64,000 nt of DNA from Alloalcanivorax mobilis (GTDB lineage: Bacteria; Pseudomonadota; Gammaproteobacteria; Pseudomonadales; Alcanivoracaceae), in assembly GCF_002864685.1 (NCBI RefSeq), contig NZ_NMQZ01000009.1:1-64000 (forward strand), written 5' to 3'. The position numbers were made by a program, and so were the translations under genes. The notes under the pieces were generated by a model, which was not told the origin of the DNA, made no database searches, and saw only the letters and a list, made by a program, of their open reading frames with translations. Positions 1 to 64,000 of this stretch are shown in pieces; position 1 is the stretch's first letter, and each line of letters starts with the position of its first letter.

Positions 1-28
1 GACGGGTAAGCCGTGCCGTTGAAGGCCC

Positions 29-228
29 GTTGAAAGTTAAAAGTTAAAGGTTAAAAGGTCTTGCCCTGAAAGGCTTTCCCGCGGCCCGCTGCCGGTCCAG
101 GGTTGCTTCAGCTTGTAGCTTGCAGCTTGCAGCCGCACCGATCGCGGGCAAGGCCTCCCCGCCCCCAAGACCTCCCCCGCGTTTCAACTTTTAACTTTTA
201 ACTTTCAACTCGCGTACCTTTCAACTTG
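29..228. repeat. Heptamer-repeat element E1 downstream of sthA
   Basis: The left arm (29-58) is a 7-bp-periodic run of the word AAGTTAA. The right arm (181-228) is the reverse complement of the same word (TTAACTT), so the two arms face each other across a GC-rich core. A second 7-bp run, of the type TTGCAGC/TTGTAGC, lies inside at 106-134. No gene is visible in 1-243 apart from the sthA stop. The left-hand neighbour lies outside the window. Confidence 0.7.
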
Positions 229-243
229 CGTTCTCGCTGACAG

Positions 244-1644
244 CTATCTCGCCACCCGATTGACCCCATTAATCGCCGCTACCCGGTAGCCTTCCGCCAT
301 GGTCGGGTAGTTGAAGGTGGTGTCCACGAAGTAATGAAGGGTGTTGTTGGGCGCCGGCTGACGCATGACCGCTTGCCCGACGTGCACGATTTCCATGGCC
401 TGATACCCAAAGCAGTGGATGCCCAGCACTTCCAGCGTTTCCCGGTGGAACAGAATCTTCAGCATGCCAACGCGCTCACCGGTAATCTGTGCGCGCGCCA
501 GATTCTTGAAAAACGCCTGCCCGACTTCGTAGGGCACGCGCGCTTCGGTCAGTTCCTGTTCGGTGCGGCCCACCGAGCTGATGCCGGGAATGGTATAGAT
601 GCCGGTGGGCACGTCGGTGACCTGCTTGACCACTTCGCCGGACACAATCCCCGCCGCACAGAAGCGGCCCTGGTCATAGGAGGCGCTGGCCAGCGACGGC
701 CAGCCCACCACATCGCCCACCGCGTACACGTTTTCGGCGCCGGTCTGATAGCGTTCGTCCACGCTCAATTGCCCTCGGCCGTTGGCCTGCAGGCCGATAT
801 TCTCAAGGCCGATGTCCTGGGTATTGCCAGAGCGGCCATTGCTCCACAGCAGCGCGTCCGCGCGCAGTCGTTTGCCTGACTGCAGTTCCAGGGTAACACC
901 GCCGTCATCGGCGACCACCCGCTGGTAATGCTCGCTGTTGCGAATGGTGGCGCCCTGATCACGCAGGTGGTAACTGAGTGCGTCGGAAATTTCGGTATCG
1001 AGAAAGTCGAGCAAGTGCTCACGGCTGTTGACCAGATCCACTCTCATGCCCAGCCCGGTGAACAGGCAGGCATATTCGCAACCGATCACGCCGGCACCGT
1101 AAATAATCACGTTACGGGGCGTGTGCTCCATGGTCAGAATGGTGTCCGAGTCGTACACCCGTGGGTGATCGAAGTCCACGTCCTCGGGGTGATAGGGCCG
1201 TGAGCCGGTGGCGATCAGAATATTGGCGCTGCGCAGCAGCCATTGGCGGCCGGCGCTGTCGTCCACGCGCACCTCGCCCGGCCCCTGGATATAACCCCGC
1301 CCGGCGAACAGACGGACCCGGTTGCGGCCATAGAAATCGCTGCGCACCTGCACCTGGTTGTCGATCACCTCGCGGGTGCGTTTGATCAGGTCCTGCCAGC
1401 GCACGGTGCGCGGGTCGATCAGCCCCCGCAACAGCGGATTGCGCTGCGAGCGGATTACCTGCCGCACCTGGTGACGCAGAGCCTTGGAGGGAATGGTGCC
1501 CCAGTGGGTGCAATTGCCGCCGATCTGAGCCGGGCTGTCGATCATCGCCACCCGCAGCCCGCCCTTGGCGGCCTGCATCGCCGCCGCCTCGCCCGCCGGC
1601 CCGCTGCCAAGAATGACGAGATCCCATCCGGAACTGATATCCAT
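244..1644 (-). CDS. sthA: Soluble pyridine nucleotide transhydrogenase
   Basis: This cytoplasmic flavoprotein reversibly passes hydride between NADPH and NAD+, usually draining excess NADPH. Its 466 residues match the family length. The FAD-binding GSGPAG lies at residues 13-18 and the NAD(P)-binding GAGVIG at about 182-187. The region of the active disulfide reads [10 protein letters not shown]. The first Cys is present and the second is Thr, as expected for SthA and unlike lipoamide dehydrogenase or glutathione reductase. The ATG at 1644 is preceded by a GGGGAGG ribosome site. It is divergent from the LapA-domain gene across 148 bp. The assignment is secure. Confidence 0.96.
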
Positions 1645-1792
1645 ACTGCCTGCACCTCCCCTGTTGCGATTCGAGACACCCGGCCGGGACGGATAGAAAT
1701 TGCTCCGCGACTGTGAAACAGTAAACCGACCGTTATAAAAACTCTGTCAGACGTACTCCACCCGCCCCATTGCGCTACCCAGGAGCCCAGGT

Positions 1793-2110
1793 ATGGACAC
1801 CACACCCCACGGCAACCCCGACAACAAACCCTCTGGCGCGCGCCGCGCCGCCGCTGGCGCCGGGGGCTGGCTGCGCCGCCACCCACTGGGAACGGTGCAG
1901 ATTCTGTTGTTGATTCTGCTGGCCATAATTGTGCTGCAGAATCTGGAACCGACCTCCATTGACGTGCTGTTCTGGACCGTGGCGCGGCTGCCGAAGCTGA
2001 TGATCATCGTCATCAGCATGGTGCTGGGCGCGCTGACCTGGGAATTGATACGCCGCCACCTGAAGCCCCATGCCCGCGGCGCCACCCCTACCAGCCGAAC
2101 ACGTCCTTGA
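1793..2110 (+). CDS. LapA-domain (DUF1049) small membrane protein
   Basis: A 105-residue protein with a basic, proline/alanine-rich N-terminal tail, then a membrane segment at about 33-48 (LGTVQILLLILLAIIVLQN) and a second at about 66-82. The spacing of the two segments, with QN just after the first helix, is typical of DUF1049/LapA domains. The true lapA, next to lapB, lies at 50249-50488, so this is a second paralogue of unknown role. A CAGGAG ribosome site precedes the ATG. Its 3' end overlaps the convergent hda gene by 23 bp. Confidence 0.75.
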   Translation: MDTTPHGNPDNKPSGARRAAAGAGGWLRRHPLGTVQILLLILLAIIVLQNLEPTSIDVLFWTVARLPKLMIIVISMVLGALTWELIRRHLKPHARGATPTSRTRP

Positions 2111-2777
2111 TAAAAGGAATGGTCAGCGCCCGCTGGCGGGCCAGGGCGATGCGATCCAGCGTCGCCAATCGCGCCAGCAGTGCCGCCGGCGCGCGCTCAC
2201 TGCGCATCACCATATAGCGCGCCACCTCGCCGTTGAGTTTGAGGCCACGCTCGTGGGCGCGCTCGGCCAGCAGCGCAGCGAGATCGTCCTCGCTGAGCGG
2301 TTGCAAGCGAATCACCGGGCCAGCCGCCAGCCGGGTGGCCAGATCCGGCAGGCTCCAGCCCAGCGCGCCGGGCGCCGCCGAGGCGCTGAACAGCAACGCC
2401 CCACCACGCGCCATCACCCGGTTGTAGAGATGAAACAGCGCTTCTTCCCAGGCGCGCTGACCGGCGAAGCGGTCCACGTCGTCCAGGGCCAGCAGGTCGA
2501 ACTGCTCCATGGCTTCGAGCACCTGGGGCACCAGCGGCAACAGCTCCGAGGCCGGCAACAGACAGGCCTGGCGCCCGCGCACGCGCGCACGCCGCACCGC
2601 GCCCTCCAGCAAATGGCTGCGCCCCTGGCCGGGCTGGGCCCAGATCAGCGCCTGGCGCTCTTCGCCTTCGGCGGCGGCCTGCACGGTGGCCAGCGCCAGG
2701 CCGTTAGGGCCGGCGTGGAAGTTATCCAGGTCGTGGCCTTCGCGCAGTTCCAGAGCAAGCGGCAGTTGAGCGATCAT
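2088..2777 (-). CDS. hda: DnaA regulatory inactivator Hda
   Basis: Hda is an AAA+ protein that, bound to the DNA-loaded beta clamp, stimulates ATP hydrolysis by DnaA and so stops re-initiation. The N-terminal QLPLALEL (residues 4-11) is a clamp-binding motif. The nucleotide-binding region reads GQGRSHLL with Arg in place of the usual Walker A Lys, which is normal for Hda. LALDDVDRF is the Walker B region. At 229 residues it has the AAA+ module but not the DnaA DNA-binding domain IV. Its ATG directly follows the stop of the DUF2066 gene with no spacer, so the two are probably translationally coupled. Confidence 0.93.
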   Translation of the reverse strand: MIAQLPLALELREGHDLDNFHAGPNGLALATVQAAAEGEERQALIWAQPGQGRSHLLEGAVRRARVRGRQACLLPASELLPLVPQVLEAMEQFDLLALDDVDRFAGQRAWEEALFHLYNRVMARGGALLFSASAAPGALGWSLPDLATRLAAGPVIRLQPLSEDDLAALLAERAHERGLKLNGEVARYMVMRSERAPAALLARLATLDRIALARQRALTIPFIKDVFGW

Positions 2778-3872
2778 CTATAAACGACAGTAAGTGAGCG
2801 AGGTTGAGCCGGCCGACGCGGCGGCGCCCGACGCGGCGGCGCCCGACGCATCGGCGCCCGACGCATCCGCGCAACGGCGCAGGCCGGCAACGCCATCCAG
2901 CAGATCCGCCAGATCGGCGCGGCCGCCGGCGAAATCCACCGCGAAGCTGAGTGCATTGTCTCGGGCACCGCGCAATTGCACCGAGCGTATCGCGCCCAGG
3001 CTGTTCAATTGCGCCTGCAACTGATGCCAGGCCTCCAGGGTATCGACACCGCGAACCATCAGGGCCTGGGCCTGATGGTTGCCGGCGCTGGCGCCACTGA
3101 CCCGGTAACGGTCGGCCATTTGGGCGGTGATCCCGGTCACCATGCTGGCCAGGGCGGCGTCCTTGGAGGCCACCTGGTCACGCCCCTGGGTGACGGTGTC
3201 GCCACCGTGCAAAAGCCGCCAGTTGATGGTGGTGCGGGCGCCTTCGTAGATCACCGCGGTGGCCACCCATTCGGCGCCATAGCGCTGTGAGGCATCCAGC
3301 ACCGGGCCATCAAACCGGCCGCGCACGTCCGCCACGGTGAGTGTACGTTTCTCGGTCTCATCCCATTTTGGCAGCGTCACCCGCAAACCCTGATCGATGG
3401 CCGCCTGTTGCAGGCGCGCGCCGGTCTCGTCGCCGGCGCTGACCATATCGCCCCGGCCACTGCCCTGATCCACCAGCCACACCAGCACCGGCGGACGCGA
3501 CGCGCTCCACACCGGCGCGCCCTGGGCGGCCAGATAACGGCCCAATTCCTCGGCGTCGAACAGCGCATTGAGGGCGCGCGGTGAACCCTGCCGGTAGCTG
3601 TATTTCAGCAGCCAGCGCCGCGGGTCTTGCAGAGCCGCCGCCGCGCCGGGTTGCGCGTTAACATCGCTTTGCCCGGTGAGCCGGTGGATCACCTCTTCCA
3701 GGCCCTGGCGCAGGGCCTGCTGGTCCACGCTGGCGCCGCCCGCGCTGTCGTCCAGCGGTACCGTCACTTGCCCCAGGTCGCTTGCGGGGGCGGCGGTCGC
3801 CGCCGTGCCCATGGCCAACAGCAACCCGACAAGCACGGCTCGCCATACACGGCGTGGATGATTGAAAGTCAC
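2778..3872 (-). CDS. DUF2066 family exported protein
   Basis: A 364-residue protein with an N-terminal signal peptide (basic start, hydrophobic LVGLLLAMGTAATAA, likely cut after TAAPA). The body resembles the DUF2066 proteins that commonly lie just upstream of hda in Pseudomonas and relatives; their biochemical function is not known to me. It starts with GTG, with AGGAG upstream. The C-terminus carries a low-complexity ADASGADASGAAASGAAAS tail encoded by imperfect 15-bp tandem repeats (about 2815-2872), then a short ending SLTYCRL. It is divergent from purM. Confidence 0.8.
   Translation of the reverse strand: MTFNHPRRVWRAVLVGLLLAMGTAATAAPASDLGQVTVPLDDSAGGASVDQQALRQGLEEVIHRLTGQSDVNAQPGAAAALQDPRRWLLKYSYRQGSPRALNALFDAEELGRYLAAQGAPVWSASRPPVLVWLVDQGSGRGDMVSAGDETGARLQQAAIDQGLRVTLPKWDETEKRTLTVADVRGRFDGPVLDASQRYGAEWVATAVIYEGARTTINWRLLHGGDTVTQGRDQVASKDAALASMVTGITAQMADRYRVSGASAGNHQAQALMVRGVDTLEAWHQLQAQLNSLGAIRSVQLRGARDNALSFAVDFAGGRADLADLLDGVAGLRRCADASGADASGAAASGAAASAGSTSLTYCRL
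2815..2872. repeat. 15-bp coding tandem repeat in the DUF2066 gene
   Basis: Four near-identical copies of a unit resembling GCGGCGCCCGACGCG. They encode Ala/Ser/Gly/Asp-rich repeats close to the C-terminus. The length is a multiple of three, so copy-number changes would keep the frame. Confidence 0.75.
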
Positions 3873-4033
3873 CTGATCTCTACTCCTGGCGTTCGCCTCG
3901 ACGGCGCGCCGGCGGCCCGGACCGGGCCCGTGAATTTCCGGCGCGCATTATCTCCCATCTGACCGCCGCTGGCGAACCGGATTCCCCAACTCCATGTTTC
4001 TTACGCAAACACCCCGATATCGCCGCTCAGCCG

Positions 4034-4062
4034 TTTCCAGTGCCGGTGGTGGTTGCTAGAAT
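4034..4062 (+). promoter_or_regulatory. Candidate sigma70 promoter for purM
   Basis: TTTCCA (4034-4039) and TAGAAT (4057-4062) are separated by 17 bp, about 32 bp before the purM start codon. The match is by eye only. Confidence 0.4.
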
Positions 4063-4094
4063 ACGCGGCCTTCATGACCCCCCGGAGCCCTCCC

Positions 4095-5141
4095 ATGAGC
4101 GAACAGAAAAGGCCGTTGACCTATCGCGACGCCGGTGTCGACATCGACGCAGGTAACGAACTGGTGCAGCGGATCAAGCCGATCGCCAAACGCACCCGCC
4201 GCCCGGAAGTGCTTGGTGGTCTGGGCGGCTTCGGCGCTCTGTGCGCGCTGCCAGAGGGCTATAAGAATCCGGTCTTGGTGGCCGGCACCGATGGCGTGGG
4301 CACCAAGCTGCGCCTTGCCGTGGAGCACAATGGCCACGACACCGTGGGCATCGACTTGGTGGCGATGTGCGTCAACGATCTGGTGGTGGGCGGTGCCGAG
4401 CCGCTGTTTTTCCTGGATTACTACGCCACCGGGAAACTGGACGTGGACACCGCCGCCCGGGTGGTTGCCGGCATCGGCGAGGGCTGCGAACAGGCCGGTT
4501 GCGCGCTGATCGGTGGTGAAACCGCCGAGATGCCGGGCATGTACGAAGGCGAGGATTACGATCTGGCCGGCTTTTGCGTGGGCGTGGTGGAACGCGACGG
4601 CGTGATCGACGGCAGCCAGGTCAGCCCCGGCGACACACTGATCGGGCTGGCCGCGTCGGGGCCTCACTCCAACGGTTACTCGCTGATTCGCAAGATTCTC
4701 GAGCAGGCCGATGACACCGGCGACCTGGAGGGCAAACCACTGATGTCGCATCTGTTGGCCCCCACGCGCATCTATGTGAAATCCCTGCTCAACCTGATTA
4801 AACAAGTGCCGGTGCACGCCCTGGCCCACATTACCGGCGGCGGCCTGCCGGAGAATCTGCCGCGGGTGCTGCCCGACGGAGTGCGCGCCGTGATCGATAC
4901 CCAGGCCTGGCAATGGCCGGCGGTGTTCCGCTGGCTGCAGGAGCAGGGGCAGGTGCCGGCGGCGGAAATGTACCGCACCTTCAATTGCGGCGTCGGCATG
5001 GTGGTGGTGGTGCCCGCCGATCATCTCGACCAGGCATTGGCGTTGCTGGAAGCCGGCGGTGAAACGCCGTTCGTGATCGGCGAGATCCGCGCCAGCGATT
5101 CCGCCGCGCCCGAGGTGCTGCTGGAAGGCCTGGCCACGTGA
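4095..5141 (+). CDS. purM: Phosphoribosylformylglycinamidine cyclo-ligase (AIR synthetase)
   Basis: PurM catalyses the fifth step of de novo purine synthesis, closing the imidazole ring of FGAM to AIR with ATP. The protein has 348 residues from the ATG at 4095, which has CCGGAG 8 bp upstream and begins [20 protein letters not shown]. An upstream in-frame start would add an unusual 14-residue leader without a ribosome site. Family features include [29 protein letters not shown] and [13 protein letters not shown]. It overlaps purN by 4 bp (GTGA), giving the standard purMN operon. Confidence 0.97.
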
Positions 5142-5803
5142 CCCACCGGATCGCGGTGCTGATCAGTGGCGCCGGCTCCAATCTGCAAGCGATTCTGGAT
5201 GCGGTGGAGGCCGGCACCCTGGCGGCCCGCGTCACCCTGGTGCTGAGCAATAAAGCCGCAGCCGGTGGCCTGCAGCGGGCGGCGCGCGCGGGCATTCCCC
5301 GCGCGGTGATCGACCACCGTGATTACGCCGACCGCGCCGCCTTCGACGCCGCCATGATCGCGCGCATCGACGAGCACGGCGCCGACACCGTGGTGCTGGC
5401 CGGTTTTATGCGTATTCTCACGCCCCTGTTCGTGAACCACTACGCCGGCCGTCTGATCAACATTCACCCTTCCCTGCTGCCCAAGTACCAGGGCCTCAAT
5501 ACCCACGCCCGCGCCCTGGAAGCCGGCGACCACGAACACGGCTGCTCGGTGCATTTCGTGACCGAGGAACTGGACGGCGGCCCGCTGATCGCCCAGGCCC
5601 GCATCGCGGTGGCCGAGAACGATACCGCCGCGAGCCTGTCGAAAAGGGTTCAGCGCTGTGAACATGAGCTGTACCCTCGGGTCTTGTCATGGCGCGCGGA
5701 GCAACGATTGCGCCTCACCGACCAGGGAGTGGAGCTGGATGGCGAACGTTTACCCCCACAAGGCCGGCAAACGGCCCTGGCTGCGATGGCTGAGCGCCAC
5801 TAG
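5138..5803 (+). CDS. purN: Phosphoribosylglycinamide formyltransferase
   Basis: PurN transfers the formyl group of 10-formyl-THF to GAR (third purine step). The GTG start sits in the GTGA overlap with purM. The N-terminal [12 protein letters not shown] phosphate-binding region, the catalytic [10 protein letters not shown] (Asn and His) and the Asp of [10 protein letters not shown] are all present. Its 221 residues are normal for the family. The last 65 bp overlap the chosen start of the following DUF3108 gene. Confidence 0.96.
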
Positions 5804-6470
5804 CGCCGTTCTCGCGGTCCTGCTGCTGCCCGCTGCCGCCAGCGCCGAGCCGCCGCTGGCGGCGTTCTCCAGTCAATACCGCCTTAAAGCCGCCGGCTTT
5901 CCGTTCTCGGTGTCGGCGATGCGCACCCTCAAACCTCTCGATAACGGCGACTGGCGGATGGAAGTGCTGGCCCATAATTTTATCGGCGAGATTCGCGAAA
6001 CCTCGGTGTTCACCTGGCGAGGCTGCACCCCGGTAACCCACTATTATGGTTATCTGCGCAAAGGCCTGGGCCAGGTGAAAAGCGCCGAGGTGCGTATCAG
6101 CGACGGCCAGGCCACCAGCGAGCGCAGCGAACATCAGCCCGCCCGCTTCGCCGTGGACCGCGACGCCAGCGACAAAATCGCCATGACCCTGGCGCTTCAG
6201 TGCCGGCTGGCGCGCGGCGACCAGGATCTCACCGTCAAGGTGGTGGATGAGCGCGAGCAGGAGGTCCAGCATTACGAAGTGCAGGGCAGGGAGACGCTCA
6301 AGCTTGGCGATCTGAAGCTCGACACGGTCAAGGTGCATCGGGTGCGCGCCGGCACCAGCAAGCGGCAGACCTGGTTGTGGTTCGCACCGCAGCGTGGTTA
6401 TGAGCTGGTGCAGATGGTCCAGGAAAACAGCGATGGCCGACACGTTCTCACCCTGGAGCCGTCCCCATGA
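5739..6470 (+). CDS. DUF3108 exported protein, copy 1
   Basis: A 243-residue protein with a long basic N-region and a signal peptide ([17 protein letters not shown], cut probably just before EPPL). The rest is a beta-rich DUF3108-type domain with conserved phrases such as YRLKAAGFPF and LWFAPQRGYELV. The start is placed at the ATG at 5739 because it follows GGGAG and GGAG and gives a complete signal peptide, although it lies inside the end of purN. Genes of this family often follow purMN. The function is unknown; the domain is thought to form a periplasmic beta-barrel-like fold. Confidence 0.8.
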   Translation: MANVYPHKAGKRPWLRWLSATSAVLAVLLLPAAASAEPPLAAFSSQYRLKAAGFPFSVSAMRTLKPLDNGDWRMEVLAHNFIGEIRETSVFTWRGCTPVTHYYGYLRKGLGQVKSAEVRISDGQATSERSEHQPARFAVDRDASDKIAMTLALQCRLARGDQDLTVKVVDEREQEVQHYEVQGRETLKLGDLKLDTVKVHRVRAGTSKRQTWLWFAPQRGYELVQMVQENSDGRHVLTLEPSP

Positions 6471-7180
6471 AGCGCGCCGTTTTGTTGCTCGCACCGCTGC
6501 TGTTGACGCTGTGCTCCACCCTGGCCATGGCCGAACCGCTGGCGCCGTTTTCCGCCAAATACCGCATTTATGTCAACAAGATTCCCACACCGATCACCGC
6601 CACCCTGACCCTGGAACCGGCCGGCGACGATCGCTATCACATGCTGTTTCTGGCCCGCTCCTGGCTGCTTGATAACAAGGAAGAGAGCTGGTTCCACTGG
6701 AACAACTGCCAGCCCCGCACCCAGCGTTACGTGCACGAGTTCAACGGCTTCGGCAAACACCGCTACCATCACACCGACTTCAACTGGGCCAAACACACGG
6801 TGATCAGCCGCTCCGAGGACGGCACCGAAAGCTTTCCGTTCCCCGCCGACGCGCTCGACGAGTTGAGCATGCTGCTGCGGGCACGGTGCGTGTTCGCCAC
6901 CGGCGACAAGGAATACGACGCCACCAGCGTGTACGGCGACGACATCCGCCACCATCATTTCGTGGTGATCGACCGGGAAACCATCGATACACCAATGGGG
7001 GAACTGGACACCCTGGTGGTGGAGAAAAAGCGCGACAAAGACAACGACAGCAACCGCCGCACCCTGTTCTGGGTGGCCCCCAAGGTAGGCTATATGGTGG
7101 TCAAGGCCCGCCACATCGAAAGCGCCCTGCTGCACGGCGAACTCAACATGACGGAATACAGCGGGCCGGAGCCTGACTGA
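6467..7180 (+). CDS. DUF3108 exported protein, copy 2
   Basis: A 237-residue tandem paralogue of the preceding gene, overlapping it by ATGA. The signal peptide (MKRAVLLLAPLLLTLCSTLAMA) is followed by EPLAPFSAKYRIYV, which aligns with EPPLAAFSSQYRLKA of copy 1. The C-terminal FWVAPKVGYMVVKA matches copy 1's WFAPQRGYELVQM. The phrase WNNCQPRTQRYVHEF corresponds to WRGCTPVTHYYGYL, so a Cys is conserved between the copies. The function is unknown; the coupling suggests that the two act together in the periplasm. Confidence 0.8.
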   Translation: MKRAVLLLAPLLLTLCSTLAMAEPLAPFSAKYRIYVNKIPTPITATLTLEPAGDDRYHMLFLARSWLLDNKEESWFHWNNCQPRTQRYVHEFNGFGKHRYHHTDFNWAKHTVISRSEDGTESFPFPADALDELSMLLRARCVFATGDKEYDATSVYGDDIRHHHFVVIDRETIDTPMGELDTLVVEKKRDKDNDSNRRTLFWVAPKVGYMVVKARHIESALLHGELNMTEYSGPEPD

Positions 7181-7189
7181 AGCAAAAGC

Positions 7190-7288
7190 AGTTAAAAGTT
7201 AAAAGTTAAAAGTTACAGGCGCGGGCACGTCATTGCCGTGGGAAGGGCCCTCGCCGCGTTCAACTTTTAACTTGAAACCTTCAACTTC
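7190..7288. repeat. Heptamer-repeat element E2 between DUF3108 and dcd
   Basis: The left arm (7190-7217) is four heptamers of the word AGTTAAA. The right arm (7258-7288) is its inverted complement (TTCAACTTTTAACTTGAAAC). The 40-bp GC-rich core starts GGCGCGGGCACG. It fills almost the whole gap between two convergent genes and leaves no room for another gene. Confidence 0.8.
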
Positions 7289-7298
7289 TTTATGGTCG

Positions 7299-7868
7299 TC
7301 AGGCCCGCGGCAGCGTCACCCCTCTCTGCCCCTGATATTTGCCTTCGCGGTCCTTGTAGGAGGTTTCGCAGACTTCGTCGGATTCCAGGAACAGCATCTG
7401 CGCCACGCCCTCGTTGGCGTAAATGCGCGCCGGCAGGGTGGTGGTGTTGGAGAATTCCAGCGTTACGTGCCCTTCCCATTCCGGTTCCAGCGGGGTCACG
7501 TTGACGATGATGCCGCAGCGCGCGTAGGTGGATTTGCCCAGGCAAATGGTGAGCACATTGCGGGGAATGCGGAAATACTCGACGGTGCGCGCCAGGGCGA
7601 ACGAATTGGGCGGGATGGTGCAGTAATCGCCTTTCACGTCCACGAAGCTTTTCTCGTCGAAATGCTTGGGGTCCACGGTGGCCGAGTGAATGTTGGTGAA
7701 CACCTTGAATTCATCGGCGCAGCGCACGTCGTAGCCATAGCTGGAAACGCCGTAGGAAATCAGTTTGGCGCCGCTTTCGTCGGTGCGCACCTGGCCATTC
7801 TGAAACGGTTCGATCATGCCGTGTTCATGGGCCATGCGGGTGATCCAGCGATCGGATTTGATGCTCAT
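7299..7868 (-). CDS. dcd: dCTP deaminase
   Basis: Dcd deaminates dCTP to dUTP and so feeds thymidylate synthesis. The 189-residue protein contains the trimeric dUTPase-like core, with substrate-binding KSTYARCGI and the catalytic Glu in [12 protein letters not shown]. The C-terminal [11 protein letters not shown] closes the active site. The family length is about 190. It is transcribed toward the DUF3108 pair. Confidence 0.96.
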
Positions 7869-7965
7869 TGCGGTCCTTGTGAGTCGGCGGCCTAGCAGGC
7901 AACGTTAGTCGGCCAATGTTACCCAAGCAACGCTGGAAAAACAGCCCGGCGCGCTGGCAGAGCCA

Positions 7966-9051
7966 CTAATGTTGCACCACTTTCGGGAAAGAACGCCGTC
8001 CCGGCCGGGTCAGCGACAGCCGCGCCGCCATGCGCCGCGCCGCTTGCCGGTACAGGCGCGCCTCGGCGCTGTCCGGCTCCGCCACCACCGTCGGGGTGCC
8101 GCCGTCGGCCTGCTCACGAATCCGCAGCGATAACGGCAAGGACCCCAGCACCGGGGTTTGATACTGCTCGGACATGCGCTGTGCACCGCCCTGGCCGAAC
8201 ACATGCTCTTCGTGGCCGCAATTTGAGCACACATGCACGGCCATGTTCTCGACGATGCCCAGTACCCGGATGTCCACCTTGGCGAACATCTCCACGCCCT
8301 TGATGGCGTCCAACAGGGCGATGTCCTGAGGCGTGGTCACCACCACCGCGCCGGCCACCGGAATTTTCTGCGCCAGGGTCAATTGGATATCGCTGGTGCC
8401 CGGCGGCAGGTCGACGATCAGATAGTCCAGGTCTCGCCACAGGGTCTGAATCATCATCTGCGTGAGCGCCCCGCTGGCCTTCGGGCCGCGCCACACCACC
8501 GGCGTCTGGCGGGTCATCAGAAAACCCATCGACATGGTCTGAAGGCCATGGGCCGGCACCGGCACGAAACGGTCCCCTTCCAGAACCTCGGGCCGGGTGC
8601 CGTCGGGCAGGCCCAGCATCAGCGGCTGGCTGGGCCCGAAGATGTCCGCATCGAGCAGCCCCACCCGCGCGCCCTCGGCGCTCAGCGCCAGCGCCAGATT
8701 GACCGCCGTGGTGGATTTGCCGACCCCGCCCTTTCCGGAGGCCACGGCGATAATATTGGCTACCTGCTCCATCGCCGGCATGTCGTTCTGAGTGCGGTGC
8801 GGCTTGACCGCCACGCTCAGGTCCAGATTCAGCGCCAGGCCGTTCAAGTGGGGCGCCACCTGCCGCTCGATGCGCTCGCGCAGGGCATCGATTTGCGACG
8901 CGCAGGGGTAACCCAGGGTAATGCCCAGGTGCAGCCCGCCCGGTGATTCGGTCAGTTCGGTGACACACCCCGCGCTCACCAGGTCGGCGTAAAGATCCTC
9001 GGGGATCAATTCGGAAAGCGACTGTCTAACCGCCTGTTCGATGCTGGTCAT
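7966..9051 (-). CDS. apbC: Iron-sulfur cluster carrier ApbC/Mrp
   Basis: A 361-residue P-loop ATPase that binds and transfers [4Fe-4S] clusters to apoproteins. An N-terminal MIP18/DUF59-like domain (about residues 1-85) precedes the deviant Walker A SGKGGVGKST. The Mrp signature DLPPGTSDIQLTL and the cluster-binding CSNC pair follow. The start at 9051 (MTSIEQAV) is preceded by AGGAGG; a longer in-frame reading lacks such a site. It is divergent from the SIMPL lipoprotein gene. Confidence 0.93.
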   Translation of the reverse strand: MTSIEQAVRQSLSELIPEDLYADLVSAGCVTELTESPGGLHLGITLGYPCASQIDALRERIERQVAPHLNGLALNLDLSVAVKPHRTQNDMPAMEQVANIIAVASGKGGVGKSTTAVNLALALSAEGARVGLLDADIFGPSQPLMLGLPDGTRPEVLEGDRFVPVPAHGLQTMSMGFLMTRQTPVVWRGPKASGALTQMMIQTLWRDLDYLIVDLPPGTSDIQLTLAQKIPVAGAVVVTTPQDIALLDAIKGVEMFAKVDIRVLGIVENMAVHVCSNCGHEEHVFGQGGAQRMSEQYQTPVLGSLPLSLRIREQADGGTPTVVAEPDSAEARLYRQAARRMAARLSLTRPGRRSFPKVVQH

Positions 9052-9162
9052 GGAACCTCCTGCCGTTGAAGTGGGGATGATAGAGTGTCTGTTCACCACA
9101 ACCAAACGCGGCGGCCCGGATCGGCCCGATTACCGCTTTTTTATTCATGGAGAGCCCGAAAA

Positions 9163-9888
9163 ATGGCGAAGACGTCCCATCTTCTTGTGATTTCCCTGGC
9201 CGTGCTCGGCCTGAGCGCCTGCGGCGGCAATACCACCCAGGCACCGCCGCCCGCCCCGGCCGCGCCAACCGCCCCGGACACCGTCAGCGTTCAGGGCGAA
9301 GGCAGCGTCAAGGCACGGCCGGACACCTTCCTGCTGAGCGCCACCGCCCGCGAACGCGGCGATGACGTGGCCGCCATGAAAGGTAAGGTCGATCAGCAGG
9401 TGCAGAGCATGCTCGACCTCGCCGACCAGCTTAAGATCGAAGAGAAGAACGTGACCGCCAGCGACATTCAGATTTCGCCGGAGTGGCAATATCAGCCGGA
9501 GCGCAAGTTGATCGGCTATCAGGTCAGCCGTGAAGTGAATTTCCGGGTCGCCGGCGTGGAGAACTACGCCCGCCTGGCTGATGGTCTGGCCAAGCTGAAC
9601 CTCAAGGAGGTCAACCCGGCCGGCACCGAAATCAGCAACGCCGACGAACTGGCCGACCAGGCCCTGGAAAAGGCCGTGGCCGATGCCCGCGACAAGGCGC
9701 AAATCCTGGCCCGCGCCGCGGATCGGAAACTGGGCAAGGCGATGATGATCAACGCCCAGGGCCAGAACATGCCCCGCCCGATGCCGATGATGATGGCCAA
9801 GGCCGCCACCGATTCCGCCACCGAGAGCTATCGCCCCGGCGAGCAGGAGGTCAGCGCCAGCGTGCAAATCACCTTTGAGTTGAAATAA
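9163..9888 (+). CDS. SIMPL domain (DUF541) lipoprotein
   Basis: A 241-residue lipoprotein. The signal peptide ends in the lipobox LSAC followed by GGN, then a proline/alanine linker (residues about 25-45). A SIMPL/DUF541 domain with the usual start VSVQGEGSVKARPD fills the rest. Family members such as E. coli YggE are linked to oxidative-stress tolerance, but their chemistry is unclear. A methionine/proline-rich stretch (MPRPMPMMMA, near 205) is notable and might bind metal or scavenge oxidants; that is inference. The ATG at 9163 follows GGAGAGC. Confidence 0.88.
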   Translation: MAKTSHLLVISLAVLGLSACGGNTTQAPPPAPAAPTAPDTVSVQGEGSVKARPDTFLLSATARERGDDVAAMKGKVDQQVQSMLDLADQLKIEEKNVTASDIQISPEWQYQPERKLIGYQVSREVNFRVAGVENYARLADGLAKLNLKEVNPAGTEISNADELADQALEKAVADARDKAQILARAADRKLGKAMMINAQGQNMPRPMPMMMAKAATDSATESYRPGEQEVSASVQITFELK

Positions 9889-10074
9889 CGTTCCGCGCGG
9901 GGCGGCCCGCTTTGCACGCCGCCTCGCGCTCTTACTACCATCGAACACTGTCAAAATTCCTGTCTTGTCGGACAATCCCAGACGCAACGAGCGGCCAACG
10001 ATGGCTAGACTGAAGCCATCAAAGGGATGCCGGACCCCGGCACCCACCAAAAAAGACCGCTTTGGGAGACAGGC

Positions 10075-11538
10075 ATGAACCGCCCGCTCAAACAGCTTGA
10101 GCGCGCCATCGCGCACGCCAGCACCTACGAAGAGTGGCTCCAGGCAAGCCGGGAGCACGATCGGCTCTCCGGCGCCGACGAGTGGAAAGAGATCGACCGT
10201 TCCCCCCATTACGACTACGAACTGATCCGTAACCGCCTCTGGCAGATCCGCCAGGCCCGTGAGCGCGACAACGTCAATAAACTGGTGTTCCACCTTCATG
10301 AGGGCCTGCACGGCAACCTTGGCAATATTTCCAACCCGGCCCTGTATGGGCACAGCCGGGTGGGCACCAAACGGCTGATCGAACGCTACCTGGACGAAGT
10401 GTGCGCCGCCCTGGATTACCTGTGCGATGGCGAGTTCGAGGATTTCGGCCTGAAACAGAAGCTGGATTTCTTCGAAACCACCGGCCACGCGTTCGGCCAG
10501 AGTTGTCTGATGCTCTCCGGTGGCGCCGCGCTCGGGCTGTTTCACGTCGGCGTGGTGAAGACCCTGTGGGAGCTGGGGCTGCTGCCCTCGGTGGTCTCAG
10601 GCTCCAGCGCCGGCAGCATCGTCACCGCCGTGGTCGGCACCCACAGCGACGTGGAGCTGGCCGAAAAGCTGAAACCAGAAAATCTCTATCTGGAAGCGTT
10701 CCGGGCGATTGGCTGGAAAGGCCTGCTGCGCGGCACCCCGGTGTTGGATGGTGACCATCTGGAAGCCTGTCTCGAAGAGAACATTCTCGACCTCACCTTC
10801 GAAGAGGCCTACCGCAAGACCGGCCGCGAGATCAACATCACCGTGAGCCCCTATGAGCGTAACCAGCAGAACCGCCTGCTCAACTGGCGCACCTCCCCCA
10901 ATGTGCTGATTCGCAAGGCGTCCCTGGCCAGTTGCGCGATCCCCGGCATTTACCCGCCGGTGAACCTGTGGGCAAAGAACATCGACGGCGAGCGGGTGCC
11001 CTACATTCCCGGCCGCAAATTCGTTGACGGCTCGATCCAGGACGACTTGCCGGTGCGCCGCCTGGCGCGCTTGTTCGGCGTCAACCATTCCATCGTCAGC
11101 CAGACCAACCCCCATGTGGTGCCGTTTTTGCCGCGCAGCGAGAGCACCAGCTCGAGCATCAGCACCCTCACCGACTGGGGCGTACGCAACCTCTCCATGA
11201 ACCTGCACTACGCTTTGGAACTGGCCCACCGGCGCACCCGCTCCAACGACCTTGGCCTGTTGATTGAAAAAGCGCAGACCGTGCTTAAGCAGCGCTACAT
11301 TGGCGACATCAATCTGATCCCGCCGCGCCAGCCCATGAACGCCCTGCGCGTGCTCACCAACCCGAGCCTTGAAGACGTGCGCGGTTTTATCCGTCAGGGC
11401 GAAAAAACCACCTGGCCCAAGCTCGCCGTGATCGGCAACACCACCCGCATTAGCCGCACCTTCCGGGATTGCCGCCGGCGTCTGGATCGTCTCGAGGAGC
11501 GCACGCTCAACCGGCTTCAGGTGGTCGCTACGGTCTGA
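10075..11538 (+). CDS. DUF3336 / patatin-like phospholipase
   Basis: A 487-residue lipid hydrolase with a helical DUF3336 N-terminal domain (about 1-140) and a patatin domain. The oxyanion-hole SGGAALGLFHVG, the nucleophile elbow GSSAGS (Ser178) and the catalytic Asp in DGSIQDDLP are intact. The architecture is that of the TGL3/SDP1-type triacylglycerol and phospholipid acyl hydrolases, consistent with turnover of storage lipid or wax ester in an Alcanivorax-like host (inference). The ATG at 10075 follows GGGAGAC. The C-terminal part is Arg-rich. Confidence 0.88.
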   Translation: MNRPLKQLERAIAHASTYEEWLQASREHDRLSGADEWKEIDRSPHYDYELIRNRLWQIRQARERDNVNKLVFHLHEGLHGNLGNISNPALYGHSRVGTKRLIERYLDEVCAALDYLCDGEFEDFGLKQKLDFFETTGHAFGQSCLMLSGGAALGLFHVGVVKTLWELGLLPSVVSGSSAGSIVTAVVGTHSDVELAEKLKPENLYLEAFRAIGWKGLLRGTPVLDGDHLEACLEENILDLTFEEAYRKTGREINITVSPYERNQQNRLLNWRTSPNVLIRKASLASCAIPGIYPPVNLWAKNIDGERVPYIPGRKFVDGSIQDDLPVRRLARLFGVNHSIVSQTNPHVVPFLPRSESTSSSISTLTDWGVRNLSMNLHYALELAHRRTRSNDLGLLIEKAQTVLKQRYIGDINLIPPRQPMNALRVLTNPSLEDVRGFIRQGEKTTWPKLAVIGNTTRISRTFRDCRRRLDRLEERTLNRLQVVATV

Positions 11539-11637
11539 GTTCGCATTTGCTTAGCTCAAATCCTTCTTGCCCGGGCCTTTAAAGGGCCCACCGCAATCAT
11601 TATGTTCTGTGGACGAATAACAGATCAGGAGGACACC

Positions 11638-12276
11638 ATGGCACTGCAACTCGGCGATACCGCTCCGGATTTCAAACAGGATTCCACCGACGGCCCGATC
11701 TCATTCCACGACTGGGCCGGCAAAAACTGGGTCATTCTGTTCTCCCACCCCAAGGACTTCACCCCGGTGTGCACCACCGAGCTGGGCGAAGTGGCACGGC
11801 TCAAGCCGGAGTTCGAAAAACGTAACGCCAAGGCAATCGGGCTCTCCGTGGACCCACTGGAAGACCACAATGCCTGGTGCGGTGACATCGAGGAAACCCA
11901 GGGCCAGGCCCTGAATTTCCCACTGCTGGCCGACGCCGACCGCTCAGTGGCCAAGCTGTATGACATGATTCACCCCAAGGCCAGCGACACCAACACCGTG
12001 CGCAGCGTGTTCATTATCGACCCGAACAAAAAGGTGCGCCTGACCATCACCTACCCGCCCAGCACCGGCCGCAACTTCGATGAAATCTTGCGCGTACTCG
12101 ACAGCCTGCAACTCACCGACGGCTACAAAGTCGCCACCCCGGTCAACTGGAAAGACGGCGACGATGTGATCATCGTGCCCTCGCTGAGCAACGAAGAAGC
12201 GAAGAAGCTGTTCCCCGAAGGCTGGGACGAGAAGAAACCTTACCTGCGCGTTACCAAACAGCCCAAGAAGGGCTGA
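11638..12276 (+). CDS. 1-Cys peroxiredoxin (Prx6 type)
   Basis: A 212-residue thiol peroxidase that reduces hydroperoxides. The catalytic motif HPKDFTPVCTTELG carries the peroxidatic Cys45. The long C-terminal extension (INWKDGDDVIIVP-like region, about 160-205) is typical of the Prx6/1-Cys class, not of AhpC. The ATG follows GGAGGACACC. A GC-rich inverted repeat just downstream (12294-12318) may end the transcript. Confidence 0.93.
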   Translation: MALQLGDTAPDFKQDSTDGPISFHDWAGKNWVILFSHPKDFTPVCTTELGEVARLKPEFEKRNAKAIGLSVDPLEDHNAWCGDIEETQGQALNFPLLADADRSVAKLYDMIHPKASDTNTVRSVFIIDPNKKVRLTITYPPSTGRNFDEILRVLDSLQLTDGYKVATPVNWKDGDDVIIVPSLSNEEAKKLFPEGWDEKKPYLRVTKQPKKG

Positions 12277-12293
12277 TACCCCCCTCTCCCCAA

Positions 12294-12318
12294 CCCCTCT
12301 CCCTCCCGGGGAGAGGGG
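12294..12318. repeat. CCCCTCTCC hairpin downstream of the peroxiredoxin gene
   Basis: Perfect 9-bp arms (12294-12302 and 12310-12318) with a 7-nt loop. This pyrimidine-rich CCCTCTCCC hairpin type is found between genes in many proteobacteria. It has no following T tract, so it is only a possible terminator. Confidence 0.55.
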
Positions 12319-12352
12319 CGAACCAAACCGTTCCCGGAGGTGCTCTCACTTC

Positions 12353-12584
12353 GCGTGCTGGCGTTGGACGCCAGACGCCAGAATATGACCCTTTCCCCCA
12401 AAGCATTGCCACTACGGGACAAGCCTCCGCGTCAGCTCAAACCGTTCGCTTGCGGGGTGAGCATCAGACGCCAACCTCCATAAAACAGCCCACGACCGGG
12501 CCCGCCCCAATTCATGTATTCGAAAGCGGACGACCGGAGGGTTTAGCGTGCCAGCGTGTTGCGTGTTGCGTGTTGCATGAAAGC
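12353..12584. repeat. Heptamer-repeat element E3 between peroxiredoxin and HigA-like genes
   Basis: The left run (12353-12383) uses words like GACGCCA. The right run (12545-12584) is GTGTTGC repeated three times with flanking variants. The 389-bp gap 12277-12665 otherwise holds the hairpin at 12294-12318 and a tRNA-like repeat fragment (12531-12617). No credible gene is seen in it. Confidence 0.55.
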
Positions 12585-12617
12585 GCGCCTCATTCAAATC
12601 TTTGGCCCGCTCCAAAC
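12531..12617. repeat. Diverged tRNA-derived repeat (copy C), interrupted
   Basis: ACCGGAGGGTT followed, after about 48 bp of heptamer run, by CATTCAAATCTTTGGCCCGC and TCCAAAC. This matches the sequence of copies A and B at 13321 and 13539, where the two halves are contiguous. The interruption is therefore best read as an insertion or expansion within an older repeat. Confidence 0.5.
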
Positions 12618-12665
12618 ACTTCTTTTTTACCTTGCGGAAAACGCGGGAAAAGCCCTTCGCCACGG

Positions 12666-12953
12666 TCAATCCGCCAATGCCCGAATAACATGCAGAGGGT
12701 CCTTGTGGATCGCCCTCAGCAATGCCTTGGCCGGGCCCGTGGGCTCACGGCGGCCCTGCTCCCAATTGCGCAGGGTGGCCAGTTGAACGTCGATCATGGT
12801 CGCGAACTTGGCCTGAGTCAGGCCGGTGGCCTTGCGGATGGCCTTCACCTGCACTGCGTCCACGGTGAATTCCCGTGAGGGCTGACGCTCGCCACGGTGA
12901 ATCTCATCCATCTGCTGGACGCTTTCCATCAGGTCGTCAAAGAGTTTGTTCAT
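12666..12953 (-). CDS. HigA-type antitoxin, XRE helix-turn-helix
   Basis: A 95-residue DNA-binding protein. The C-terminal half is an XRE/Cro HTH (about 40-90: AIRKATGLTQAKFATMIDV then LATLRNWEQGRREP). The N-terminal half, MNKLFDDLMESVQQMDEIHRG, is the usual toxin-binding segment of this antitoxin class. The ATG at 12953 has GGAGG upstream and lies 5 bp after the toxin stop, so the pair is in toxin-first order as in HigBA. The product probably represses its own operon, likely through the palindrome at 13283-13299. Confidence 0.85.
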   Translation of the reverse strand: MNKLFDDLMESVQQMDEIHRGERQPSREFTVDAVQVKAIRKATGLTQAKFATMIDVQLATLRNWEQGRREPTGPAKALLRAIHKDPLHVIRALAD

Positions 12954-12958
12954 ACCGA

Positions 12959-13279
12959 TTACCTCCACTGCTCGATAATCCGTTTGAGAGCCTTGCGCTC
13001 ATCGGGGCTCAGGTCATCCTTTTCGTTCTTCGCATAAATCAGCAGTAGCGCGATTCGTGATGCCGATACGAAGTGATAGTAGATGACCCGCGCACCGCCC
13101 CGCTTCCCGCGCCCGCTGGAAGCGACCCGGATCTTGCGCAGCCCGCCGGTTCCCTGAATGACATCTCCCATGTCCGGGTGGTCAGCGAGCTGCCTTTGGA
13201 ACGCCGAATAGCTTTCATCATCAAGCAAGTCGCGCAGGCGCTTGGTGAAAATGGGAGTCTCGATAAAGATCATGACCAT
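12959..13279 (-). CDS. RelE/HigB-type toxin
   Basis: A 106-residue basic protein of the RelE/ParE superfamily (HigB2-like). FTKRLRDLLDDESYSAFQ, then GLRKIRVASSGRGKRGGARV and IYYHFVSASRIALLLIYAK, gives the expected helix plus beta-sheet order with many Lys/Arg. Such toxins cleave mRNA at the ribosome. Candidate starts are the ATGs at 13279 and 13273; neither has a clear ribosome site. The chosen start lies directly below a perfect palindrome. The pair lies next to tRNA-Gly and its repeats, which suggests acquisition by transfer. Confidence 0.8.
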   Translation of the reverse strand: MVMIFIETPIFTKRLRDLLDDESYSAFQRQLADHPDMGDVIQGTGGLRKIRVASSGRGKRGGARVIYYHFVSASRIALLLIYAKNEKDDLSPDERKALKRIIEQWR

Positions 13280-13282
13280 ATG

Positions 13283-13299
13283 GTACGCCAATGGCGTAC
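13283..13299. promoter_or_regulatory. Palindromic operator candidate for the toxin-antitoxin operon
   Basis: GTACGCCA and TGGCGTAC form a perfect 8-bp inverted repeat with a 1-bp centre, 3 bp upstream of the toxin ATG at 13279. XRE antitoxins bind such sites to repress their own promoter. Confidence 0.55.
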
Positions 13300-13320
13300 A
13301 TCAAGCAAAAATATGGCTCC

Positions 13321-13425
13321 CGTCGCAAGCGACGTCCGCTCGCCGTATACGGCGAGACGTCGAACCGGAGGGTTCCATCCAAGTCCTTCACCCGCTCCAA
13401 ACAAAAAGGGCCGCTTGCGCGGTCC
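13321..13425 (+). repeat. tRNA-Gly-derived direct repeat, copy A
   Basis: The first of two 105-bp direct repeats (7 differences between them). It begins with the palindromes GTCGCAAGCGAC and CTCGCCGTATACGGCGAG. It then continues through GGAGGGTTC and CCTTCACCCGCTCCAAA, which is identical over 17 bp to the 3' end of the nearby tRNA-Gly plus one downstream base, and ends in the tRNA terminator-like AAAAAGGGCCGC. The region 13280-13651 holds these repeats and no gene. Confidence 0.75.
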
Positions 13426-13538
13426 TGTGACAGGCGGCGGAGCGAAATTCAGCGCTTCCAACAGAGCAAGCCGCTGGCGCGGCGCTTTTCAGTCGGGTGA
13501 AGGGAATGTGCCTTTGGCATCCCGCGCAAGCGCGGGAC

Positions 13539-13643
13539 CGTCGCAAGCGACGTCCGCTCGTCGTATACGGCGAGACGTCGAACCGGAGGGTTCCATTCAA
13601 ATCCTTGACCCACTCCAAATAAAAAGGGCCGCTTGCGCGGCCC
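13539..13643 (+). repeat. tRNA-Gly-derived direct repeat, copy B
   Basis: The second copy, 218 bp from copy A, with diverged tRNA-like text (CCTTGACCCACTCCAAAT). Its terminator-like end is shared with the real tRNA terminator on the opposite strand, so copy B and the tRNA-Gly 3' end form an inverted pair. Between A and B, GGGTGAAGGGAATG (13495-13508) is another scrap of tRNA 3' end on the tRNA strand. Confidence 0.75.
13621..13643 (-). terminator. Terminator of tRNA-Gly
   Basis: On the minus strand GGGCCGC-GCAA-GCGGCCC is followed by TTTTT, about 9 bp after the encoded CCA end. This is a good intrinsic terminator. Confidence 0.75.
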
Positions 13644-13651
13644 TCTTTATT

Positions 13652-13725
13652 TGGAGCGGGTGAAGGGAATCGAACCCTCGTCGTAAGCTTGGGAAGCTTC
13701 TGCTCTACCATTGAGCTACACCCGC
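13652..13725 (-). tRNA. tRNA-Gly (anticodon CCC)
   Basis: Reading the minus strand, the acceptor stem GCGGGTG pairs with CACCCGC, followed by discriminator T and an encoded CCA. The D arm is GCTC-AATGGTAGA-GC. The anticodon loop TTCCCAA gives CCC. The T arm is AGGGTTCGATTCCCT. It closely resembles E. coli glyU. The length is 74 nt including CCA. Confidence 0.95.
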
Positions 13726-13734
13726 ATTCGGGCG

Positions 13735-13765
13735 CTATTACACCGGCTATCGGGGCGTGTGTCCA
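13735..13765 (-). promoter_or_regulatory. Candidate promoter for tRNA-Gly
   Basis: On the minus strand TGGACA (13765-13760) and TAATAG (13740-13735) are separated by 19 bp, with the tRNA starting 9 bp further on. The spacing is longer than ideal. Confidence 0.35.
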
Positions 13766-13918
13766 GCGTTGCGGTGTAGGCCTGAGCTTACATGGCCATA
13801 GCCAATGGCTTCGCTATACCGCCGTGGCTGGCCTACCCCGTTTTCAGAGCCGGTCCAATGTTCCCGCTCTTGGGCTTCGCTAAACTTTGCATAGGCATCG
13901 AATCAGGGAGGATCAGAG

Positions 13919-14779
13919 ATGCGGCACTGTTTAGTTCGTTCATTGGCGGTTGCCATTGTATTGATGGCCGGCGTTGCGAGGGCCGTGCCCGGCGTGCCGG
14001 AGCGGCGGGTGCCGGAGCCGTTCCATGAAGGCGTGGCGTTACCGGATTACTGGGTGCGTGAGCAGTTTCAGGGCATTCGTGCCTACTGGGATGGAGAGCG
14101 CCTTCTCAATGGCGCCGGCGAGCCGCTGCCGGTGCCCGCCGGGTTTACCGGAGACTTTCCCGACCGGCCGCTGGAGGGCCGGTTGTGGATCGGCCGCGGC
14201 GGCGGCGGTCGGTTGGAGGCGTTGCTGAAGCGCCGCGTGGGCGCTGAACGCCAGTGGCGGGACGTCGATTTCATGGTGGTTGATCTGCCTGATCACCCGG
14301 GCCCCTTCGGCGAACGGCTGCGGGCATTGCACACTCTGCTGGACGGCGCCGACACCGCGCATTTGCGTTTGCCACCCCACATCAGGGTGGCCGGCCGGGC
14401 GTCGCTGTCGAAGCATCTGCAGGCCATTCTTGAGGCCGGCGGCAAAGGGCTGATTCTGCACCGGGATGGTGCTCTTTACCGGCAACCCCGCCAGAACGAT
14501 CTTCTTCATCTGCGCCCTTACCAGAAAGGCGAAGCCAGGGTGGTGGCCCTGCTCAGTACCGGCCAGGGAGAGCCTCGGCCGATAACGGGTCTGCTGTTGC
14601 GCACGGCCACCGGCAGGCATATCCGCTTACGCGAGGGTCTCAGCCAGCAGCAGCGTTTGCATCCCCCGCCGATTGGCAGCGTGGTGCGCTATGCGTTTTA
14701 CGGCTACACCGATCAGGGGGAACCCCGCTCCCCCCGTTTTCTGGAGCTTCGCAGTGAGGGGCCGGGTTTCAGCCGCTAG
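13919..14779 (+). CDS. Exported ATP-dependent DNA ligase-like pseudoenzyme
   Basis: A 286-residue paralogue of the next gene, with a signal peptide (MRHCLVRSLAVAIVLMAGVARA). Adenylation-domain and OB-fold regions align throughout, yet every catalytic position visible by alignment is changed. Motif I reads EQFQGIR instead of EKLDGVR, so the nucleotidyl Lys is Gln49 and the Asp is Gln51. Motif III reads EGRLW for DGELW, motif IV GGKGLIL for GGEGLML, and motif V HLRPY for KLKPY. The frame is open over its whole length with a good GGGAGG ribosome site. It therefore looks like a maintained, non-ligating protein and not a decaying pseudogene. It might still bind nicked DNA or partner the active ligase (inference). 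Confidence 0.8.
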   Translation: MRHCLVRSLAVAIVLMAGVARAVPGVPERRVPEPFHEGVALPDYWVREQFQGIRAYWDGERLLNGAGEPLPVPAGFTGDFPDRPLEGRLWIGRGGGGRLEALLKRRVGAERQWRDVDFMVVDLPDHPGPFGERLRALHTLLDGADTAHLRLPPHIRVAGRASLSKHLQAILEAGGKGLILHRDGALYRQPRQNDLLHLRPYQKGEARVVALLSTGQGEPRPITGLLLRTATGRHIRLREGLSQQQRLHPPPIGSVVRYAFYGYTDQGEPRSPRFLELRSEGPGFSR

Positions 14780-14883
14780 GCGAGCCGGGCTGCCACGCGC
14801 CGCCCGCCCGGCGCACACCCGCTTTTCCCTAACCCAAGGCCCTGATGATGGGCCACAGCCACTCTTTAAAGGAAGGAACAAGG

Positions 14884-15753
14884 ATGTCTCGCCCGATTGC
14901 GTACTTCGTTGCCGCCAGCTTGGTGATGTTCACCACCGTGGTCGCCACCGTGGGCCAGGGGCGCTCGGTGCCGGCATTGATGCTGGCCAATGTCTACGAT
15001 CACCAGGGTGACCTGCGCGACTATTGGGTCAGTGAAAAGCTCGACGGCGTGCGCGCCTATTGGAATGGCGACCGCCTGCTCTCCCGCAATGGCAATGTGT
15101 TCGAGGCGCCGCCGTGGTTCACGTCGGGCTTCCCAAACCAGCCGCTCGATGGCGAGTTGTGGATGGGCCGGGGCACCTTCGCCACGCTGTCCGGCGCGGT
15201 ACGCCGTGACAAGCCGGACCCCCGGCAGTGGCGGCGCATCCGTTTCATGGCCTTCGATATGCCGAGAGCGCCAGGCTCTTTTGATCAGCGGCTGGCGCGG
15301 CTGAAAACGTTGCTGGCGTCCAATCAAAACCCGTACCTTCAGGCCGTGGAGCAGTTCAAGATTGAAGACCAGGCCGCCCTGATGTCCCGTTTGCGCAAGG
15401 TGCTCGCCAGCGGCGGTGAGGGGCTGATGCTGCATCGCGCCGACGCCGCCTACCACGGTTACCGCTCCGACGACCTGCTCAAGCTGAAACCCTATCAGGA
15501 CGACGATGCCCGGGTGGTGGCGTATTTGCCCGGCAACGGCAAATACACCGGTATGCTGGGGGCGCTGGTGGTGGCCGACGACAACGGTCGCCAGTTTCGC
15601 ATTGGTACCGGCTTCAGCGATAAAGAGCGCGCGCGCCCGCCACCGGTTGGCAGCGTCATTACCTATCAGTACCGGGGCCGGACCAGCAGCGGCCTGCCCC
15701 GTTTCCCGAGTTTTCTGCGAATACGACGGCCGGCCGGCAGTGTGGATCAATAA
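14884..15753 (+). CDS. Exported ATP-dependent DNA ligase (LigE type)
   Basis: A 289-residue minimal ATP-dependent DNA ligase with a hydrophobic N-terminal export signal (residues about 5-24). Motif I SEKLDGVRAYW has the nucleotidyl Lys52. Motif III DGELWMGRG, motif IV GGEGLMLHR and motif V LLKLKPYQ are intact. A small OB domain ends the protein. Ligases of this LigE group carry signal peptides and are thought to work in the periplasm, perhaps on incoming DNA. AAGGA precedes the ATG at 14884. It lies about 100 bp after its degenerate paralogue. Confidence 0.9.
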   Translation: MSRPIAYFVAASLVMFTTVVATVGQGRSVPALMLANVYDHQGDLRDYWVSEKLDGVRAYWNGDRLLSRNGNVFEAPPWFTSGFPNQPLDGELWMGRGTFATLSGAVRRDKPDPRQWRRIRFMAFDMPRAPGSFDQRLARLKTLLASNQNPYLQAVEQFKIEDQAALMSRLRKVLASGGEGLMLHRADAAYHGYRSDDLLKLKPYQDDDARVVAYLPGNGKYTGMLGALVVADDNGRQFRIGTGFSDKERARPPPVGSVITYQYRGRTSSGLPRFPSFLRIRRPAGSVDQ

Positions 15754-15832
15754 TCCGGCTTGCAGGACGCCAGCTTCTGGGCGATAACCCTCTGTCAGTC
15801 CACCACCATCATTGAACACACGGAGCCGCGCT

Positions 15833-16816
15833 ATGCCCAGCGCCTTTATTACCGGAGCCCGGGGGTTTCTTGGCAACCATATTGCCCGGCAACTGCTCAG
15901 TGCCGGCTGGCAGGTCACCGCCCTGGTGCGCCCTGGCGGTGACGGTGAAAGCCTGCGCGAATCCGGCATGCAGGTGGTGGAAGCGCCCATGGATAACGCC
16001 ACCGAGCTGGCCTTGGTGATGCCGCCGGCGGTGGACGCGGTGTTTCACGTGGCCGGCAACACCAGCCTGTGGCGCAAGAAGAACCGGCGCCAATACCAGG
16101 ACAACGTGATGGGCACCCGGGCGATGGTCACCGCCGCCCTGCGCAACCAGGCCGGGCGGTTTATTCTGACCTCGTCGATTTCCGCCTGGGGTATTCAGCC
16201 ACGGCCCATCGATGAGACCACGCCATCGCTGGCCGCCCACGACTGGATCGGTTACAACCGCAGCAAATATCTGGCCGAGGAAGAAGTGCGCAGTGGCATC
16301 AAGAGCGGCCTGGACGCGGTGATCCTTAACCCCTGCGGCATTATTGGCGCCGGGGACACCCACAACTGGTCACAGATGATCACCTTGATCGACCAGGGCA
16401 AACTGCCCGGCGTGCCCCCTGGAGGCGGCAATTTCTGCGCCGTGGAAGAAGTGGCCCGGGCGCACCTGAGTGCCTGGGAAAAAGGCGCGACCGGCGAGAA
16501 CTATATTCTTGCCGGGGTGGAAGCCAGTTTTCTGGAATTGGCCGCCACCATCGGCCATTTGCTGAATAAACCCACCCCGAAACGCCCCATGCCGGAATGG
16601 GCGATCCGCTTGGCCGGCCAACTTTACCCGATTGGCAGCTTGTTCACCGGCAAGGAGCCCAGCCTGACCCCGGAAAAAGTGGCGCTGGTCACCAGCCGGG
16701 TTCACGCCGATGGTGGCAAGGCGGTGCAGCAGTTGGACTTCAACGACACCGTGCCGCTTGAGGCTATGTTGCGCCGGTGCATCACCTGGATGCGGGAGAC
16801 CGGCCGGTTGCTGTGA
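15833..16816 (+). CDS. NAD-dependent epimerase/dehydratase family (extended SDR)
   Basis: A 327-residue extended short-chain dehydrogenase. The N-terminal FITGARGFLGNHIA is the Rossmann TGxxGxxG nucleotide motif. The active-site YNRSKYL supplies YxxxK, preceded by the Ser of TSSISAWG. It resembles the dihydroflavonol-4-reductase/3-beta-HSD-like branch; the substrate cannot be read from sequence. The ATG at 15833 follows CGGAGC. It converges on rsmC with a 22-bp gap. Confidence 0.85.
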   Translation: MPSAFITGARGFLGNHIARQLLSAGWQVTALVRPGGDGESLRESGMQVVEAPMDNATELALVMPPAVDAVFHVAGNTSLWRKKNRRQYQDNVMGTRAMVTAALRNQAGRFILTSSISAWGIQPRPIDETTPSLAAHDWIGYNRSKYLAEEEVRSGIKSGLDAVILNPCGIIGAGDTHNWSQMITLIDQGKLPGVPPGGGNFCAVEEVARAHLSAWEKGATGENYILAGVEASFLELAATIGHLLNKPTPKRPMPEWAIRLAGQLYPIGSLFTGKEPSLTPEKVALVTSRVHADGGKAVQQLDFNDTVPLEAMLRRCITWMRETGRLL

Positions 16817-16838
16817 CAGGCCACCATGGCCCCGGCGC

Positions 16839-17804
16839 TTACCGCAACGCGCGGTACACCCGGAAGCGGTTGGTCTCACGGACCACCTGAACATGGCGAA
16901 ACGCGCCATCCAGCCACTGCGCGTAAGGCAGCTCCCGGTTGGCGACCATCCACATCTCTCCGCGCTCCGTCAGATAGCCCGGCGCCTGTTCGATCAACCG
17001 GCGGGTAATCGCGGTGGTGCGCTCCCGGCCGTCATGAAACGGCGGGTTGGTGATCAACGCCTGGTGCCGCCCGGACACGCCGGAATACAAGTCTCCGCCC
17101 ACCACCCGCCCCTGCAGGGCGTTGCGTTGCAGGGTGGCGGTGGCGGCGGCCACCGCCGTGGCACTGACATCACTGGCGCTGACCTGGCAACCGGCGTGGG
17201 CCAGCACCGCCGAGATCACGCCACTGCCACAGCCCATATCCAGCACTTTCTCGCGGGGCAGGTTCTCCTGCAGGGCGTCCAGCAGAAGCGCCGTTCCCTG
17301 GTCCAGGCGGCCGTGGCTGAACACGCCGGGGTAGGAAACCACCTGCAAATCGCCCACCTGAACCAGGCTCTCCACGTCAGACAGGCTCAGCGCCGGGCCC
17401 GGCCGGAGCCGGGCGCGGTAGAGTTTGCAGTGGCGGGCGCTGTCCACCAGGGTCACGTCGTCCGCGTAGCGGGCCAGCCGCGTGGTGCCGCCGCGAATGC
17501 CGCCCTTGGCGGGGCCCACCAGCCAGACTTCCAGGGCGGATTCAATCGAGCCCGCGATGCTGCGCAGCAACAGCTCAAGGCGCTCCACCGCCTTGGGCAA
17601 AGGCAGGATCACCAGATCCACGTCTTCCGGCAGGGTTGGCAGCGGTGCCCACTGGTGGGCGCCGACACCATAATCGTCGGCGTGGAGGTAAATGCGATCA
17701 GCGGGCAGATCCGCCAGCGCCGGGTCGTTCGCCTCCACCACCAGAACGCGACGCGACGCCAGTGAGTCCTGCTGACGCCACAATAGTCGGGTACTGTTTT
17801 CCAT
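16839..17804 (-). CDS. rsmC: 16S rRNA (guanine1207-N2)-methyltransferase
   Basis: RsmC methylates G1207 of 16S rRNA in the 30S subunit. The 321-residue protein has the family's two tandem domains. The N-terminal one is degenerate (TRLLWRQQDSLASRRVLVVE, HADDYGVGAHQW). The C-terminal SAM-binding domain has LDMGCGSGVISA and the catalytic NPPF in TNPPFHDG. The start at 17804 is preceded by AAGGTG; a longer reading would add 14 residues not typical of the family. Confidence 0.92.
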   Translation of the reverse strand: MENSTRLLWRQQDSLASRRVLVVEANDPALADLPADRIYLHADDYGVGAHQWAPLPTLPEDVDLVILPLPKAVERLELLLRSIAGSIESALEVWLVGPAKGGIRGGTTRLARYADDVTLVDSARHCKLYRARLRPGPALSLSDVESLVQVGDLQVVSYPGVFSHGRLDQGTALLLDALQENLPREKVLDMGCGSGVISAVLAHAGCQVSASDVSATAVAAATATLQRNALQGRVVGGDLYSGVSGRHQALITNPPFHDGRERTTAITRRLIEQAPGYLTERGEMWMVANRELPYAQWLDGAFRHVQVVRETNRFRVYRALR

Positions 17805-17882
17805 GCGCACCTTAGTCCGGGAAGAAAAGGCGGCAGTATAACGCAACCCGCCGCCAGCGCCTGTCCGGGGCGCGGCATTTTC

Positions 17883-17934
17883 GCGCCGTCCCCTACGCGC
17901 CGTCCCCTACGCGCCGTCCCAACGCGCCGTCCCC
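17883..17934. repeat. 14-bp tandem repeat upstream of rsmC
   Basis: Four copies of GCGCCGTCCCCTAC, two exact and two shortened at 13 and 11 bp, in the divergent gap between rsmC and slt. No hairpin or gene is evident. Confidence 0.7.
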
Positions 17935-18074
17935 GGCCGTCCTTCACGACTATTTCATCGCCGCCGCTTCACGGTGGCATCGCAGCCCGCCAAGTTTTAC
18001 ACAATCACCACCCTGCGCGCTGCCCGCGCTGGCTAGAATGGCAGCCTGAACCGATGTTTTTGTGGAGGCAATGG

Positions 18075-20024
18075 ATGGTCCGTTCCGCAGTTCTGGTTTG
18101 CTGTCTGCTGGTCAATCTGACCGCGTGCGCCACCGTCGGCGCCGACACGAGCTTTGAAGAGGCGCTTCACGCCGCCCGTAATAACGACTGGGAAACGCTT
18201 TCCCGTACCCAGGCCCGTCTCGGGGACGATCACCCCTTGAGCGCCTATCTGGATTTTCACCGCCTGCGCGCGGCATTGCCGGAACTCAATCCGACGCGTA
18301 TCGAGCAATACCAGCAACAGTACCCGGATTCCCCCCTGCCTAACGATATCCGTGGCCTGGCACTGGTCGCCTACGCCCGCGCCGGGCGCTGGGACGCCGC
18401 CCGCACGCTGTATGACACGCCGCCCAGAGCGGTGGAGTTGCGCTGCTACGCATTGCGCGCCGAACTCGGCGACCATCGCGGCCGGGTTCTCGAGCAAACC
18501 CGGGAACTGTGGCTGAGCGGTTTCTCCCGGCCATCCAGTTGCGACCCCCTGTTCGACGCCGCCCAGGAGGCGGGGGTGATCGGGCAAGATGAAATCTGGC
18601 AACGCATGCAGCTCGCTTTCGACGAGCGCGGCGACGGTCTGATGCGCTATTTGCGCAAGATGCTCCACGGACCCAACGAAATGGCCGGCGACTGGTTGAT
18701 TCGCCTGTATCAGGACCCCAAGCAGTTGCGTCAGTTACCCGGCGCGCTCAGCGACGCCCAGCGCCAGGTGCTGCTGTCCGCCGCTTTGCGCCGGCTGGCG
18801 TACAAGGACACCGTCGCAGCAAAAGAGATTTACCGCCAGGAGAGCCGTGCCCTTGGCCTCACCGACGCCAACCTGCGTCAGCGCGCCGCCACGCGCATCG
18901 CCTGGTATTCGACCATCCGTGGCATTGAGGAAAACCAGGACTGGCTGGATCAATGGCTGGCGGAAAACGATAACCAGACGCTGCTCGACCAGCGCGCCCG
19001 GCGTGCGGTCATCGAACAGGACTGGAGCCACCTGCCGGAATGGATCGCCCGCCTCTCCCAGGAGAATCAGGCCGACAGCCGCTGGTTGTACTGGCTGGGT
19101 CGCGCCGAGCAGGAAAGCGGCGATGCCAACCAAGCAAAACTCCATTGGCAGCAAGCCGCCCGGCAACGCAATTTCTATGGCTTCCTGGCCGCGGATCGCA
19201 TCGGCCAGCCGTATCATTTTGGCGAGGAAAGCGCGGCGGCGGTGAGCACCGACATCAACCCGCCGGCCCTGGCCCGCATCACCTTGCTGCGTGAGGCCGG
19301 CGAGCCCGGCCTGGCCTGGAAAGAGTGGAACTGGCTGATCGCGCACAGCAGCGAGCCGGCCCGCCGGCAATTGGCGCAAAAGGCGCTGAAACAGGGCTGG
19401 TACGATCTCACCGTGCAGGCCTCGATCCAGGCACAAACCTGGAACGTTCTGCAGTGGCGCTTCCCACCGGCCCACCAGGCGCTGTTCGCCGACGCCGGCC
19501 GCCGCTATGACCTGGATCCGTGGCTGGCGATGGCGGTGGCGCGCCGCGAGAGCGCCTTTTACCCCCACGCTCGCTCACCGGTGGGGGCGCTCGGCTTGAT
19601 GCAATTGATGCCGGCCACCGCGCGCAAGGTGGCGCGCGATCAAGGCCAGAGCGCCCCGGGCACCGAGCAATTACTGCAACCGGCCACCAATATCGACATG
19701 GGCAGCCACTACCTGGAAGAGTTGCTGACCAAGTTCAATGGCAACCGGATATTGGCGCTGGCCGCCTACAATGCCGGCCCTAGCCGGGTCGGGCGATGGC
19801 TCGCCGATGACCCGGACGAGGCGGTTCCGGTGGATGTCTGGATCGAAGCCATTCCGTTCCACGAAACCCGTGATTATGTGCAGGCGGTACTCACCTACCG
19901 GGTCCTGTTCATCGGTCTGCACGACGCCAAACAACGCAGCGCCCAGTTGCTGCTGCCCAGGGAGCTGAAGACACCGTATTCCATGGCCATGATCGACGAT
20001 GGCACCGAGTTGGGCGCCCGCTGA
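18075..20024 (+). CDS. slt: Soluble lytic murein transglycosylase (Slt70-like)
   Basis: A 649-residue peptidoglycan lyase that cleaves the MurNAc-GlcNAc bond to form 1,6-anhydroMurNAc. The N-terminal signal has a possible lipobox LTAC at residues 15-18, so it may be lipid-anchored. A long alpha-superhelical U/L domain precedes the C-terminal SLT domain (about 475-620), with the catalytic Glu492 in ARRESAFYP and the motifs VGALGLMQLMPATA and LALAAYNAGP. The start at 18075 is favoured because TGGAGG lies 6 bp upstream; an ATG 21 bp earlier would place that site inside the gene. Confidence 0.93.
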   Translation: MVRSAVLVCCLLVNLTACATVGADTSFEEALHAARNNDWETLSRTQARLGDDHPLSAYLDFHRLRAALPELNPTRIEQYQQQYPDSPLPNDIRGLALVAYARAGRWDAARTLYDTPPRAVELRCYALRAELGDHRGRVLEQTRELWLSGFSRPSSCDPLFDAAQEAGVIGQDEIWQRMQLAFDERGDGLMRYLRKMLHGPNEMAGDWLIRLYQDPKQLRQLPGALSDAQRQVLLSAALRRLAYKDTVAAKEIYRQESRALGLTDANLRQRAATRIAWYSTIRGIEENQDWLDQWLAENDNQTLLDQRARRAVIEQDWSHLPEWIARLSQENQADSRWLYWLGRAEQESGDANQAKLHWQQAARQRNFYGFLAADRIGQPYHFGEESAAAVSTDINPPALARITLLREAGEPGLAWKEWNWLIAHSSEPARRQLAQKALKQGWYDLTVQASIQAQTWNVLQWRFPPAHQALFADAGRRYDLDPWLAMAVARRESAFYPHARSPVGALGLMQLMPATARKVARDQGQSAPGTEQLLQPATNIDMGSHYLEELLTKFNGNRILALAAYNAGPSRVGRWLADDPDEAVPVDVWIEAIPFHETRDYVQAVLTYRVLFIGLHDAKQRSAQLLLPRELKTPYSMAMIDDGTELGAR

Positions 20025-20037
20025 GGCGCCGGCCCGG

Positions 20038-20784
20038 TCAGTCCAATTGGCGGATGTGGTAATCGAGTTTGCCGCGCCGCAACAACGGTTCGAGCAAGGG
20101 GTGTGACTGAACCCGGCGGCGCAGATGAACGCTGCGAGCCGGCTCCCGGGTGAAGGCGATCACCGCGTTGTGGCAGTCCGCGCACGAGAGCCGGAACCGG
20201 CTGGCCCAGCCCGCCATGGCCGCGTCGCCGGCGGCGTCGCTGTCGCGATACTCAGCGAAATCACCGAAGTTCATCACCAGCGTGCCGTGATCGCTGACGT
20301 GGCGCCGCAGGGTCGCCAGCCATTCCCGATCAGCCGGCACCGCCCGGCTGACGGCCTGGTTATGGGGTGCGAACAGATCCTCGACGATCAGATCAAAGGG
20401 CGGGCCGTCATAGGCCTCAAGCCAGTCCACCGCGTCGGCCAGCACCGTCTCGGTGTCCTCACCGATCACCGAGAACACTTCCCGGGCCACCGCCAGGTGG
20501 TGCGGGTCAAGCTCCACCGCCAGCAACAGATCCGGTTGCAGCAGGGCCCGCAACGGCGGAATCAGCGTGCCGCCACCCAGCCCCAACACCAGTACCCGGC
20601 GCAGCCGTTGCGGTTCGCCCAGCAGTACCGGCAGCCACAACAGATCCCAAACACTGCCGGTCACCAGCCGCCGGGGGTGGAATTCCGAATGTTGAACGCC
20701 ATTGGCGAACAGGCGCAGGCGGTCGCCTTGGCTGCGCACCTGATACAGCACGCCTTCGCGGCGTTGTTCCCAAACCAGTGCCAT
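20038..20784 (-). CDS. Spermidine synthase-like SAM-binding protein
   Basis: A 248-residue class I methyltransferase-fold protein with VLGLGGGTLIPPL (SAM site), AVELDP and FDLIVEDLF, as in spermidine synthase-like proteins. It lacks an obvious polyamine-binding signature, so the reaction is unknown. It overlaps the stop of the AsmA-type gene by one base and is probably in one operon with it. Confidence 0.78.
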   Translation of the reverse strand: MALVWEQRREGVLYQVRSQGDRLRLFANGVQHSEFHPRRLVTGSVWDLLWLPVLLGEPQRLRRVLVLGLGGGTLIPPLRALLQPDLLLAVELDPHHLAVAREVFSVIGEDTETVLADAVDWLEAYDGPPFDLIVEDLFAPHNQAVSRAVPADREWLATLRRHVSDHGTLVMNFGDFAEYRDSDAAGDAAMAGWASRFRLSCADCHNAVIAFTREPARSVHLRRRVQSHPLLEPLLRRGKLDYHIRQLD

Positions 20785-23702
20785 CAGTTTTTGCCCAGGC
20801 CGAGCTTCACGCCGCCCACGTCGCCATCCACCTTCGGCTCGGCCAGTTGCACCCGGGCCGCGTCGATCCCCTGCTTGCTGACCAGCTTATCGCGGGCGTT
20901 GCTGGCCCTCTGCCCGGCCAATTGTTGTAACGCCGCGTTGTCGATGCCGGCGCTGGCTTTCTCCAGCATGCGTGTCCAGGCGAGTCGCGCCCGTTCCTGG
21001 TCGGCCTGCTCACCGTCACCCTCCACGCCCAGGGTGTCCGCGTCCTGGTCGAACCGCTTTTCGAACTGTTTGATGATTTTCCTTTGCAGACCGAAAAAGC
21101 CATCGTCGGCGACCGCTTCATCCAGCCCCGGCCAGTCCCCGCCCAGGGCTTCAATCAACTCCGCTTCCGCCAGCGCTTGCCGGTCCTGCTGGTCGGTCTG
21201 GCCACTGATTTCCACGCTCAACTCGGGTCGCTCGCCGAGCAGTTTCGCCAACGCCGTCAGCGATTGCTCGACCTCGGCGCTGGGCGTCGCCTCGCCGGGA
21301 CCGAAGGCGATGTGCTCCAGATCTTCGCCACCCACCAGGCCAGCGAGCAGCGAGAACGGCGCCGTGGCGGCCTTCACCAGCACGTTGCGAATCACCCGGA
21401 ACACCACCCCGGCGACACTGAAACTGGGATCGCTCATATCGCCGGAGACGTCCAGGGGCAATTGGATCATCCCCGAAGCATCACGCAATACCGCCAGGCC
21501 CAGTTTCACCGGCACGCTGATGGCGTCGTCACTGGCCACGGTATCGCCCAGGAAAAAGCGGTCGGCGGCGAACGAGGTATCGCTGCTCAACGTCTGGTTC
21601 TCGATTTTCACTTTGGTTTCCACGTTGAGCACACCGCGGTTCACCGAGTAACCCAGGTAACGGCCGGTGTAGGGCGTCAGCCCATCCATGCCGTAGCCTT
21701 TCAGGGACACGGTCAGATCGACCAACAGCGGGTCGGGATCGATACTGCCGCTGGCTTTGAGTGGCGCGTTGCCGTTAACACGCCCCTCAAGGTTCACTTT
21801 GGCGGCGTCGCCAGCGGTGTCGAAGTTCGCCAGTGAGCCACTCCATTTCTCCAGCGACACCTGAAACGGCGGCGACTGGGACTCGTCATGGTGGGCCAGC
21901 CGGGAGTCCTTGACCGTGGTTTTGTTCAGCCGCACTCGCCATTCCGGGCCGCTTCCGGAACTGTTTTCAGCGCCGCCGGCACTGAGCCGGCTGATCAGCT
22001 CCTGGCCGTTCTTATTGATGTCGTGATCCAGCTGCAGACCACTGATATCCAGACCGGCCAAGGCCACGCTGTGCTGGTCGGTGCGCACATCCAGCCCACT
22101 GGCCTTGAGGCTGCCGACGCTGACAAACGGCGCCTGGGCGCCGCGCTCCAGCACCGCCACCTGGTCCACTCCGGCGCTGCCACTGACACGCACCGCCGGC
22201 GCCTCGCCGGCCACGTTGATGGCCAGATCGGCGTGCGCGCTGCCCTGCTTGAGCACCACCGGCGCGGCGTCCTCCACCCAGGGCGCTAGCGCGTCCAGTG
22301 GCAAACCCTCCAGTTTTACCCGGGCGTCCACGTTAAGCGGCGCGTAATGGCCTTCGCCGCTGTGCTCCAGGCGCCCTTGCCCGGCCAGCGTGCCGCTGCC
22401 GCTCCAATGCCAGGCAATCTCGTCGCCGACGCTCAGGTCGGTGAGTTGCAGTGCGCCGTCGCCGAGCCGCAATTCCGCCGGCTTCGCCAGCGTCTGGTCG
22501 CTGAGCGTGACCGCGCCCTGCTCCACCTCAAGCTGGTCCAGGGTCACCGTCCAGTTCTGTTGATCACCGCTTTTGATCGCCTCAGCGGTGTCGTCGGCCT
22601 GCTCTTCCACCCGTTGTTTGGTCTGCTCGGCCTTGAGCGGGTCGCGGGGCAGGAACAGGGTGGCGATATCGACGCCCTCCGGGTTGCGCACCACGCGCAG
22701 AGCCGGGCCGCTGAGCGTCACCTGTGGAATGCTGACCTGGCGCTTGGCGGTGTCCATTGCCAGCCCCGACACGCTCAGTTCCGGCAGCTCCAGCGTTGGC
22801 TGCTCCGAACCCTGCGGCACGATGCTTAAGCGGCGCAGGGAAAAGCGGCCATTCTCCAGTTGCAGGCCGGCTCCCGGAGCGGCGGAGAAACGGTAATCCA
22901 TGCCCAGACCAAGCTCCCCGGAGGGCACCCGAAAGCGGATCTGTGGCGCCAGCAGGCGGGCGAAGGACACCAGATCCACGCCGTCCATCTTCAGGTGACC
23001 CTCGGTGGTCAGCGGCGCCAGTGAGAAGCGGCCGTCCCAGTCCAGGGTGCCGCCGTCGGGCCCCTCAATGTGCAGAACGTAACGGTTGTCGCCCTGTTCC
23101 GGCGCCAGCGTGGTGAGGTCCTCGACGGTGAACGCCACCGGCAGTTTGAGGCTGACCGGTTCCTCGCCCACCGCGTCGGTGACGCTGATTTCACCGTTGC
23201 TGAGGCTGAGATAGGCGACCGTCAGGGCCGGCGGCCCCTTCGACTGCTCCGCTTCATCCGGCGGCGGCTCCGGCGGCGGTTCGCTCTCTCCAAGACGAGC
23301 GAGCACATCCTCTACATTGAGGGTGCCGTCGGGGGCGCGCCGCAGGCGCGTGTCCAGGCCATCCAGCTCGACCCGCCCGATCCAGGGCCGCCAATGAAAC
23401 AGCGACGCCCAGAACTCGGTGTTCACGTACAGCCGTTTAAAGCCCAGCAGGGTGCCGGTGTCGGCATCGGCGATCTTGAAGTTCTCCACCGTGGCGGAGA
23501 GTGTCAGCGGGTTGAGCGCCAATCGCTCGATGGTGACCGTGCGCCCCAGGCGCTCGCTCAGCAGTGTCTCGCCCTTGCCTCGCAACCAGCCGGGCAGAAC
23601 CAGAAACACCAACAGTACCCAGAGCAAATACAGTGCAATCAGAATGACCAGAAGGCGTCCGCGCCATCCATGACGGCGCCACCACTGCAGAGGTGTGTCC
23701 AT
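20784..23702 (-). CDS. AsmA-like DUF748 protein
   Basis: A 972-residue envelope protein anchored by one N-terminal helix (about residues 15-35: LLVILIALYLLWVLLVFLVL) with a very long periplasmic part. The opening after the helix (LSERLGRTVTIERLALNPLTLS) is the usual AsmA/DUF748 start. Repeated beta-rich segments are typical of the bridge-like lipid-transport superfamily that includes TamB and YhdP. The C-terminal SVEISGQTDQQDRQALAEAE resembles the end domain of DUF748 proteins. The start at 23702 is chosen for AAGGA 6 bp upstream; an ATG 21 bp earlier is possible. Confidence 0.87.
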   Translation of the reverse strand: MDTPLQWWRRHGWRGRLLVILIALYLLWVLLVFLVLPGWLRGKGETLLSERLGRTVTIERLALNPLTLSATVENFKIADADTGTLLGFKRLYVNTEFWASLFHWRPWIGRVELDGLDTRLRRAPDGTLNVEDVLARLGESEPPPEPPPDEAEQSKGPPALTVAYLSLSNGEISVTDAVGEEPVSLKLPVAFTVEDLTTLAPEQGDNRYVLHIEGPDGGTLDWDGRFSLAPLTTEGHLKMDGVDLVSFARLLAPQIRFRVPSGELGLGMDYRFSAAPGAGLQLENGRFSLRRLSIVPQGSEQPTLELPELSVSGLAMDTAKRQVSIPQVTLSGPALRVVRNPEGVDIATLFLPRDPLKAEQTKQRVEEQADDTAEAIKSGDQQNWTVTLDQLEVEQGAVTLSDQTLAKPAELRLGDGALQLTDLSVGDEIAWHWSGSGTLAGQGRLEHSGEGHYAPLNVDARVKLEGLPLDALAPWVEDAAPVVLKQGSAHADLAINVAGEAPAVRVSGSAGVDQVAVLERGAQAPFVSVGSLKASGLDVRTDQHSVALAGLDISGLQLDHDINKNGQELISRLSAGGAENSSGSGPEWRVRLNKTTVKDSRLAHHDESQSPPFQVSLEKWSGSLANFDTAGDAAKVNLEGRVNGNAPLKASGSIDPDPLLVDLTVSLKGYGMDGLTPYTGRYLGYSVNRGVLNVETKVKIENQTLSSDTSFAADRFFLGDTVASDDAISVPVKLGLAVLRDASGMIQLPLDVSGDMSDPSFSVAGVVFRVIRNVLVKAATAPFSLLAGLVGGEDLEHIAFGPGEATPSAEVEQSLTALAKLLGERPELSVEISGQTDQQDRQALAEAELIEALGGDWPGLDEAVADDGFFGLQRKIIKQFEKRFDQDADTLGVEGDGEQADQERARLAWTRMLEKASAGIDNAALQQLAGQRASNARDKLVSKQGIDAARVQLAEPKVDGDVGGVKLGLGKN

Positions 23703-23829
23703 GCTGTTCCTTCGCCACTTCATGTCGATTTGATTCAGTCTAGCAGTAACGACGCCGCCAGGCCGCTCCGGCGGCCATTGCGCGACGTGTCGCGGTGCTC
23801 ACAATGACCCTTTCAACGTGGAGCGCGCC

Positions 23830-24294
23830 ATGAGCGACAACTACTTACTCAGGCTTTACCAACGGGCCGCCCGCCTGCCCAAGGGCCGCAAGCTGTTCTC
23901 GATCATGTTCAGCCGCAAAGCGCCCTACTTCGGTTCGGTCAGCCCCTTGATCGCCGAGCTGCGCCCGGATTTCTGCAAGGTCACGTTCAAAAAGCGCAAA
24001 GCGGTGGAGAATCACATCGGCACCGTCCATGTGATCGCCATCTGCAACGCCCTGGAAGCGGCCATGGGCGCCATGGCGGAAGCCTCGATTCCCAAGCACC
24101 TGCGCTGGATTCCCAAGGGCATGGAGGTTCGCTACACCGCCAAAGCCACCAGTGACATCACCGCCACCGCCGAAGTGGCGCCGGGGGCCTGGGAGCACGG
24201 CCCGGAAGTGCCGGTAACGGTCAAAGCGATGCGCGACGACGGCACCGTGGTGGTCGAAGGCACCATTCATCTGTGGGTCACCGAGCGCGGCTGA
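23830..24294 (+). CDS. DUF4442 hotdog-fold protein, thioesterase-like
   Basis: A 154-residue single-domain protein with a hotdog-like pattern: a long central helix (VHVIAICNALEAAMGAMAEA) after NHIGTVH, then paired strands ending GTVVVEGTIHLWV. DUF4442 members are predicted acyl-CoA thioesterases; substrate unknown. The ATG at 23830 is preceded by GTGGAG. The stop lies 3 bp from that of the convergent hydrolase. Confidence 0.82.
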   Translation: MSDNYLLRLYQRAARLPKGRKLFSIMFSRKAPYFGSVSPLIAELRPDFCKVTFKKRKAVENHIGTVHVIAICNALEAAMGAMAEASIPKHLRWIPKGMEVRYTAKATSDITATAEVAPGAWEHGPEVPVTVKAMRDDGTVVVEGTIHLWVTERG

Positions 24295-24297
24295 GGC

Positions 24298-24942
24298 TCA
24301 GCGCAGCACGAAGCGGGCGGCCGCATCGGCGGCCTCACCCAGGTTGTGCTCCCAGCTCAGGCCCCCTCGCCGGCGCGGCGTGAAGTCGTGGTCGCCCTCG
24401 GCGATCCACCGCAGCGTCACTGTGCGCGGCAACGAATAGCCGTTCACTTCCTCCCGTCGGCCAAAAGGGTCACGCTCACCCTGGCAAATCAGCACCGGCG
24501 CACGCAGCTCGGGAAAATGCGCCAGGCGGGAGCCAACCGGCTTGCCAGGTGGGTGAAACGGGTAACCAAACACCAGGCAGCCGGGCACGTCGCGTTGCGC
24601 GGCGAGCAGGGTGGCGACGCGCCCGCCCATGGATTTGCCCGCCACCCAGACCGGCAGCCGCGACCCGGCGGCGACCCGCTCATAAAGTTGATTAAAGTGA
24701 TCCAGCAACGCCGGCATCCGGCTCGGCGGCGCCTTCACACCGTCGCGCCGCCGCCGCGCCATATAAGGAAATTCGAACCGGATCACCGAAACCCGCCGCC
24801 TTGCCAACGCCTTGGCCAGGTCGGTCATAAACGGGCTGTCCATGGGCGCGCCCGCGCCGTGGGCGAGCAGAACCACCGCGTCGGCCTCGCTGGCGCGGTC
24901 GCGCAACAGCCCGGCATCCAACCCGCCCCCCTCGGAGTTCAT
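24298..24942 (-). CDS. Alpha/beta hydrolase, Tex30/KANL3 type
   Basis: A 214-residue alpha/beta hydrolase with HGAGAPMDSPFM (oxyanion region), the nucleophile elbow GKSMGG, CQGERDPFG (Asp region) and GDHDF (His). It belongs to the family annotated as KANL3/Tex30 dienelactone-hydrolase-like; substrate unknown. The ATG at 24942 overlaps the stop of the preceding gene as ATGA, which fixes the start better than a longer in-frame reading. Confidence 0.83.
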   Translation of the reverse strand: MNSEGGGLDAGLLRDRASEADAVVLLAHGAGAPMDSPFMTDLAKALARRRVSVIRFEFPYMARRRRDGVKAPPSRMPALLDHFNQLYERVAAGSRLPVWVAGKSMGGRVATLLAAQRDVPGCLVFGYPFHPPGKPVGSRLAHFPELRAPVLICQGERDPFGRREEVNGYSLPRTVTLRWIAEGDHDFTPRRRGGLSWEHNLGEAADAAARFVLR

Positions 24943-25430
24943 TGCCGCCGGGGCTGCAAATCGCGGCAGGCCCGGTCCAGCACCCGATTCATATAGGCCT
25001 GCCAGAACACCCTGACCACCACCCACAACAGCGGCCGGGCCAGTGACGAACGCGGGTGGAACTCATAGCGCCAGTCGATCACCGTACCGCCGTCCGCGGG
25101 CAGAAACCGCCAGCGTCCGCGCGCCTGGTCCGAAAGCCGGCCCAGCACCCCGGTGAACTCGTCCACCTGGTAGGCGAAAGAGCGTGGTCTTTGGAAATCG
25201 GTAAGCTGCTCGCGGGCACTGCCGCCGTCGGAAAACCTCACCCGGCGGCTGTGCCCGGGCGCATCCCAGCCGCCGGCCTGATTGTCGGTCGCCACCACCG
25301 CCGGCAGTGGCCCATAGCCAGTAAAAATACGGCTCAGATCGATCGGCGCGATATGGTCGAAAGCCACGTTCGGGGGCACCGGAACGCGGGTACTGACTCG
25401 CGCTCTCAGGGGATTTTCAGCGAATTCCAT
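24939..25430 (-). CDS. SRPBCC (START-like) family protein
   Basis: A 163-residue lipid- or ligand-binding fold, recognised from the polyketide cyclase-like layout. There is an N-terminal strand (RVSTRVPVPPNVAFDHIAPI), a central VRFSDGG, a FAYQVDEFTG strand, WRFLPADGGTVIDWRYEF, and a long C-terminal helix ending LDRACRDL. No enzymatic residues can be assigned. It is translationally coupled to the downstream hydrolase. Confidence 0.78.
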   Translation of the reverse strand: MEFAENPLRARVSTRVPVPPNVAFDHIAPIDLSRIFTGYGPLPAVVATDNQAGGWDAPGHSRRVRFSDGGSAREQLTDFQRPRSFAYQVDEFTGVLGRLSDQARGRWRFLPADGGTVIDWRYEFHPRSSLARPLLWVVVRVFWQAYMNRVLDRACRDLQPRRQ

Positions 25431-25532
25431 CCTTCCCGTTCTCGTTTTTCAGCTTGAGGCAGGGCCAATATGCGCACCGCGGGCGCGTCTGTAAATACGA
25501 CGGAGTCCTGGTGCCGGCGGTTATCGATCCGC

Positions 25533-26579
25533 TCATCCTTCCCAAAGGCTGAGCTGGCCGGCGTCGCCCGGCGCCCGAAACGCGGAGCTGTCCAGGGCGA
25601 ATCCTTCCCGGGGCGCCAGCCCGTGGCGCTGGCAGGCGCCGCGGAAGCGCTGTTGCAGCAGTTGGGCCCATGGGCCCTGGCCACGGTGACGATGATGCCA
25701 GCGGCTGTCGTAGGCTGCCCCGCCATGCAGATCACGCAGGGTCGCCATCACCTTGGCGGCACGGTCCGGGTAGTGCTCGGCCAGCCACTCCTGCCACAGC
25801 GGGCCCACTTCGTGAGGCAGCCTCAACACCACGAACCCGGCGCTGCGCGCGCCGGCCGCGGCCACCTGGGCGACGATCTCTTCCATTTCATGGTCATTGA
25901 TAAACGGGATCAGGGGCGCCACCAGCACCGTCACCGGCACTCCGGCTCGGGCCAGCTCGCGCACCACACGCACCCGTTCGCGGCCGGCGCTGGCGCGCGG
26001 CTCAAGCTGGTTCTTCAAACGGTTATCCAGGGTCGTCACGCTCACCGCCACACTCGCCCTGCCCTCCCGCGCGGCCGGGGCAATCAAATCCAGATCGCGC
26101 AGCACCAACGCACTTTTGGTGATCAGGCTGAACGGGTGGCGGCATTCATTCAGCACCTGCAGCAGCTCCCGGGTAATCCGTCGCTCGCGCTCGGCGGGCT
26201 GATAGGGATCGGTGGCGGTGCCGATCACCACCGGCTGGCAGCGATAGGAGCGCTTGCGCAGGGTGTCACGCAGCACCTCGGCGGCGTTTTCCTTATAAAA
26301 AATCTCCGACTCGAAATCCTGGCCTGGCGAGAGGTCCACGTAGGCATGATTGGGCCGCGCGAAACAATAGATGCAGCCGTGCTCGCAACCCCGATAGGGG
26401 TTGATGCTGGCATCAAAGTGAAGGTCCGGGCTGCTGTTGTGAGTGATGATCGAGCGGGCGATCTCACGGTGATAACGGGTCGACCTGGCGGTGGCGGGCT
26501 GATCCAGGGTCACGGTAGTGACCGCGAAGCGGCCCGGACGCTGGCTCAAGGTGCCCCGATTGGCGGCGCTGGTGCTCAT
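25533..26579 (-). CDS. PA0069-family radical SAM protein
   Basis: A 348-residue SplB-related radical SAM protein. The cluster motif CEHGCIYC lies near residue 65, within INPYRGCEHGCIYCFARP. IGTATDPYQPAERERRITR is the SplB-like region. Family members are widespread in proteobacteria, but the substrate is not known. No photoproduct lyase function is claimed. The 100-bp gap to the SRPBCC gene holds nothing I can identify. Confidence 0.88.
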   Translation of the reverse strand: MSTSAANRGTLSQRPGRFAVTTVTLDQPATARSTRYHREIARSIITHNSSPDLHFDASINPYRGCEHGCIYCFARPNHAYVDLSPGQDFESEIFYKENAAEVLRDTLRKRSYRCQPVVIGTATDPYQPAERERRITRELLQVLNECRHPFSLITKSALVLRDLDLIAPAAREGRASVAVSVTTLDNRLKNQLEPRASAGRERVRVVRELARAGVPVTVLVAPLIPFINDHEMEEIVAQVAAAGARSAGFVVLRLPHEVGPLWQEWLAEHYPDRAAKVMATLRDLHGGAAYDSRWHHRHRGQGPWAQLLQQRFRGACQRHGLAPREGFALDSSAFRAPGDAGQLSLWEG

Positions 26580-26668
26580 AAAGCCTCCCGATAACTGTCC
26601 ATATGAACAGTATTATGGGACGCCTGCGCGGTGGCCGCAATCGTCTTTATCGCCAGGCCGGCGAAGCC

Positions 26669-26980
26669 TCAGTGGGGGCGCACCGGCTGCACCAGCACCC
26701 ACGGCGCGATCACCACCGTCCACAGCTCCTGGGCGGACTGAAACCACTCGCGGGCTTGCTGATCGCTGACCGCGCCCACCCGCTGCTGACTCCGCCACTG
26801 CTGAATGTCGGCGGCCCGATCCTGAGCGAAAGCGACCGCGACCTCAATCAGATCCAGGTCACCGGACACCGCCACGGTCTGGCCACGGGCGAAGAATGGC
26901 TGCAACTCGGCCCAACCGGCGCGGGCGGTTTCCTGATTGAGCTTGGCTTTCAGGACGTCGATTTCGATGGGCTCGGCCAT
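26669..26980 (-). CDS. DUF2288 family protein
   Basis: A 103-residue cytoplasmic protein. ETARAGWAELQPFFARGQTV, then VSGDLDLIEVAVAFAQD and the Trp/Gln-rich C-terminal half match the DUF2288 pattern. The function is unknown. The start at 26980 (MAEPIEID) has AGGAGA 8 bp upstream; the longer in-frame reading has none. Confidence 0.75.
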   Translation of the reverse strand: MAEPIEIDVLKAKLNQETARAGWAELQPFFARGQTVAVSGDLDLIEVAVAFAQDRAADIQQWRSQQRVGAVSDQQAREWFQSAQELWTVVIAPWVLVQPVRPH

Positions 26981-27096
26981 GCGCTCTCCTGGTTGTGGCA
27001 CCGCGTCACCGGAGTTGGCCAGCGCGGTCGGCGCCATTATCGCGCCCGCCACCGGGAACGCAACCGGGCGGATCGACGGTCAGGAAGGGAGCACAC

Positions 27097-27127
27097 AAAA
27101 AAAGACGCCCGCCTTTGGGGGGCGGGC
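27097..27127 (-). terminator. Terminator of the PhoD-like gene
   Basis: On the minus strand GCCCGCC-CCCCAAAG-GCGGGC is followed by TCTTTTTTT, about 140 bp after the stop of the phosphatase gene. A strong intrinsic terminator. Confidence 0.75.
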
Positions 27128-27263
27128 GACTGTACCGGGCCGAGATGAACTTCCGTGTTCGTTCGCGTCCATGCCCGATCGACTATAAGCGCTGACTTCG
27201 CTCTGCGATATCAGCCGGAAACGTCAATTCATGTAGGAAATCCGCTATCTTTAATGAGAGACA

Positions 27264-28682
27264 TTACCATTGCAATTCCTTGCTTGCCTGAGGCAGAAAC
27301 TGCCCACGGCGGTCAAACAGACTCAACCGGGCGCCGTTTTCGTCCACGCTGACCCGGGAAAACGCGTCCCGGCTGTACACCTCGCCAGGCACCGTCACTT
27401 TACCGATCGATGGCGCCAGCAAGCCGGGCAAACGGTGATTGTCGCGGATCATCGGCCGGTACCAGCGAAACGCCATCAAGGCGGTGGGCCAGAACAGACC
27501 CGAGCAGATCCAGGCGTGCACCGGCGCCTGGTTGCGCCGCTCCAGACGGGCATACAAAGAGGCATGCACGTCGCCGCTGAGCACCAGCAACCGCCGGCAA
27601 CCACTGTCACGAATGGCATCCAGCAAGCGCTGCCGCTGGGCGCGAAACCCTTCCCAGGCATCCTCTCCACGAAACGGCCAGCGCTGTTCAGGAAACAACG
27701 GCACCGAGGACACCAGGCATTTGACCCGATCCGGCTCGCGGTGCAGCCACTGGATCACCGCTTCCTCCTGCGCCCCGGACATAATCTTGCGCTGCCACGG
27801 CCAACGGCTGAGTACCCGCTCGGTGCGCAGGTCCATCAGGAAGAAGTCCGCGCAGCCCCAGCGATAGCTGTACCAGAGCGCATCCGGGTCACGGTCCAGG
27901 CGCGAGCCTTCCTGATTCAGCGGGACCGCCGGGGAATGGGACGCCTGATAGATCTGATAAGCTTTCATTGCCGCCGGGTACTTGCTGGTCCACAGGTCGG
28001 CGTTGGCGCGCGCCGGCCAGTTGTTCTCGATCTCGTGGTCGTCGAGGATCATGTGCTGGTTGTAATCGGACATCAGACGGCGGATGTGCGGTTGCCCGAA
28101 GCTCTGCCGATAAAGATCGAAATACTGTTGCTGGGAAGACGCCGCCGCCACTTTCCAGGTGGCATCGGCGTACACCTGATCACCGCCAAACAACACAAAG
28201 TCCGTGCGCTCGGCGGCGGCGTTCTCCGCCATCACCGAGAAGATGCGATCCGCGCGGGTGTCTTCAATCTCATGGTCGGTACCGACAAACCGGTAGCAAC
28301 AGGAGCCGAACAAAAAACTCACCGGCTGCTTGTGATCCCGCGGCGCGGTGCGAAAGTGGCCTTTGTGCATGGCCTGCCAGTCCAACTGCTCATCCGGCAG
28401 GTCGATGTCGTCGACAAAACCAGCCTGATGCTCATAGCGGGTGTTCGGTTGCAGGCCTTTCAGCACTACCACGCCGGAGCTGTCGAAATTTCCATTGATA
28501 CGGAAATGGGTCGGCCCGCGCCAGCGCTCCTCGCCCACCGGCCGCCAGCGCACCCGGCCCAGAGGCAGTTTCTGACCGGCCTTCAAGGCGCCCGATGGCA
28601 TTGCCGCGAACAGCCGCACACTGGTCTGATCAGCGCTGCCGACAATCGGCCCCACCGGGAACGGCATCACCGTCATCGACAT
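27264..28682 (-). CDS. PhoD-like alkaline phosphatase/phosphodiesterase, type 1
   Basis: A 472-residue metallophosphoesterase of the PhoD superfamily. Metal-ligand motifs appear in order: FLFGSCCYRF, LFGGDQVYAD, MILDDHEIENNW and LSGDVHASL. An N-terminal fibronectin-like part (about 1-110) precedes the catalytic domain. I see no Tat (RR) or Sec signal, so it may be cytoplasmic or exported differently. Start ATG at 28682 with GGGGGA upstream. A second, unlike PhoD relative lies at 34019. Confidence 0.85.
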   Translation of the reverse strand: MSMTVMPFPVGPIVGSADQTSVRLFAAMPSGALKAGQKLPLGRVRWRPVGEERWRGPTHFRINGNFDSSGVVVLKGLQPNTRYEHQAGFVDDIDLPDEQLDWQAMHKGHFRTAPRDHKQPVSFLFGSCCYRFVGTDHEIEDTRADRIFSVMAENAAAERTDFVLFGGDQVYADATWKVAAASSQQQYFDLYRQSFGQPHIRRLMSDYNQHMILDDHEIENNWPARANADLWTSKYPAAMKAYQIYQASHSPAVPLNQEGSRLDRDPDALWYSYRWGCADFFLMDLRTERVLSRWPWQRKIMSGAQEEAVIQWLHREPDRVKCLVSSVPLFPEQRWPFRGEDAWEGFRAQRQRLLDAIRDSGCRRLLVLSGDVHASLYARLERRNQAPVHAWICSGLFWPTALMAFRWYRPMIRDNHRLPGLLAPSIGKVTVPGEVYSRDAFSRVSVDENGARLSLFDRRGQFLPQASKELQW

Positions 28683-29028
28683 GATTTCCCCCTTTTTTTA
28701 GTAAAAAGCACCAATCCGCACCCTTTTTTATCCCCGGCGGCGGGCCGGTTCCAGAGCCGCCCAATGGCCGTCCCGACCGGTTTTCCGTGCCTGGCGGCTT
28801 GCGCCGGCCGGTTCATTGATTGAGCCACCGCGACAGCACTGCTAGCATCCCGATAAGCGGAGAATCCCTGAACCCGGGCCCTTATGCCGGCCAGTGGCTG
28901 GGGCTTGAATACCGACAACCACCGTGGCCGCGCTGGAACAATAACAGGATGCTCGCGGCGTCCGGTGTTCGGATTCAGAGATTCCCCGGGTCCCTCCATA
29001 AGGAGCGCTTCGCGGGGTATCGATTATT
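28683..29028. other. Divergent intergenic region without a recognised gene
   Basis: 346 bp between the PhoD-like gene (minus) and the hybrid kinase (plus). It must hold both promoters. I see the GGGGGA ribosome site of the phosphatase and an AAGGAG at 29000-29005 that is too far from the kinase start to serve it. No repeat or RNA gene is recognised. Confidence 0.5.
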
Positions 29029-31845
29029 TTGTTGCAGGATGCTGTTTCCACCACACTGCGTTTTATCGGGGTGCTGCTGTTGTTCATCCTGGCCAGCGGC
29101 GTGGCGCACGCCGACGACGCTCTCGCCCTCGAGCGCGCCAATGACCGTTACACGCCCTATCCGCAACTGGATTATTTCTGCGACGCAGCGGATCGCCTCC
29201 CGGACCTGCCCGGTCTGTTGCACCCCTCCACAACCTGGCCCTGGCAGGCGAGCGGGCGCACTCTTCCCAATCTCGGCTTCACCAACGATCAGTGCTGGTT
29301 CCGTCTGCCGCTGGTTAACGTCAGCAATCCGGATACCGAATGGCGGCTGCTGGTGGACTACGCCATGCTCGGCACCCTGGACGTCTATTTGCTCTCAGCC
29401 ACCGGGAAGCTGCTCAGCCATCAGCAAGCCGGCATGGACCGACGCTTCGATGTGCGCCCCGATCCGTATCCGGTGCCGGTGTTCCCACTGACACTGGCTA
29501 CCGGGGAACGCTACACGATATTGATCAAAGTCGCGTCGCCCCACAGCATTCAACTGCCTCTGAGCCTGATGAGCAAGTCCGCGTTTGAGCACAGCACGCT
29601 CAATCACACCCTGCTTCAAGGCCTGTTCTTCGGCGGCATGCTGGTGATGATTCTGTACAACCTGTCGCTGTTTTTTTCGATCCGCGAAAAAGCCTATCTT
29701 CTTTATGTGTTCTGGTCGTTGTCGATCACCCTGTTCATGGCGGTGCTGCACGGCTTCGCGCACAAGTATCTGTGGCCGTCTTCGCCTCTGATCAGCCAGT
29801 ACGTGCTGCACTATCTGCTGCCGCTGCTGGTGATTCTGCCGTCGCTGTTCACCCTGCATTTTCTGAACCTGCCGGATCGATCACCACCGCTGGCCCGTTT
29901 GCTGCGTCTGCTGGTCACGTTGGGGGTGGTGTTGCTGTTGGCGGCGCCTTTCGTCAGCCGCGAGGTGTTGATTCCGATCAGCGTGCTGGCGATCCTGGCG
30001 ATGGATTTCGGCATTCTCGCGGCGGGGCTGCTGCGCACCGCCGCCCGCGACCCCGACGCCCGTATCTTCACCTTTGCCTGGGCCTGTTTTATCGCCGGGG
30101 CGGCGGCCATGTCGCTGAACAAGTACGGCCTGGCGCCACGCAACGCGCTCACCGAGAACCTGGTTCAGGTCGGCGTCTTTTTAGAGGTTATTCTGCTCTC
30201 GCTGGCCCTGGCGCGACGCATCACCCGGCTTAAGGAAGCGCACGCGGTGTCGGTGCGCGACAAAGCCGTGGCCGAGATGGACGCTTTTAAAGCCGGCGCT
30301 CGCAACCAGGCGAAGAGCGAATTCCTGGCCACCATGAGCCACGAGATCCGCACCCCGATGAACGGCATCATCGGCATGACCGATCTGCTGCGGCGCACTG
30401 ATCTGAGTCATCAGCAGGCGCAATACGTGGACACCATCTACCAGTCGACCCAATCGCTGGTCACCGTGATCAACGACATCCTCGATTATTCGCGTATAGA
30501 GTCGGGCAAGCTGGAACTGGAATTCCAGGACGTCGACGTGGAAGCGATGGTGGACGATTGCGTGCGTCTGTTCGCCATGCGCTCACTGGAAGCCCGGGTG
30601 CCGCTGTACACTTTTATCGACTCCCGCGTGCCCAACAGCATCAACACCGATCCGATCCGCTTGAAACAGGTGCTCACCAACCTGCTCAGCAATGCCTTCA
30701 AGTTTACCGATCACGGCCAGGTGGCTCTGCATCTGAGCGTGCGCCAGCCACCGGACGAACAGGGCCACTGCGTACTGATGATAGAGGTGGCGGACACCGG
30801 CACCGGGCTCGACGAGGCCCAGCAGCAAACCCTGTTCCAGGTGTTCAGCCACGGCGCCCGGGGTGGCCGCCATAAACACCAGGGCGCCGGTCTCGGCCTG
30901 ACCATCTGTAAGCGGCTCACCGAGTTGCTGGGCGGCGAAATCGGTGTTTCCAGTTCGCTGGGGCGCGGCGCCACGTTCTGGATTACCCTGCCCACCCGGG
31001 TCAGCACGTCGCGCAAGCCGGTGGACAGCCTCGCCGGCCAGCGCGTGATGATGATCAATCATGACGCTTCGCTGACGCTCAGCCTGTCGCAACTGATGAC
31101 CCGCTGGGGTCTGGAAGTGGATGAATACGCCGACTGCGAGCAGACGCTGAGCGCGCTCAACGCGGCTACCCCACCGGTGGACGTGCTGATCGCCTCGGAG
31201 CCCAATCTGGCCCGCCGCACCGAATTGCTCGACATCCGCCGCCGCCTGGGCGACCCGCCGTTGCTGATTCTGCAAGCCAGTGGCACCGACATCACCGGTG
31301 AATTGCCCGGCGATATGCTGCTGGTGGAAACGCCGGTGTCCTCGCGGGCCCTGCGCCACACGCTCGCCTCGCAACTGCACGAGCGAGCGCCGGCAAAACC
31401 GGAGCCGGAAGTCTCGGCGGCTGCCCGCAATCACCCACGCCTGGCCCGGCTGAATGTGATGGTGGTGGAAGACAACGCCGTCAATCAGCTGGTCATCGAC
31501 AGCATTCTGCGCTCCATGGGCATTCACGCCACCCTGCTGGTCAACGGCGCCCAGGCACTGCAAAGGGTGCAGGACCAGCCGGGCAACTGGGACGTGGTGT
31601 TCATGGATTGCGAGATGCCGGTGATGGACGGCTATCAGGCCACCCGGGAGATTCGCCTGTTCGAGCAGAACCGCGATATCGACCCCTGCTGGATCATTGC
31701 GTTGTCCGCCCACGCCACCGGCGATTACGTGCAGAAAGCCCGCGCCGCCGGGGTCGACGACTACCTCAGCAAACCGGTCTCCCGGGATCAGGTGTTGGAA
31801 GCGTTACAGCGCAATCGGAGCCTGACCAGCAGCGGCGGCGATTGA
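29029..31845 (+). CDS. 7TM hybrid sensor histidine kinase, RetS-like layout
   Basis: A 938-residue membrane sensor. A signal peptide (to about residue 28) leads into a 7TMR-DISMED2 sensory domain (about 30-180), then seven hydrophobic helices (about 195-400). A HisKA domain follows with SHEIRTP (His438), a HATPase domain with N box NAFKFT, DTGTGLD and [12 protein letters not shown], and two receiver domains. REC2 is complete (VVEDNAVNQ, Asp860 in [15 protein letters not shown]). REC1 lacks the phospho-Asp: [10 protein letters not shown] stands where DVLIxDxxMP is expected. The order matches Pseudomonas RetS. The start is uncertain; only TTG/GTG codons are available and no good ribosome site is seen. 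Confidence 0.85.
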
Positions 31846-31859
31846 GTCCCGCGCAACGG

Positions 31860-31888
31860 GTGAAATGGCGCCAGCGGGCCAGTATCAT
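31860..31888 (+). promoter_or_regulatory. Candidate promoter for metG
   Basis: GTGAAA (31860-31865) and TATCAT (31883-31888) with 17-bp spacing, 36 bp before the metG start. Confidence 0.4.
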
Positions 31889-31924
31889 AGCGGTTCGATT
31901 TTCTGCTGATGTTGCCGTCCCCCT

Positions 31925-33961
31925 ATGAGTGAACAAGTCCGCAAGATCCTGGTCACCAGTGCCCTGCCCTACGCCAATGGGCCCATCCACCTGGGCCACC
32001 TGCTGGAATACATCCAGACCGACATCTGGGTGCGGTTCCAGAAGTTGCGTGGCGAACAGTGCCTGTACGTGTGCGCCGACGACGCCCACGGCACCGCCAT
32101 CATGCTCAAGGCGGAGGAAAACGGCGTCACCCCGGAGCAGCAGATCGCCACGGTGAAGGCCGACCACGAGCGGGATTTCGCCGACTTCCAGATCCGCTTC
32201 GACAATTACTACAGTACCCACAGTCCGGAGAACCGGGCGTTCTCGGAGATGATCTTCCAGCGCAACAAAGACGCGGGCTACATCCTCGAGAAGGAAATCA
32301 CCCAGCTGTACGATCCGGAAAAGGGCATGTTTCTGTCTGACCGGTTCGTGCGTGGCACCTGCCCGAAATGCGGCGCCACGGATCAATACGGCGACAACTG
32401 TGAGGTGTGCGGCGCCACCTATTCACCCTCGGATCTGATCGACCCCTATTCGGCGGTGAGCGGCGCCACCCCGGTGGAGAAACAGACCATCCAGCTGTTC
32501 TTCGACCTGCCCCGGTTCGAGCCGCTGCTGCGCGAATGGACCCGCTCGGGGTCGTTGCAGGAAGGCGTGGCCAACAAACTTCAGGAATGGATCGAGGATC
32601 TGCAGCCCTGGGACATCTCCCGGGAGGCGCCCTACTTCGGCTTCGAGATTCCCGGCTACCCGGGCAAGTATTTCTACGTCTGGCTGGACGCGCCGATCGG
32701 CTACATGGCCAGCTTCAAGAACCTGTGCGACCGCGAAGGCTGGGACTTCGACGAGTACTGGAAGGCGGATTCCGACGCCGAGCTCTATCACTTTATTGGC
32801 AAGGACATCATCAACTTCCACGGCCTGTTCTGGCCGGCGATGCTCGACGGCGCCGGCCTGCGCAAGCCCACCGCCATTTTCAGCCACGGTTTCGTCACCG
32901 TGAACGGCGCCAAGATGTCCAAATCCCGGGGCACCTTTATCAAGGCCCGCACCTATCTGGATCATCTCAACCCGGAATACCTGCGTTATTACTTCGCCGC
33001 CAAGCTCAACAGCCGGGTGGACGATTTCGACCTCAACCTGGAAGACTTCGCCCAGCGCGTTAACACCGACCTGGTCGGCAAGGTCGTCAACATCGCCAGC
33101 CGCACCGGCAATTTCGTCGCCAAATTCGGCGGCAACCTGGGGCCGGACCTGGACAACCCGCTGCTGGTGCGCGAAGCCCAGGAGGCGGCGGAACGCATCG
33201 CCACCTTCTACGAACAGCGCGAGTTCAGCAAGGCGATGCGCGAGATCATGACCCTGGCCGATCACGCCAATGTCTACATCGCGGAAAAGGCCCCCTGGAC
33301 CCTGGCCAAGGAAGAAGGCCGCGACAAAGAAGTCCTGGCGGTGTGCGCCACCGCGCTCAACGTATTCCGCCTGCTCGTCCTGTATCTGAAGCCGGTGCTG
33401 CCGGAGCTGGCGGCGCGCGCCGAGGCGTTCCTCAACATCGCGCCGCTGACCTGGGCCGACCATCAGCAACTGTTGCTTGAGCATGACATCAATAAGTTCA
33501 GCGCCATGATGGCCCGGGTCGACATGGCCCAGATCGAGTCCATGCTGAACGACTCCAAGGACACCCACACCCGCGCCGAGCCAAAGGCCCAGGCGGCGAC
33601 CAGCGACGCAGCGGCCGATGACGACAGCGCGGACACCATCACCCTGGACGATTTCCTCAAGGTCAAGCTGCGGGTCGCCCGGGTCAGCCGCGCGGCGCAC
33701 GTGGACGGCGCGGACAAGCTGCTGCAATTGACCCTGGACGTGGGCGAATGGGGGGAACGCAATGTGTTCGCCGGCATCAAAGCCAAATACCGACCCGAGG
33801 AACTGGAGGGCCGGCTGGTGGTGCTGGTCGCCAACCTGGCGCCGCGCAAGATGAAATTCGGCCTCTCCGAGGGCATGGTGCTGGCCGCCGGCCCCGGCGG
33901 CGAGGACATCTTCCTGCTTGCCCCGGACAGCGGCGCCCAGCCCGGCATGGAAGTACGCTGA
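31925..33961 (+). CDS. metG: Methionyl-tRNA synthetase
   Basis: MetG charges tRNA-Met. The 678-residue protein has the HIGH-type motif HLGH (in [12 protein letters not shown]), the zinc knuckle pairs CPKCG and CEVCG, and KMSKS in [13 protein letters not shown]-terminal EMAP-II-like tRNA-binding domain (about 575-678, [12 protein letters not shown] onward) follows a charged Ala/Asp linker. The length matches the E. coli dimeric type. Upstream there is no strong Shine-Dalgarno sequence (GCCGTCCCCCT before ATG). Confidence 0.97.
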
Positions 33962-33965
33962 TCCT

Positions 33966-33989
33966 CCGGCCGCGCCTTCGCGCGGCCGG
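33966..33989 (+). terminator. Hairpin downstream of metG
   Basis: Perfect 10-bp arms CCGGCCGCGC and GCGCGGCCGG with a CTTC loop, 5 bp after the metG stop. No T tract follows, so termination efficiency is uncertain. Confidence 0.55.
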
Positions 33990-34018
33990 GGCCCTTCCCG
34001 CAGGCAAAAGGATTAACC

Positions 34019-35938
34019 GTGGCCGACTCCGCGCTTCGCAGTAACCCGCCGGTGCTGGCCGGCCCGATACTGAGGCGGCTGGAGCCGCAACGGCTGGTGC
34101 TGTGGCTGGTCGCCAGCCGGCGCCTGGCGTTGACCCTGAAGCTGTTCGAAAACGGCGCCGACGGCCCCAGCCGCCAATGGTCGGCGCGACAACTGCCCTG
34201 CCGCGTGGTGCCGCTGGGCCGCCAGGCGTTTCTGCATCTGATTGATCTGCATCTTGAAGCGCCGCTCGCCGAGGCGGCCTTGATCGGCTACGACCTGTGC
34301 CTGCCGGACGGCACCGGCATCGCCGACTGGGCCAGCCACCTGCTCTACGCCGGCGAGCGCCACCCCACCTTCGTGGTCCACAGCGAGCGCCGGCAGTTGT
34401 TGTACGGCTCCTGCCGCAAGCCCCACCACCCCAGCCGTGATGGCCTGACCCGCGCCGACGCCCTGATTGCCGAGCGCCCCACCGACCCGAAAGCGCGCCC
34501 CGCCCTGCTGCTGTTGACCGGCGATCAGATCTACGCGGACGATGTGTCCGCGCCGATGCTGTGCGCCGTTCAAGCGCTGATCAAACAGCTCGGCCTGCCC
34601 GGCGAGCCCCTGGAAGGGGCAGTGGTGCGCCACAGTGACGAGCTGTACCGCCATCCCGACAACCACCATCGGCAACGGCTGCTGCCGGCGCTCAAGGTCA
34701 ACCGGGCGCTGCGCGAGCGTTTCTTCGGCGGCGTCAAAAAGCCAATTTTCACCACCGACAGCGCCCGCCGTCACCTGGTGACGTTCAGTGAAGTGCTGGC
34801 CATGTATCTGCTGGTCTGGTCGCCATTACCCTGGCGGCTGATCGACCCCGCCCCGATGGTCGGGGCAGACGACGACCAGCGCATCGATGCGCAAAATCAG
34901 CAGCGTATTATCGACGGCTTTGTCGCCGACTTGCCCGCCGCCGCGCGGGTGCTCGCCCATTTGCCCACGGTGATGATGTTCGACGACCACGACGTCACCG
35001 ACGACTGGAACCTGACCGCCGCCTGGGAAGCCACCGCTTACGGCCACCCGTTCTCGCGCCGCATCATTGGCAATGCACTGATCGGCTACCTGCTCTGCCA
35101 GGGCTGGGGCAATCAGCCGGAGGCCTTCGAAGAACCCTTGGACGACCTCGTCACGCTGCTTGAAGAAGGCGCCGATGGCGACTTGCAAGCAGCCCCGCAC
35201 GATGCCTTGATCGACCGCCTGCTGACCTTTGAACGGTGGCACTTCAGCCTGCCCGGCAGCCCCAAGATCGTGGTGCTCAACACCCGCACCCGACGCTGGC
35301 GCAGCGAACGCAGCCCCACACGCCCCTCCGGTCTGATGGATTGGGAAGCGCTCACCGAGCTGCAACAGGAGTTACTCAATCAACCCGCCGCGGTGATTGT
35401 TTCCCCCGCGCCGATTTTTGGCGTCAAATTGATAGAAACCGTGCAGAAGCTGTTTTCCCTGGCCGGCAAACCCCTCACCGTGGACGCGGAAAACTGGATG
35501 GCTCACCGCGGCGCCGCGCGAGTGATCCTGAATATTTTTCGCCATTCGCGCACCCCCGCGAATTACGTAGTGCTCTCCGGCGACGTCCACTATTCCTTCG
35601 TGTACCGGGTGCGCATTCGTCAGCGCCAGCACGGCCCGCGCATCTGGCAGCTTACCGACAGCGGCCTGAAAAACCGCTTTCCCGATCGCCTGCTGAGCTG
35701 GTTCGACCGGCTCAACCGCTGGCTGTACGCGCCCTGGTCGCCGCTCAACGGCTTCACCAAGCGGCGCCGTCTCGCCGTCACCCCCTACCTGCCGGAGCCC
35801 CGCGACGCCGGCGAACGGCTGTGGAACGGCGCCGGCATAGGCCTGGTGACCCTGGACGCGAAAGGTCGCCCGGAACGCATCGAACACCTCAACAGCGACG
35901 GCACCACGGTGTGCTTTAAGCCCCGCGACGCGGATTAG
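34019..35938 (+). CDS. PhoD-like phosphatase, type 2
   Basis: A 639-residue PhoD-superfamily protein with motifs LYGSCRKPHH, LLTGDQIYADD, MMFDDHDVTDDW and LSGDVHYSF. It is longer than and unlike the phosphatase at 27264, with a big insertion between the second and third metal motifs. A GTG start with AAGGA 7 bp upstream. No signal peptide or membrane segment is visible. The substrate is unknown. The metal ligands look complete, so it is probably an active phosphoesterase. Confidence 0.83.
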   Translation: MADSALRSNPPVLAGPILRRLEPQRLVLWLVASRRLALTLKLFENGADGPSRQWSARQLPCRVVPLGRQAFLHLIDLHLEAPLAEAALIGYDLCLPDGTGIADWASHLLYAGERHPTFVVHSERRQLLYGSCRKPHHPSRDGLTRADALIAERPTDPKARPALLLLTGDQIYADDVSAPMLCAVQALIKQLGLPGEPLEGAVVRHSDELYRHPDNHHRQRLLPALKVNRALRERFFGGVKKPIFTTDSARRHLVTFSEVLAMYLLVWSPLPWRLIDPAPMVGADDDQRIDAQNQQRIIDGFVADLPAAARVLAHLPTVMMFDDHDVTDDWNLTAAWEATAYGHPFSRRIIGNALIGYLLCQGWGNQPEAFEEPLDDLVTLLEEGADGDLQAAPHDALIDRLLTFERWHFSLPGSPKIVVLNTRTRRWRSERSPTRPSGLMDWEALTELQQELLNQPAAVIVSPAPIFGVKLIETVQKLFSLAGKPLTVDAENWMAHRGAARVILNIFRHSRTPANYVVLSGDVHYSFVYRVRIRQRQHGPRIWQLTDSGLKNRFPDRLLSWFDRLNRWLYAPWSPLNGFTKRRRLAVTPYLPEPRDAGERLWNGAGIGLVTLDAKGRPERIEHLNSDGTTVCFKPRDAD

Positions 35939-35943
35939 CGGAT

Positions 35944-35974
35944 CAGTTTTCAGTTTTCAGTTTTCAGTTTTCAG
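35944..35974. repeat. Heptamer-repeat run E4
   Basis: Four exact copies of CAGTTTT plus CAG, right after the type-2 PhoD stop. Only one arm is seen here. The same word recurs at 42102-42132. It is the left end of the 421-bp convergent gap 35939-36359, which also holds the long hairpin at 36127-36233 and a terminator; no gene is credible in it. Confidence 0.85.
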
Positions 35975-36126
35975 CAGGGTGACACCGACCCAGCAACGGA
36001 GCCGCTGTAGGAGCCATCCTTGATCGCGAACCGGCGCAGCCGGACGGCGTTCCAGTCCCCGCCAGGCTTATTTCCCTGCCGCAACCCGGCGGCGCGATGA
36101 CCCGGCGCGGTGACGCTGCTCCGTGT

Positions 36127-36233
36127 GCGGGGCAAGGGCTGTGCCTGGAGGGACCGCTCAAGCCATCCTTGGTCGCTGTTAGTTTGGCCATCCCTGGCCA
36201 AACAGCTCCCTCCAGGCACAGCCCTTGCCCCGC
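36127..36233. repeat. Long perfect inverted repeat with nested hairpin (H3)
   Basis: Outer arms 36127-36153 and 36207-36233 are perfect 27-bp inverted copies (GCGGGGCAAGGGCTGTGCCT...). Inside lies a second perfect hairpin, TTTGGCCA-TCCC-TGGCCAAA (36183-36202). No transposase or terminal duplication is visible. Confidence 0.85.
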
Positions 36234-36305
36234 GCTCCCAATCAAGTAGCCCAATCACGATCCCCAAAAAGCCGCTTACCCTAAATCGCGATGCACCAAA
36301 AGATG

Positions 36306-36337
36306 AATAAAAAAAGCCGCGGCAAAACCGCGGCTTT
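36306..36337 (-). terminator. Terminator of the Spy-like gene
   Basis: On the minus strand AAAGCCGCGG-TTTTG-CCGCGGCTTT runs into a T tract (complement of 36306-36315), 22 bp past the stop. Perfect 10-bp arms. Confidence 0.85.
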
Positions 36338-36359
36338 CTGGGCAGCGTAACCGGAGCGG

Positions 36360-36815
36360 TTAGCGCTGTTGTTGCTGCTGCTGTTGCATCTGTTGCTGCA
36401 TTTTGCGCATCTGCTCCTGCTGCTCCTTGGCCTTCTGCTCAAGGGTGGCGCGCTGCTCGCTGGTCAGGGTTTTCTGAATGCGCGCTTGCAGAAGCGCGGA
36501 TTCGGCGGTGACTTCGCCGGTGACTTCGCCAAGGCGCTCGGCGTTGTCGCGAATCGCATCCTCGTCGAAATCCGGTTTGATCTGCTCGCCAAGCTGCTGC
36601 TGGGCGTCTTGGGCTTCCATGCGCAGTTTCATGACCTTGGCTTCGGAATCCTGCATCATGCCGCGAATGTCTTTTTTCTGGCTGTCGCTCAAATTAACCA
36701 GTTGGTCGAGCTGGTCTACCTGATCGCCTCCCTGGGGGCCCGGTTGCTGGGCCAGGGCCGTGGCATTGAGGCCGACGGCCAGCAGGGCGATGCTCATGAG
36801 CTTTACGATTTTCAT
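36360..36815 (-). CDS. Spy/CpxP-like periplasmic protein
   Basis: A 151-residue exported helical protein. Signal peptide MKIVKLMSIALLAVGLNATA, cut near ALAQ. Two LTxxQ-like motifs (LSDSQKK near residue 45 and LTSEQRA near 122) are the Spy/CpxP hallmark. The C-terminus is very rich in Gln and Met (KMQQQMQQQQQQQR). Such proteins are periplasmic chaperones or stress sensors. The start at 36815 is set by GAGGAAA upstream and a clean signal peptide. Confidence 0.78.
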   Translation of the reverse strand: MKIVKLMSIALLAVGLNATALAQQPGPQGGDQVDQLDQLVNLSDSQKKDIRGMMQDSEAKVMKLRMEAQDAQQQLGEQIKPDFDEDAIRDNAERLGEVTGEVTAESALLQARIQKTLTSEQRATLEQKAKEQQEQMRKMQQQMQQQQQQQR

Positions 36816-36999
36816 AGGGTTTTCCTCTATCCGTGTCTTCAATGGCAGTCCATGGTCGACCACCCTACCGGAACATAGGCTGCGTATCTTATCGATGGTT
36901 CCACCCGGAGCGGGCCCGCGCGCCAGGTGACCAGGCCATGATCGCCGCCAGCTCAAGGCACATGCGGCCTGCGGCGGGGGCCACCGGAAACGAAAATTT

Positions 37000-37008
37000 T
37001 GCTAAAAT
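37000..37008 (+). promoter_or_regulatory. Candidate extended -10 promoter for rsxA
   Basis: TGC followed by TAAAAT is an extended -10 element. No good -35 is visible, as is usual for this class. It lies about 70 bp before rsxA. Confidence 0.4.
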
Positions 37009-37077
37009 CGCCGCCGGGAGCGTCAAACCGACGCCCCGGCAGAGAACCATGGCGCCACAAACGCCCCGGAAACGCCG

Positions 37078-37662
37078 ATGACCGACTATCTTCTGATCCT
37101 GATCAGTGCCGTTCTGGTCAACAATTTCGTGCTGGTCCAGTTTCTGGGCCTGTGCCCGTTCATGGGCGTTTCCAACCGCATGGAAACCGCCATCGGCATG
37201 TCCCTGGCCACCACGTTCGTGCTGACGCTTTCTTCGCTGCTCTCCTATTTAATGTGGGCCTGGCTGTTGGTGCCCCTGCACTTGGAGTACCTGCGCACGC
37301 TGAGTTTTATTCTGGTGATCGCGGTGGCGGTGCAATTCACCGAAATGTTCGTGAAGCGCTCGAGCCCGCTGTTATACCGTGTGCTGGGGGTGTTCCTGCC
37401 GTTGATCACGTCCAATTGCGCGGTGCTCGGCGTGGCGTTGCTGAACGTGCGGCAGCAAGACGCCACGTTCATGAGTTCGCTGACCTACGGCCTGGGCGCG
37501 GCGCTGGGCTTTTCCCTGGTGCTGGTGTTGTTCGCCGCCCTGCGTGAACGCATCGCCGTGGCCGACGTACCCGAGGCGTTTCGTGGCCCCGGCATCGGCC
37601 TGATCACCGCCGGCCTGATGTCGTTGGCTTTCATGGGCTTTTCCGGATTGATCAAACCATGA
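37078..37662 (+). CDS. rsxA: Rnf/Rsx electron transport complex subunit A
   Basis: A 194-residue inner-membrane protein of six helices. It is one of the two related channel-like subunits (A and E) that hold a membrane [2Fe-2S] cluster in the Rnf/NQR complexes. [18 protein letters not shown] and [14 protein letters not shown], each with a Cys, are the conserved half-helix motifs. The ATG at 37078 begins the operon. The overlap with rsxB is ATGA. Confidence 0.95.
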
Positions 37663-38234
37663 CGGCGGTGTTGATCGCGGTGCTGGTATTGCTGGCTCTG
37701 GCGGCGCTGTTTGGCGCCTTGCTCGGCTATGCCTCGGATAAATTCCGCGTCGAAGGCGACCCGGTGGTGGAGCGCATCGACGCCCTGTTGCCGCAGACCC
37801 AGTGCGGCCAGTGCGGCCACCCGGGTTGCCGCCCCTATGCCGAGGCGGTCGCCGCCGGCGAGATACACAACCGTTGCCCGCCCGGCGGCCAGAGCACCGC
37901 GGACGCCCTCGCCGAATTGCTCGGCAGAGAGCCCCTGGCTCTGGATGACGACGGCAGCGCCGACGCCGGCGAAAAGAAAGTGGCGTTCATTCGCGAGGCG
38001 GAGTGCATCGGCTGCACCAAGTGCATTCAGGCCTGCCCGGTGGACGCCATCGTCGGCGCCGCGCGCCTGATGCACACGGTGATCGAGGACGAGTGCACCG
38101 GCTGCGATCTGTGCGTGGAGCCCTGCCCGGTGGACTGCATCGATATGCTGCCACTCGGCGAGCGCAGCCCGGCGGGCCAGCCTGACGGTATCGGCCACAG
38201 CCCGGCCCAACGGCTGGCGGTGACCAACCTGTGA
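37659..38234 (+). CDS. rsxB: Rnf/Rsx complex subunit B, ferredoxin
   Basis: A 191-residue Fe-S subunit. An N-terminal membrane anchor (about residues 3-25) is followed by the [15 protein letters not shown] cluster motif. Two ferredoxin [4Fe-4S] motifs, [12 protein letters not shown] and [12 protein letters not shown], then follow. It relays electrons within the complex, which couples ferredoxin or NADH electrons to an ion gradient and, in enterics, keeps SoxR reduced. It overlaps its neighbours by 4 bp on both sides. Confidence 0.96.
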
Positions 38235-40432
38235 TCCGCCATCTGTGGACCCGGGCACGACGCTCCGAATCGGAATACGATTTCCCCGGCGGCGTTCATC
38301 CGCCCGCGCATAAGGCGCGTTCCAACGCCGCACCGATCCGCGTCGGGCCGCCGCCCGACCGTCTGGTACTGCCACTCAACATGCACCTCGGCGCGCCGGC
38401 CCGGCCACGGGTGACGGTGGGTGAGCGGGTCCTCAAAGGCCAGCGCATCGCCGACGCCCAGGGCACCGTCAGCACCTCGGTCCACGCCAGCACCTCCGGT
38501 ACCGTGGTCGCCATCGGGCCCCACCCGGTGCCCGGCACCGCCGCTGGGGACGCTCTCTGTATCGTCATCGACAGCGATGGCGAAGACCGCTGGGGTCCCC
38601 TGGAGCCGTGGCCGGATTATCGCCGCGCCGCGCCCACCGAGCTGGTGCAACGGCTGCGCCAGGCGGGCATTGCCGGGCTCGGCGGCGCCGGCTTCCCCAG
38701 CGCCGCGAAAACACGCCTGGGCGAAGGCCAGCGCGTGCACACGCTGATCATTAACGCGGCGGAGTGCGAGCCCTACATCACCGCCGATGATCGCCTGATG
38801 CGCGAGCGCGCCGGGCAGATCGCCATCGGCATCGACATTCTGCAACATCTGCTTAACCCTTCTCGCACCTTGATTGGCATCGAAGACGACAAGCCCGAGG
38901 CGATCGATGCGCTGCGGGCGGCGATGTCCGAGCGCGATTGCGAGCTGCGGGTGGTGCCCACCCGTTATCCTTCCGGCGGCGAGAAACAACTGATTCAGTT
39001 GCTCACCGGCCTGGAGATCGCCAGCGGCACCTTGCCCTCCCAGGCCGGCGTGGTGTGCCAGAACGTGGCCACCGCCTACGCCATCAAGCGGGCGGTGATC
39101 GACGGCGAGCCGCTGATTTCGCGGATCACCACGGTCACCGGCGACGCCGTCGCCCGGCCCGGCAACTATGAAGTCTTGCTCGGCACCCCAGTGGAGCAGC
39201 TGTTGCAGCACGCCGGCCTGGACCGCCACCGTCTGGTACGTCTGCTGATGGGCGGCCCGATGATGGGCTTTACCCTCAGCGACACCAGCGTGCCGGTGGT
39301 GAAAATCAGCAACTGCCTGATCGCCGCGGACGCCCGCGAGCTGCCCGAGCCGCCCCCCGAGCAGGCTTGCATACGCTGTGGCGACTGCGCCACCGTGTGC
39401 CCGGCCAGCCTGTTGCCTCAGCAGCTTTACTGGCACGCCCGCTGCGATCAGTTCGAACGTGCCCGTCAAAACGATCTGATCGATTGCATCGAATGCGGCG
39501 CGTGCGCCTACGTCTGCCCCAGCCACATTCCGCTGGTGCACTATTACCGTTACGCCAAGCAGGCGCTGCGCGCCCACGATGACGAGCAGATCAAAGCCGA
39601 CCGGGCGCGGCTGCGCTTCGAGGCGCGCCAAGCCCGCCTGGAACGGGAGCAGGCGGAGAAAGAGCAACGGCGCCGGGCCCGCCTGGAGGCCAACCGGGAC
39701 CGTGCCGCCGCCACCAGCGCCGCGCCAGATCACCACGGCGGCAACCAGAAAAAACAACTGGGCCGCGCGATCACCGCCTATAAGGCCGCGCAACGCGCCG
39801 CCGCCACCGCCGAAGCCCAGGGCGCGGCCAACGCCGTGGAATTGCGTCAGCGCGCCTCGGACCTCAAGCAGCAGGCCGATCGCCTGCAAGGCCGTGCCCC
39901 ACAGGCTGACACGGCGCCATCGGGAGTGGTGGCGGCGGCGCCCAAGGCAACGCCCACCGCCACCGCCAGCGATCAACGCGAACGACGCCTGAAAGCGCTG
40001 AAAAGCGCCTATGGTCGTGCCCACAAACAATACAAACAGGCGCACGCCGCGCTGCAGCGCGCTCAGCGCGCCCAGGCGGAACACCCGCAGAGCAACGATC
40101 ACAATGATGTGGCCGGCATGGAACAGCGCGTGGCGCAACTGAAAGCGCGCGCCGACCAGGAGCGTGCCGCCCTGGACACGCTGATGGAACAGGCCAAGAG
40201 CGACCTCCAACAGCGCGCGGGCAAGGATTTGAAAACCCTCAAGGTGGAAGCGGCACGGGCGGAAGTCGCGCTGCGCCGGCACGCCGAACGTCTGCGTGCC
40301 GGCCGCGACAGTGCCGACACCGACACCCTGCGCCGCTGGGACGCCGAACTGAAGCAACTGGAACGCGAGGCGCACCGCAGCCGCGAGGCACTAACGCAAG
40401 CGGTGCGGGCCCAGGGCCTGGTGGAGGATTAA
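38231..40432 (+). CDS. rsxC: Rnf/Rsx complex subunit C with long coiled-coil tail
   Basis: A 733-residue peripheral subunit that binds NADH/FMN and two [4Fe-4S] clusters. It has [13 protein letters not shown] and [12 protein letters not shown] (flavin/NADH region), and the clusters [12 protein letters not shown] and [12 protein letters not shown] near residues 378 and 417. From about residue 450 to the end, the chain is a charged Ala/Gln/Arg/Glu-rich predicted coiled coil, as in some gammaproteobacterial RsxC. GTG start in a GTGA overlap; it ends with a 1-bp overlap (TAATG) with rsxD. Confidence 0.95.
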
Positions 40433-41448
40433 TGGCCAGGAAACCTCTGATTAACGCCCCCGCCCCCCACACCGCCGGCGCCCTTGGCACCGCCGCTGTG
40501 ATGCGCCAGGTGCTCTATACCACCCTGCCCGGGCTCGCGACCCTGGTATGGTTGTTCGGCGCCGGGCCGTTGCTCAACGTGCTGTGGGCGGCGCTGGTGG
40601 CACTGGCCGCCGAGGCCCTGATGTTGCGCCTGCGCGGCCGTCCGTTGGCGTTGCACCTGAGCGATGGCAGCGCTCTGGTCACCGGGGTGCTGCTGGGGCT
40701 GTCGCTGCCGCCCGGCTCACCCTGGTGGTTGATTCTGATCGGCAGCGGTTTCGCCATCATGGTCGCCAAGCAGCTCTACGGCGGGCTCGGCATGAATCCG
40801 TTCAACCCGGCCATGGTCGGCTACGTGGTGCTGCTGGTGTCCTTCCCGCTGGCGATGACCCGCTGGGCCGAGCCGGGCCAGCCTTTCTCGTTGTCGCACA
40901 GCCTGTCACTGTTCCTTGATCTGCCCGGCGCCGACGGTTTCAGCGGCGCCACTCCGTTGGATACCTTCCGCACCTGGGTGGGCAACGCTCCGCTGCTGGC
41001 CGAGCAGCCCATTCTTCATGGCCATGTCGCCGGCGCCGGTTGGGAGTGGGTGAACCTGGCCTTCCTGGCCGGTGGCCTCTACCTGCTGGCGCGGCGCGTG
41101 ATCGGCTGGCGCATTCCGGTGGGTGTTCTGCTGGGCCTGGCGGCGCCGGCCGTCGTCGCCAACCTGGTCGACCCCTTGCGCTTCGCCGGCCCCCTGTTCC
41201 ACTTGTTTTCCGGCGCCACCATGCTGGGCGCGTTTTTCATCGCCACCGATCCGGTCAGCGCCTCCACCACCCCCCGGGGCAGGCTGATCTATGCGCTGCT
41301 GATCGGCGTCCTGGTGTGGGTGATCCGCAGCTTCGGCGGCTACCCGGACGCGCTGGCGTTCGCCGTCTTGCTGCTCAACCTGGCGGTGCCGTTTATCGAT
41401 TACTACACCCGACCCACCGCCTACGGCCACCGGAGCAAGCGCCAGTGA
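40432..41448 (+). CDS. rsxD: Rnf/Rsx complex subunit D
   Basis: A 338-residue integral membrane subunit with about nine helices. The covalent FMN attachment site is the Thr of FSGATPLDT (about residue 168). KQLYGGLGMNPFNPAMVGY and FSGATMLGAFFIATDPVSA are strongly conserved in RnfD/NqrB. It is coupled to rsxC and rsxG by overlapping stop/start codons. Confidence 0.95.
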   Translation: MARKPLINAPAPHTAGALGTAAVMRQVLYTTLPGLATLVWLFGAGPLLNVLWAALVALAAEALMLRLRGRPLALHLSDGSALVTGVLLGLSLPPGSPWWLILIGSGFAIMVAKQLYGGLGMNPFNPAMVGYVVLLVSFPLAMTRWAEPGQPFSLSHSLSLFLDLPGADGFSGATPLDTFRTWVGNAPLLAEQPILHGHVAGAGWEWVNLAFLAGGLYLLARRVIGWRIPVGVLLGLAAPAVVANLVDPLRFAGPLFHLFSGATMLGAFFIATDPVSASTTPRGRLIYALLIGVLVWVIRSFGGYPDALAFAVLLLNLAVPFIDYYTRPTAYGHRSKRQ

Positions 41449-42089
41449 TCAGCGGCGCGGTGGTACGTAACGCCGTTATTCTGGGGCTGTTCGCGCTCGG
41501 CGCCAGCGGCCTGCTGGCGCTCACCCACCAGGCCACGCAAGAGCAGGTAACCTGCAACCGGCAGGCGGCGCTGAGCACCGCCCTGGCCCAAGTGATGCCG
41601 GCGCAACGCCACGACAACCGGCTGCGCGAGGATGCCATCCGCGTCAGCGACCCGCGCTTGGGGCCGGGTGAGAAAACGCTGTATCGGGCCCGGCTCAACG
41701 GCGAAGCCCGCGGCGTGGTGGTGGAAGCCACCGCGCCGGATGGCTACGGCGGCGCCATCGACCTGCTGATTGGCGTGGCCCGCGATGGCCGGGTGCTGGG
41801 CGTGCGCGTGGTGCCGCCCCACCACGAAACCCCCGGGCTCGGCGACGCCATCGAACGGCGCAAGTCGGATTGGATTGAAAGTTTCCAGGGACATTCACTT
41901 CGGCGACCGGACACCGACGGCTGGGCAGTGCACAAGGACGGCGGCGTGTTCGATGCGTTCAGCGGTGCCACTATCACGCCCCGAGCGGTGATCAAAGCGG
42001 TGCATCGCGCCCTGCTCTATTTACGCGATCAGGACGGCACTCTGTTCACCCGTCCCGCGCAAGTGGCACTCGACAGCGCCTGCGACTAA
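41445..42089 (+). CDS. rsxG: Rnf/Rsx complex subunit G
   Basis: A 214-residue subunit with one N-terminal membrane helix (NAVILGLFALGASGLLALT) and a periplasmic FMN-binding domain. The FMN-carrying Thr lies in FSGATITPRAV, and HHETPGLGD precedes it. The start is the GTG at 41445, overlapping the rsxD stop as GTGA. In other gammaproteobacteria rsxE follows directly; here the operon stops and rsxE is 2.8 kb away. Confidence 0.94.
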   Translation: MISGAVVRNAVILGLFALGASGLLALTHQATQEQVTCNRQAALSTALAQVMPAQRHDNRLREDAIRVSDPRLGPGEKTLYRARLNGEARGVVVEATAPDGYGGAIDLLIGVARDGRVLGVRVVPPHHETPGLGDAIERRKSDWIESFQGHSLRRPDTDGWAVHKDGGVFDAFSGATITPRAVIKAVHRALLYLRDQDGTLFTRPAQVALDSACD

Positions 42090-42101
42090 GGCAGGGGGGG
42101 G

Positions 42102-42252
42102 CAGTTTTCAGTTTTCAGTTTTCAGTTTTCAGATGGGGCGCGGGCACGGCCTTGGCGCCATCACGGCCTCGCCCGTGTTGTAGCCTGAAGCTTGTAACCT
42201 GAAGCTTGTAGCCTGAAGCTTGTAGCCTAAAACTTGTAACCTGAAGCTTGAG
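42102..42252. repeat. Heptamer-repeat element E5 between rsxG and def
   Basis: The left run (42102-42132) is four copies of CAGTTTT plus CAG. The right run (42178-42252) is ten 7-bp units alternating AAGCTTG and TAGCCTG/TAACCTG. The core begins GGGGCGCGGGCACGG, like the core start of element E2 (GGCGCGGGCACG). It fills the convergent gap. Confidence 0.85.
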
Positions 42253-42257
42253 AGGTT

Positions 42258-42791
42258 TTATTCCTCCGGCGGCAGGGAGCCCTCCGCAAACAAGGCATCG
42301 GAGAAACCAAAACAGGACAGATCGCGAATGCGCATGGGATAGAGAATCCCATCCAGGTGGTCGCATTCATGCTGAACCACACGGGCATGAAAACCGCTAA
42401 CGCGACGTTCAATCACCGCGCCAAAGGGATCGAAACCGCGATACAGCAGATCCCGGTAGCGCGGCACCAGCCCGCGCATACCTGGCACCGACAGGCAACC
42501 TTCCCAATCTTCCTCGAGCACCTCGCCAACCGGTGTCAGCTCGGGGTTGATCAGAATCGTCTCTGGCACCGCCTCGGCGTCCGGATATCGGTCGCTGTGC
42601 TGGAAGCCGAAAATCACCAGGCGCAGTTCGACTCCGATCTGGGGCGCGGCCAGGCCGACCCCACCGACCGCGCGCATGGTGTCGACCATGTCCTCGATCA
42701 AGCGGTGCAACGGCGGTGTGTCAAACGCCGGCACCGGCGCCGCCGGCCGCAGCAATAGAGGATCGCCCATGCGCAAAATCGGACGAATCAT
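42258..42791 (-). CDS. def: Peptide deformylase
   Basis: A 177-residue metalloenzyme that removes the formyl group from nascent protein N-termini. The three family motifs are present: [16 protein letters not shown] and QHECDHLDG (metal ligands Cys and two His). The ATG at 42791 overlaps the upstream stop (ATGA), and GGAG precedes it. It is not next to fmt, so it may be a second deformylase gene; that cannot be told from this window. Confidence 0.93.
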
Positions 42792-43573
42792 GGCAACTCC
42801 AAAGTAAAGCGGTCCGCGTCCTGCCAAGCCGGGAAGGCCTCCCGGTAGTCGGCCAGCGCCGCCTGGTTCAGGGTCACGTGCATCACCTGGTCGCGGTCGC
42901 CGGCGTCGGCCAGCACCTCGCCGTTGAAATCCAGTGCGCGGGAGTCGCCGCTGTAGGGGTGGCCATTGCCATCCTCGCCAATGCGATTCACCGCCGCCAC
43001 GTAACACTGGTTCTCTATCGCCCGCGCCGCCAGAAGGCGGTTCCAGTGCAGCCGGCGCGGCGCCGGCCAGTTGGCCACGTAAAGCAGAAGGTCGGTATTG
43101 CGCGCATCACGGCTCCACACCGGAAAGCGCAGGTCGTAACAGATCAACGGACGGACTCGCCAGCCGTTCAGCGTTACCGTCAACGCGCGCTCACCGGCCT
43201 GGTAACGCTGGTGCTCGCCGGCCATGCGGAACAGGTGCCGCTTGTCGTAATGCGCGTGCTGATCGCCGCCCACCCAGAACAGACGGTTTCGGTAACCGCC
43301 GCCGTCGGTGCGCACCATTACGCTGCCGGTGATCACCGTCTGCAAGCGCGCCGCCTGAGTCCGCAACCAGGCCAGCGTCGGCCCGTCGGCCGGCTCCGCC
43401 ACGCCGGCGGGCGTCATCGAAAAGCCGGTGGTGAACATTTCCGGCAACACAATCAAATGCGCGCCCTGGCATTGTTCAAGACGCTGCTCCAGATGAGCCA
43501 GATTGGCGTCACGCTGTTCCCAGTACAACGAAGTCTGGACCAGCGCCAGCTTCAGATCGGAGCAGCGGTTCAT
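42788..43573 (-). CDS. Omega-amidase (Nit2/YafV type)
   Basis: A 261-residue nitrilase-superfamily amidase. The Glu-Lys-Cys triad lies in [17 protein letters not shown] and [11 protein letters not shown]. This branch hydrolyses alpha-ketoglutaramate and alpha-ketosuccinamate, the products of glutamine or asparagine transamination. It lies directly after, and overlaps, an aminotransferase gene of the type that uses glutamine and the keto acid of methionine. The two probably form a methionine-salvage closing step (inference from E. coli YbdL/YafV). Confidence 0.87.
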
Positions 43574-44718
43574 ATCTCACACAGCCTTTGTGCCGCTTCG
43601 CCAAGCAGGTCTTCCTGCTTGGCGAAGCAGAAACGCAGAAGTCGTGACGTGGCCGGCGGCCGCTGGTAGAACACCGACACCGGGATCGCCGCGACGCCCT
43701 TTTCCCGCGCCAGCCATTCCGCCATGGCCACGTCGTCCAAATCATCGCGGAGGGCGGAATAGTCCGCCAGTTGAAAATAGGTGCCCGGGGTGCGGCTGAA
43801 CGTAAAGCGCGAACCGGCCAGCAGATCGCAAAAATGATCGCGCTTGGCCTGGTAGAAAGCCGGCAGCTCATGCACATGCTCCGGGTGGGCGGCCATGAAT
43901 TCCGCCAACGCGCACTGTATCGGCATGACCCCACAAAAATTAACGTACTGGTGGACCTTGCGCAGCTCCGCGCTGAGCGCCGGCGGCGCCACCACATAGC
44001 CGGTTTTCCAACCGGTCACGTGGTAGGTCTTGCCAAACGAACTGACCACGAAGGCCCGCTGGTAAAGCTCTTCGTGGCTCAACACGCTGGCGTGCCGGTG
44101 GCCGTCGAAGACCAGATGCTCATAAACCTCGTCGGCGAGCAGGTAGATATCGCGCTCGCGAATCAGCGCCGCCAGCTGGTCCAGATCGGCGGCGGGGATC
44201 ACCGCACCGCTGGGGTTGTGCGGCGAATTGATGATGATCAGCCGAGTGCGTTCGGTGATCGCCTCGCCAAGACGCTGCCAGTCAATCGCGAAGTCCGGCA
44301 GCGTCAGCGGCACGTGCACGCAGCGCCCACCCGCCAGCAGCACCGAGGGTTCGTAGCTGTCGTAGCAGGGGTCCAGCACCACCACCTCGTCACCGGCGCC
44401 CACCACCGTCTGGACCGCGCAGAAGATGGCTTCGGTGGCGCCCGGAGTAATGGTGATCTCGGTGTCCGCGTCGAGGGTACGCTGGTAAAGCCCGGCGACC
44501 TTGATCGCCACCTGTTCGCGCAGGGCCGGCAGGCCGGCCATCGGCGCATACTGGTTGCGGCCGGCCATGACGTGCCGCCCCACCGCTTCGCGCAACGCGC
44601 GGGGGCCGTCAAAACCGGGAAAGCCCTGGGACAAATTGATCGCGCCGCTGTGTTCCGCGAGTTGCGTCATGCGTGTAAAAATAGTCACGCCGACGTTGGG
44701 GAGTTTACTGGTCAACAT
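43570..44718 (-). CDS. Methionine/glutamine aminotransferase (YbdL-like)
   Basis: A 382-residue fold-type I PLP enzyme. [13 protein letters not shown], the substrate-side [17 protein letters not shown] and the Schiff-base Lys in [16 protein letters not shown] are all present. It resembles YbdL and kynurenine/glutamine transaminase K-like enzymes that prefer Met, Phe and Gln. Coupling to the omega-amidase makes the transamination irreversible. It is transcribed away from rsxE. Confidence 0.88.
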
Positions 44719-44871
44719 ATCCCGTCCCGTAGCAGGGAGTGTGAAAAAGTATCGGGGCCCCGGTTAACAAGGGGTCGGGGAAACCCGGCGTTGAGTGTAC
44801 CATTGCGCCCAGCCCCGGCGCGCCACCGACCGGCGCCTATGCCTGCACTGTCCGAACCTCGCGGAGCACCG

Positions 44872-45585
44872 ATGGCCCAACCCGATTACAAAAGCATTGC
44901 CTTGGATGGCCTGTGGCGCAACAACCCGGCCACCGTGCAGGTGCTTGGCCTGTGCCCGTTACTGGCGGTCAGCGGCACCGTGGTCAATGCGTTGGGGCTG
45001 GGCCTGGCCACCCTGGTGGTGCTGGTGGCCTCCAATGGCGCGGTCTCGCTGCTGCGCCATCGGATCACCGACACCGTGCGGCTGCCGGCCTTCGTGATGA
45101 TCATCGCCGCCCTGGTCAGTGCCATCGAAATGCTGATGCAGGCGTTCACCTTCGAGCTGTATCAGATTCTCGGCATTTTCATTCCGCTGATCGTCACCAA
45201 TTGCACCGTGCTTGGCCGCGCCGACGGTTTCGCCAGCCGCCAGCCGCTGCTGCCCAGCCTGCTCGACGGCCTGATGATGGGCTGCGGTTTCCTGCTGGTG
45301 CTGGTGCTGCTCGGCGGGCTGCGCGAATGGCTTGGCCAAGGCACCCTGTTCGCCAATATGGAGCTGCTGTTTGGCCCCACCGCCGCCGGCTGGCGCCTGC
45401 AACTGATCGACGACTATCAGGGTTTTCTGCTGGCCGTGTTGCCCCCCGGCGCGTTCCTCGGCCTGGGCTTTCTGATCGCCGCCAAGAACATCACCGACGC
45501 GCGCCTGAGTGGCCGGCGCCAGCAGGCTCCGGATACATCCCCACGGCCCAGCCGGCGGGTGCGCACCACCGGCAAGATCGGCTAG
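44872..45585 (+). CDS. rsxE: Rnf/Rsx complex subunit E, displaced from the operon
   Basis: A 237-residue membrane subunit paired with Rsx[20 protein letters not shown] and [15 protein letters not shown] are the conserved half-helix motifs with Cys; [20 protein letters not shown] is also typical. It is intact (start ATG at 44872 after GCGGAG), but it lies behind three inverted genes and needs its own promoter. The C-terminal tail is short and basic. Confidence 0.95.
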
Positions 45586-45770
45586 GGCCTGTTCACACTG
45601 CTTGCATCCCGCCTGCTGGATGTCATTTTGGCCTCCGGCTAGGCGGAGGGAGCGCCGTTTGCTCATTCCAAATAGGGGACCGACAACAACGCTGGAGGCC
45701 AAACAAAAGAGCGCCAGCCCTTCGGGTTGCGGTTTTTTTTGGGGTGGGGTTGGTCTCTCCATCGGGGGTC

Positions 45771-45879
45771 GGGCAACCGGGGCGGGCTGGCCAGGACACG
45801 CAAAAAGACGCCTCCGTGCGGGCTCGAGTCCGGCCGTCCATGGCCGGACACGGTCCTGGCCAGCCCGACCCGGTTGCCC
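45771..45879. repeat. Long inverted repeat H1
   Basis: Arms 45771-45797 and 45853-45879 match over 26 of 27 bp. An inner perfect hairpin (GTCCGGCC at 45828-45835, GGCCGGAC at 45842-45849) sits in the loop. Confidence 0.85.
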
Positions 45880-45970
45880 GCCTTGGGTAGCAGGACCCGC
45901 CCGGGGTGTCGCCGTGGGCTTGCTGAAGTCGGGTCCGTCCAGGACGGCGAGCAACGTCTCCAGTGGCACC

Positions 45971-46086
45971 GAATCGAGGGCAAGGTGGGCCCGCCCGGGA
46001 CCGTGTTTGGCCATGGACGGCCGAACCCGAGCGCACAGGGACGTGCTCGTAGCGTGTCCCGGGCGGGCCCACCTTGACCTCGATTC
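45971..46086. repeat. Long inverted repeat H2
   Basis: Arms 45971-46001 and 46056-46086 match over 30 of 31 bp. The loop holds GTTTGGCC-ATGGAC-GGCCGAAC (one mismatch) and GCAC-AGGGAC-GTGC. The inner stem resembles those of H1 and H3. Confidence 0.85.
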
Positions 46087-46371
46087 ACCCTCAGCACACC
46101 GCCACCGCCCAGCGAGCCCGATAAATCAGCACACTTTCCCGCTAATTCGCGATGGACCCTTTCGTTCTCAGCGCGATCCCGTCCCTCTATTCAAATCCTT
46201 GCCTTATGCCCCCGCCTTTTAGTTGAGCGAGTTCAAATACTATTTCGTTTTAACAGGGTTATACAAAATTCACCGGTATTTGCCGCCGGGAAAGCGTTCA
46301 ATAGAGGCATACCGTCGTACTGGCAGGCAACACTGCCAATAAGAATCCGGGAACAGGATGAGGAGACCATC

Positions 46372-46899
46372 ATGAATACAATGGGAACCGTGGCATTGAC
46401 CGTGGTGGGCGTCGTGGCCGTGGCGGGTATCGGTTACGGTGCTTATAACGCCTTTGACAGCGCCGACCAATACGCCGAGGTGGTGAAGGTGGAACCAGCG
46501 ATGAAAACCTGGCAGGAGCCCACCGAGAAATGCCAGGACGTCACCGTGCAGCGTCAGAAACCAGTAAAAGACCAGCATCAGATCGCCGGTTCGGTGATTG
46601 GCGCGGTGGTCGGTGGTGTGATCGGCCACCAGTTCGGCGGCGGCAGCGGTAAAGACGCCGCCACCGTGGCGGGCGCCGCCGCCGGTGGTTACGCCGGCAA
46701 CAAGACCCAGGAAAAAATGCAGGCGGGCAACACCTACACCACCACCGAGCAACGCTGTTCAACGGTGAATGAAACGCGCAGCGAGCAGGACGGCTATAAG
46801 GTCACCTACCGCCTGGCGGGGCAGACCCACACCGTGAAAATGGACGATGACCCCGGCGACAAACTGCCGGTGGTCGAGGGCAAGGTGGTCACTGACTGA
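46372..46899 (+). CDS. Glycine-zipper 2TM domain protein
   Basis: A 175-residue envelope protein. The N-terminal hydrophobic segment (TVALTVVGVVAVAGIGYGAY) has no lipobox. The middle is a glycine-zipper hairpin (VIGAVVGGVIGHQFGGGSG then VAGAAAGGYAGN), as in SlyB/17-kDa antigen-like proteins. Two conserved Cys (KCQDV and QRCSTV) flank it and could form a disulfide. The C-terminal GYKVTYRLAGQTHTVKM is usual for the family. GAGGAG precedes the ATG. Confidence 0.83.
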   Translation: MNTMGTVALTVVGVVAVAGIGYGAYNAFDSADQYAEVVKVEPAMKTWQEPTEKCQDVTVQRQKPVKDQHQIAGSVIGAVVGGVIGHQFGGGSGKDAATVAGAAAGGYAGNKTQEKMQAGNTYTTTEQRCSTVNETRSEQDGYKVTYRLAGQTHTVKMDDDPGDKLPVVEGKVVTD

Positions 46900-47105
46900 C
46901 CGCCCCGCGCTGATGACGCCGCCCGGAGGGCGGCCAGGGCGCCGGTGAATCACGCATGATAAAGCGCCTTCTCGAGGCAGCCCGCTATGGCGCCGAAGGC
47001 GTGCCTTGATCAGGCCGGAAAGCCAGAATCATCAGGGAATAATTCAGCGCTGCCCCAGGGTCCGGTATACTGCCGGGCCCTGTTTTATTTTCGCACCGGA
47101 GTGTC

Positions 47106-47744
47106 ATGAACCGGGAAAAGCGTACCGAGATATTCCGCCGTTTGCGCGAGCAACGCCCGGAGCCCACCACCGAGCTGAATTACCAGACGCCGTTTGAACT
47201 GCTGGTGGCGGTGGTGCTTTCCGCCCAGGCCACCGACGTCGGCGTGAACAAAGCCACCGCCCGCCTGTTTCCAGTCGCCAACACGCCCCAGGCGATCCTC
47301 TCACTGGGTGTCGACGGGCTGAAACAGCACATCAAAACCATCGGCCTGTTCAATGCCAAAGCCGACAACGTGATTAAACTCTGCCGCCAACTGATCGAGC
47401 ACCATGAGGGTGAAGTGCCCCGTTCGCGGGCGGCGCTTGAGGCGCTGCCCGGTGTCGGCCGCAAAACCGCCAACGTGGTGCTGAACACCGCCTTCGGTGA
47501 GCCCACCATCGCCGTCGACACCCACATTTTCCGCGTCTCCAACCGCACCCGGATCGCACCGGGCAAAAACGTGCAGGAAGTGGAGAACCGGCTGATGCGC
47601 GTGATCCCCGAAGAGTTCAAGCGGGATTGCCACCACTGGCTGATCCTGCACGGGCGCTACACCTGCATAGCCCGCAAACCAAAATGCGGCGAGTGCATCA
47701 TCGCGGATCTTTGCGAGTTTCCTGTGAGTCAGAGGCCTGGGTAG
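47106..47744 (+). CDS. nth: Endonuclease III
   Basis: A 212-residue bifunctional DNA glycosylase/AP lyase for oxidised pyrimidines. The helix-hairpin-helix LPGVGRKTA carries the catalytic Lys120, and Asp138 lies in AVDTHIFR. The [4Fe-4S] ligands are Cys187, Cys194, Cys197 and Cys203. In enterics nth follows rsxE directly; here the glycine-zipper gene and the hairpin region lie between them. CGGAG precedes the ATG. Confidence 0.97.
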   Translation: MNREKRTEIFRRLREQRPEPTTELNYQTPFELLVAVVLSAQATDVGVNKATARLFPVANTPQAILSLGVDGLKQHIKTIGLFNAKADNVIKLCRQLIEHHEGEVPRSRAALEALPGVGRKTANVVLNTAFGEPTIAVDTHIFRVSNRTRIAPGKNVQEVENRLMRVIPEEFKRDCHHWLILHGRYTCIARKPKCGECIIADLCEFPVSQRPG

Positions 47745-47756
47745 GTTTGGGGAGTC

Positions 47757-47894
47757 GAAGTTGAAAGTTAAACGTTGAAAGGGGCACCGTGCCATCGGCG
47801 GGGCTGTGGCGTTTGCTGGCTGATCTGGTGCGGACATAGCCTGCACGCCGACATGGCTGCCGGCCGCGCTTTCGACTTTTCACTTTCAACTTTC
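47757..47894. repeat. Heptamer-repeat element E6 between nth and comEA
   Basis: The left arm (47757-47782) contains GTTGAAAGTTAAACGTTGAAA. The right arm (47869-47894) is the inverted complement type, TTTCACTTTCAACTTTC. The units are more degenerate than in E1 and E2. It lies in a convergent gap. Confidence 0.65.
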
Positions 47895-47903
47895 TCCTCG
47901 ATC

Positions 47904-47940
47904 AAAAAGCCCGGCCGCACGGGGAGGGGGTAACGGCCGG
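47904..47940 (-). terminator. Terminator of comEA
   Basis: On the minus strand CCGGCCG and CGGCCGG (perfect 7-bp arms, 16-nt loop) are followed by GGCTTTTT. It lies 36 bp beyond the stop. Confidence 0.6.
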
Positions 47941-47975
47941 ATAAAAGCACAACACAGCAGCGCATCATCAGTGAT

Positions 47976-48287
47976 CTATAAGGTGACCTGATCGCGGAAG
48001 CGGGCCAGAGTCTTTTCGCCGATGCCCTTGATCGCCAGGAGCTGGTCCACCGCCTTGAATGGCCCCTGCTGTTCGCGCCAGTCGACGATGGCCCGGGCTG
48101 TTTTCGGGCCGATGCCTTTTAATCCCTGTAGCTGCTCGGCACTGGCGCTGTTGATGTTGATGGTGGCGGCGACGGGCGCGCCCTCGCTGACGGCGGTGGC
48201 GCTGGCCGGCGTATCGCCGGTCGCGGCCTGGGCGGCGGGAAAGGCGCCGAGCAGGGCCAGACACAGCAGAAGGGTATAATGTTTCAT
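47976..48287 (-). CDS. ComEA-like helix-hairpin-helix DNA-binding protein
   Basis: A 103-residue exported protein. Signal peptide (MKHYTLLLCLALLGAFPAAQA), a short linker, then two HhH motifs (LQGLKGIGPKTARAIVDWR and LLAIKGIGEKTLARFRDQ) after ININSASAEQL. Such periplasmic HhH proteins bind double-stranded DNA during natural transformation or support DNA repair. AAGGAGAT precedes the ATG. Its presence fits a role for the exported ligases elsewhere in this window, but that link is inference. Confidence 0.88.
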   Translation of the reverse strand: MKHYTLLLCLALLGAFPAAQAATGDTPASATAVSEGAPVAATININSASAEQLQGLKGIGPKTARAIVDWREQQGPFKAVDQLLAIKGIGEKTLARFRDQVTL

Positions 48288-48381
48288 GGTCTTATCTCCT
48301 TGTGGTTGGTTAAGGAGACTCAGACTAAGCGGTTGATGCCACCTTGGCTGTCAGCCGGATCAGGCAATCGTTGCGCTCTGA

Positions 48382-49077
48382 TCAGGACAAAGTTTGTAGG
48401 ATTTCGTCCACTGCTTCCGTGGGATTTTGTGCCTGGGTGATGGGCCGTCCGATTACCATATAGTCCACGCCCAGCTCCCGCGCCGCGGCCGGGGTTACCA
48501 CCCGCCGCTGGTCGTCGCCGGCGCGGCCGGCGGGCCGGATGCCCGGCGTCACCAGCAAGAAATCATCACCACAATGCTCACGCAGCAATGTTGCTTCGTG
48601 GGCCGAGCAGACCACGCCGTCCAGACCGCTGTCGCGGGTCAGCGTGGCGAGCCTTGCCACCTGCTCACTGGGTTCGCACGCAAGACCGACCTCGGCCAGG
48701 TCGCTGCCGTCCTGGCTGGTCAACACCGTCACCGCGGTCAGCAAGGGAGGGGTTGCGAAGCCCGCCAGCGCTTCCCGAGCGGCGGTCATCATTCGCGAGC
48801 CGCCACTGGCGTGCACGTTCACCATCCACACGCCCAGTTCCGCGGCGGCCCGCACGGCGCCCGCCACGGTGTTGGGAATGTCGTGAAACTTGAGATCCAG
48901 AAACACCTGGAAGCCCCTGTTCTGCAGCGCTTCCACCACCGCCGGGCCGGCGCGCGTAAACAGTTCCTTGCCCACTTTTACCCGCACCCGCGACGGGTCC
49001 AGCCGGGCGGCCATCGCCAGGGCGTGGTCGGCGTTAGCGTAATCCAGGGCAACAATGATCGGGCTGTTCACGGTCAC
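48382..49077 (-). CDS. pyrF: Orotidine 5'-phosphate decarboxylase
   Basis: PyrF makes UMP from OMP, the last step of de novo pyrimidine synthesis. The 231-residue protein has [10 protein letters not shown], the catalytic [13 protein letters not shown] (Asp-Lys-Asp tetrad part) and VTPGIRP. The start is the GTG at 49077, which overlaps the lapB stop as GTGA and gives the usual Pseudomonas length. A longer upstream reading lies inside lapB. Confidence 0.95.
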
Positions 49078-50252
49078 GGCTTCGAGTCTCCTTCCGGGCG
49101 AGGTTTGATCGTGCCCCAACGCCGGCAACTGGGACAGCGCCATTGCAGCAGCGGGGTCTGGAAGCCGCAGCGGCGGCACTGGTAGATCGTCTTGTCACTG
49201 GAAAGGCGCTCGGTGAGCGTCTTAAGCACGCCCAGATGCTCGCGGGCTTCGCCCTCGGCGGAGCCCTGCAGATTCATGTCGATAATACGGTGCAGGCCGC
49301 GTACCGAGGGGTTGGCCTTCATGTAATCGGTGATGAACTCCGCCGCTTCCCGGTCGCCGTAGCGCTCGCGCAATTGCTCGGCCAGCAGCAGTACCCGGGC
49401 GGTGCTCGGCGTCTCGGCGCTGTAATCGGCGAGCATTTTGATGAAGGTCTCTTCCTGCTCCAGGTGCTGGTAGCACTGGCGCAACTCATCCAGCACTTCG
49501 TCGAAAAAGTCCTGGTCCTGTTTCCAGATGCGGCGGAAGGCACTGATCGCGGCGTCCCACTCCTGCTCGCGCATTTCCAGGCGCCCCTGCAGCACGCTGG
49601 CGCGCACACAGTCTTTATCGAAGCCCAGCGCCCGGCGCAGCATGCGGCGCGCCGGGCTGAGCTCGTTGCGCGAGGCCTGGGTGTCCGCCTCTTCGCAGCA
49701 ATAGTGGGCCAACAACGGACCGATCTTGGCGTCACCCTTGACCAGTTGCTCGCCCATGGAAATGGCGCTCGGCCAGTCCCGTTCCTGCTCGTAAAGGTTC
49801 ATCAGTTTGCGCAGCACCTGTTCGCGCTGTTCGCAATCCTGATCGAGCATTTCCAGCAGCACTTCCTCGGCGCGGTCGAACAAGCCGCCGGCAAGGTAAT
49901 CGTCGGCCAGTTCGAGTTGAATGCGCTCCTGTACGGAGCGCTCCAGCTCACCTTGCTCAAGCAAATGGGAGTGAATCAGAGTGGCGCGGTCGAACTCGCC
50001 GCGCTTGCGGAACAGGCGCGCCAGGCTGAGGTGGGTTTCCAGGGTCTGGGCGTTCACCTCAAGGCTGTTGAGCAGCGTCTCGACGGCTTTGTCGGGCTCT
50101 TCGTTGAGCAGAAAGTTGAGGCCGGCGACGTATTCCTGGGAGAGCGATGCCATGCGCCTGCGCTGGCGCCGCTTGCCTTCGCGGCGGCCAAGAAAGAACC
50201 CGGTGGCAATGGCGAAAAAGAACAGCGGAATCAGCCAAAGCGGTTCGCTCAT
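49074..50252 (-). CDS. lapB: LPS assembly protein LapB (YciM)
   Basis: A 392-residue inner-membrane protein that presents LpxC to FtsH and so limits LPS synthesis. An N-terminal anchor ([18 protein letters not shown]) is followed by about nine TPR repeats. A C-terminal rubredoxin-like zinc domain has CRRCG and CPSCRRWG. The ATG at 50252 overlaps the lapA stop (ATGA). This lapAB-pyrF order is widely conserved. Confidence 0.95.
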
Positions 50253-50488
50253 GAACGGCTTCCGAACAGGCCGCGCAGCCCTTTCAGGCCCAGGCCAGTG
50301 ACCAGGCCCACCAGCAGACCCAGCGCCAGCAACACCATCACCAGAGCCCCCAGGGACACCTGCCATTGCCAATCCGCGACCAGCATATCCACGGTCACCA
50401 GAGCGGTGTTGGCGGTGACGAACACGAAGGCCACGCCAAACACCAGCAGCAGTGCCAGCACCAGACAAACACGGTAGAGATTTCGCAT
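50249..50488 (-). CDS. lapA: LPS assembly protein LapA (DUF1049)
   Basis: A 79-residue protein with two membrane helices (LVLALLLVFGVAFVFVTAN and LGALVMVLLALGLLVGLVTG). The first ends in the conserved TANTALVTVD. It sits directly before lapB, so this is the true lapA; the gene at 1793 is a paralogue. AGGATG lies before the ATG. Confidence 0.93.
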   Translation of the reverse strand: MRNLYRVCLVLALLLVFGVAFVFVTANTALVTVDMLVADWQWQVSLGALVMVLLALGLLVGLVTGLGLKGLRGLFGSRS

Positions 50489-50533
50489 CAGAACATCCTA
50501 GAAGCTGTCAGCCTTGCCCGGAGCATTCGGTTC

Positions 50534-50902
50534 TCAGCCGTTGGCGGCGTCGAAGCGGCTGTCGTTACGGCCATTGCCATTGCGGGTGTCGCCGGAGGTT
50601 TCTTCCTCAAGGGATTGGTTGACCCGCTCTCGCAGTTCCTTGCCGGATTTGAAGTGGGGAACGTACTTGCCGTCCAGCTTGACGCTGGCACCGGTCTTGG
50701 GATTGCGACCCACGCGAGGGGCGCGGAAATGAAGGGAGAAGCTGCCAAAACCGCGTATTTCGATGCGGCCACCCTCGGCGAGGGTGTCGGCCATGTAATC
50801 GATCAGACTTTTTACAGCGAGCTCCACATCCCTGGGAGACAACTGCTGGTTTTTCCTGACAATGCGGGCAATCAGTTTTGACTTGGTTAACGCTGACGCC
50901 AT
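50534..50902 (-). CDS. ihfB: Integration host factor beta subunit, extended tail
   Basis: A 122-residue nucleoid protein that, with IhfA, bends DNA sharply. The core closely matches E. coli IhfB ([39 protein letters not shown], and [10 protein letters not shown]). After residue 94 it carries about 28 extra hydrophilic residues (Glu, Asn, Gly, Asp, Arg) absent from the enteric protein. The N-terminus also has a short MASA extension. It lies between rpsA and lapA, its usual place. Confidence 0.93.
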
Positions 50903-50934
50903 TGCACCTTACTCCCCTGGGCCCTCGGCCCAGC

Positions 50935-50957
50935 GGGGCCGGCGTAATGCCGGCCCC
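50935..50957 (-). terminator. Hairpin between rpsA and ihfB
   Basis: Perfect 9-bp arms GGGGCCGGC and GCCGGCCCC with a GTAAT loop. There is no T tract. It may attenuate or stabilise the rpsA transcript. Confidence 0.5.
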
Positions 50958-50970
50958 CGGGGAGGAGCCA

Positions 50971-52653
50971 TTATGACTCGTTGCTGTTTTCCATCTGCTG
51001 CTTGATCAGATCACCAATGGTTTTCGGTGCATTGGCGTCCTGACCAGAGGACAGATTGTCCATCGCCTCACGATCCTGTACCTGATCCTTGGCGCGCACG
51101 GACAGCGTGATAACGCGGTTTTTGCGATCAATGTTAGTGATGCGGGCTTCCACCTCATCGCCAACCTTGAGCACTTCGGAGGCATCGTTGACACGGTCGC
51201 GGCTGATCTCGCTGGCACGCAGGCTTGCTTCTACGTTCTCGGCCAGATCAATGGTGGCGCCTTTGGCGTCCACTTCACGCACGGTACCCTTAACGATGGT
51301 TCCTTTCTCATTGGCAGCAACATACTGAGCAAACGGATCGTCTGTCAACTGCTTGATTCCAAGGGAAATTCTTTCCCGGTCGGCATCAATGGACAGGACC
51401 ACGGTTTCCAGCTCGTCACCCTTGTTGAAGTTGCGCACGGCATCTTCGCCCTGCTCTTCCCAGGAGATGTCGGACAGGTGCACCAGACCGTCGATGCCAC
51501 CTTCCAGACCAATGAAGATACCGAAGTCGGTGATCGACTTGATCTTGCCGCTGATGCGGTCGCCTTTCTGGTATTTCTCGGCGAAGGCTTCCCACGGGTT
51601 GGACATGCACTGCTTGATACCCAGGGAGATACGACGACGATCTTCGTCGATATCCAGGATCATCACCTCTACTTCGTCGCCGATCTCGACCACTTTGGAG
51701 GGGTGGATGTTTTTGTTGGTCCAGTCCATTTCGGAGACGTGAACCAGGCCTTCCACACCCTCTTCGATTTCGGCGAAGCAGCCGTAATCGGTGAGGTTGG
51801 TGACCCGTGCCTTGACCTTGGCGCCTTCCGGGTATTTCTGCACGATGTCGTGCCACGGATCTTCGCCCAGCTGCTTGAGGCCCAGGGAGACACGCATTTT
51901 CTCGCGGTCGAACTTGAGAACCTTGACTTCGATTTCCTGGCCCACTTCGACGATTTCGCTGGGATGCTTGATGCGTTTCCAGGCCATGTCGGTAATGTGC
52001 AGCAGACCGTCGATGCCACCCAGGTCCACGAACGCGCCGTAGTCGGTCAGGTTCTTGACGATACCCTTGACGACCATGCCTTCCTGCAGGGTTTCCAGCA
52101 GGGCTTCGCGCTCGGCGGAGTGTTCGGCTTCCATGACTGCGCGGCGGGAAACCACCACGTTATTGCGCTTGGGATCGAGCTTGATGACCTTGAAATCCAG
52201 GTCTTTTCCTTCCAGGTGGGTCACGTCACGAACCGGACGGATGTCCACCAGGGAACCGGGAAGGAAGGCGCGGATCGGGCCGATATCGACGGTGAAGCCA
52301 CCCTTCACCTTGCCGGAAATCTGACCTTTGACGATCTCGTCCTTGTCGAAAGCCACTTCCAATTCGCCCCACACTTCGGCGCGCTTGGCTTTTTCACGGG
52401 ACAGGCGGGTGAAGCCCATGCCATCGTCGATGGCATCAACGGCTACTTCCACCTCGTCGCCTTCGGCGATTTCCAGCTCACCGGTTTCGCTCAGAAACTC
52501 ATCGCGGGAGATGATGCCTTCGGATTTCAGGCCGGCGTTAACGGTAACCCAATCGCTGTCGATGGCGACCACGGTGCCTTTGATAATGGAACCACGGGCA
52601 ACGTCAAGGTCCTTGAGGCTTTCTTCAAAAAGTTCGGCAAAAGATTCAGTCAT
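50971..52653 (-). CDS. rpsA: 30S ribosomal protein S1
   Basis: A 560-residue RNA-binding ribosomal protein with six S1 motifs (starts near residues 20, 105, 190, 275, 362 and 450), which recruits structured mRNAs. Repeats such as [20 protein letters not shown] and [20 protein letters not shown] are clear. The start at 52653 ([12 protein letters not shown]) is the family start. The upstream Shine-Dalgarno sequence is weak, as is usual for rpsA, which is autoregulated. Confidence 0.97.
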
Positions 52654-52763
52654 GGAGTCTCTCACGGGCACACATGCCAACCAGCAGACATGGGTTATTT
52701 ATAAAAGGTCTCCGCTCCAAGCTGGCTTACTGTAAGAAGCGGGAGAGCCTGTTACCAAACAAC

Positions 52764-52827
52764 CATAGCAGCGGCTTGAGCCGCGCCCTCGTTTTGCTCC
52801 GGGGGCGCGGCTCAAGCCGCTGCTATG
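52764..52827. repeat. Perfect 25-bp inverted repeat between cmk and rpsA
   Basis: Arms 52764-52788 and 52803-52827 are exact inverted copies (CATAGCAGCGGCTTGAGCCG...), loop 14 nt. Each arm contains the GCGGCTTGAGCCGC palindrome, the style of REP elements. It separates the cmk stop from rpsA and may insulate rpsA or process the cotranscript. Confidence 0.85.
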
Positions 52828-52847
52828 AATATTCTTTAAACCGGGCG

Positions 52848-53519
52848 TCAGGTCAGAGACCGGGCGGCGGCTTCATCAAGGATACGCTGCACCACCTGAT
52901 CCACGCTCATTTCGGTGGAATCGACCACCACGGCGTCGTCGGCGGCCTTCAAGGGGGCGACATCGCGCTTCATATCCCGCTCGTCACGGGTACGGATGTC
53001 CTCAATGAGGGTCGCGAGGGTAGCACCAAAGCCCTTTTCCTTCAACTGGGCATGGCGCCGGCGGGCGCGTTCCTCGGCGCTGGCGGTCAGGTAGATTTTC
53101 AGTGGCGCGTCGATGAACACCACCGTGCCCATGTCGCGGCCGTCGGCGACCAACCCGGGGGCCAGGGCAAAGGCGCGCTGGCGCGCGAACAGGGCGTCAC
53201 GCACCGGCTGCAGCACCGCCACCTGGCTGGCCAGCTCACCGACCCGTTCCTGGCGGATCTCATTGCCGACGTCCTCGCCGTCCAAAATCACCACCGTGTC
53301 CCCTTTGCCCTCGCGGAACGTCACCGGCAAGCGCTCGGCCAGATCAACCAGCCGCATTTCGTCATCCAGCGGCACGCCCAGGCGCTGCGCGTGCAGCCCC
53401 AGCACCCGGTACAGCGCGCCGGAATCGAGCAGATGCCAGCTCAGGCGGGCCGCCACCTGACGCGCCACCGTGCCTTTGCCGGAAGAGACCGGGCCATCAA
53501 TGGTAATAATCGGAATCAT
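52848..53519 (-). CDS. cmk: Cytidylate kinase
   Basis: A 223-residue enzyme phosphorylating CMP and dCMP. The P-loop ITIDGPVSSGKGTVA, DGRDMGTVVF and the lid RRRHAQLKEKG region are present. The ATG at 53519 overlaps the aroA-part stop (ATGA) and follows GGAGGTG. It is cotranscribed with tyrA-aroA, as in Pseudomonas. Confidence 0.96.
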   Translation of the reverse strand: MIPIITIDGPVSSGKGTVARQVAARLSWHLLDSGALYRVLGLHAQRLGVPLDDEMRLVDLAERLPVTFREGKGDTVVILDGEDVGNEIRQERVGELASQVAVLQPVRDALFARQRAFALAPGLVADGRDMGTVVFIDAPLKIYLTASAEERARRRHAQLKEKGFGATLATLIEDIRTRDERDMKRDVAPLKAADDAVVVDSTEMSVDQVVQRILDEAAARSLT

Positions 53520-55753
53520 TGCACCTCCAGGGCGAGGCCGGCGGCGCGCGCCAGATCGGCGAAGCCGGGGAAACTGGTGGCCACGTTGGCGCAGTGGCGA
53601 ATGGTAATCGGCGCCGAGGCACACAAGCCGGCGATGGCAAAGCTCATGGCGATGCGATGATCGCCATGGGATTCCACCTCTCCGCCTCCCAATGGGCCGC
53701 CGACAATACGGATGCCGTCGTCGAACACCTCATGCTCGACCCCCAGCGTGGCCAGGCCATCGGCCATCACCTGAATGCGGTCGGACTCCTTGACGCGCAG
53801 CTCCTCGGCGCCGCGCAGCACGGTTTCGCCATCGGCACAGGCGGCGGCGATGAACAACGCCGGGAATTCATCGATCGCCAGCGGCACCAGCTCGGCGGGG
53901 ATCTCAATGCCCTTCAGAGGCGCCGCCCTGACCACCAGATCCGCCACCGGCTCGCCGCCGGCGTCGCGGGGGTTATCCAGGCGAATGTCGGCGCCCATCA
54001 GTTTAAGAATGTCGATCACCCCGGTGCGGGTCGGGTTGACGCCCACGTGCGGCAGCGTCACCTCGCTGCCCGCGGCAATCGAGGCGGCAACCAGGAAAAA
54101 CGCCGCCGAGGAAATGTCCGCGGGCACTTCCAGGCGGGTGGCGGTCAACGTCTGGCCGCCGCGCACGGCGCTGGTGGGGCCGTCCCGGCGCACGCTGACG
54201 CCGAAACCGCCCAACATGCGCTCGGTGTGATCGCGGGTCGGTGCCGGTTCTGTGACCGAGGTCTCGCCGTCGGCGTAGAGCCCGGCCAGCAGCACCGCGG
54301 ACTTCACCTGGGCGGACGCCATCGGCAGGTCATAATGGAAGCCCTTAAGCGTCTGGCCGCCATGTATACGCACCGGTGGGCGGCCGCCCTCGCCGGTGGT
54401 GATGTGCGCGCCCATTTCGCGCAACGGCTTGGCCACCCGCTCCATCGGGCGTTTGGCCAGCGACTCATCGCCGCTCAGTTCCACGTCAAACGCCTGGCCG
54501 GCCAGCAAACCGGTGAGCAGGCGCATGGAAGTGCCGGAATTGCCCATATACAGGGGCTCCTCCGGCGCTTTCAGCCCGTGCAGGCCAACCCCGTGCACCG
54601 TCACCTGGCCGTTGTGTGGCCCCTCGATCACCACCCCCATGTCGCGAAACGCCTGCAGCGTGGCCAGAGCGTCCTCGCCTTCCAGGAACCCTTCCACCTC
54701 GGTGACCCCCTGGGCCAGCGAGGCGAGCATGATGGAGCGGTGGGAAATGGACTTATCACCGGGCACCCGCAGGCGGCCCTGCAGGCGGCCACCGGGGGCG
54801 ACCACGAAAGTCGGATTGTTTTGTTCAGTCATGCCTGTCTCATCATCGCAATGGCGCGCGCGAGTGTAGGAGGTGCGCGTGTTCATGGCCAGAAAGTGAG
54901 CCCGGGCGGCGTTGGCCCGGGTCATGATGCCCATCAGGGCCTCGGCGTCGTCTTCACCGATGGCGCGCTGGAAACGGTCGATGCCATCGCGAAACAGCGC
55001 CAGCGCTTCGAGCACCGCCTGGCGGTTCTCGCGGAAGATATCGTGCCACATCACCGGGTCGGAGCTGGCAATGCGGGTAAAATCGCGGAAGCCGCCGGCG
55101 GCGTAGCGGAAAATCTCGTTGGAATCTCCCTGACGGGCCAGCGTATCGACCAGCGAAAAGGCCAACAGATGCGGCAAATGGCTGGTTTCCGCCAGCACCC
55201 GGTCGTGGTGATCGGGGGTCATTTCCAGCACCTCGGCGCCCACCGCGCGCCACACCTCGGCGACCCGGGCCAGGGCCTCGGCGTCGGTCCGCGCCACCGG
55301 GGTGAGGATCACCCGGTGCTGCTCGTAGAGGTGTGCATCCGCCGCTTCCACACCGCTCTTTTCCTTGCCGGCAATCGGGTGGCCCGGCACGAACCGGGGA
55401 AAATGATCGCCGAGAGCGGCGCGGGCCGCCTCGATCACCGCCCCTTTGACACTGCCGCCGTCGGTGACGATGGCGCGCTCCGCCAGCCCGGGCTTCAGCG
55501 CCGCCAGCACCTTGCCCATGGCCGACACCGGCGTGGCCACGAACACCAGCTCGGCGCCGCGCACCGCCACCGCCAGATCCTGGCTGCCCTCGTCGATCAG
55601 GCCCAGCGCCAGCCCTTGCTCCAGGGTGCGCGCCGAGCGCGAGCCCGCCACCACGGTACGCGCCAGCCCGCGCTCACGCAGGGCGGCGGCCAGGGAGCCG
55701 CCGATCAGCCCGAGCCCGATGATCGCCACCCGGTTGAACAACGGTGCGGTCAT
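53516..55753 (-). CDS. tyrA-aroA: Bifunctional prephenate dehydrogenase / EPSP synthase
   Basis: A 745-residue fusion. Residues 1 to about 300 are prephenate/arogenate dehydrogenase (AIIGLGLIGGSLA, GHPIAGKEKSG, HLPHLLAFSL), which oxidises prephenate for tyrosine. From residue 308 (MTEQNNPTF) it is EPSP synthase (VPGDKSISHRS, GNSGTSMRLLTGLLAG, KESDRI), the sixth shikimate step. SAQVKS and KRPMERV are features of class II EPSP synthases. The fusion is known from Pseudomonas and Alcanivorax-like bacteria. GGGAG precedes the ATG. Confidence 0.96.
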   Translation of the reverse strand: MTAPLFNRVAIIGLGLIGGSLAAALRERGLARTVVAGSRSARTLEQGLALGLIDEGSQDLAVAVRGAELVFVATPVSAMGKVLAALKPGLAERAIVTDGGSVKGAVIEAARAALGDHFPRFVPGHPIAGKEKSGVEAADAHLYEQHRVILTPVARTDAEALARVAEVWRAVGAEVLEMTPDHHDRVLAETSHLPHLLAFSLVDTLARQGDSNEIFRYAAGGFRDFTRIASSDPVMWHDIFRENRQAVLEALALFRDGIDRFQRAIGEDDAEALMGIMTRANAARAHFLAMNTRTSYTRARHCDDETGMTEQNNPTFVVAPGGRLQGRLRVPGDKSISHRSIMLASLAQGVTEVEGFLEGEDALATLQAFRDMGVVIEGPHNGQVTVHGVGLHGLKAPEEPLYMGNSGTSMRLLTGLLAGQAFDVELSGDESLAKRPMERVAKPLREMGAHITTGEGGRPPVRIHGGQTLKGFHYDLPMASAQVKSAVLLAGLYADGETSVTEPAPTRDHTERMLGGFGVSVRRDGPTSAVRGGQTLTATRLEVPADISSAAFFLVAASIAAGSEVTLPHVGVNPTRTGVIDILKLMGADIRLDNPRDAGGEPVADLVVRAAPLKGIEIPAELVPLAIDEFPALFIAAACADGETVLRGAEELRVKESDRIQVMADGLATLGVEHEVFDDGIRIVGGPLGGGEVESHGDHRIAMSFAIAGLCASAPITIRHCANVATSFPGFADLARAAGLALEVQ

Positions 55754-55778
55754 GGTGTTGCTCCCCGAGGCATCGCCA

Positions 55779-56882
55779 TCAGCGCTTCAGCACTTTGTTC
55801 AGGGCCGCCAGAAAGCGTTCATTTTCCCGCGCGGTGCCGGTGGTCACACGCAGGTGCCGGGGCAGACCGTAGCCACCCAGCGGGCGCACGATCACCCCCT
55901 CGCGCAACAACGCCTGATACACCGGCTCCGCTTCACCGCCGCAGTCGAAGGTGACGAAATTGGCCACCGACGGAATGTGTTCGAGACCGGCCTGATCCAG
56001 CCCTTCCACCAGTTGCCCGAGACCGGCGGTGTTTTCACTCTTGGAGTTTTCGATGTGATCGATGTCGTCCAGGGCGGCTTCCGCCGCCGCCAGCGCCGGA
56101 ATATTGACGTTGAACGGCTGACGCACCCGGTTGAGCACATCCGCCAGCTGCGGGTGCGACACCGAGTAACCAACCCGCAGACCGGCCAGGCCATGAATTT
56201 TCGAGAAGGTGCGCAGCACCACCAGGTTGGGGTACCGCGCGAGCCGGTCGAGACCGTTGGGGTAATGGCTTTCTTCCACGTACTCGCAGTAGGCCTCGTC
56301 GAGCACCACGATCACGTCTTCCGGGACCCGCGCCAGGAAGGCATCCAGCGCGTGGGCGTTGAACCAGGTGCCGGTGGGGTTGTTGGGGTTGGCCAGGAAC
56401 ACGATGCGGGTGCGCTCGTTGATCGCGTCCGCCATCGCCGCCAGATCGTGGCCGTACAAATTGGACGGCACCACCACCGGTTTCGCCGAACAGGCCAGGG
56501 TCACCAGCGGGTAAATGGCAAAACCGTACTCCGAGCTGACGGTTTCATCGCCGGGCCGCAAATAGGCGTGGGCGATCATCTCCAGCAGATCGTTGGAGCC
56601 GTTGCCCAGGGTCAGTTGGCTGAATTCCACCCGCAGCCGCTCGGCCAGCGCCGCCTTCAGCGAATAGCCTGCGCCATCCGGATACAGATGGCTCTGCCCC
56701 AGGGCATGCCGCGCCGCGTCCATGGCCCGATGGCTCGGCCCGAGGGGATTTTCGTTGCTGGCCAGCTTAATCACATCGCGCACGCCCAGCTCGCGCTGCA
56801 ACTCCTCGATGGGCTTGCCGGGCTGATAGGGCCTCAGTTGCTGCACACCGCTGTTCGCCAATTGGATAAAGTCGCAGGTCAT
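55779..56882 (-). CDS. hisC: Histidinol-phosphate aminotransferase (HisC2 type)
   Basis: A 367-residue PLP aminotransferase with IKLASNENPLGPS, NPNNPTGTWF, the DEAYCEYV Asp and the PLP Lys in FSKIHGLAGLRVGY. In this aromatic gene cluster it probably transaminates aromatic keto acids or imidazole acetol phosphate. The sequence alone does not decide which. A spacer with a heptamer element follows toward pheA. Confidence 0.93.
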   Translation of the reverse strand: MTCDFIQLANSGVQQLRPYQPGKPIEELQRELGVRDVIKLASNENPLGPSHRAMDAARHALGQSHLYPDGAGYSLKAALAERLRVEFSQLTLGNGSNDLLEMIAHAYLRPGDETVSSEYGFAIYPLVTLACSAKPVVVPSNLYGHDLAAMADAINERTRIVFLANPNNPTGTWFNAHALDAFLARVPEDVIVVLDEAYCEYVEESHYPNGLDRLARYPNLVVLRTFSKIHGLAGLRVGYSVSHPQLADVLNRVRQPFNVNIPALAAAEAALDDIDHIENSKSENTAGLGQLVEGLDQAGLEHIPSVANFVTFDCGGEAEPVYQALLREGVIVRPLGGYGLPRHLRVTTGTARENERFLAALNKVLKR

Positions 56883-56930
56883 AAGTTGTTCCTAAATCGC
56901 CGGTAGAGAGTCGCTCTAAAGTTCCTGGTT

Positions 56931-57074
56931 GCCAGACGCCAGACGCCGGACGCCGGACGCTTGTCGACTGTCGCTTCGCTCCAGCCGACCACACCAGGAG
57001 GCTTCGCAGGAAACACCGCAAAACCGTCCGTACCGGGTTTAGCGTCCGGCGTCCAGCGTCCAGCGTCCGGCGTC
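56931..57074. repeat. Heptamer-repeat element E7 between pheA and hisC
   Basis: The left arm (56931-56960) is GCCAGAC and GCCGGAC units, four in a row. The right arm (57042-57074) is their inverted complement (GCGTCCGGCGTCCAGCGTCC...). The right arm reaches into the pheA stop codon at 57073-57075. This element lies between two tandem minus-strand genes. Confidence 0.8.
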
Positions 57075-58155
57075 AAAGCACCGCTTTCGGGTACGAGCCG
57101 AGCAGCTTAATGGTGTTGCCCTGCTGCTCCAGGGTGTTGAGCACCTCGGCCAGCTCGGCGTTTTCCTTGTGGCCTTCGCAATCAATAAAGAACACGTAGC
57201 TCCAGTTGGCGATGCGCGAGGGCCGGCTTTCCAGGCGGGTCAGGTTGATGCCTTTCTCACGGAACGGCATCAACAGGTCGGAGAGCAAGCCCGGGCGGTT
57301 CTTGCCGGACACCAGCAGGCTGGTCTTGTCGCGGCCGGACGGCGGGGTGTCCTGGCGGCCGATGATCAGAAACCGGGTGGTGTTGTCCGGGCGGTCCTCG
57401 ATGTTGCTCTGCACCTGCTCCAGACCGTACAGCTCGGCGGCCATGTCGCCGGCGATCGCCATGGCGTTCCATTCGTCCTTGAGACGGCGCGCCGCGTCCG
57501 CGTTGGAACTGACCGCGATGCGCTCCACGGTGGGCATATGCGTGTCGATCCATTGCCGGCACTGGGCCAGGGTTTGCTGGTGGGAATAGATGCGCGTCAC
57601 CTTGTCCTGGCGGGTGTGAGGCCCGGCCAGCAGGTGATGGTGAATGCGCAGTTCCACCTCGCCGCAGATCTGCAACTCGGAGTTCATAAAGGAATCAAGG
57701 GTGTGGTTGACCATGCCCTCGGTGGAATTCTCCACCGGCACCACGCCGAAATGCACGGCGCCGGCGGCCACTTCCCGGAACACTTCATCAATGGCACCCA
57801 GCGGCACGCTCTGCGCGGCGTGGCCAAAATGCTTGATCGCCGCCTGTTGGGTAAAGGTGCCCTCGGGGCCCAGAAACGCCACCCGCATGGGCTGTTCCAG
57901 CGCCAGGCAAATGCTCATTACCTCGCGGAACAGGCGCGCCATGTCCTCACCGCCCACCGGCCCCTGATTGCGCTCCTTGATCCGGCGCAACACCTGGGCT
58001 TCACGCTCCGGCCGATAAAACACCGGGGTGGGGTCTTCGGCGTATTTGACCTCGGCCACCTGATGGGCCAGTTCGGCACGTCGGTTGATCAGGTCCTGGA
58101 GCTGTTGATCCAGGGCGTCGATCTGTTCTCTTAGCTTGTCCAATGAGTTGGTCAT
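57073..58155 (-). CDS. pheA: Bifunctional chorismate mutase / prephenate dehydratase
   Basis: A 360-residue enzyme for phenylalanine synthesis. It has an N-terminal AroQ chorismate mutase (LREQIDALDQQLQDLINRRA), a prephenate dehydratase domain from about residue 90 (FLGPEGTFTQQAA, NTTRFLIIG), and a C-terminal ACT domain with ESRPS for Phe feedback. The stop codon overlaps a heptamer-repeat arm. Start ATG at 58155. Confidence 0.96.
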   Translation of the reverse strand: MTNSLDKLREQIDALDQQLQDLINRRAELAHQVAEVKYAEDPTPVFYRPEREAQVLRRIKERNQGPVGGEDMARLFREVMSICLALEQPMRVAFLGPEGTFTQQAAIKHFGHAAQSVPLGAIDEVFREVAAGAVHFGVVPVENSTEGMVNHTLDSFMNSELQICGEVELRIHHHLLAGPHTRQDKVTRIYSHQQTLAQCRQWIDTHMPTVERIAVSSNADAARRLKDEWNAMAIAGDMAAELYGLEQVQSNIEDRPDNTTRFLIIGRQDTPPSGRDKTSLLVSGKNRPGLLSDLLMPFREKGINLTRLESRPSRIANWSYVFFIDCEGHKENAELAEVLNTLEQQGNTIKLLGSYPKAVL

Positions 58156-58173
58156 TTGCTGTCTCGCTTACAG

Positions 58174-58310
58174 GCTCGCACGCATCACGCTTGCACGCTG
58201 CGTGGGAGCGGGTGCCCTGTTTGCCTATTATTTCTCAGCGCGCCGCCGACGGCCACCACGCTCTCTGTCTTCCAGGTGCCATGCGTGTTGCGTGCCGCGT
58301 GCAAGCGCTC
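58174..58310. repeat. Heptamer-repeat element E8 between serC and pheA
   Basis: The left arm (58174-58206) has units like GCACGCA/TCACGCT. The right arm (58281-58310) has GCGTGTTGCGTGCCGCGTGC, the inverted complement type. It fills the 157-bp spacer between two minus-strand genes and reaches to 3 bp from the serC stop. Confidence 0.7.
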
Positions 58311-58312
58311 TT

Positions 58313-59392
58313 CTATCCTTTTCTCTTCTCGAAATCCGCCATGAAATCCACCAGCGCGTCCACCGCCGCCTCGGGCACCGCGTTGTAGATGCTGGCGCGC
58401 ATGCCGCCGACACTGCGGTGGCCTTTCAGGTTGCGCAGGCCGGCGGCATCCGCTTCGGCCAGGAAGGTCTTATCCAGCGCCGTGTCCGCCAGCACGAACG
58501 GTACGTTCATCCAGCTGCGGTTGGCCGGCGCCACCGGGTTACTGTAGAACGGGCTGGCGTCGATAAAGTCATAAAGCTTGCCCGCCTTGCGCCGATTGAG
58601 CGTTTCCATGGCCGGCATACCGCCCTGCGCCTTGAGCCACTGGAACACCAGGCCGGCCAGGTACCAGGCAAAAGTCGGCGGCGTGTTGTACATGGAGTCG
58701 TTATCCGCGTGCACCTGGTAGTTCATCATCGCCGGCACGCCCGGCCCGGCGCGGCCGAGCAGATCGCGACGCACAATCACCAGGGTCAGGCCGGCCGGGC
58801 CAATGTTCTTTTGGGCGCCGGCGTAGATCAGCGAAAAGCGGTTCACATCCAGCGGGCGGGACAAAATAGTGGAACTCATGTCCGCCACCAGGGGCCGGCT
58901 GACCTCCGGAATAAAATCGTACTCCAGCCCGCCGATGGTTTCGTTGGGGCAATAGTGCACGTACGCGGCGTTGTCGCTGAGGCGCCAGTCGCTCTGTGGC
59001 GGCACATAGGAAAAATTACGGTCCTCGCTGCTGGCCGCCACATTGACCCGGCAAAAGCGGCCGGCTTCCTTGATCGCCTTGCTCGACCACTGCCCGGTGT
59101 TGACGTAATCCGCCGTGTCGGCGTCGCCGAGCAGGTTCATCGGCACCATGGCGAACTGGGCGCTGGCGCCACCTTGCAAAAACAGCACCGCGTAATCGTC
59201 GGAGATGCCCAGCAAATCGCGCAGATCCCGCTCCGCCCGGGCGGCCATCTCCACCACCACCTGATCGCGATGGCTCATTTCCATCACCGACATGCCGGTG
59301 CCCTGATAATCCAGCATTTCCTCGCGGGCCTGGTTGAGCACCGCCTCCGGCAGAGCCGCCGGACCAGCGCAGAAGTTGTAAGCGCGGGGCAT
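58313..59392 (-). CDS. serC: Phosphoserine aminotransferase
   Basis: A 359-residue PLP enzyme converting 3-phosphohydroxypyruvate to phosphoserine (also acting in pyridoxine synthesis). YNFCAGPAALPEAVL is the family start, the PLP Lys lies in YAGAQKNIGPAGL, and the C-terminal GGMRASIYNA is typical. The ATG at 59392 follows GGAG; a longer in-frame reading is less likely. Confidence 0.96.
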   Translation of the reverse strand: MPRAYNFCAGPAALPEAVLNQAREEMLDYQGTGMSVMEMSHRDQVVVEMAARAERDLRDLLGISDDYAVLFLQGGASAQFAMVPMNLLGDADTADYVNTGQWSSKAIKEAGRFCRVNVAASSEDRNFSYVPPQSDWRLSDNAAYVHYCPNETIGGLEYDFIPEVSRPLVADMSSTILSRPLDVNRFSLIYAGAQKNIGPAGLTLVIVRRDLLGRAGPGVPAMMNYQVHADNDSMYNTPPTFAWYLAGLVFQWLKAQGGMPAMETLNRRKAGKLYDFIDASPFYSNPVAPANRSWMNVPFVLADTALDKTFLAEADAAGLRNLKGHRSVGGMRASIYNAVPEAAVDALVDFMADFEKRKG

Positions 59393-59417
59393 GTTTCGTT
59401 TCTCCAAAGTCAGAGAA

Positions 59418-59477
59418 GCCCGGATCACTCCGGGCCAGGGTGTTGGCTATAGAATCTCCGGCGGCCGTGGCCGCCGG
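59418..59477 (-). terminator. Two hairpins between gyrA and serC
   Basis: CCGGCGGCC/GGCCGCCGG (59458-59477, 9-bp perfect arms) lies just past the gyrA stop. GCCCGG/CCGGGC (59418-59435) is followed by a loose T-containing run (TTCTCTGACTTT) on the minus strand. Either could end the gyrA message. Confidence 0.5.
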
Positions 59478-59482
59478 GCTGT

Positions 59483-62209
59483 TCACTGGTCCTGATCGGT
59501 GTCCGGCGCCGATTCGGAATCGTCCTCGCCGGCGTCGTGCTCCAGCGCCTCGTCGTCGAGAAGGTCGCCTTCCAGTTCGGGAATCGTCGCCAGCCCGGAG
59601 AGCGCTTCGTCACCGCTCATGCGGATCAAACGCACGCCCTGGGTATTGCGCCCCAGATGGCTGACTTCATCGACCCGAGTACGCACCAGGGTGCCCTGGT
59701 TGGAGATCAGCATGATGTCCTCGCCGCCGACCACCTGGGCGGCGCCCACCAGTTCACCGTTGCGCTCGTTCACCACCATGCCGATCACGCCCTGCGTGCC
59801 CCGCCCCTTGGTCGGGAACTCGGACAGGTCGGTGCGCTTGCCATAGCCGTTCTTCGACGCGGTCAGCAACTGGCCGTCGGCCTCGGGCACGATCAGGGCA
59901 ATCACTTCCTCGCCCTCGGCCACTCTCATGCCGCGCACGCCACGGGCGGTGCGGCCCATCACCCGCACTTTGGATTCCTTGAAGCGCACCACCTTGCCGT
60001 TGCTGGCCACCAGCACCACATCTTCGTCGCCCTGGGTGATCGCCACATTGACCAGATGCTCGCCTTCCTGCAGCCGCACGGCAATCAGGCCGCTGCTGCG
60101 CGGCTTGGCGAACTTGGCCAGCTCGGTGCGTTTGACCACGCCGTTGGAGATCGCCATGAAGATAAACGGGCCGGCGACGCCGGTGTCCGCTTCGGCTTCA
60201 ACGCCTTCGGCGTCCTCGACCACTTCGCCTTCCAGCACTTCGGCCTCGTCGTCATCATCGACGCTGCCCTGCTGACGCACCATGTCCGCGTCGAGCCGCA
60301 GAATCGCGGTGATCCGCTCTTCCGGCTTGAGCGCCGGAATCAGATTGACAATCGGCTTGCCCCGGGAGGCACGCCCGCCCTGCGGCAGCTCAAACACCCG
60401 CAGCCAGTACACCTTGCCCTCACTGGTGAAGCACAGCAGGGTGTCGTGGGTGCCGGCCACCAACAGGTGCTCCACGTAATCCTCGTCTTTGAGCTGGCCG
60501 GCGGACTTGCCGCGCCCACCGCGTTTTTGCGCCCGGTAGGTGTCGATCGGCTGTATCTTGGCGTAACCGCCGTGGCTGAGCGTGGCCACCACGGTTTCCT
60601 CGGCGATCAGATCTTCCATGCTCAGATCCAGACGCGAGGTCTGAATCTCGGTACGGCGCTCGTCGCTGTACTCGGCGCGGATCGCGTTGAGTTCATCACG
60701 GATCACCTGCATCAGGCGCTGCGGGTCGGCGAGAATCAGCATCAACTTGCTGATTTGCTCCAGCAGTTCCTGGTAATCGGTGATCAGCTTTTCCCGTTCC
60801 AGGCCGGTCAGCTTCTGCAGACGCAGGTCAAGAATCGCCTGGGCCTGTTCCGGGCTCAGATGGTAAAGGCCGTCGCGCAGGCCGTAGTGCTCGTCCAGGC
60901 CGTCCGGGCGCGCCGCGTCCTCACCGCCGGCGCGCTCCAGCATGGTCAGCACATCGCCGGGCGCCCAGCCCTGGGCAAGCAGTTTTTCCTTCGCTTCAGC
61001 ACCGCTCGGCGACGCCTTGATCAGCGCGATCACCGGATCAATATTGGTCAGCGCCACCGCCAGGCCTTCCAGCTGATGGGCTTTTTCACGCGCCTTGCGC
61101 AGCTCGAACACGGTACGGCGGGTCACCACCTCGCGGCGGTGGCGCAGGAACGCATCCAGCAGTTCGCGCAGGTTCAGGGTGCGCGGCTGGCCATCCACCA
61201 GGGCCACCGTGTTGATGCCGAACACCGTCTCCATCTGCGTCTGCTGATAGAGATTATTCAGCACCACCTCGGCGTTTTCACCACGGCGCAACTCGATATA
61301 AACCCGCATCCCCTGCTTGTCGGATTCGTCGCGCAGTTCGGTGATGCCTTCGATCTTTTTCTCTTTGACCAGCTCCGCGATCTTCTCGATCAGGCGTGCC
61401 TTGTTCACCTGATAGGGCAGCTCGTGGATGATGATCGCTTCCTTGCCGCTTTTATCAGTTTGCTCGATGTCGGCGCGGGCCCGCACATAGATGCGCCCAC
61501 GGCCGGTGCGGTAGGCCTGCACGATGCCAGCCCGGCCATTAATGATGCCGGCGGTGGGGAAATCCGGACCCTTGATGTATTCCATCAGGTCGTCCGGGGT
61601 CAGGCTGTCGTCGTCGATCAGCGCCAGGCATCCGTCCACCACTTCGCCCAGATTGTGCGGCGGAATATTGGTGGCCATGCCCACGGCGATCCCGGAGGAG
61701 CCGTTCACCAGCAGGTTGGGCACGCGGGTGGGCATGACGTCGGGAATGCGTTCGGTGCCGTCGTAGTTGTCCACGTAGTCGACGGTCTCTTTGTCCAGAT
61801 CGGCGAGCAATTCGTGGGCGATCTTGGACATGCGCACTTCGGTGTAACGCATGGCGGCGGCGGAATCGCCGTCGATGGAACCGAAGTTACCCTGCCCGTC
61901 CACCAGCATGTAGCGCAGCGAGAACGGCTGCGCCATGCGCACGATGGTGTCGTAAACGGCGGAATCGCCGTGCGGGTGGTATTTACCGATGACGTCACCC
62001 ACCACACGGGCGGATTTCTTATAAGGTTTGTTCCAGTCGTTGCTGAGCTCGTGCATGGCGAACAGCACGCGCCGGTGCACCGGCTTAAGGCCGTCACGCA
62101 CATCCGGCAGGGCCCGGCCCACGATCACGCTCATGGCGTAATCCAGGTAGGATTGTCTGAGCTCATCCTCGATATTGACGGGAGTGACTTCTTTCGCGAG
62201 GTCCGTCAT
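59483..62209 (-). CDS. gyrA: DNA gyrase subunit A
   Basis: A 908-residue type II topoisomerase subunit. The catalytic Tyr122 lies in MRYTEVRM. The quinolone-determining region has Ser83 and Asp87 in GDSAVYD (wild-type pattern). The GyrA box QKRGGRGKS opens the DNA-wrapping C-terminal domain. That domain carries an acidic insert near residue 640-670 ([18 protein letters not shown]) and a very acidic tail. The ATG at 62209 follows AAGGAA. Confidence 0.97.
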
Positions 62210-62336
62210 GGCGTTCCTTATTTCCCTCGGTGACGTGGACAGCGCCGTGGCGACGCCCGGCCTGAGTGTCGGGTAGTGATACCGGCGCCGCCGGGCCGAT
62301 CAAATCAATGGCTCGGGGGCGCCCTAAAAGCCATCG

Positions 62337-62363
62337 ATGATAGCACAGCTTTGCCACTTCCAA
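62337..62363 (-). promoter_or_regulatory. Candidate promoter for gyrA
   Basis: On the minus strand TTGGAA (62363-62358) and TATCAT (62342-62337), 15-bp spacing, about 130 bp before the start codon. The spacing is short. Confidence 0.35.
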
Positions 62364-62483
62364 GGAGCCCGCGCCAATCGCCGCCACGGCGAACGGCGAC
62401 AGCCGCTCCGGGGCCACCGAATCGTTCAAAAAATCGGCGGCAACAGGGTTTCCAATGGAACGGCAACGGACTCTAAGACACGG

Positions 62484-62489
62484 TATACT
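62484..62489 (+). promoter_or_regulatory. Candidate -10 box for mtaD
   Basis: TATACT, 29 bp before the mtaD ATG. No convincing -35 box at the right distance. Confidence 0.35.
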
Positions 62490-62517
62490 CGCCGCCAAAC
62501 CGGGTTTGGAGTCTGCA

Positions 62518-63843
62518 ATGAGCGAAAACCGAGCGGATCTGATCGTCAATGCGCGCTGGGTGGCCCCGGTGGCGCCCAACGAGCTGCTCGCCGACCACGC
62601 CGTGGTGGTCCGCGGCGACACCATTGTCGATCTGCTGCCGCGCGCCCTGGCGGCGCAAAAGTGGCAGGCCGACGAGGTCATCACCCTGGACCAACACCTG
62701 CTTGCCCCGGGCCTGATCAACGCGCACACCCACGCCGCCATGAATCTGTTCCGCGGCCTCGCCGACGACCTGCCTTTAATGGCCTGGCTCGAGAACCACA
62801 TCTGGCCGGCCGAGGGGCGCTGGGTCAGTGAAGCCTTCGTGCGTGACGGCGCCCTGCTGGCCGCCGCCGAGATGATCCGCTCGGGCACCACCTGCTTCGC
62901 CGACATGTACTTCTTCCCGGACGCCACCGCCCGCGCCACCATGGAAGCGGGCCTGCGCGCGGTGCTGTGTTGCCCGATCATGGATTTCCCCACGCCCATG
63001 GGCGAGGGCCCGGAGGACTACCTGCGTCTGGCCACCGAAGCGATCGACAACTGGCGGCACGAGCCCCGCCTGACGCTCGGCTTCGGCCCCCACGCGCCCT
63101 ATACGGTCTCCGACGCGCCGCTGGAAAAAGTACTCACCCTGGCGGAGGAGTTGGACGCGCCGATCATGATGCACGTGCACGAAACCGCCGGCGAAATCCA
63201 TCAGGCGGTGGAGAACGGCGGCGAGCGGCCGATCACCCGCCTGCGCCAACTGGGCCTGCTGGGCCCACGCCTGCTGGCCGTGCACATGACTCAACTGCTC
63301 GACGAAGAGATCGACTGGCTGGTGGAGACCGGCACCCATGTGGTGCACTGCCCGGAATCCAACCTGAAACTGGCGAGCGGCTTCGCGCCGGTGCACAAGC
63401 TGCTGGAGGCCGGCGTCAATGTCGCCCTGGGCACCGACGGCGCGGCCAGCAACAACGACCTGGACATGATCGGCGAGATGCGCACCGCCGCCCTGCTCGC
63501 CAAGGGCGTCAGCCAGCGCGCCGACGCCGTGCCGGCGGCCACGGCGTTGCGCATGGCCACTTTGAACGGCGCCCGGGCCCTGGGTCTGGAAGCGCGCATC
63601 GGCTCACTGGAAGCGGGCAAACAGGCGGATATGATCGCCATTGATATGAGCGCCCTGGAAACCCAGCCGCTGTTCGACCCGGTGGCGCAACTGGTGTACG
63701 CCGCCACCCGCGATCAGGTCACCCACAGCTGGGTGGCCGGGCGCTGCCTGATGCGCGACCGCCAACTCACCACCCTTAACCGCGCCCTGCTGGCCCGCAA
63801 TGCCAGCGAATGGCAGCGCAAGATCGCTGGAGAACAGTCATGA
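62518..63843 (+). CDS. mtaD: 5'-methylthioadenosine/S-adenosylhomocysteine deaminase
   Basis: A 441-residue amidohydrolase of the TRZ/ATZ family that deaminates MTA (and often SAH) to the inosine form, the first step of the Pseudomonas-type methionine salvage route. The metal site has His70 and His72 ([13 protein letters not shown]), HVHETAGE and a later GTDGAAS Asp. The ATG at 62518 follows GGAG. It overlaps ubiG by ATGA, as in Pseudomonas. Confidence 0.92.
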
Positions 63844-64000
63844 GCAGCCCCAATGTGGACAGTGCCGAGATCGCCAAATTCAACGCCCTGGCCGAGCGCT
63901 GGTGGGACCCGGAGTCGGAGTTCCGCCCGCTGCACGACATCAATCCGCTGCGCCTGAACTACATTGACGAACGCGCCGGCCTGACCGGCAAGAGCGTGAT
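63840..64000 (+). CDS. ubiG: Ubiquinone biosynthesis O-methyltransferase, 5' part only
   Basis: The reading frame starts in the ATGA overlap with mtaD and runs off the window end. The 53 visible residues ([20 protein letters not shown], then [13 protein letters not shown]) are the typical UbiG N-terminus. The rest lies outside. Confidence 0.93.

Follow-up and report, generated by a model that had tools for sequence, protein, structure and literature searches.

Tandem repeats with a unit of seven base pairs are an over-represented class of long microsatellites in several bacteria, for which no explanation has been agreed upon. Those of Beggiatoaceae (TAACTGA; PMC4679880) and of Xanthomonas and Nostoc (GGGNATC; PMC4692102) have been read as linked to translation or as G-quadruplexes. 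In Geobacter metallireducens, tandem 7- and 8-mer sites are paired on opposite strands and sorted into classes 1 to 3, class 1 being made of octamers and class 3 of five heptamers MTYCTGA, with a variable spacing in classes 1 and 2; they have been interpreted as possible IHF/HU sites (PMC2700814). On plasmid pSM19035, one ParB dimer is reported for each 7-bp unit, the units standing in direct or inverted order (PMC9499535). REPs of the GTAG and CGTC super-families are tagged hairpins of 20-40 bp, found mostly between convergent or codirectional genes (PMC3733652), while the foldback (FB)-like transposons, which include MITE-like members, have two ends that differ in length because the number of their units varies (PMC3169594).

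The DNA analysed here, a stretch of 64,000 nucleotides from the marine bacterium Alloalcanivorax mobilis (hereafter the window), holds eight spacers that an initial annotation had singled out for their runs of 7-bp units. TRF gives period-7 arrays in seven of them, and the heptads of the eighth were read by eye. The program retains only the left run in spacer 7190-7288 and only the right run in spacer 47757-47894; in spacer 58174-58310 it gives only a period-8 array (58165-58199), the heptads being spaced by 7 or 8 when read by eye. The features are the following, all without an assigned strand:

29..210, element 1, class A (TRF): left arm GTTGAAA/GTTAAAA at 29-56, core at 57-181 with an inner class-D run at 110-133, right arm TTTCAAC/TTTTAAC at 182-210.
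7187..7286, element 2, class A (TRF and by eye): left arm AGTTAAA at 7190-7215, core of GCGCGGGCACG type, degenerate right arm at 7259-7286 read by eye.
12367..12576, element 3, a hybrid: left run GACGCCA (class B) at 12367-12382, right run GCGTGTT (class C) at 12554-12576, the two being related words.
35943..35974, a solitary class-E arm CAGTTTT of 4.6 copies (TRF), directly past the stop of 34019-35938.
42102..42250, element 5: class-E left run CAGTTTT at 42102-42132, core at 42133-42175, right run TTGTAGCCTGAAGC at 42178-42250, class-D-like with a 14-bp higher-order unit and not complementary to the left run.
47760..47894, element 6, degenerate class A: left GTTGAAAGTTAAACGTTGAAAG at 47760-47781 (by eye), right arm at 47869-47894.
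56931..57074, element 7, class B: left arm GACGCYR at 56931-56960, core, right arm YRGCGTC at 57041-57074.
58179..58303, element 8, class C: left arm CACGCNN(N) at 58179-58199, core with GCGTGGGAGCG, right arm GCGTGNN at 58281-58303.

The claim that most of these spacers combine a left run with an inverted right run holds for five of the eight, judged partly by eye: three of GTTRAAA type (29-210, 7190-7286, 47760-47894), one with GACGCYR (56931-57074) and one with CACGCNN (58179-58303). Three depart from this layout (12367-12576, 42102-42250, 35943-35974); the first two, together with L010:9773-9879, mix words between their arms, and the third is one of the solitary arms, which are frequent. 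The core of element 1 matches the core profile at E=4.1e-12, being itself among the eight that built it; that of element 5, which was outside the training set, is of class-A lineage (E=4e-4). At the gathering threshold, Rfam recognizes one tRNA in the window and nothing else.

The period of seven, proposed as the trait common to the family, is indeed commoner than its neighbours. In a sample of 864 kb (21% of the genome), to which whole-genome counts of three words were added, there are 92 period-7 arrays, of which 82 are noncoding, whereas periods 5, 6, 8, 9, 10, 11 and 12 have 1, 18, 2, 14, 1, 5 and 22 arrays, with 0, 4, 1, 0, 0, 3 and 2 noncoding. In 464 kb, period 7 has 30 exact arrays of nearly three copies (29 noncoding), period 4 has 27 (6 noncoding) and each of periods 5, 6 and 8-21 has 0-6. 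A degenerate scan at threshold 12 yields 51 arrays of period 7 (48 noncoding), 32 of its multiple 14 (27 noncoding) and at most eight for each remaining period from 4 to 16; one Markov shuffle scanned in the same way gave no period-7 array. That different words share this period also stands: six words account for 79 of the 82 arrays, where chance would give 5-8%, and for 30 of 32 in held-out sequence. As measured on arrays found by periodicity and loosely assigned to classes, those of more than 20 units being left out, positions 1-5 of the class-B unit are conserved at 0.98-0.99 and two of its seven bases are variable, class D has five of seven bases nearly fixed (one of the five at 0.91), and class A varies mainly at one position. 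For class C, 18 of 35 pattern matches lie inside called genes.

The arms tend to be inverted, as had been anticipated: of 26 pairs of adjacent arrays, 21 show the inverted layout, two are direct and three unmatched. In class-specific searches over all stretches examined, 79 of 80 same-class neighbour pairs are inverted and share one polarity, a count in which one D locus was entered twice and L192-L198 were chosen through class-A matches, and in held-out sequence all 22 inverted out of 22. A mostly GC-rich core is framed by two arrays of 7-bp units, inverted with respect to each other in a fixed polarity. Template switching from arm to arm was considered and rejected, the variable bases being no significantly closer within an element than between elements (permutation p 0.99 for A, a borderline 0.075 for B, 0.31 for D and 0.14 for C); the lengths of the two arms of an element correlate weakly in class A (r 0.47).

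The annotation recognized no described family in this layout; the paired tandem sites of Geobacter (PMC2700814) are the nearest precedent. There as here, short tandem arrays of 7-8 bp units stand in opposite-strand pairs, with several word classes in one genome, and the Geobacter class-3 consensus accommodates the class-F unit ATCCTGA (other strand), a likeness of word only. The accessible part of that account does not describe homology of cores, change of word on one core or a relation to gene ends, and 298 other genomes of the host's phylum, a set without Geobacter, yielded no run of four MTYCTGA units. The heptamers of Beggiatoaceae and of Xanthomonas and Nostoc are, as here, abundant, mostly intergenic and built on lineage-specific words, but what is accessible of their descriptions concerns direct arrays (with one indirect repeat, in Maribeggiatoa) and no inverted arms around a core. 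Terminal inverted repeats made of short tandem units in variable number are found here as in the FB-like Tm1, which differs in being eukaryotic, with units of about 14 bp, 9-bp target-site duplications and, in some copies, a transposase (PMC3169594), none of which was found here. A survey of titles and of the beginnings of abstracts, with most subscription journals outside its scope, found no description of such elements in Alcanivorax.

From the variety of words it had been concluded that a transposable repeat was unlikely, and here the cores speak against the initial annotation. Forty-seven of 69 are linked at E<1e-3, some of them via nesting. Identity between the closest copies reaches 92.7%, in a pair separated by 2 kb, followed by 90.3% and 88.3%. 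Among 150 same-class copy pairs from 45 elements, with homology over at least 90 bp, 81% of the homology ends fall no more than 21 bp from an arm end and 7% more than 30 bp outside it; as homology mostly stops at the outer ends of the arms, we are dealing with discrete dispersed elements. The words, moreover, are only six, and related cores occur under different ones: a CAGGATN-armed core of genome G002 matches GTTRAAA-armed cores of G000 (best E 1.2e-11), and class-C (CACGCNN) cores match those of class B (GACGCNN) at E about 4e-9. Because most cores have diverged, 22 of the 69 having no match at E<1e-3, recent movement is not demonstrated. In the stretches examined, same-class arm pairs 0.5-4.5 kb apart comprise five F..R and three R..F, hence near chance, and no transposase was found with the arms, as judged from such pair counts. 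No target-site duplication is visible by eye at the flanks or in filled and empty spacers, element ends not being fixed, and one class-A and one class-B element had no match in 72,556 plasmid records (BLAST, low-complexity filter on).

Comparison between species bears out the expected change in copy number, as in orthologous spacers the arms differ by whole units; unit-wise expansion, also proposed, is seen at one orthologous site where, around an identical core, one arm of G006 is 8 bp longer and the other 15 bp shorter than in G005, and in an array of about 76 uninterrupted units. The abundance of a word is lineage-specific within two genera, congeners ranging from none to hundreds, and orthologous spacers occur both with and without an element. 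That of element 7 has only 3-9 nt in G001, G004, G009 and G010; that of element 2 has other contents in congeners; that of element 8 measures 157-196 nt in nine of 19 genomes compared and at most 51 nt in the other ten. Found in both genera, this class-C element at serC/pheA looks old.

The elements lie a median of 11.5 nt from a stop codon (n=54) and 85.5 nt from a start codon (n=30), and their flanking genes (n=42) are codirectional in 28 cases, convergent in 13 and divergent in one. Element 2 lies where a DUF3108 gene and a dCTP deaminase-like gene converge, element 3 follows an AhpC/TSA peroxiredoxin-type gene, element 6 an endonuclease III-like gene and element 7 pheA (chorismate mutase/prephenate dehydratase), while element 8 separates pheA from gene 58313-59428, here called serC. 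We have here dispersed palindromes near 3' ends, rare between divergent genes, in lineage-specific families, as is reported for REPs and REPINs (PMC3733652), from which they differ by their size (mostly 80-300 bp) and tandem-heptad arms. The four inverted A and B elements of the window form hairpins on both strands, with an RNA MFE z from -2.6 to -11.7 (plus and minus strand: -7.6 and -5.1 for element 1, -2.6 and -5.1 for element 2; -4.8 and -3.3 for element 6, -5.6 and -11.7 for element 7). Little or no excess appears in three of the seven elements folded, at 12360-12580 (0.4 and 0.7), 42102-42252 (-1.1 and -0.8) and 58174-58310 (-1.2 and -1.8).

The elements look like old mobile hairpins of a little-described type, and seem to have multiplied independently from one species to another. 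With rather better than even confidence, we understand them as non-autonomous palindromic elements of the REP/MITE kind, mostly about 80-300 bp long, with a foldback-type anatomy, moved by a factor and forming 3' hairpins. A putative trans-acting factor would have moved them by recognizing their heptad ends. This would account for the usual presence of one word at both ends of an element despite a drifting core, and for the different words found around related cores. Slippage or unequal exchange would add or remove units in each arm, and insertions would survive mainly downstream of stop codons. There the elements probably act as 3' hairpins: the transcribed palindrome may limit read-through or protect the end of the messenger, as has been proposed for REPs. 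Against this reading stand the lack of a transposase found with the arms and of a visible target-site duplication, the divergence of most cores, the old serC/pheA copy, the three elements that fold poorly, the frequent solitary arms and the class-C matches inside called genes; nor would mixed-word elements be expected if one factor read both ends. In relatives of marine oil degraders, heptamers are now tied to a concrete object, a dispersed palindrome which has a core, ends of polarized heptads and a preferred location, so that why seven, what reads the units and what moves the elements become testable. This may link such scattered reports as the paired sites of Geobacter, the TAACTGA of Beggiatoa and the heptamers of cyanobacteria.

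Other readings deserve to be weighed. It is conceivable, if only tentatively, that we face a bacterial foldback-like superfamily whose ends consist of 7-bp address words, interchangeable and arrayed cooperatively, which a putative factor would read in one heptad register; both ends would be re-worded (GTTRAAA to CAGGATN, GACGC to CACGC) on a kept core, each species thereby growing its own word set. We find it unlikely that the arms are in the first place arrays of binding sites for a protein covering 7 bp per unit, in a regulatory or architectural element whose mobility is secondary; such a protein might be a nucleoid protein, the kind suggested for the Geobacter sites, or one of ribbon-helix-helix type like that of the pSM19035 omega/parS heptads. 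The nearly fixed five bases of B and D, the single main variable position of A and the variable bases unmatched between arms would suit such a protein, as does the dimer per unit of pSM19035 (PMC9499535); yet six words in one genome would demand several factors or a tolerant one, a place after stop codons and scarcity in divergent, promoter-bearing spacers ill suit a classical regulator, and none of the six words, on inspection, fits the omega/ParB unit WATCACW (PMC9499535) in any rotation. Slippage alone, with heptamer microsatellites expanding in spacers and inversion inherited from pre-existing palindromes such as terminators, seems to us highly improbable: the known over-representation of heptamers in bacteria (PMC4692102), whole-unit indels, 14-bp higher-order units and the array of about 76 units show that slippage or unequal exchange takes place, but it leads one to expect neither six words in nearly all arrays, nor one polarity, nor homologous cores whose homology ends at the arms.

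A REP/REPIN subclass mobilized by RAYT transposases is, in our view, very unlikely. The genomic placement is that of REPs, matches to Y1_Tnp (PF01797) are present in all 13 genomes of the genus that were searched, REPINs are enclosed by some class-C arms (G005 and G006, by eye), and REP dimers within larger palindromes are known from other genomes. Unlike REPs and REPINs, the elements show no association with RAYTs: none of 13 inspected loci is flanked by a heptad-armed element within 350 bp on each side, which led us to reject RAYT as the mover. Two loci (L180, L191) have REPs of their own, GTGGGAGCGG or GTAGGAGCG, and a third (L181) has upstream a three-unit CTGAACA array, a heptad of another word. 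Each genome has 2-5 matches, and their number does not track how abundant words A, B and D are: in G005 five matches accompany a single segment with these words, and in G000, where such segments are most numerous, there are three matches. By eye, CGTC is present on one strand of class-B arms and GTGGGAGCG in a class-C core, and among the elements so inspected none is defined by a GTAG- or CGTC-tagged hairpin of 20-40 bp.

Elements may also be nested. The idea that class A regularly lies within class D was discarded, as a pattern search found D-type arms on both sides in one of 19 cases and on one side in another one. Reading by eye reveals more cases of degenerate D-type arms around class A than the pattern does, and at L261 a nest of D around B is clear.

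The 7-bp period that the initial annotation had seen in eight spacers dominates a wider sample of the genome, a 4.10-Mb draft in 92 contigs that includes the window's own, C88. When mismatches were allowed, 864 kb of it (21%) held 92 period-7 arrays, 82 of them noncoding, against 1, 18, 2, 14, 1, 5 and 22 arrays with periods 5, 6, 8, 9, 10, 11 and 12, where only 0-4 each were noncoding (0, 4, 1, 0, 0, 3 and 2). Exact near-three-copy arrays in 464 kb numbered 30 for period 7 (29 noncoding), 27 for period 4 (6 noncoding) and 0-6 for each of periods 5, 6 and 8-21. The supposed tendency of arms to be inverted was likewise borne out: among 26 pairs of neighbouring arrays at most 300 bp apart in the 864 kb, 21 were inverted, 2 direct and 3 unmatched, compared with 20% inverted and 20% direct in random pairings of the same arrays (21 of 23 matched pairs, binomial p 7e-5). 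Over all fetched stretches examined, 79 of 80 same-class neighbours found by class patterns were in the order forward then reverse (F..R), with one F..F and no R..R or R..F, a count in which one class-D locus is entered twice and to which stretches L192-L198, fetched for their class-A hits, contribute. In 400 kb held out from the definition of the words, all 22 same-class pairs were F..R, and four pairs were of mixed class, D with B. Of the eight spacers themselves, five are inverted as described, two combine arms of unlike words and one has a single arm; mixed-word elements lie at 12367-12576 and 42102-42250 of the window and at L010:9773-9879.

Six words fit 79 of 82 arrays, and 30 of 32 in held-out sequence, where chance would give 5% for any 7-mer and 8% for letter-shuffled consensus words.

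Arm classes and their pattern matches in 864 kb
A, GTTRAAA: 22 paired, 6 solitary; 4 of 28 in called genes
B, GACGCNN: 40 paired, 7 solitary; 9 of 47 in called genes
C, CACGCNN: 10 paired, 25 solitary; 18 of 35 in called genes
D, CAAGCNN: 21 paired, 6 solitary; 2 of 27 in called genes
E, CAGTTTT: none paired, 3 solitary
F, CAGGATN: 2 paired, 2 solitary

The C pattern is the least specific, since 18 of its 35 matches fall inside called genes. In arrays found by periodicity, under a loose class assignment and with arrays of more than 20 units excluded, five positions are kept and two vary in B units (0.98-0.99) and in D units (1.0 except one at 0.91), and A units vary mainly at one position.

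The heptad elements are repeated units, polarised, with homology that ends at the arms, length that changes unit by unit and a place at gene ends. Homology of at least 90 bp at E<=1e-10 joined 150 pairs among 45 same-class elements at different places; 81% of its ends fell no more than 21 bp from an arm end, and 7% lay more than 30 bp outside. The most similar copies were 92.7% identical in class A, where they are separated by 2 kb, 90.3% in class D and 88.3% in class B. When cores were compared for 69 of 79 pairs, the 10 with cores below 35 bp being removed, 47 matched another at E<1e-3 and 22 none. Some links cross words, CAGGATN-armed with GTTRAAA-armed cores (best E 1.2e-11) and CACGC-armed with GACGC-armed cores (E 4e-9); those of D cores stem for the most part from inner D runs or from nesting. 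A single link between A and B (E 4e-4) was left uncounted. A profile of eight class-A cores also matched two elements with other arms: a CAGGATN-armed one in G002 (E 1.7e-9) and, in the window, the CAGTTTT-armed one, at 42133-42175 (E 4e-4). No weight is given to three weaker matches (E 0.05-0.6) beside arms of CAGGATN type.

At variable bases, the two arms of one element showed no significant excess likeness over arms of different elements in any of four classes (permutation p 0.99 for A, n=19; 0.075 for B, n=21; 0.31 for D, n=11; 0.14 for C, n=5), and left and right unit numbers correlated at 0.47, 0.06, 0.18 and -0.33 for A, B, D and C. These data speak against continuous copying from arm to arm, and are still compatible with occasional copying. 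Change of copy number across orthologous spacers, expected if a 7-bp unit is copied or expanded, was indeed seen: compared with G005, one arm of the G006 element at the serC/pheA site has +8 bp and the other -15 bp, around an identical core, and at another site the left arm has four units in G001 and three in G002. We take the names serC and gyrA from gene order; pheA and the aminotransferase, dCTP deaminase-like and endonuclease III-like genes were called from Pfam, and genes outside the window by a simple ORF and GC3 caller. One class-D arm, at L025:8047-8606 on another contig (C27), runs to about 76 uninterrupted GCTTGCA copies, plus a few, facing a partner of about 3 units; two genomes of genus g8, G199 and G019, likewise contain long runs of CAAGCTA.

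For 42 elements with both neighbouring genes called, the median distance was 11.5 nt to stop codons (quartiles 6 and 28, n=54) and 85.5 nt to start codons (n=30). Thirteen lay between convergent genes, 28 between codirectional ones (23 nearer the stop) and one between divergent ones. Among spacers 30 bp or longer, arrays were present in 15 of 71 between convergent genes, 31 of 242 between codirectional genes and 4 of 85 between divergent genes (convergent vs divergent, Fisher p 0.0025). REPs have the same placement relative to genes, according to the available text of PMC3733652.

RNA folding z of window elements, + strand then - strand
29-210: -7.6, -5.1
7187-7285: -2.6, -5.1
47757-47894: -4.8, -3.3
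56931-57074: -5.6, -11.7
12360-12580, 42102-42252, 58174-58310: all between 0.7 and -1.8

A transcribed element may act as a 3' hairpin, and a trans-acting factor would read the heptad ends.

Contents turn over between species, as seen by eye in the spacer 3' of a DUF3108 gene.

Contents of the post-DUF3108 spacer
G000 (the window's genome): class-A arms
G002: GCTGCAA array, GCTTGAA run opposite
G003: CAGGATN arms
G001 and G011: plain REPIN
G006: class-C-like arms surrounding a REPIN
G004 and G010: 6 nt only

Words were counted as overlapping three-unit windows on both strands of 46 genomes of the family, so that long arrays count many times, with the reversed pattern as control.

Word counts
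A: G000 146, G002 116, G003 100, G001 51, G004-G010 0
B: G000 598, G008 491, G012 100, other ten of the genus 0-12
D: G000 254, G002 152, G004 60, G005-G008 0; 17 g8 genomes 2-407

By this three-unit count, the 16 genomes of genera g2-g7 had no A, B or D words. Low A counts are unreliable, since the A control gave 12 in G000 and 13 in G002 and, in g8, 11 vs 19 matches in G202 and 9 vs 12 in G027. The B control was 0 throughout, and that of D was 20 in G008, which has no matches, 3 in G028, 1 in G201 and 0 elsewhere. Across 142 genomes of the class, a D match of four units turned up in one further genome and an A array of four units in one. Genera g1 and g8 are probably Alloalcanivorax and Alcanivorax; the protein at 58313-59428 has its nearest named relative in Alloalcanivorax marinus (86%), in a comparison that may omit records very close to the window's genome.

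Between pheA and the aminotransferase gene, the non-sister species G003 (L160) and G012 (L149) share an 87-nt class-C element with 4 differences (95% identical), flanked by 100-base windows 81 and 83% identical and by genes 89% identical overall, some gene windows reaching 93-96%. G001, sister species, has 9 nt only there, G002 and G011 have other sequence, and the G024/G029 spacer is similar. Horizontal spread or constraint is possible. The G003 spacer orthologous to window 46900-47105 holds long C and G runs, possibly an assembly artefact, at a place taken in congeners by a short hairpin or a CAGGATN element.

In layout these elements are preceded by sites of Geobacter metallireducens (PMC2700814), and in anatomy by eukaryotic foldback elements (PMC3169594), as far as the accessible text of both sources goes. 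The initial annotation recognised no described family with this inverted layout; of the elements themselves no published description was found in titles and abstract beginnings that covered few subscription journals. We file them as a REP-like or foldback-like palindromic repeat with heptad ends. They are not placed among REPs, because no link to RAYTs, the REP-associated transposases, was seen at the 13 RAYT loci inspected (350 bp each side) and no defining tag was established; nor among foldback elements, because transposase and target duplication were not shown, no duplication being seen by eye at flanks or at filled and empty spacers, where element ends are not fixed, and no autonomous copy being found within the stretches examined.

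In G005 and G006 spacers, class-C arms surround, by eye, a Pseudomonas-like REPIN, an arrangement that recalls the REP dimers inserted in larger palindromes of other genomes, as given in the available text of PMC3733652. Five RAYT loci (L179, L184, L188, L189, L190) have an inverted pair of the motif AAAAGGGGAC upstream of the RAYT gene, in place of GTAG-type REPs, and L184 has it downstream too. At L181 (contig C14 of the window's genome) a three-unit CTGAACA array, its word outside the six classes, stands just upstream of the RAYT gene. In the window, the spacer between the genes at 16839-17846 and 18054-20024 contains, at 17882-17934, 3.9 copies of a tandemly repeated 14-bp unit, CGCGCCGTCCCCTA, which does not belong to the heptad classes.
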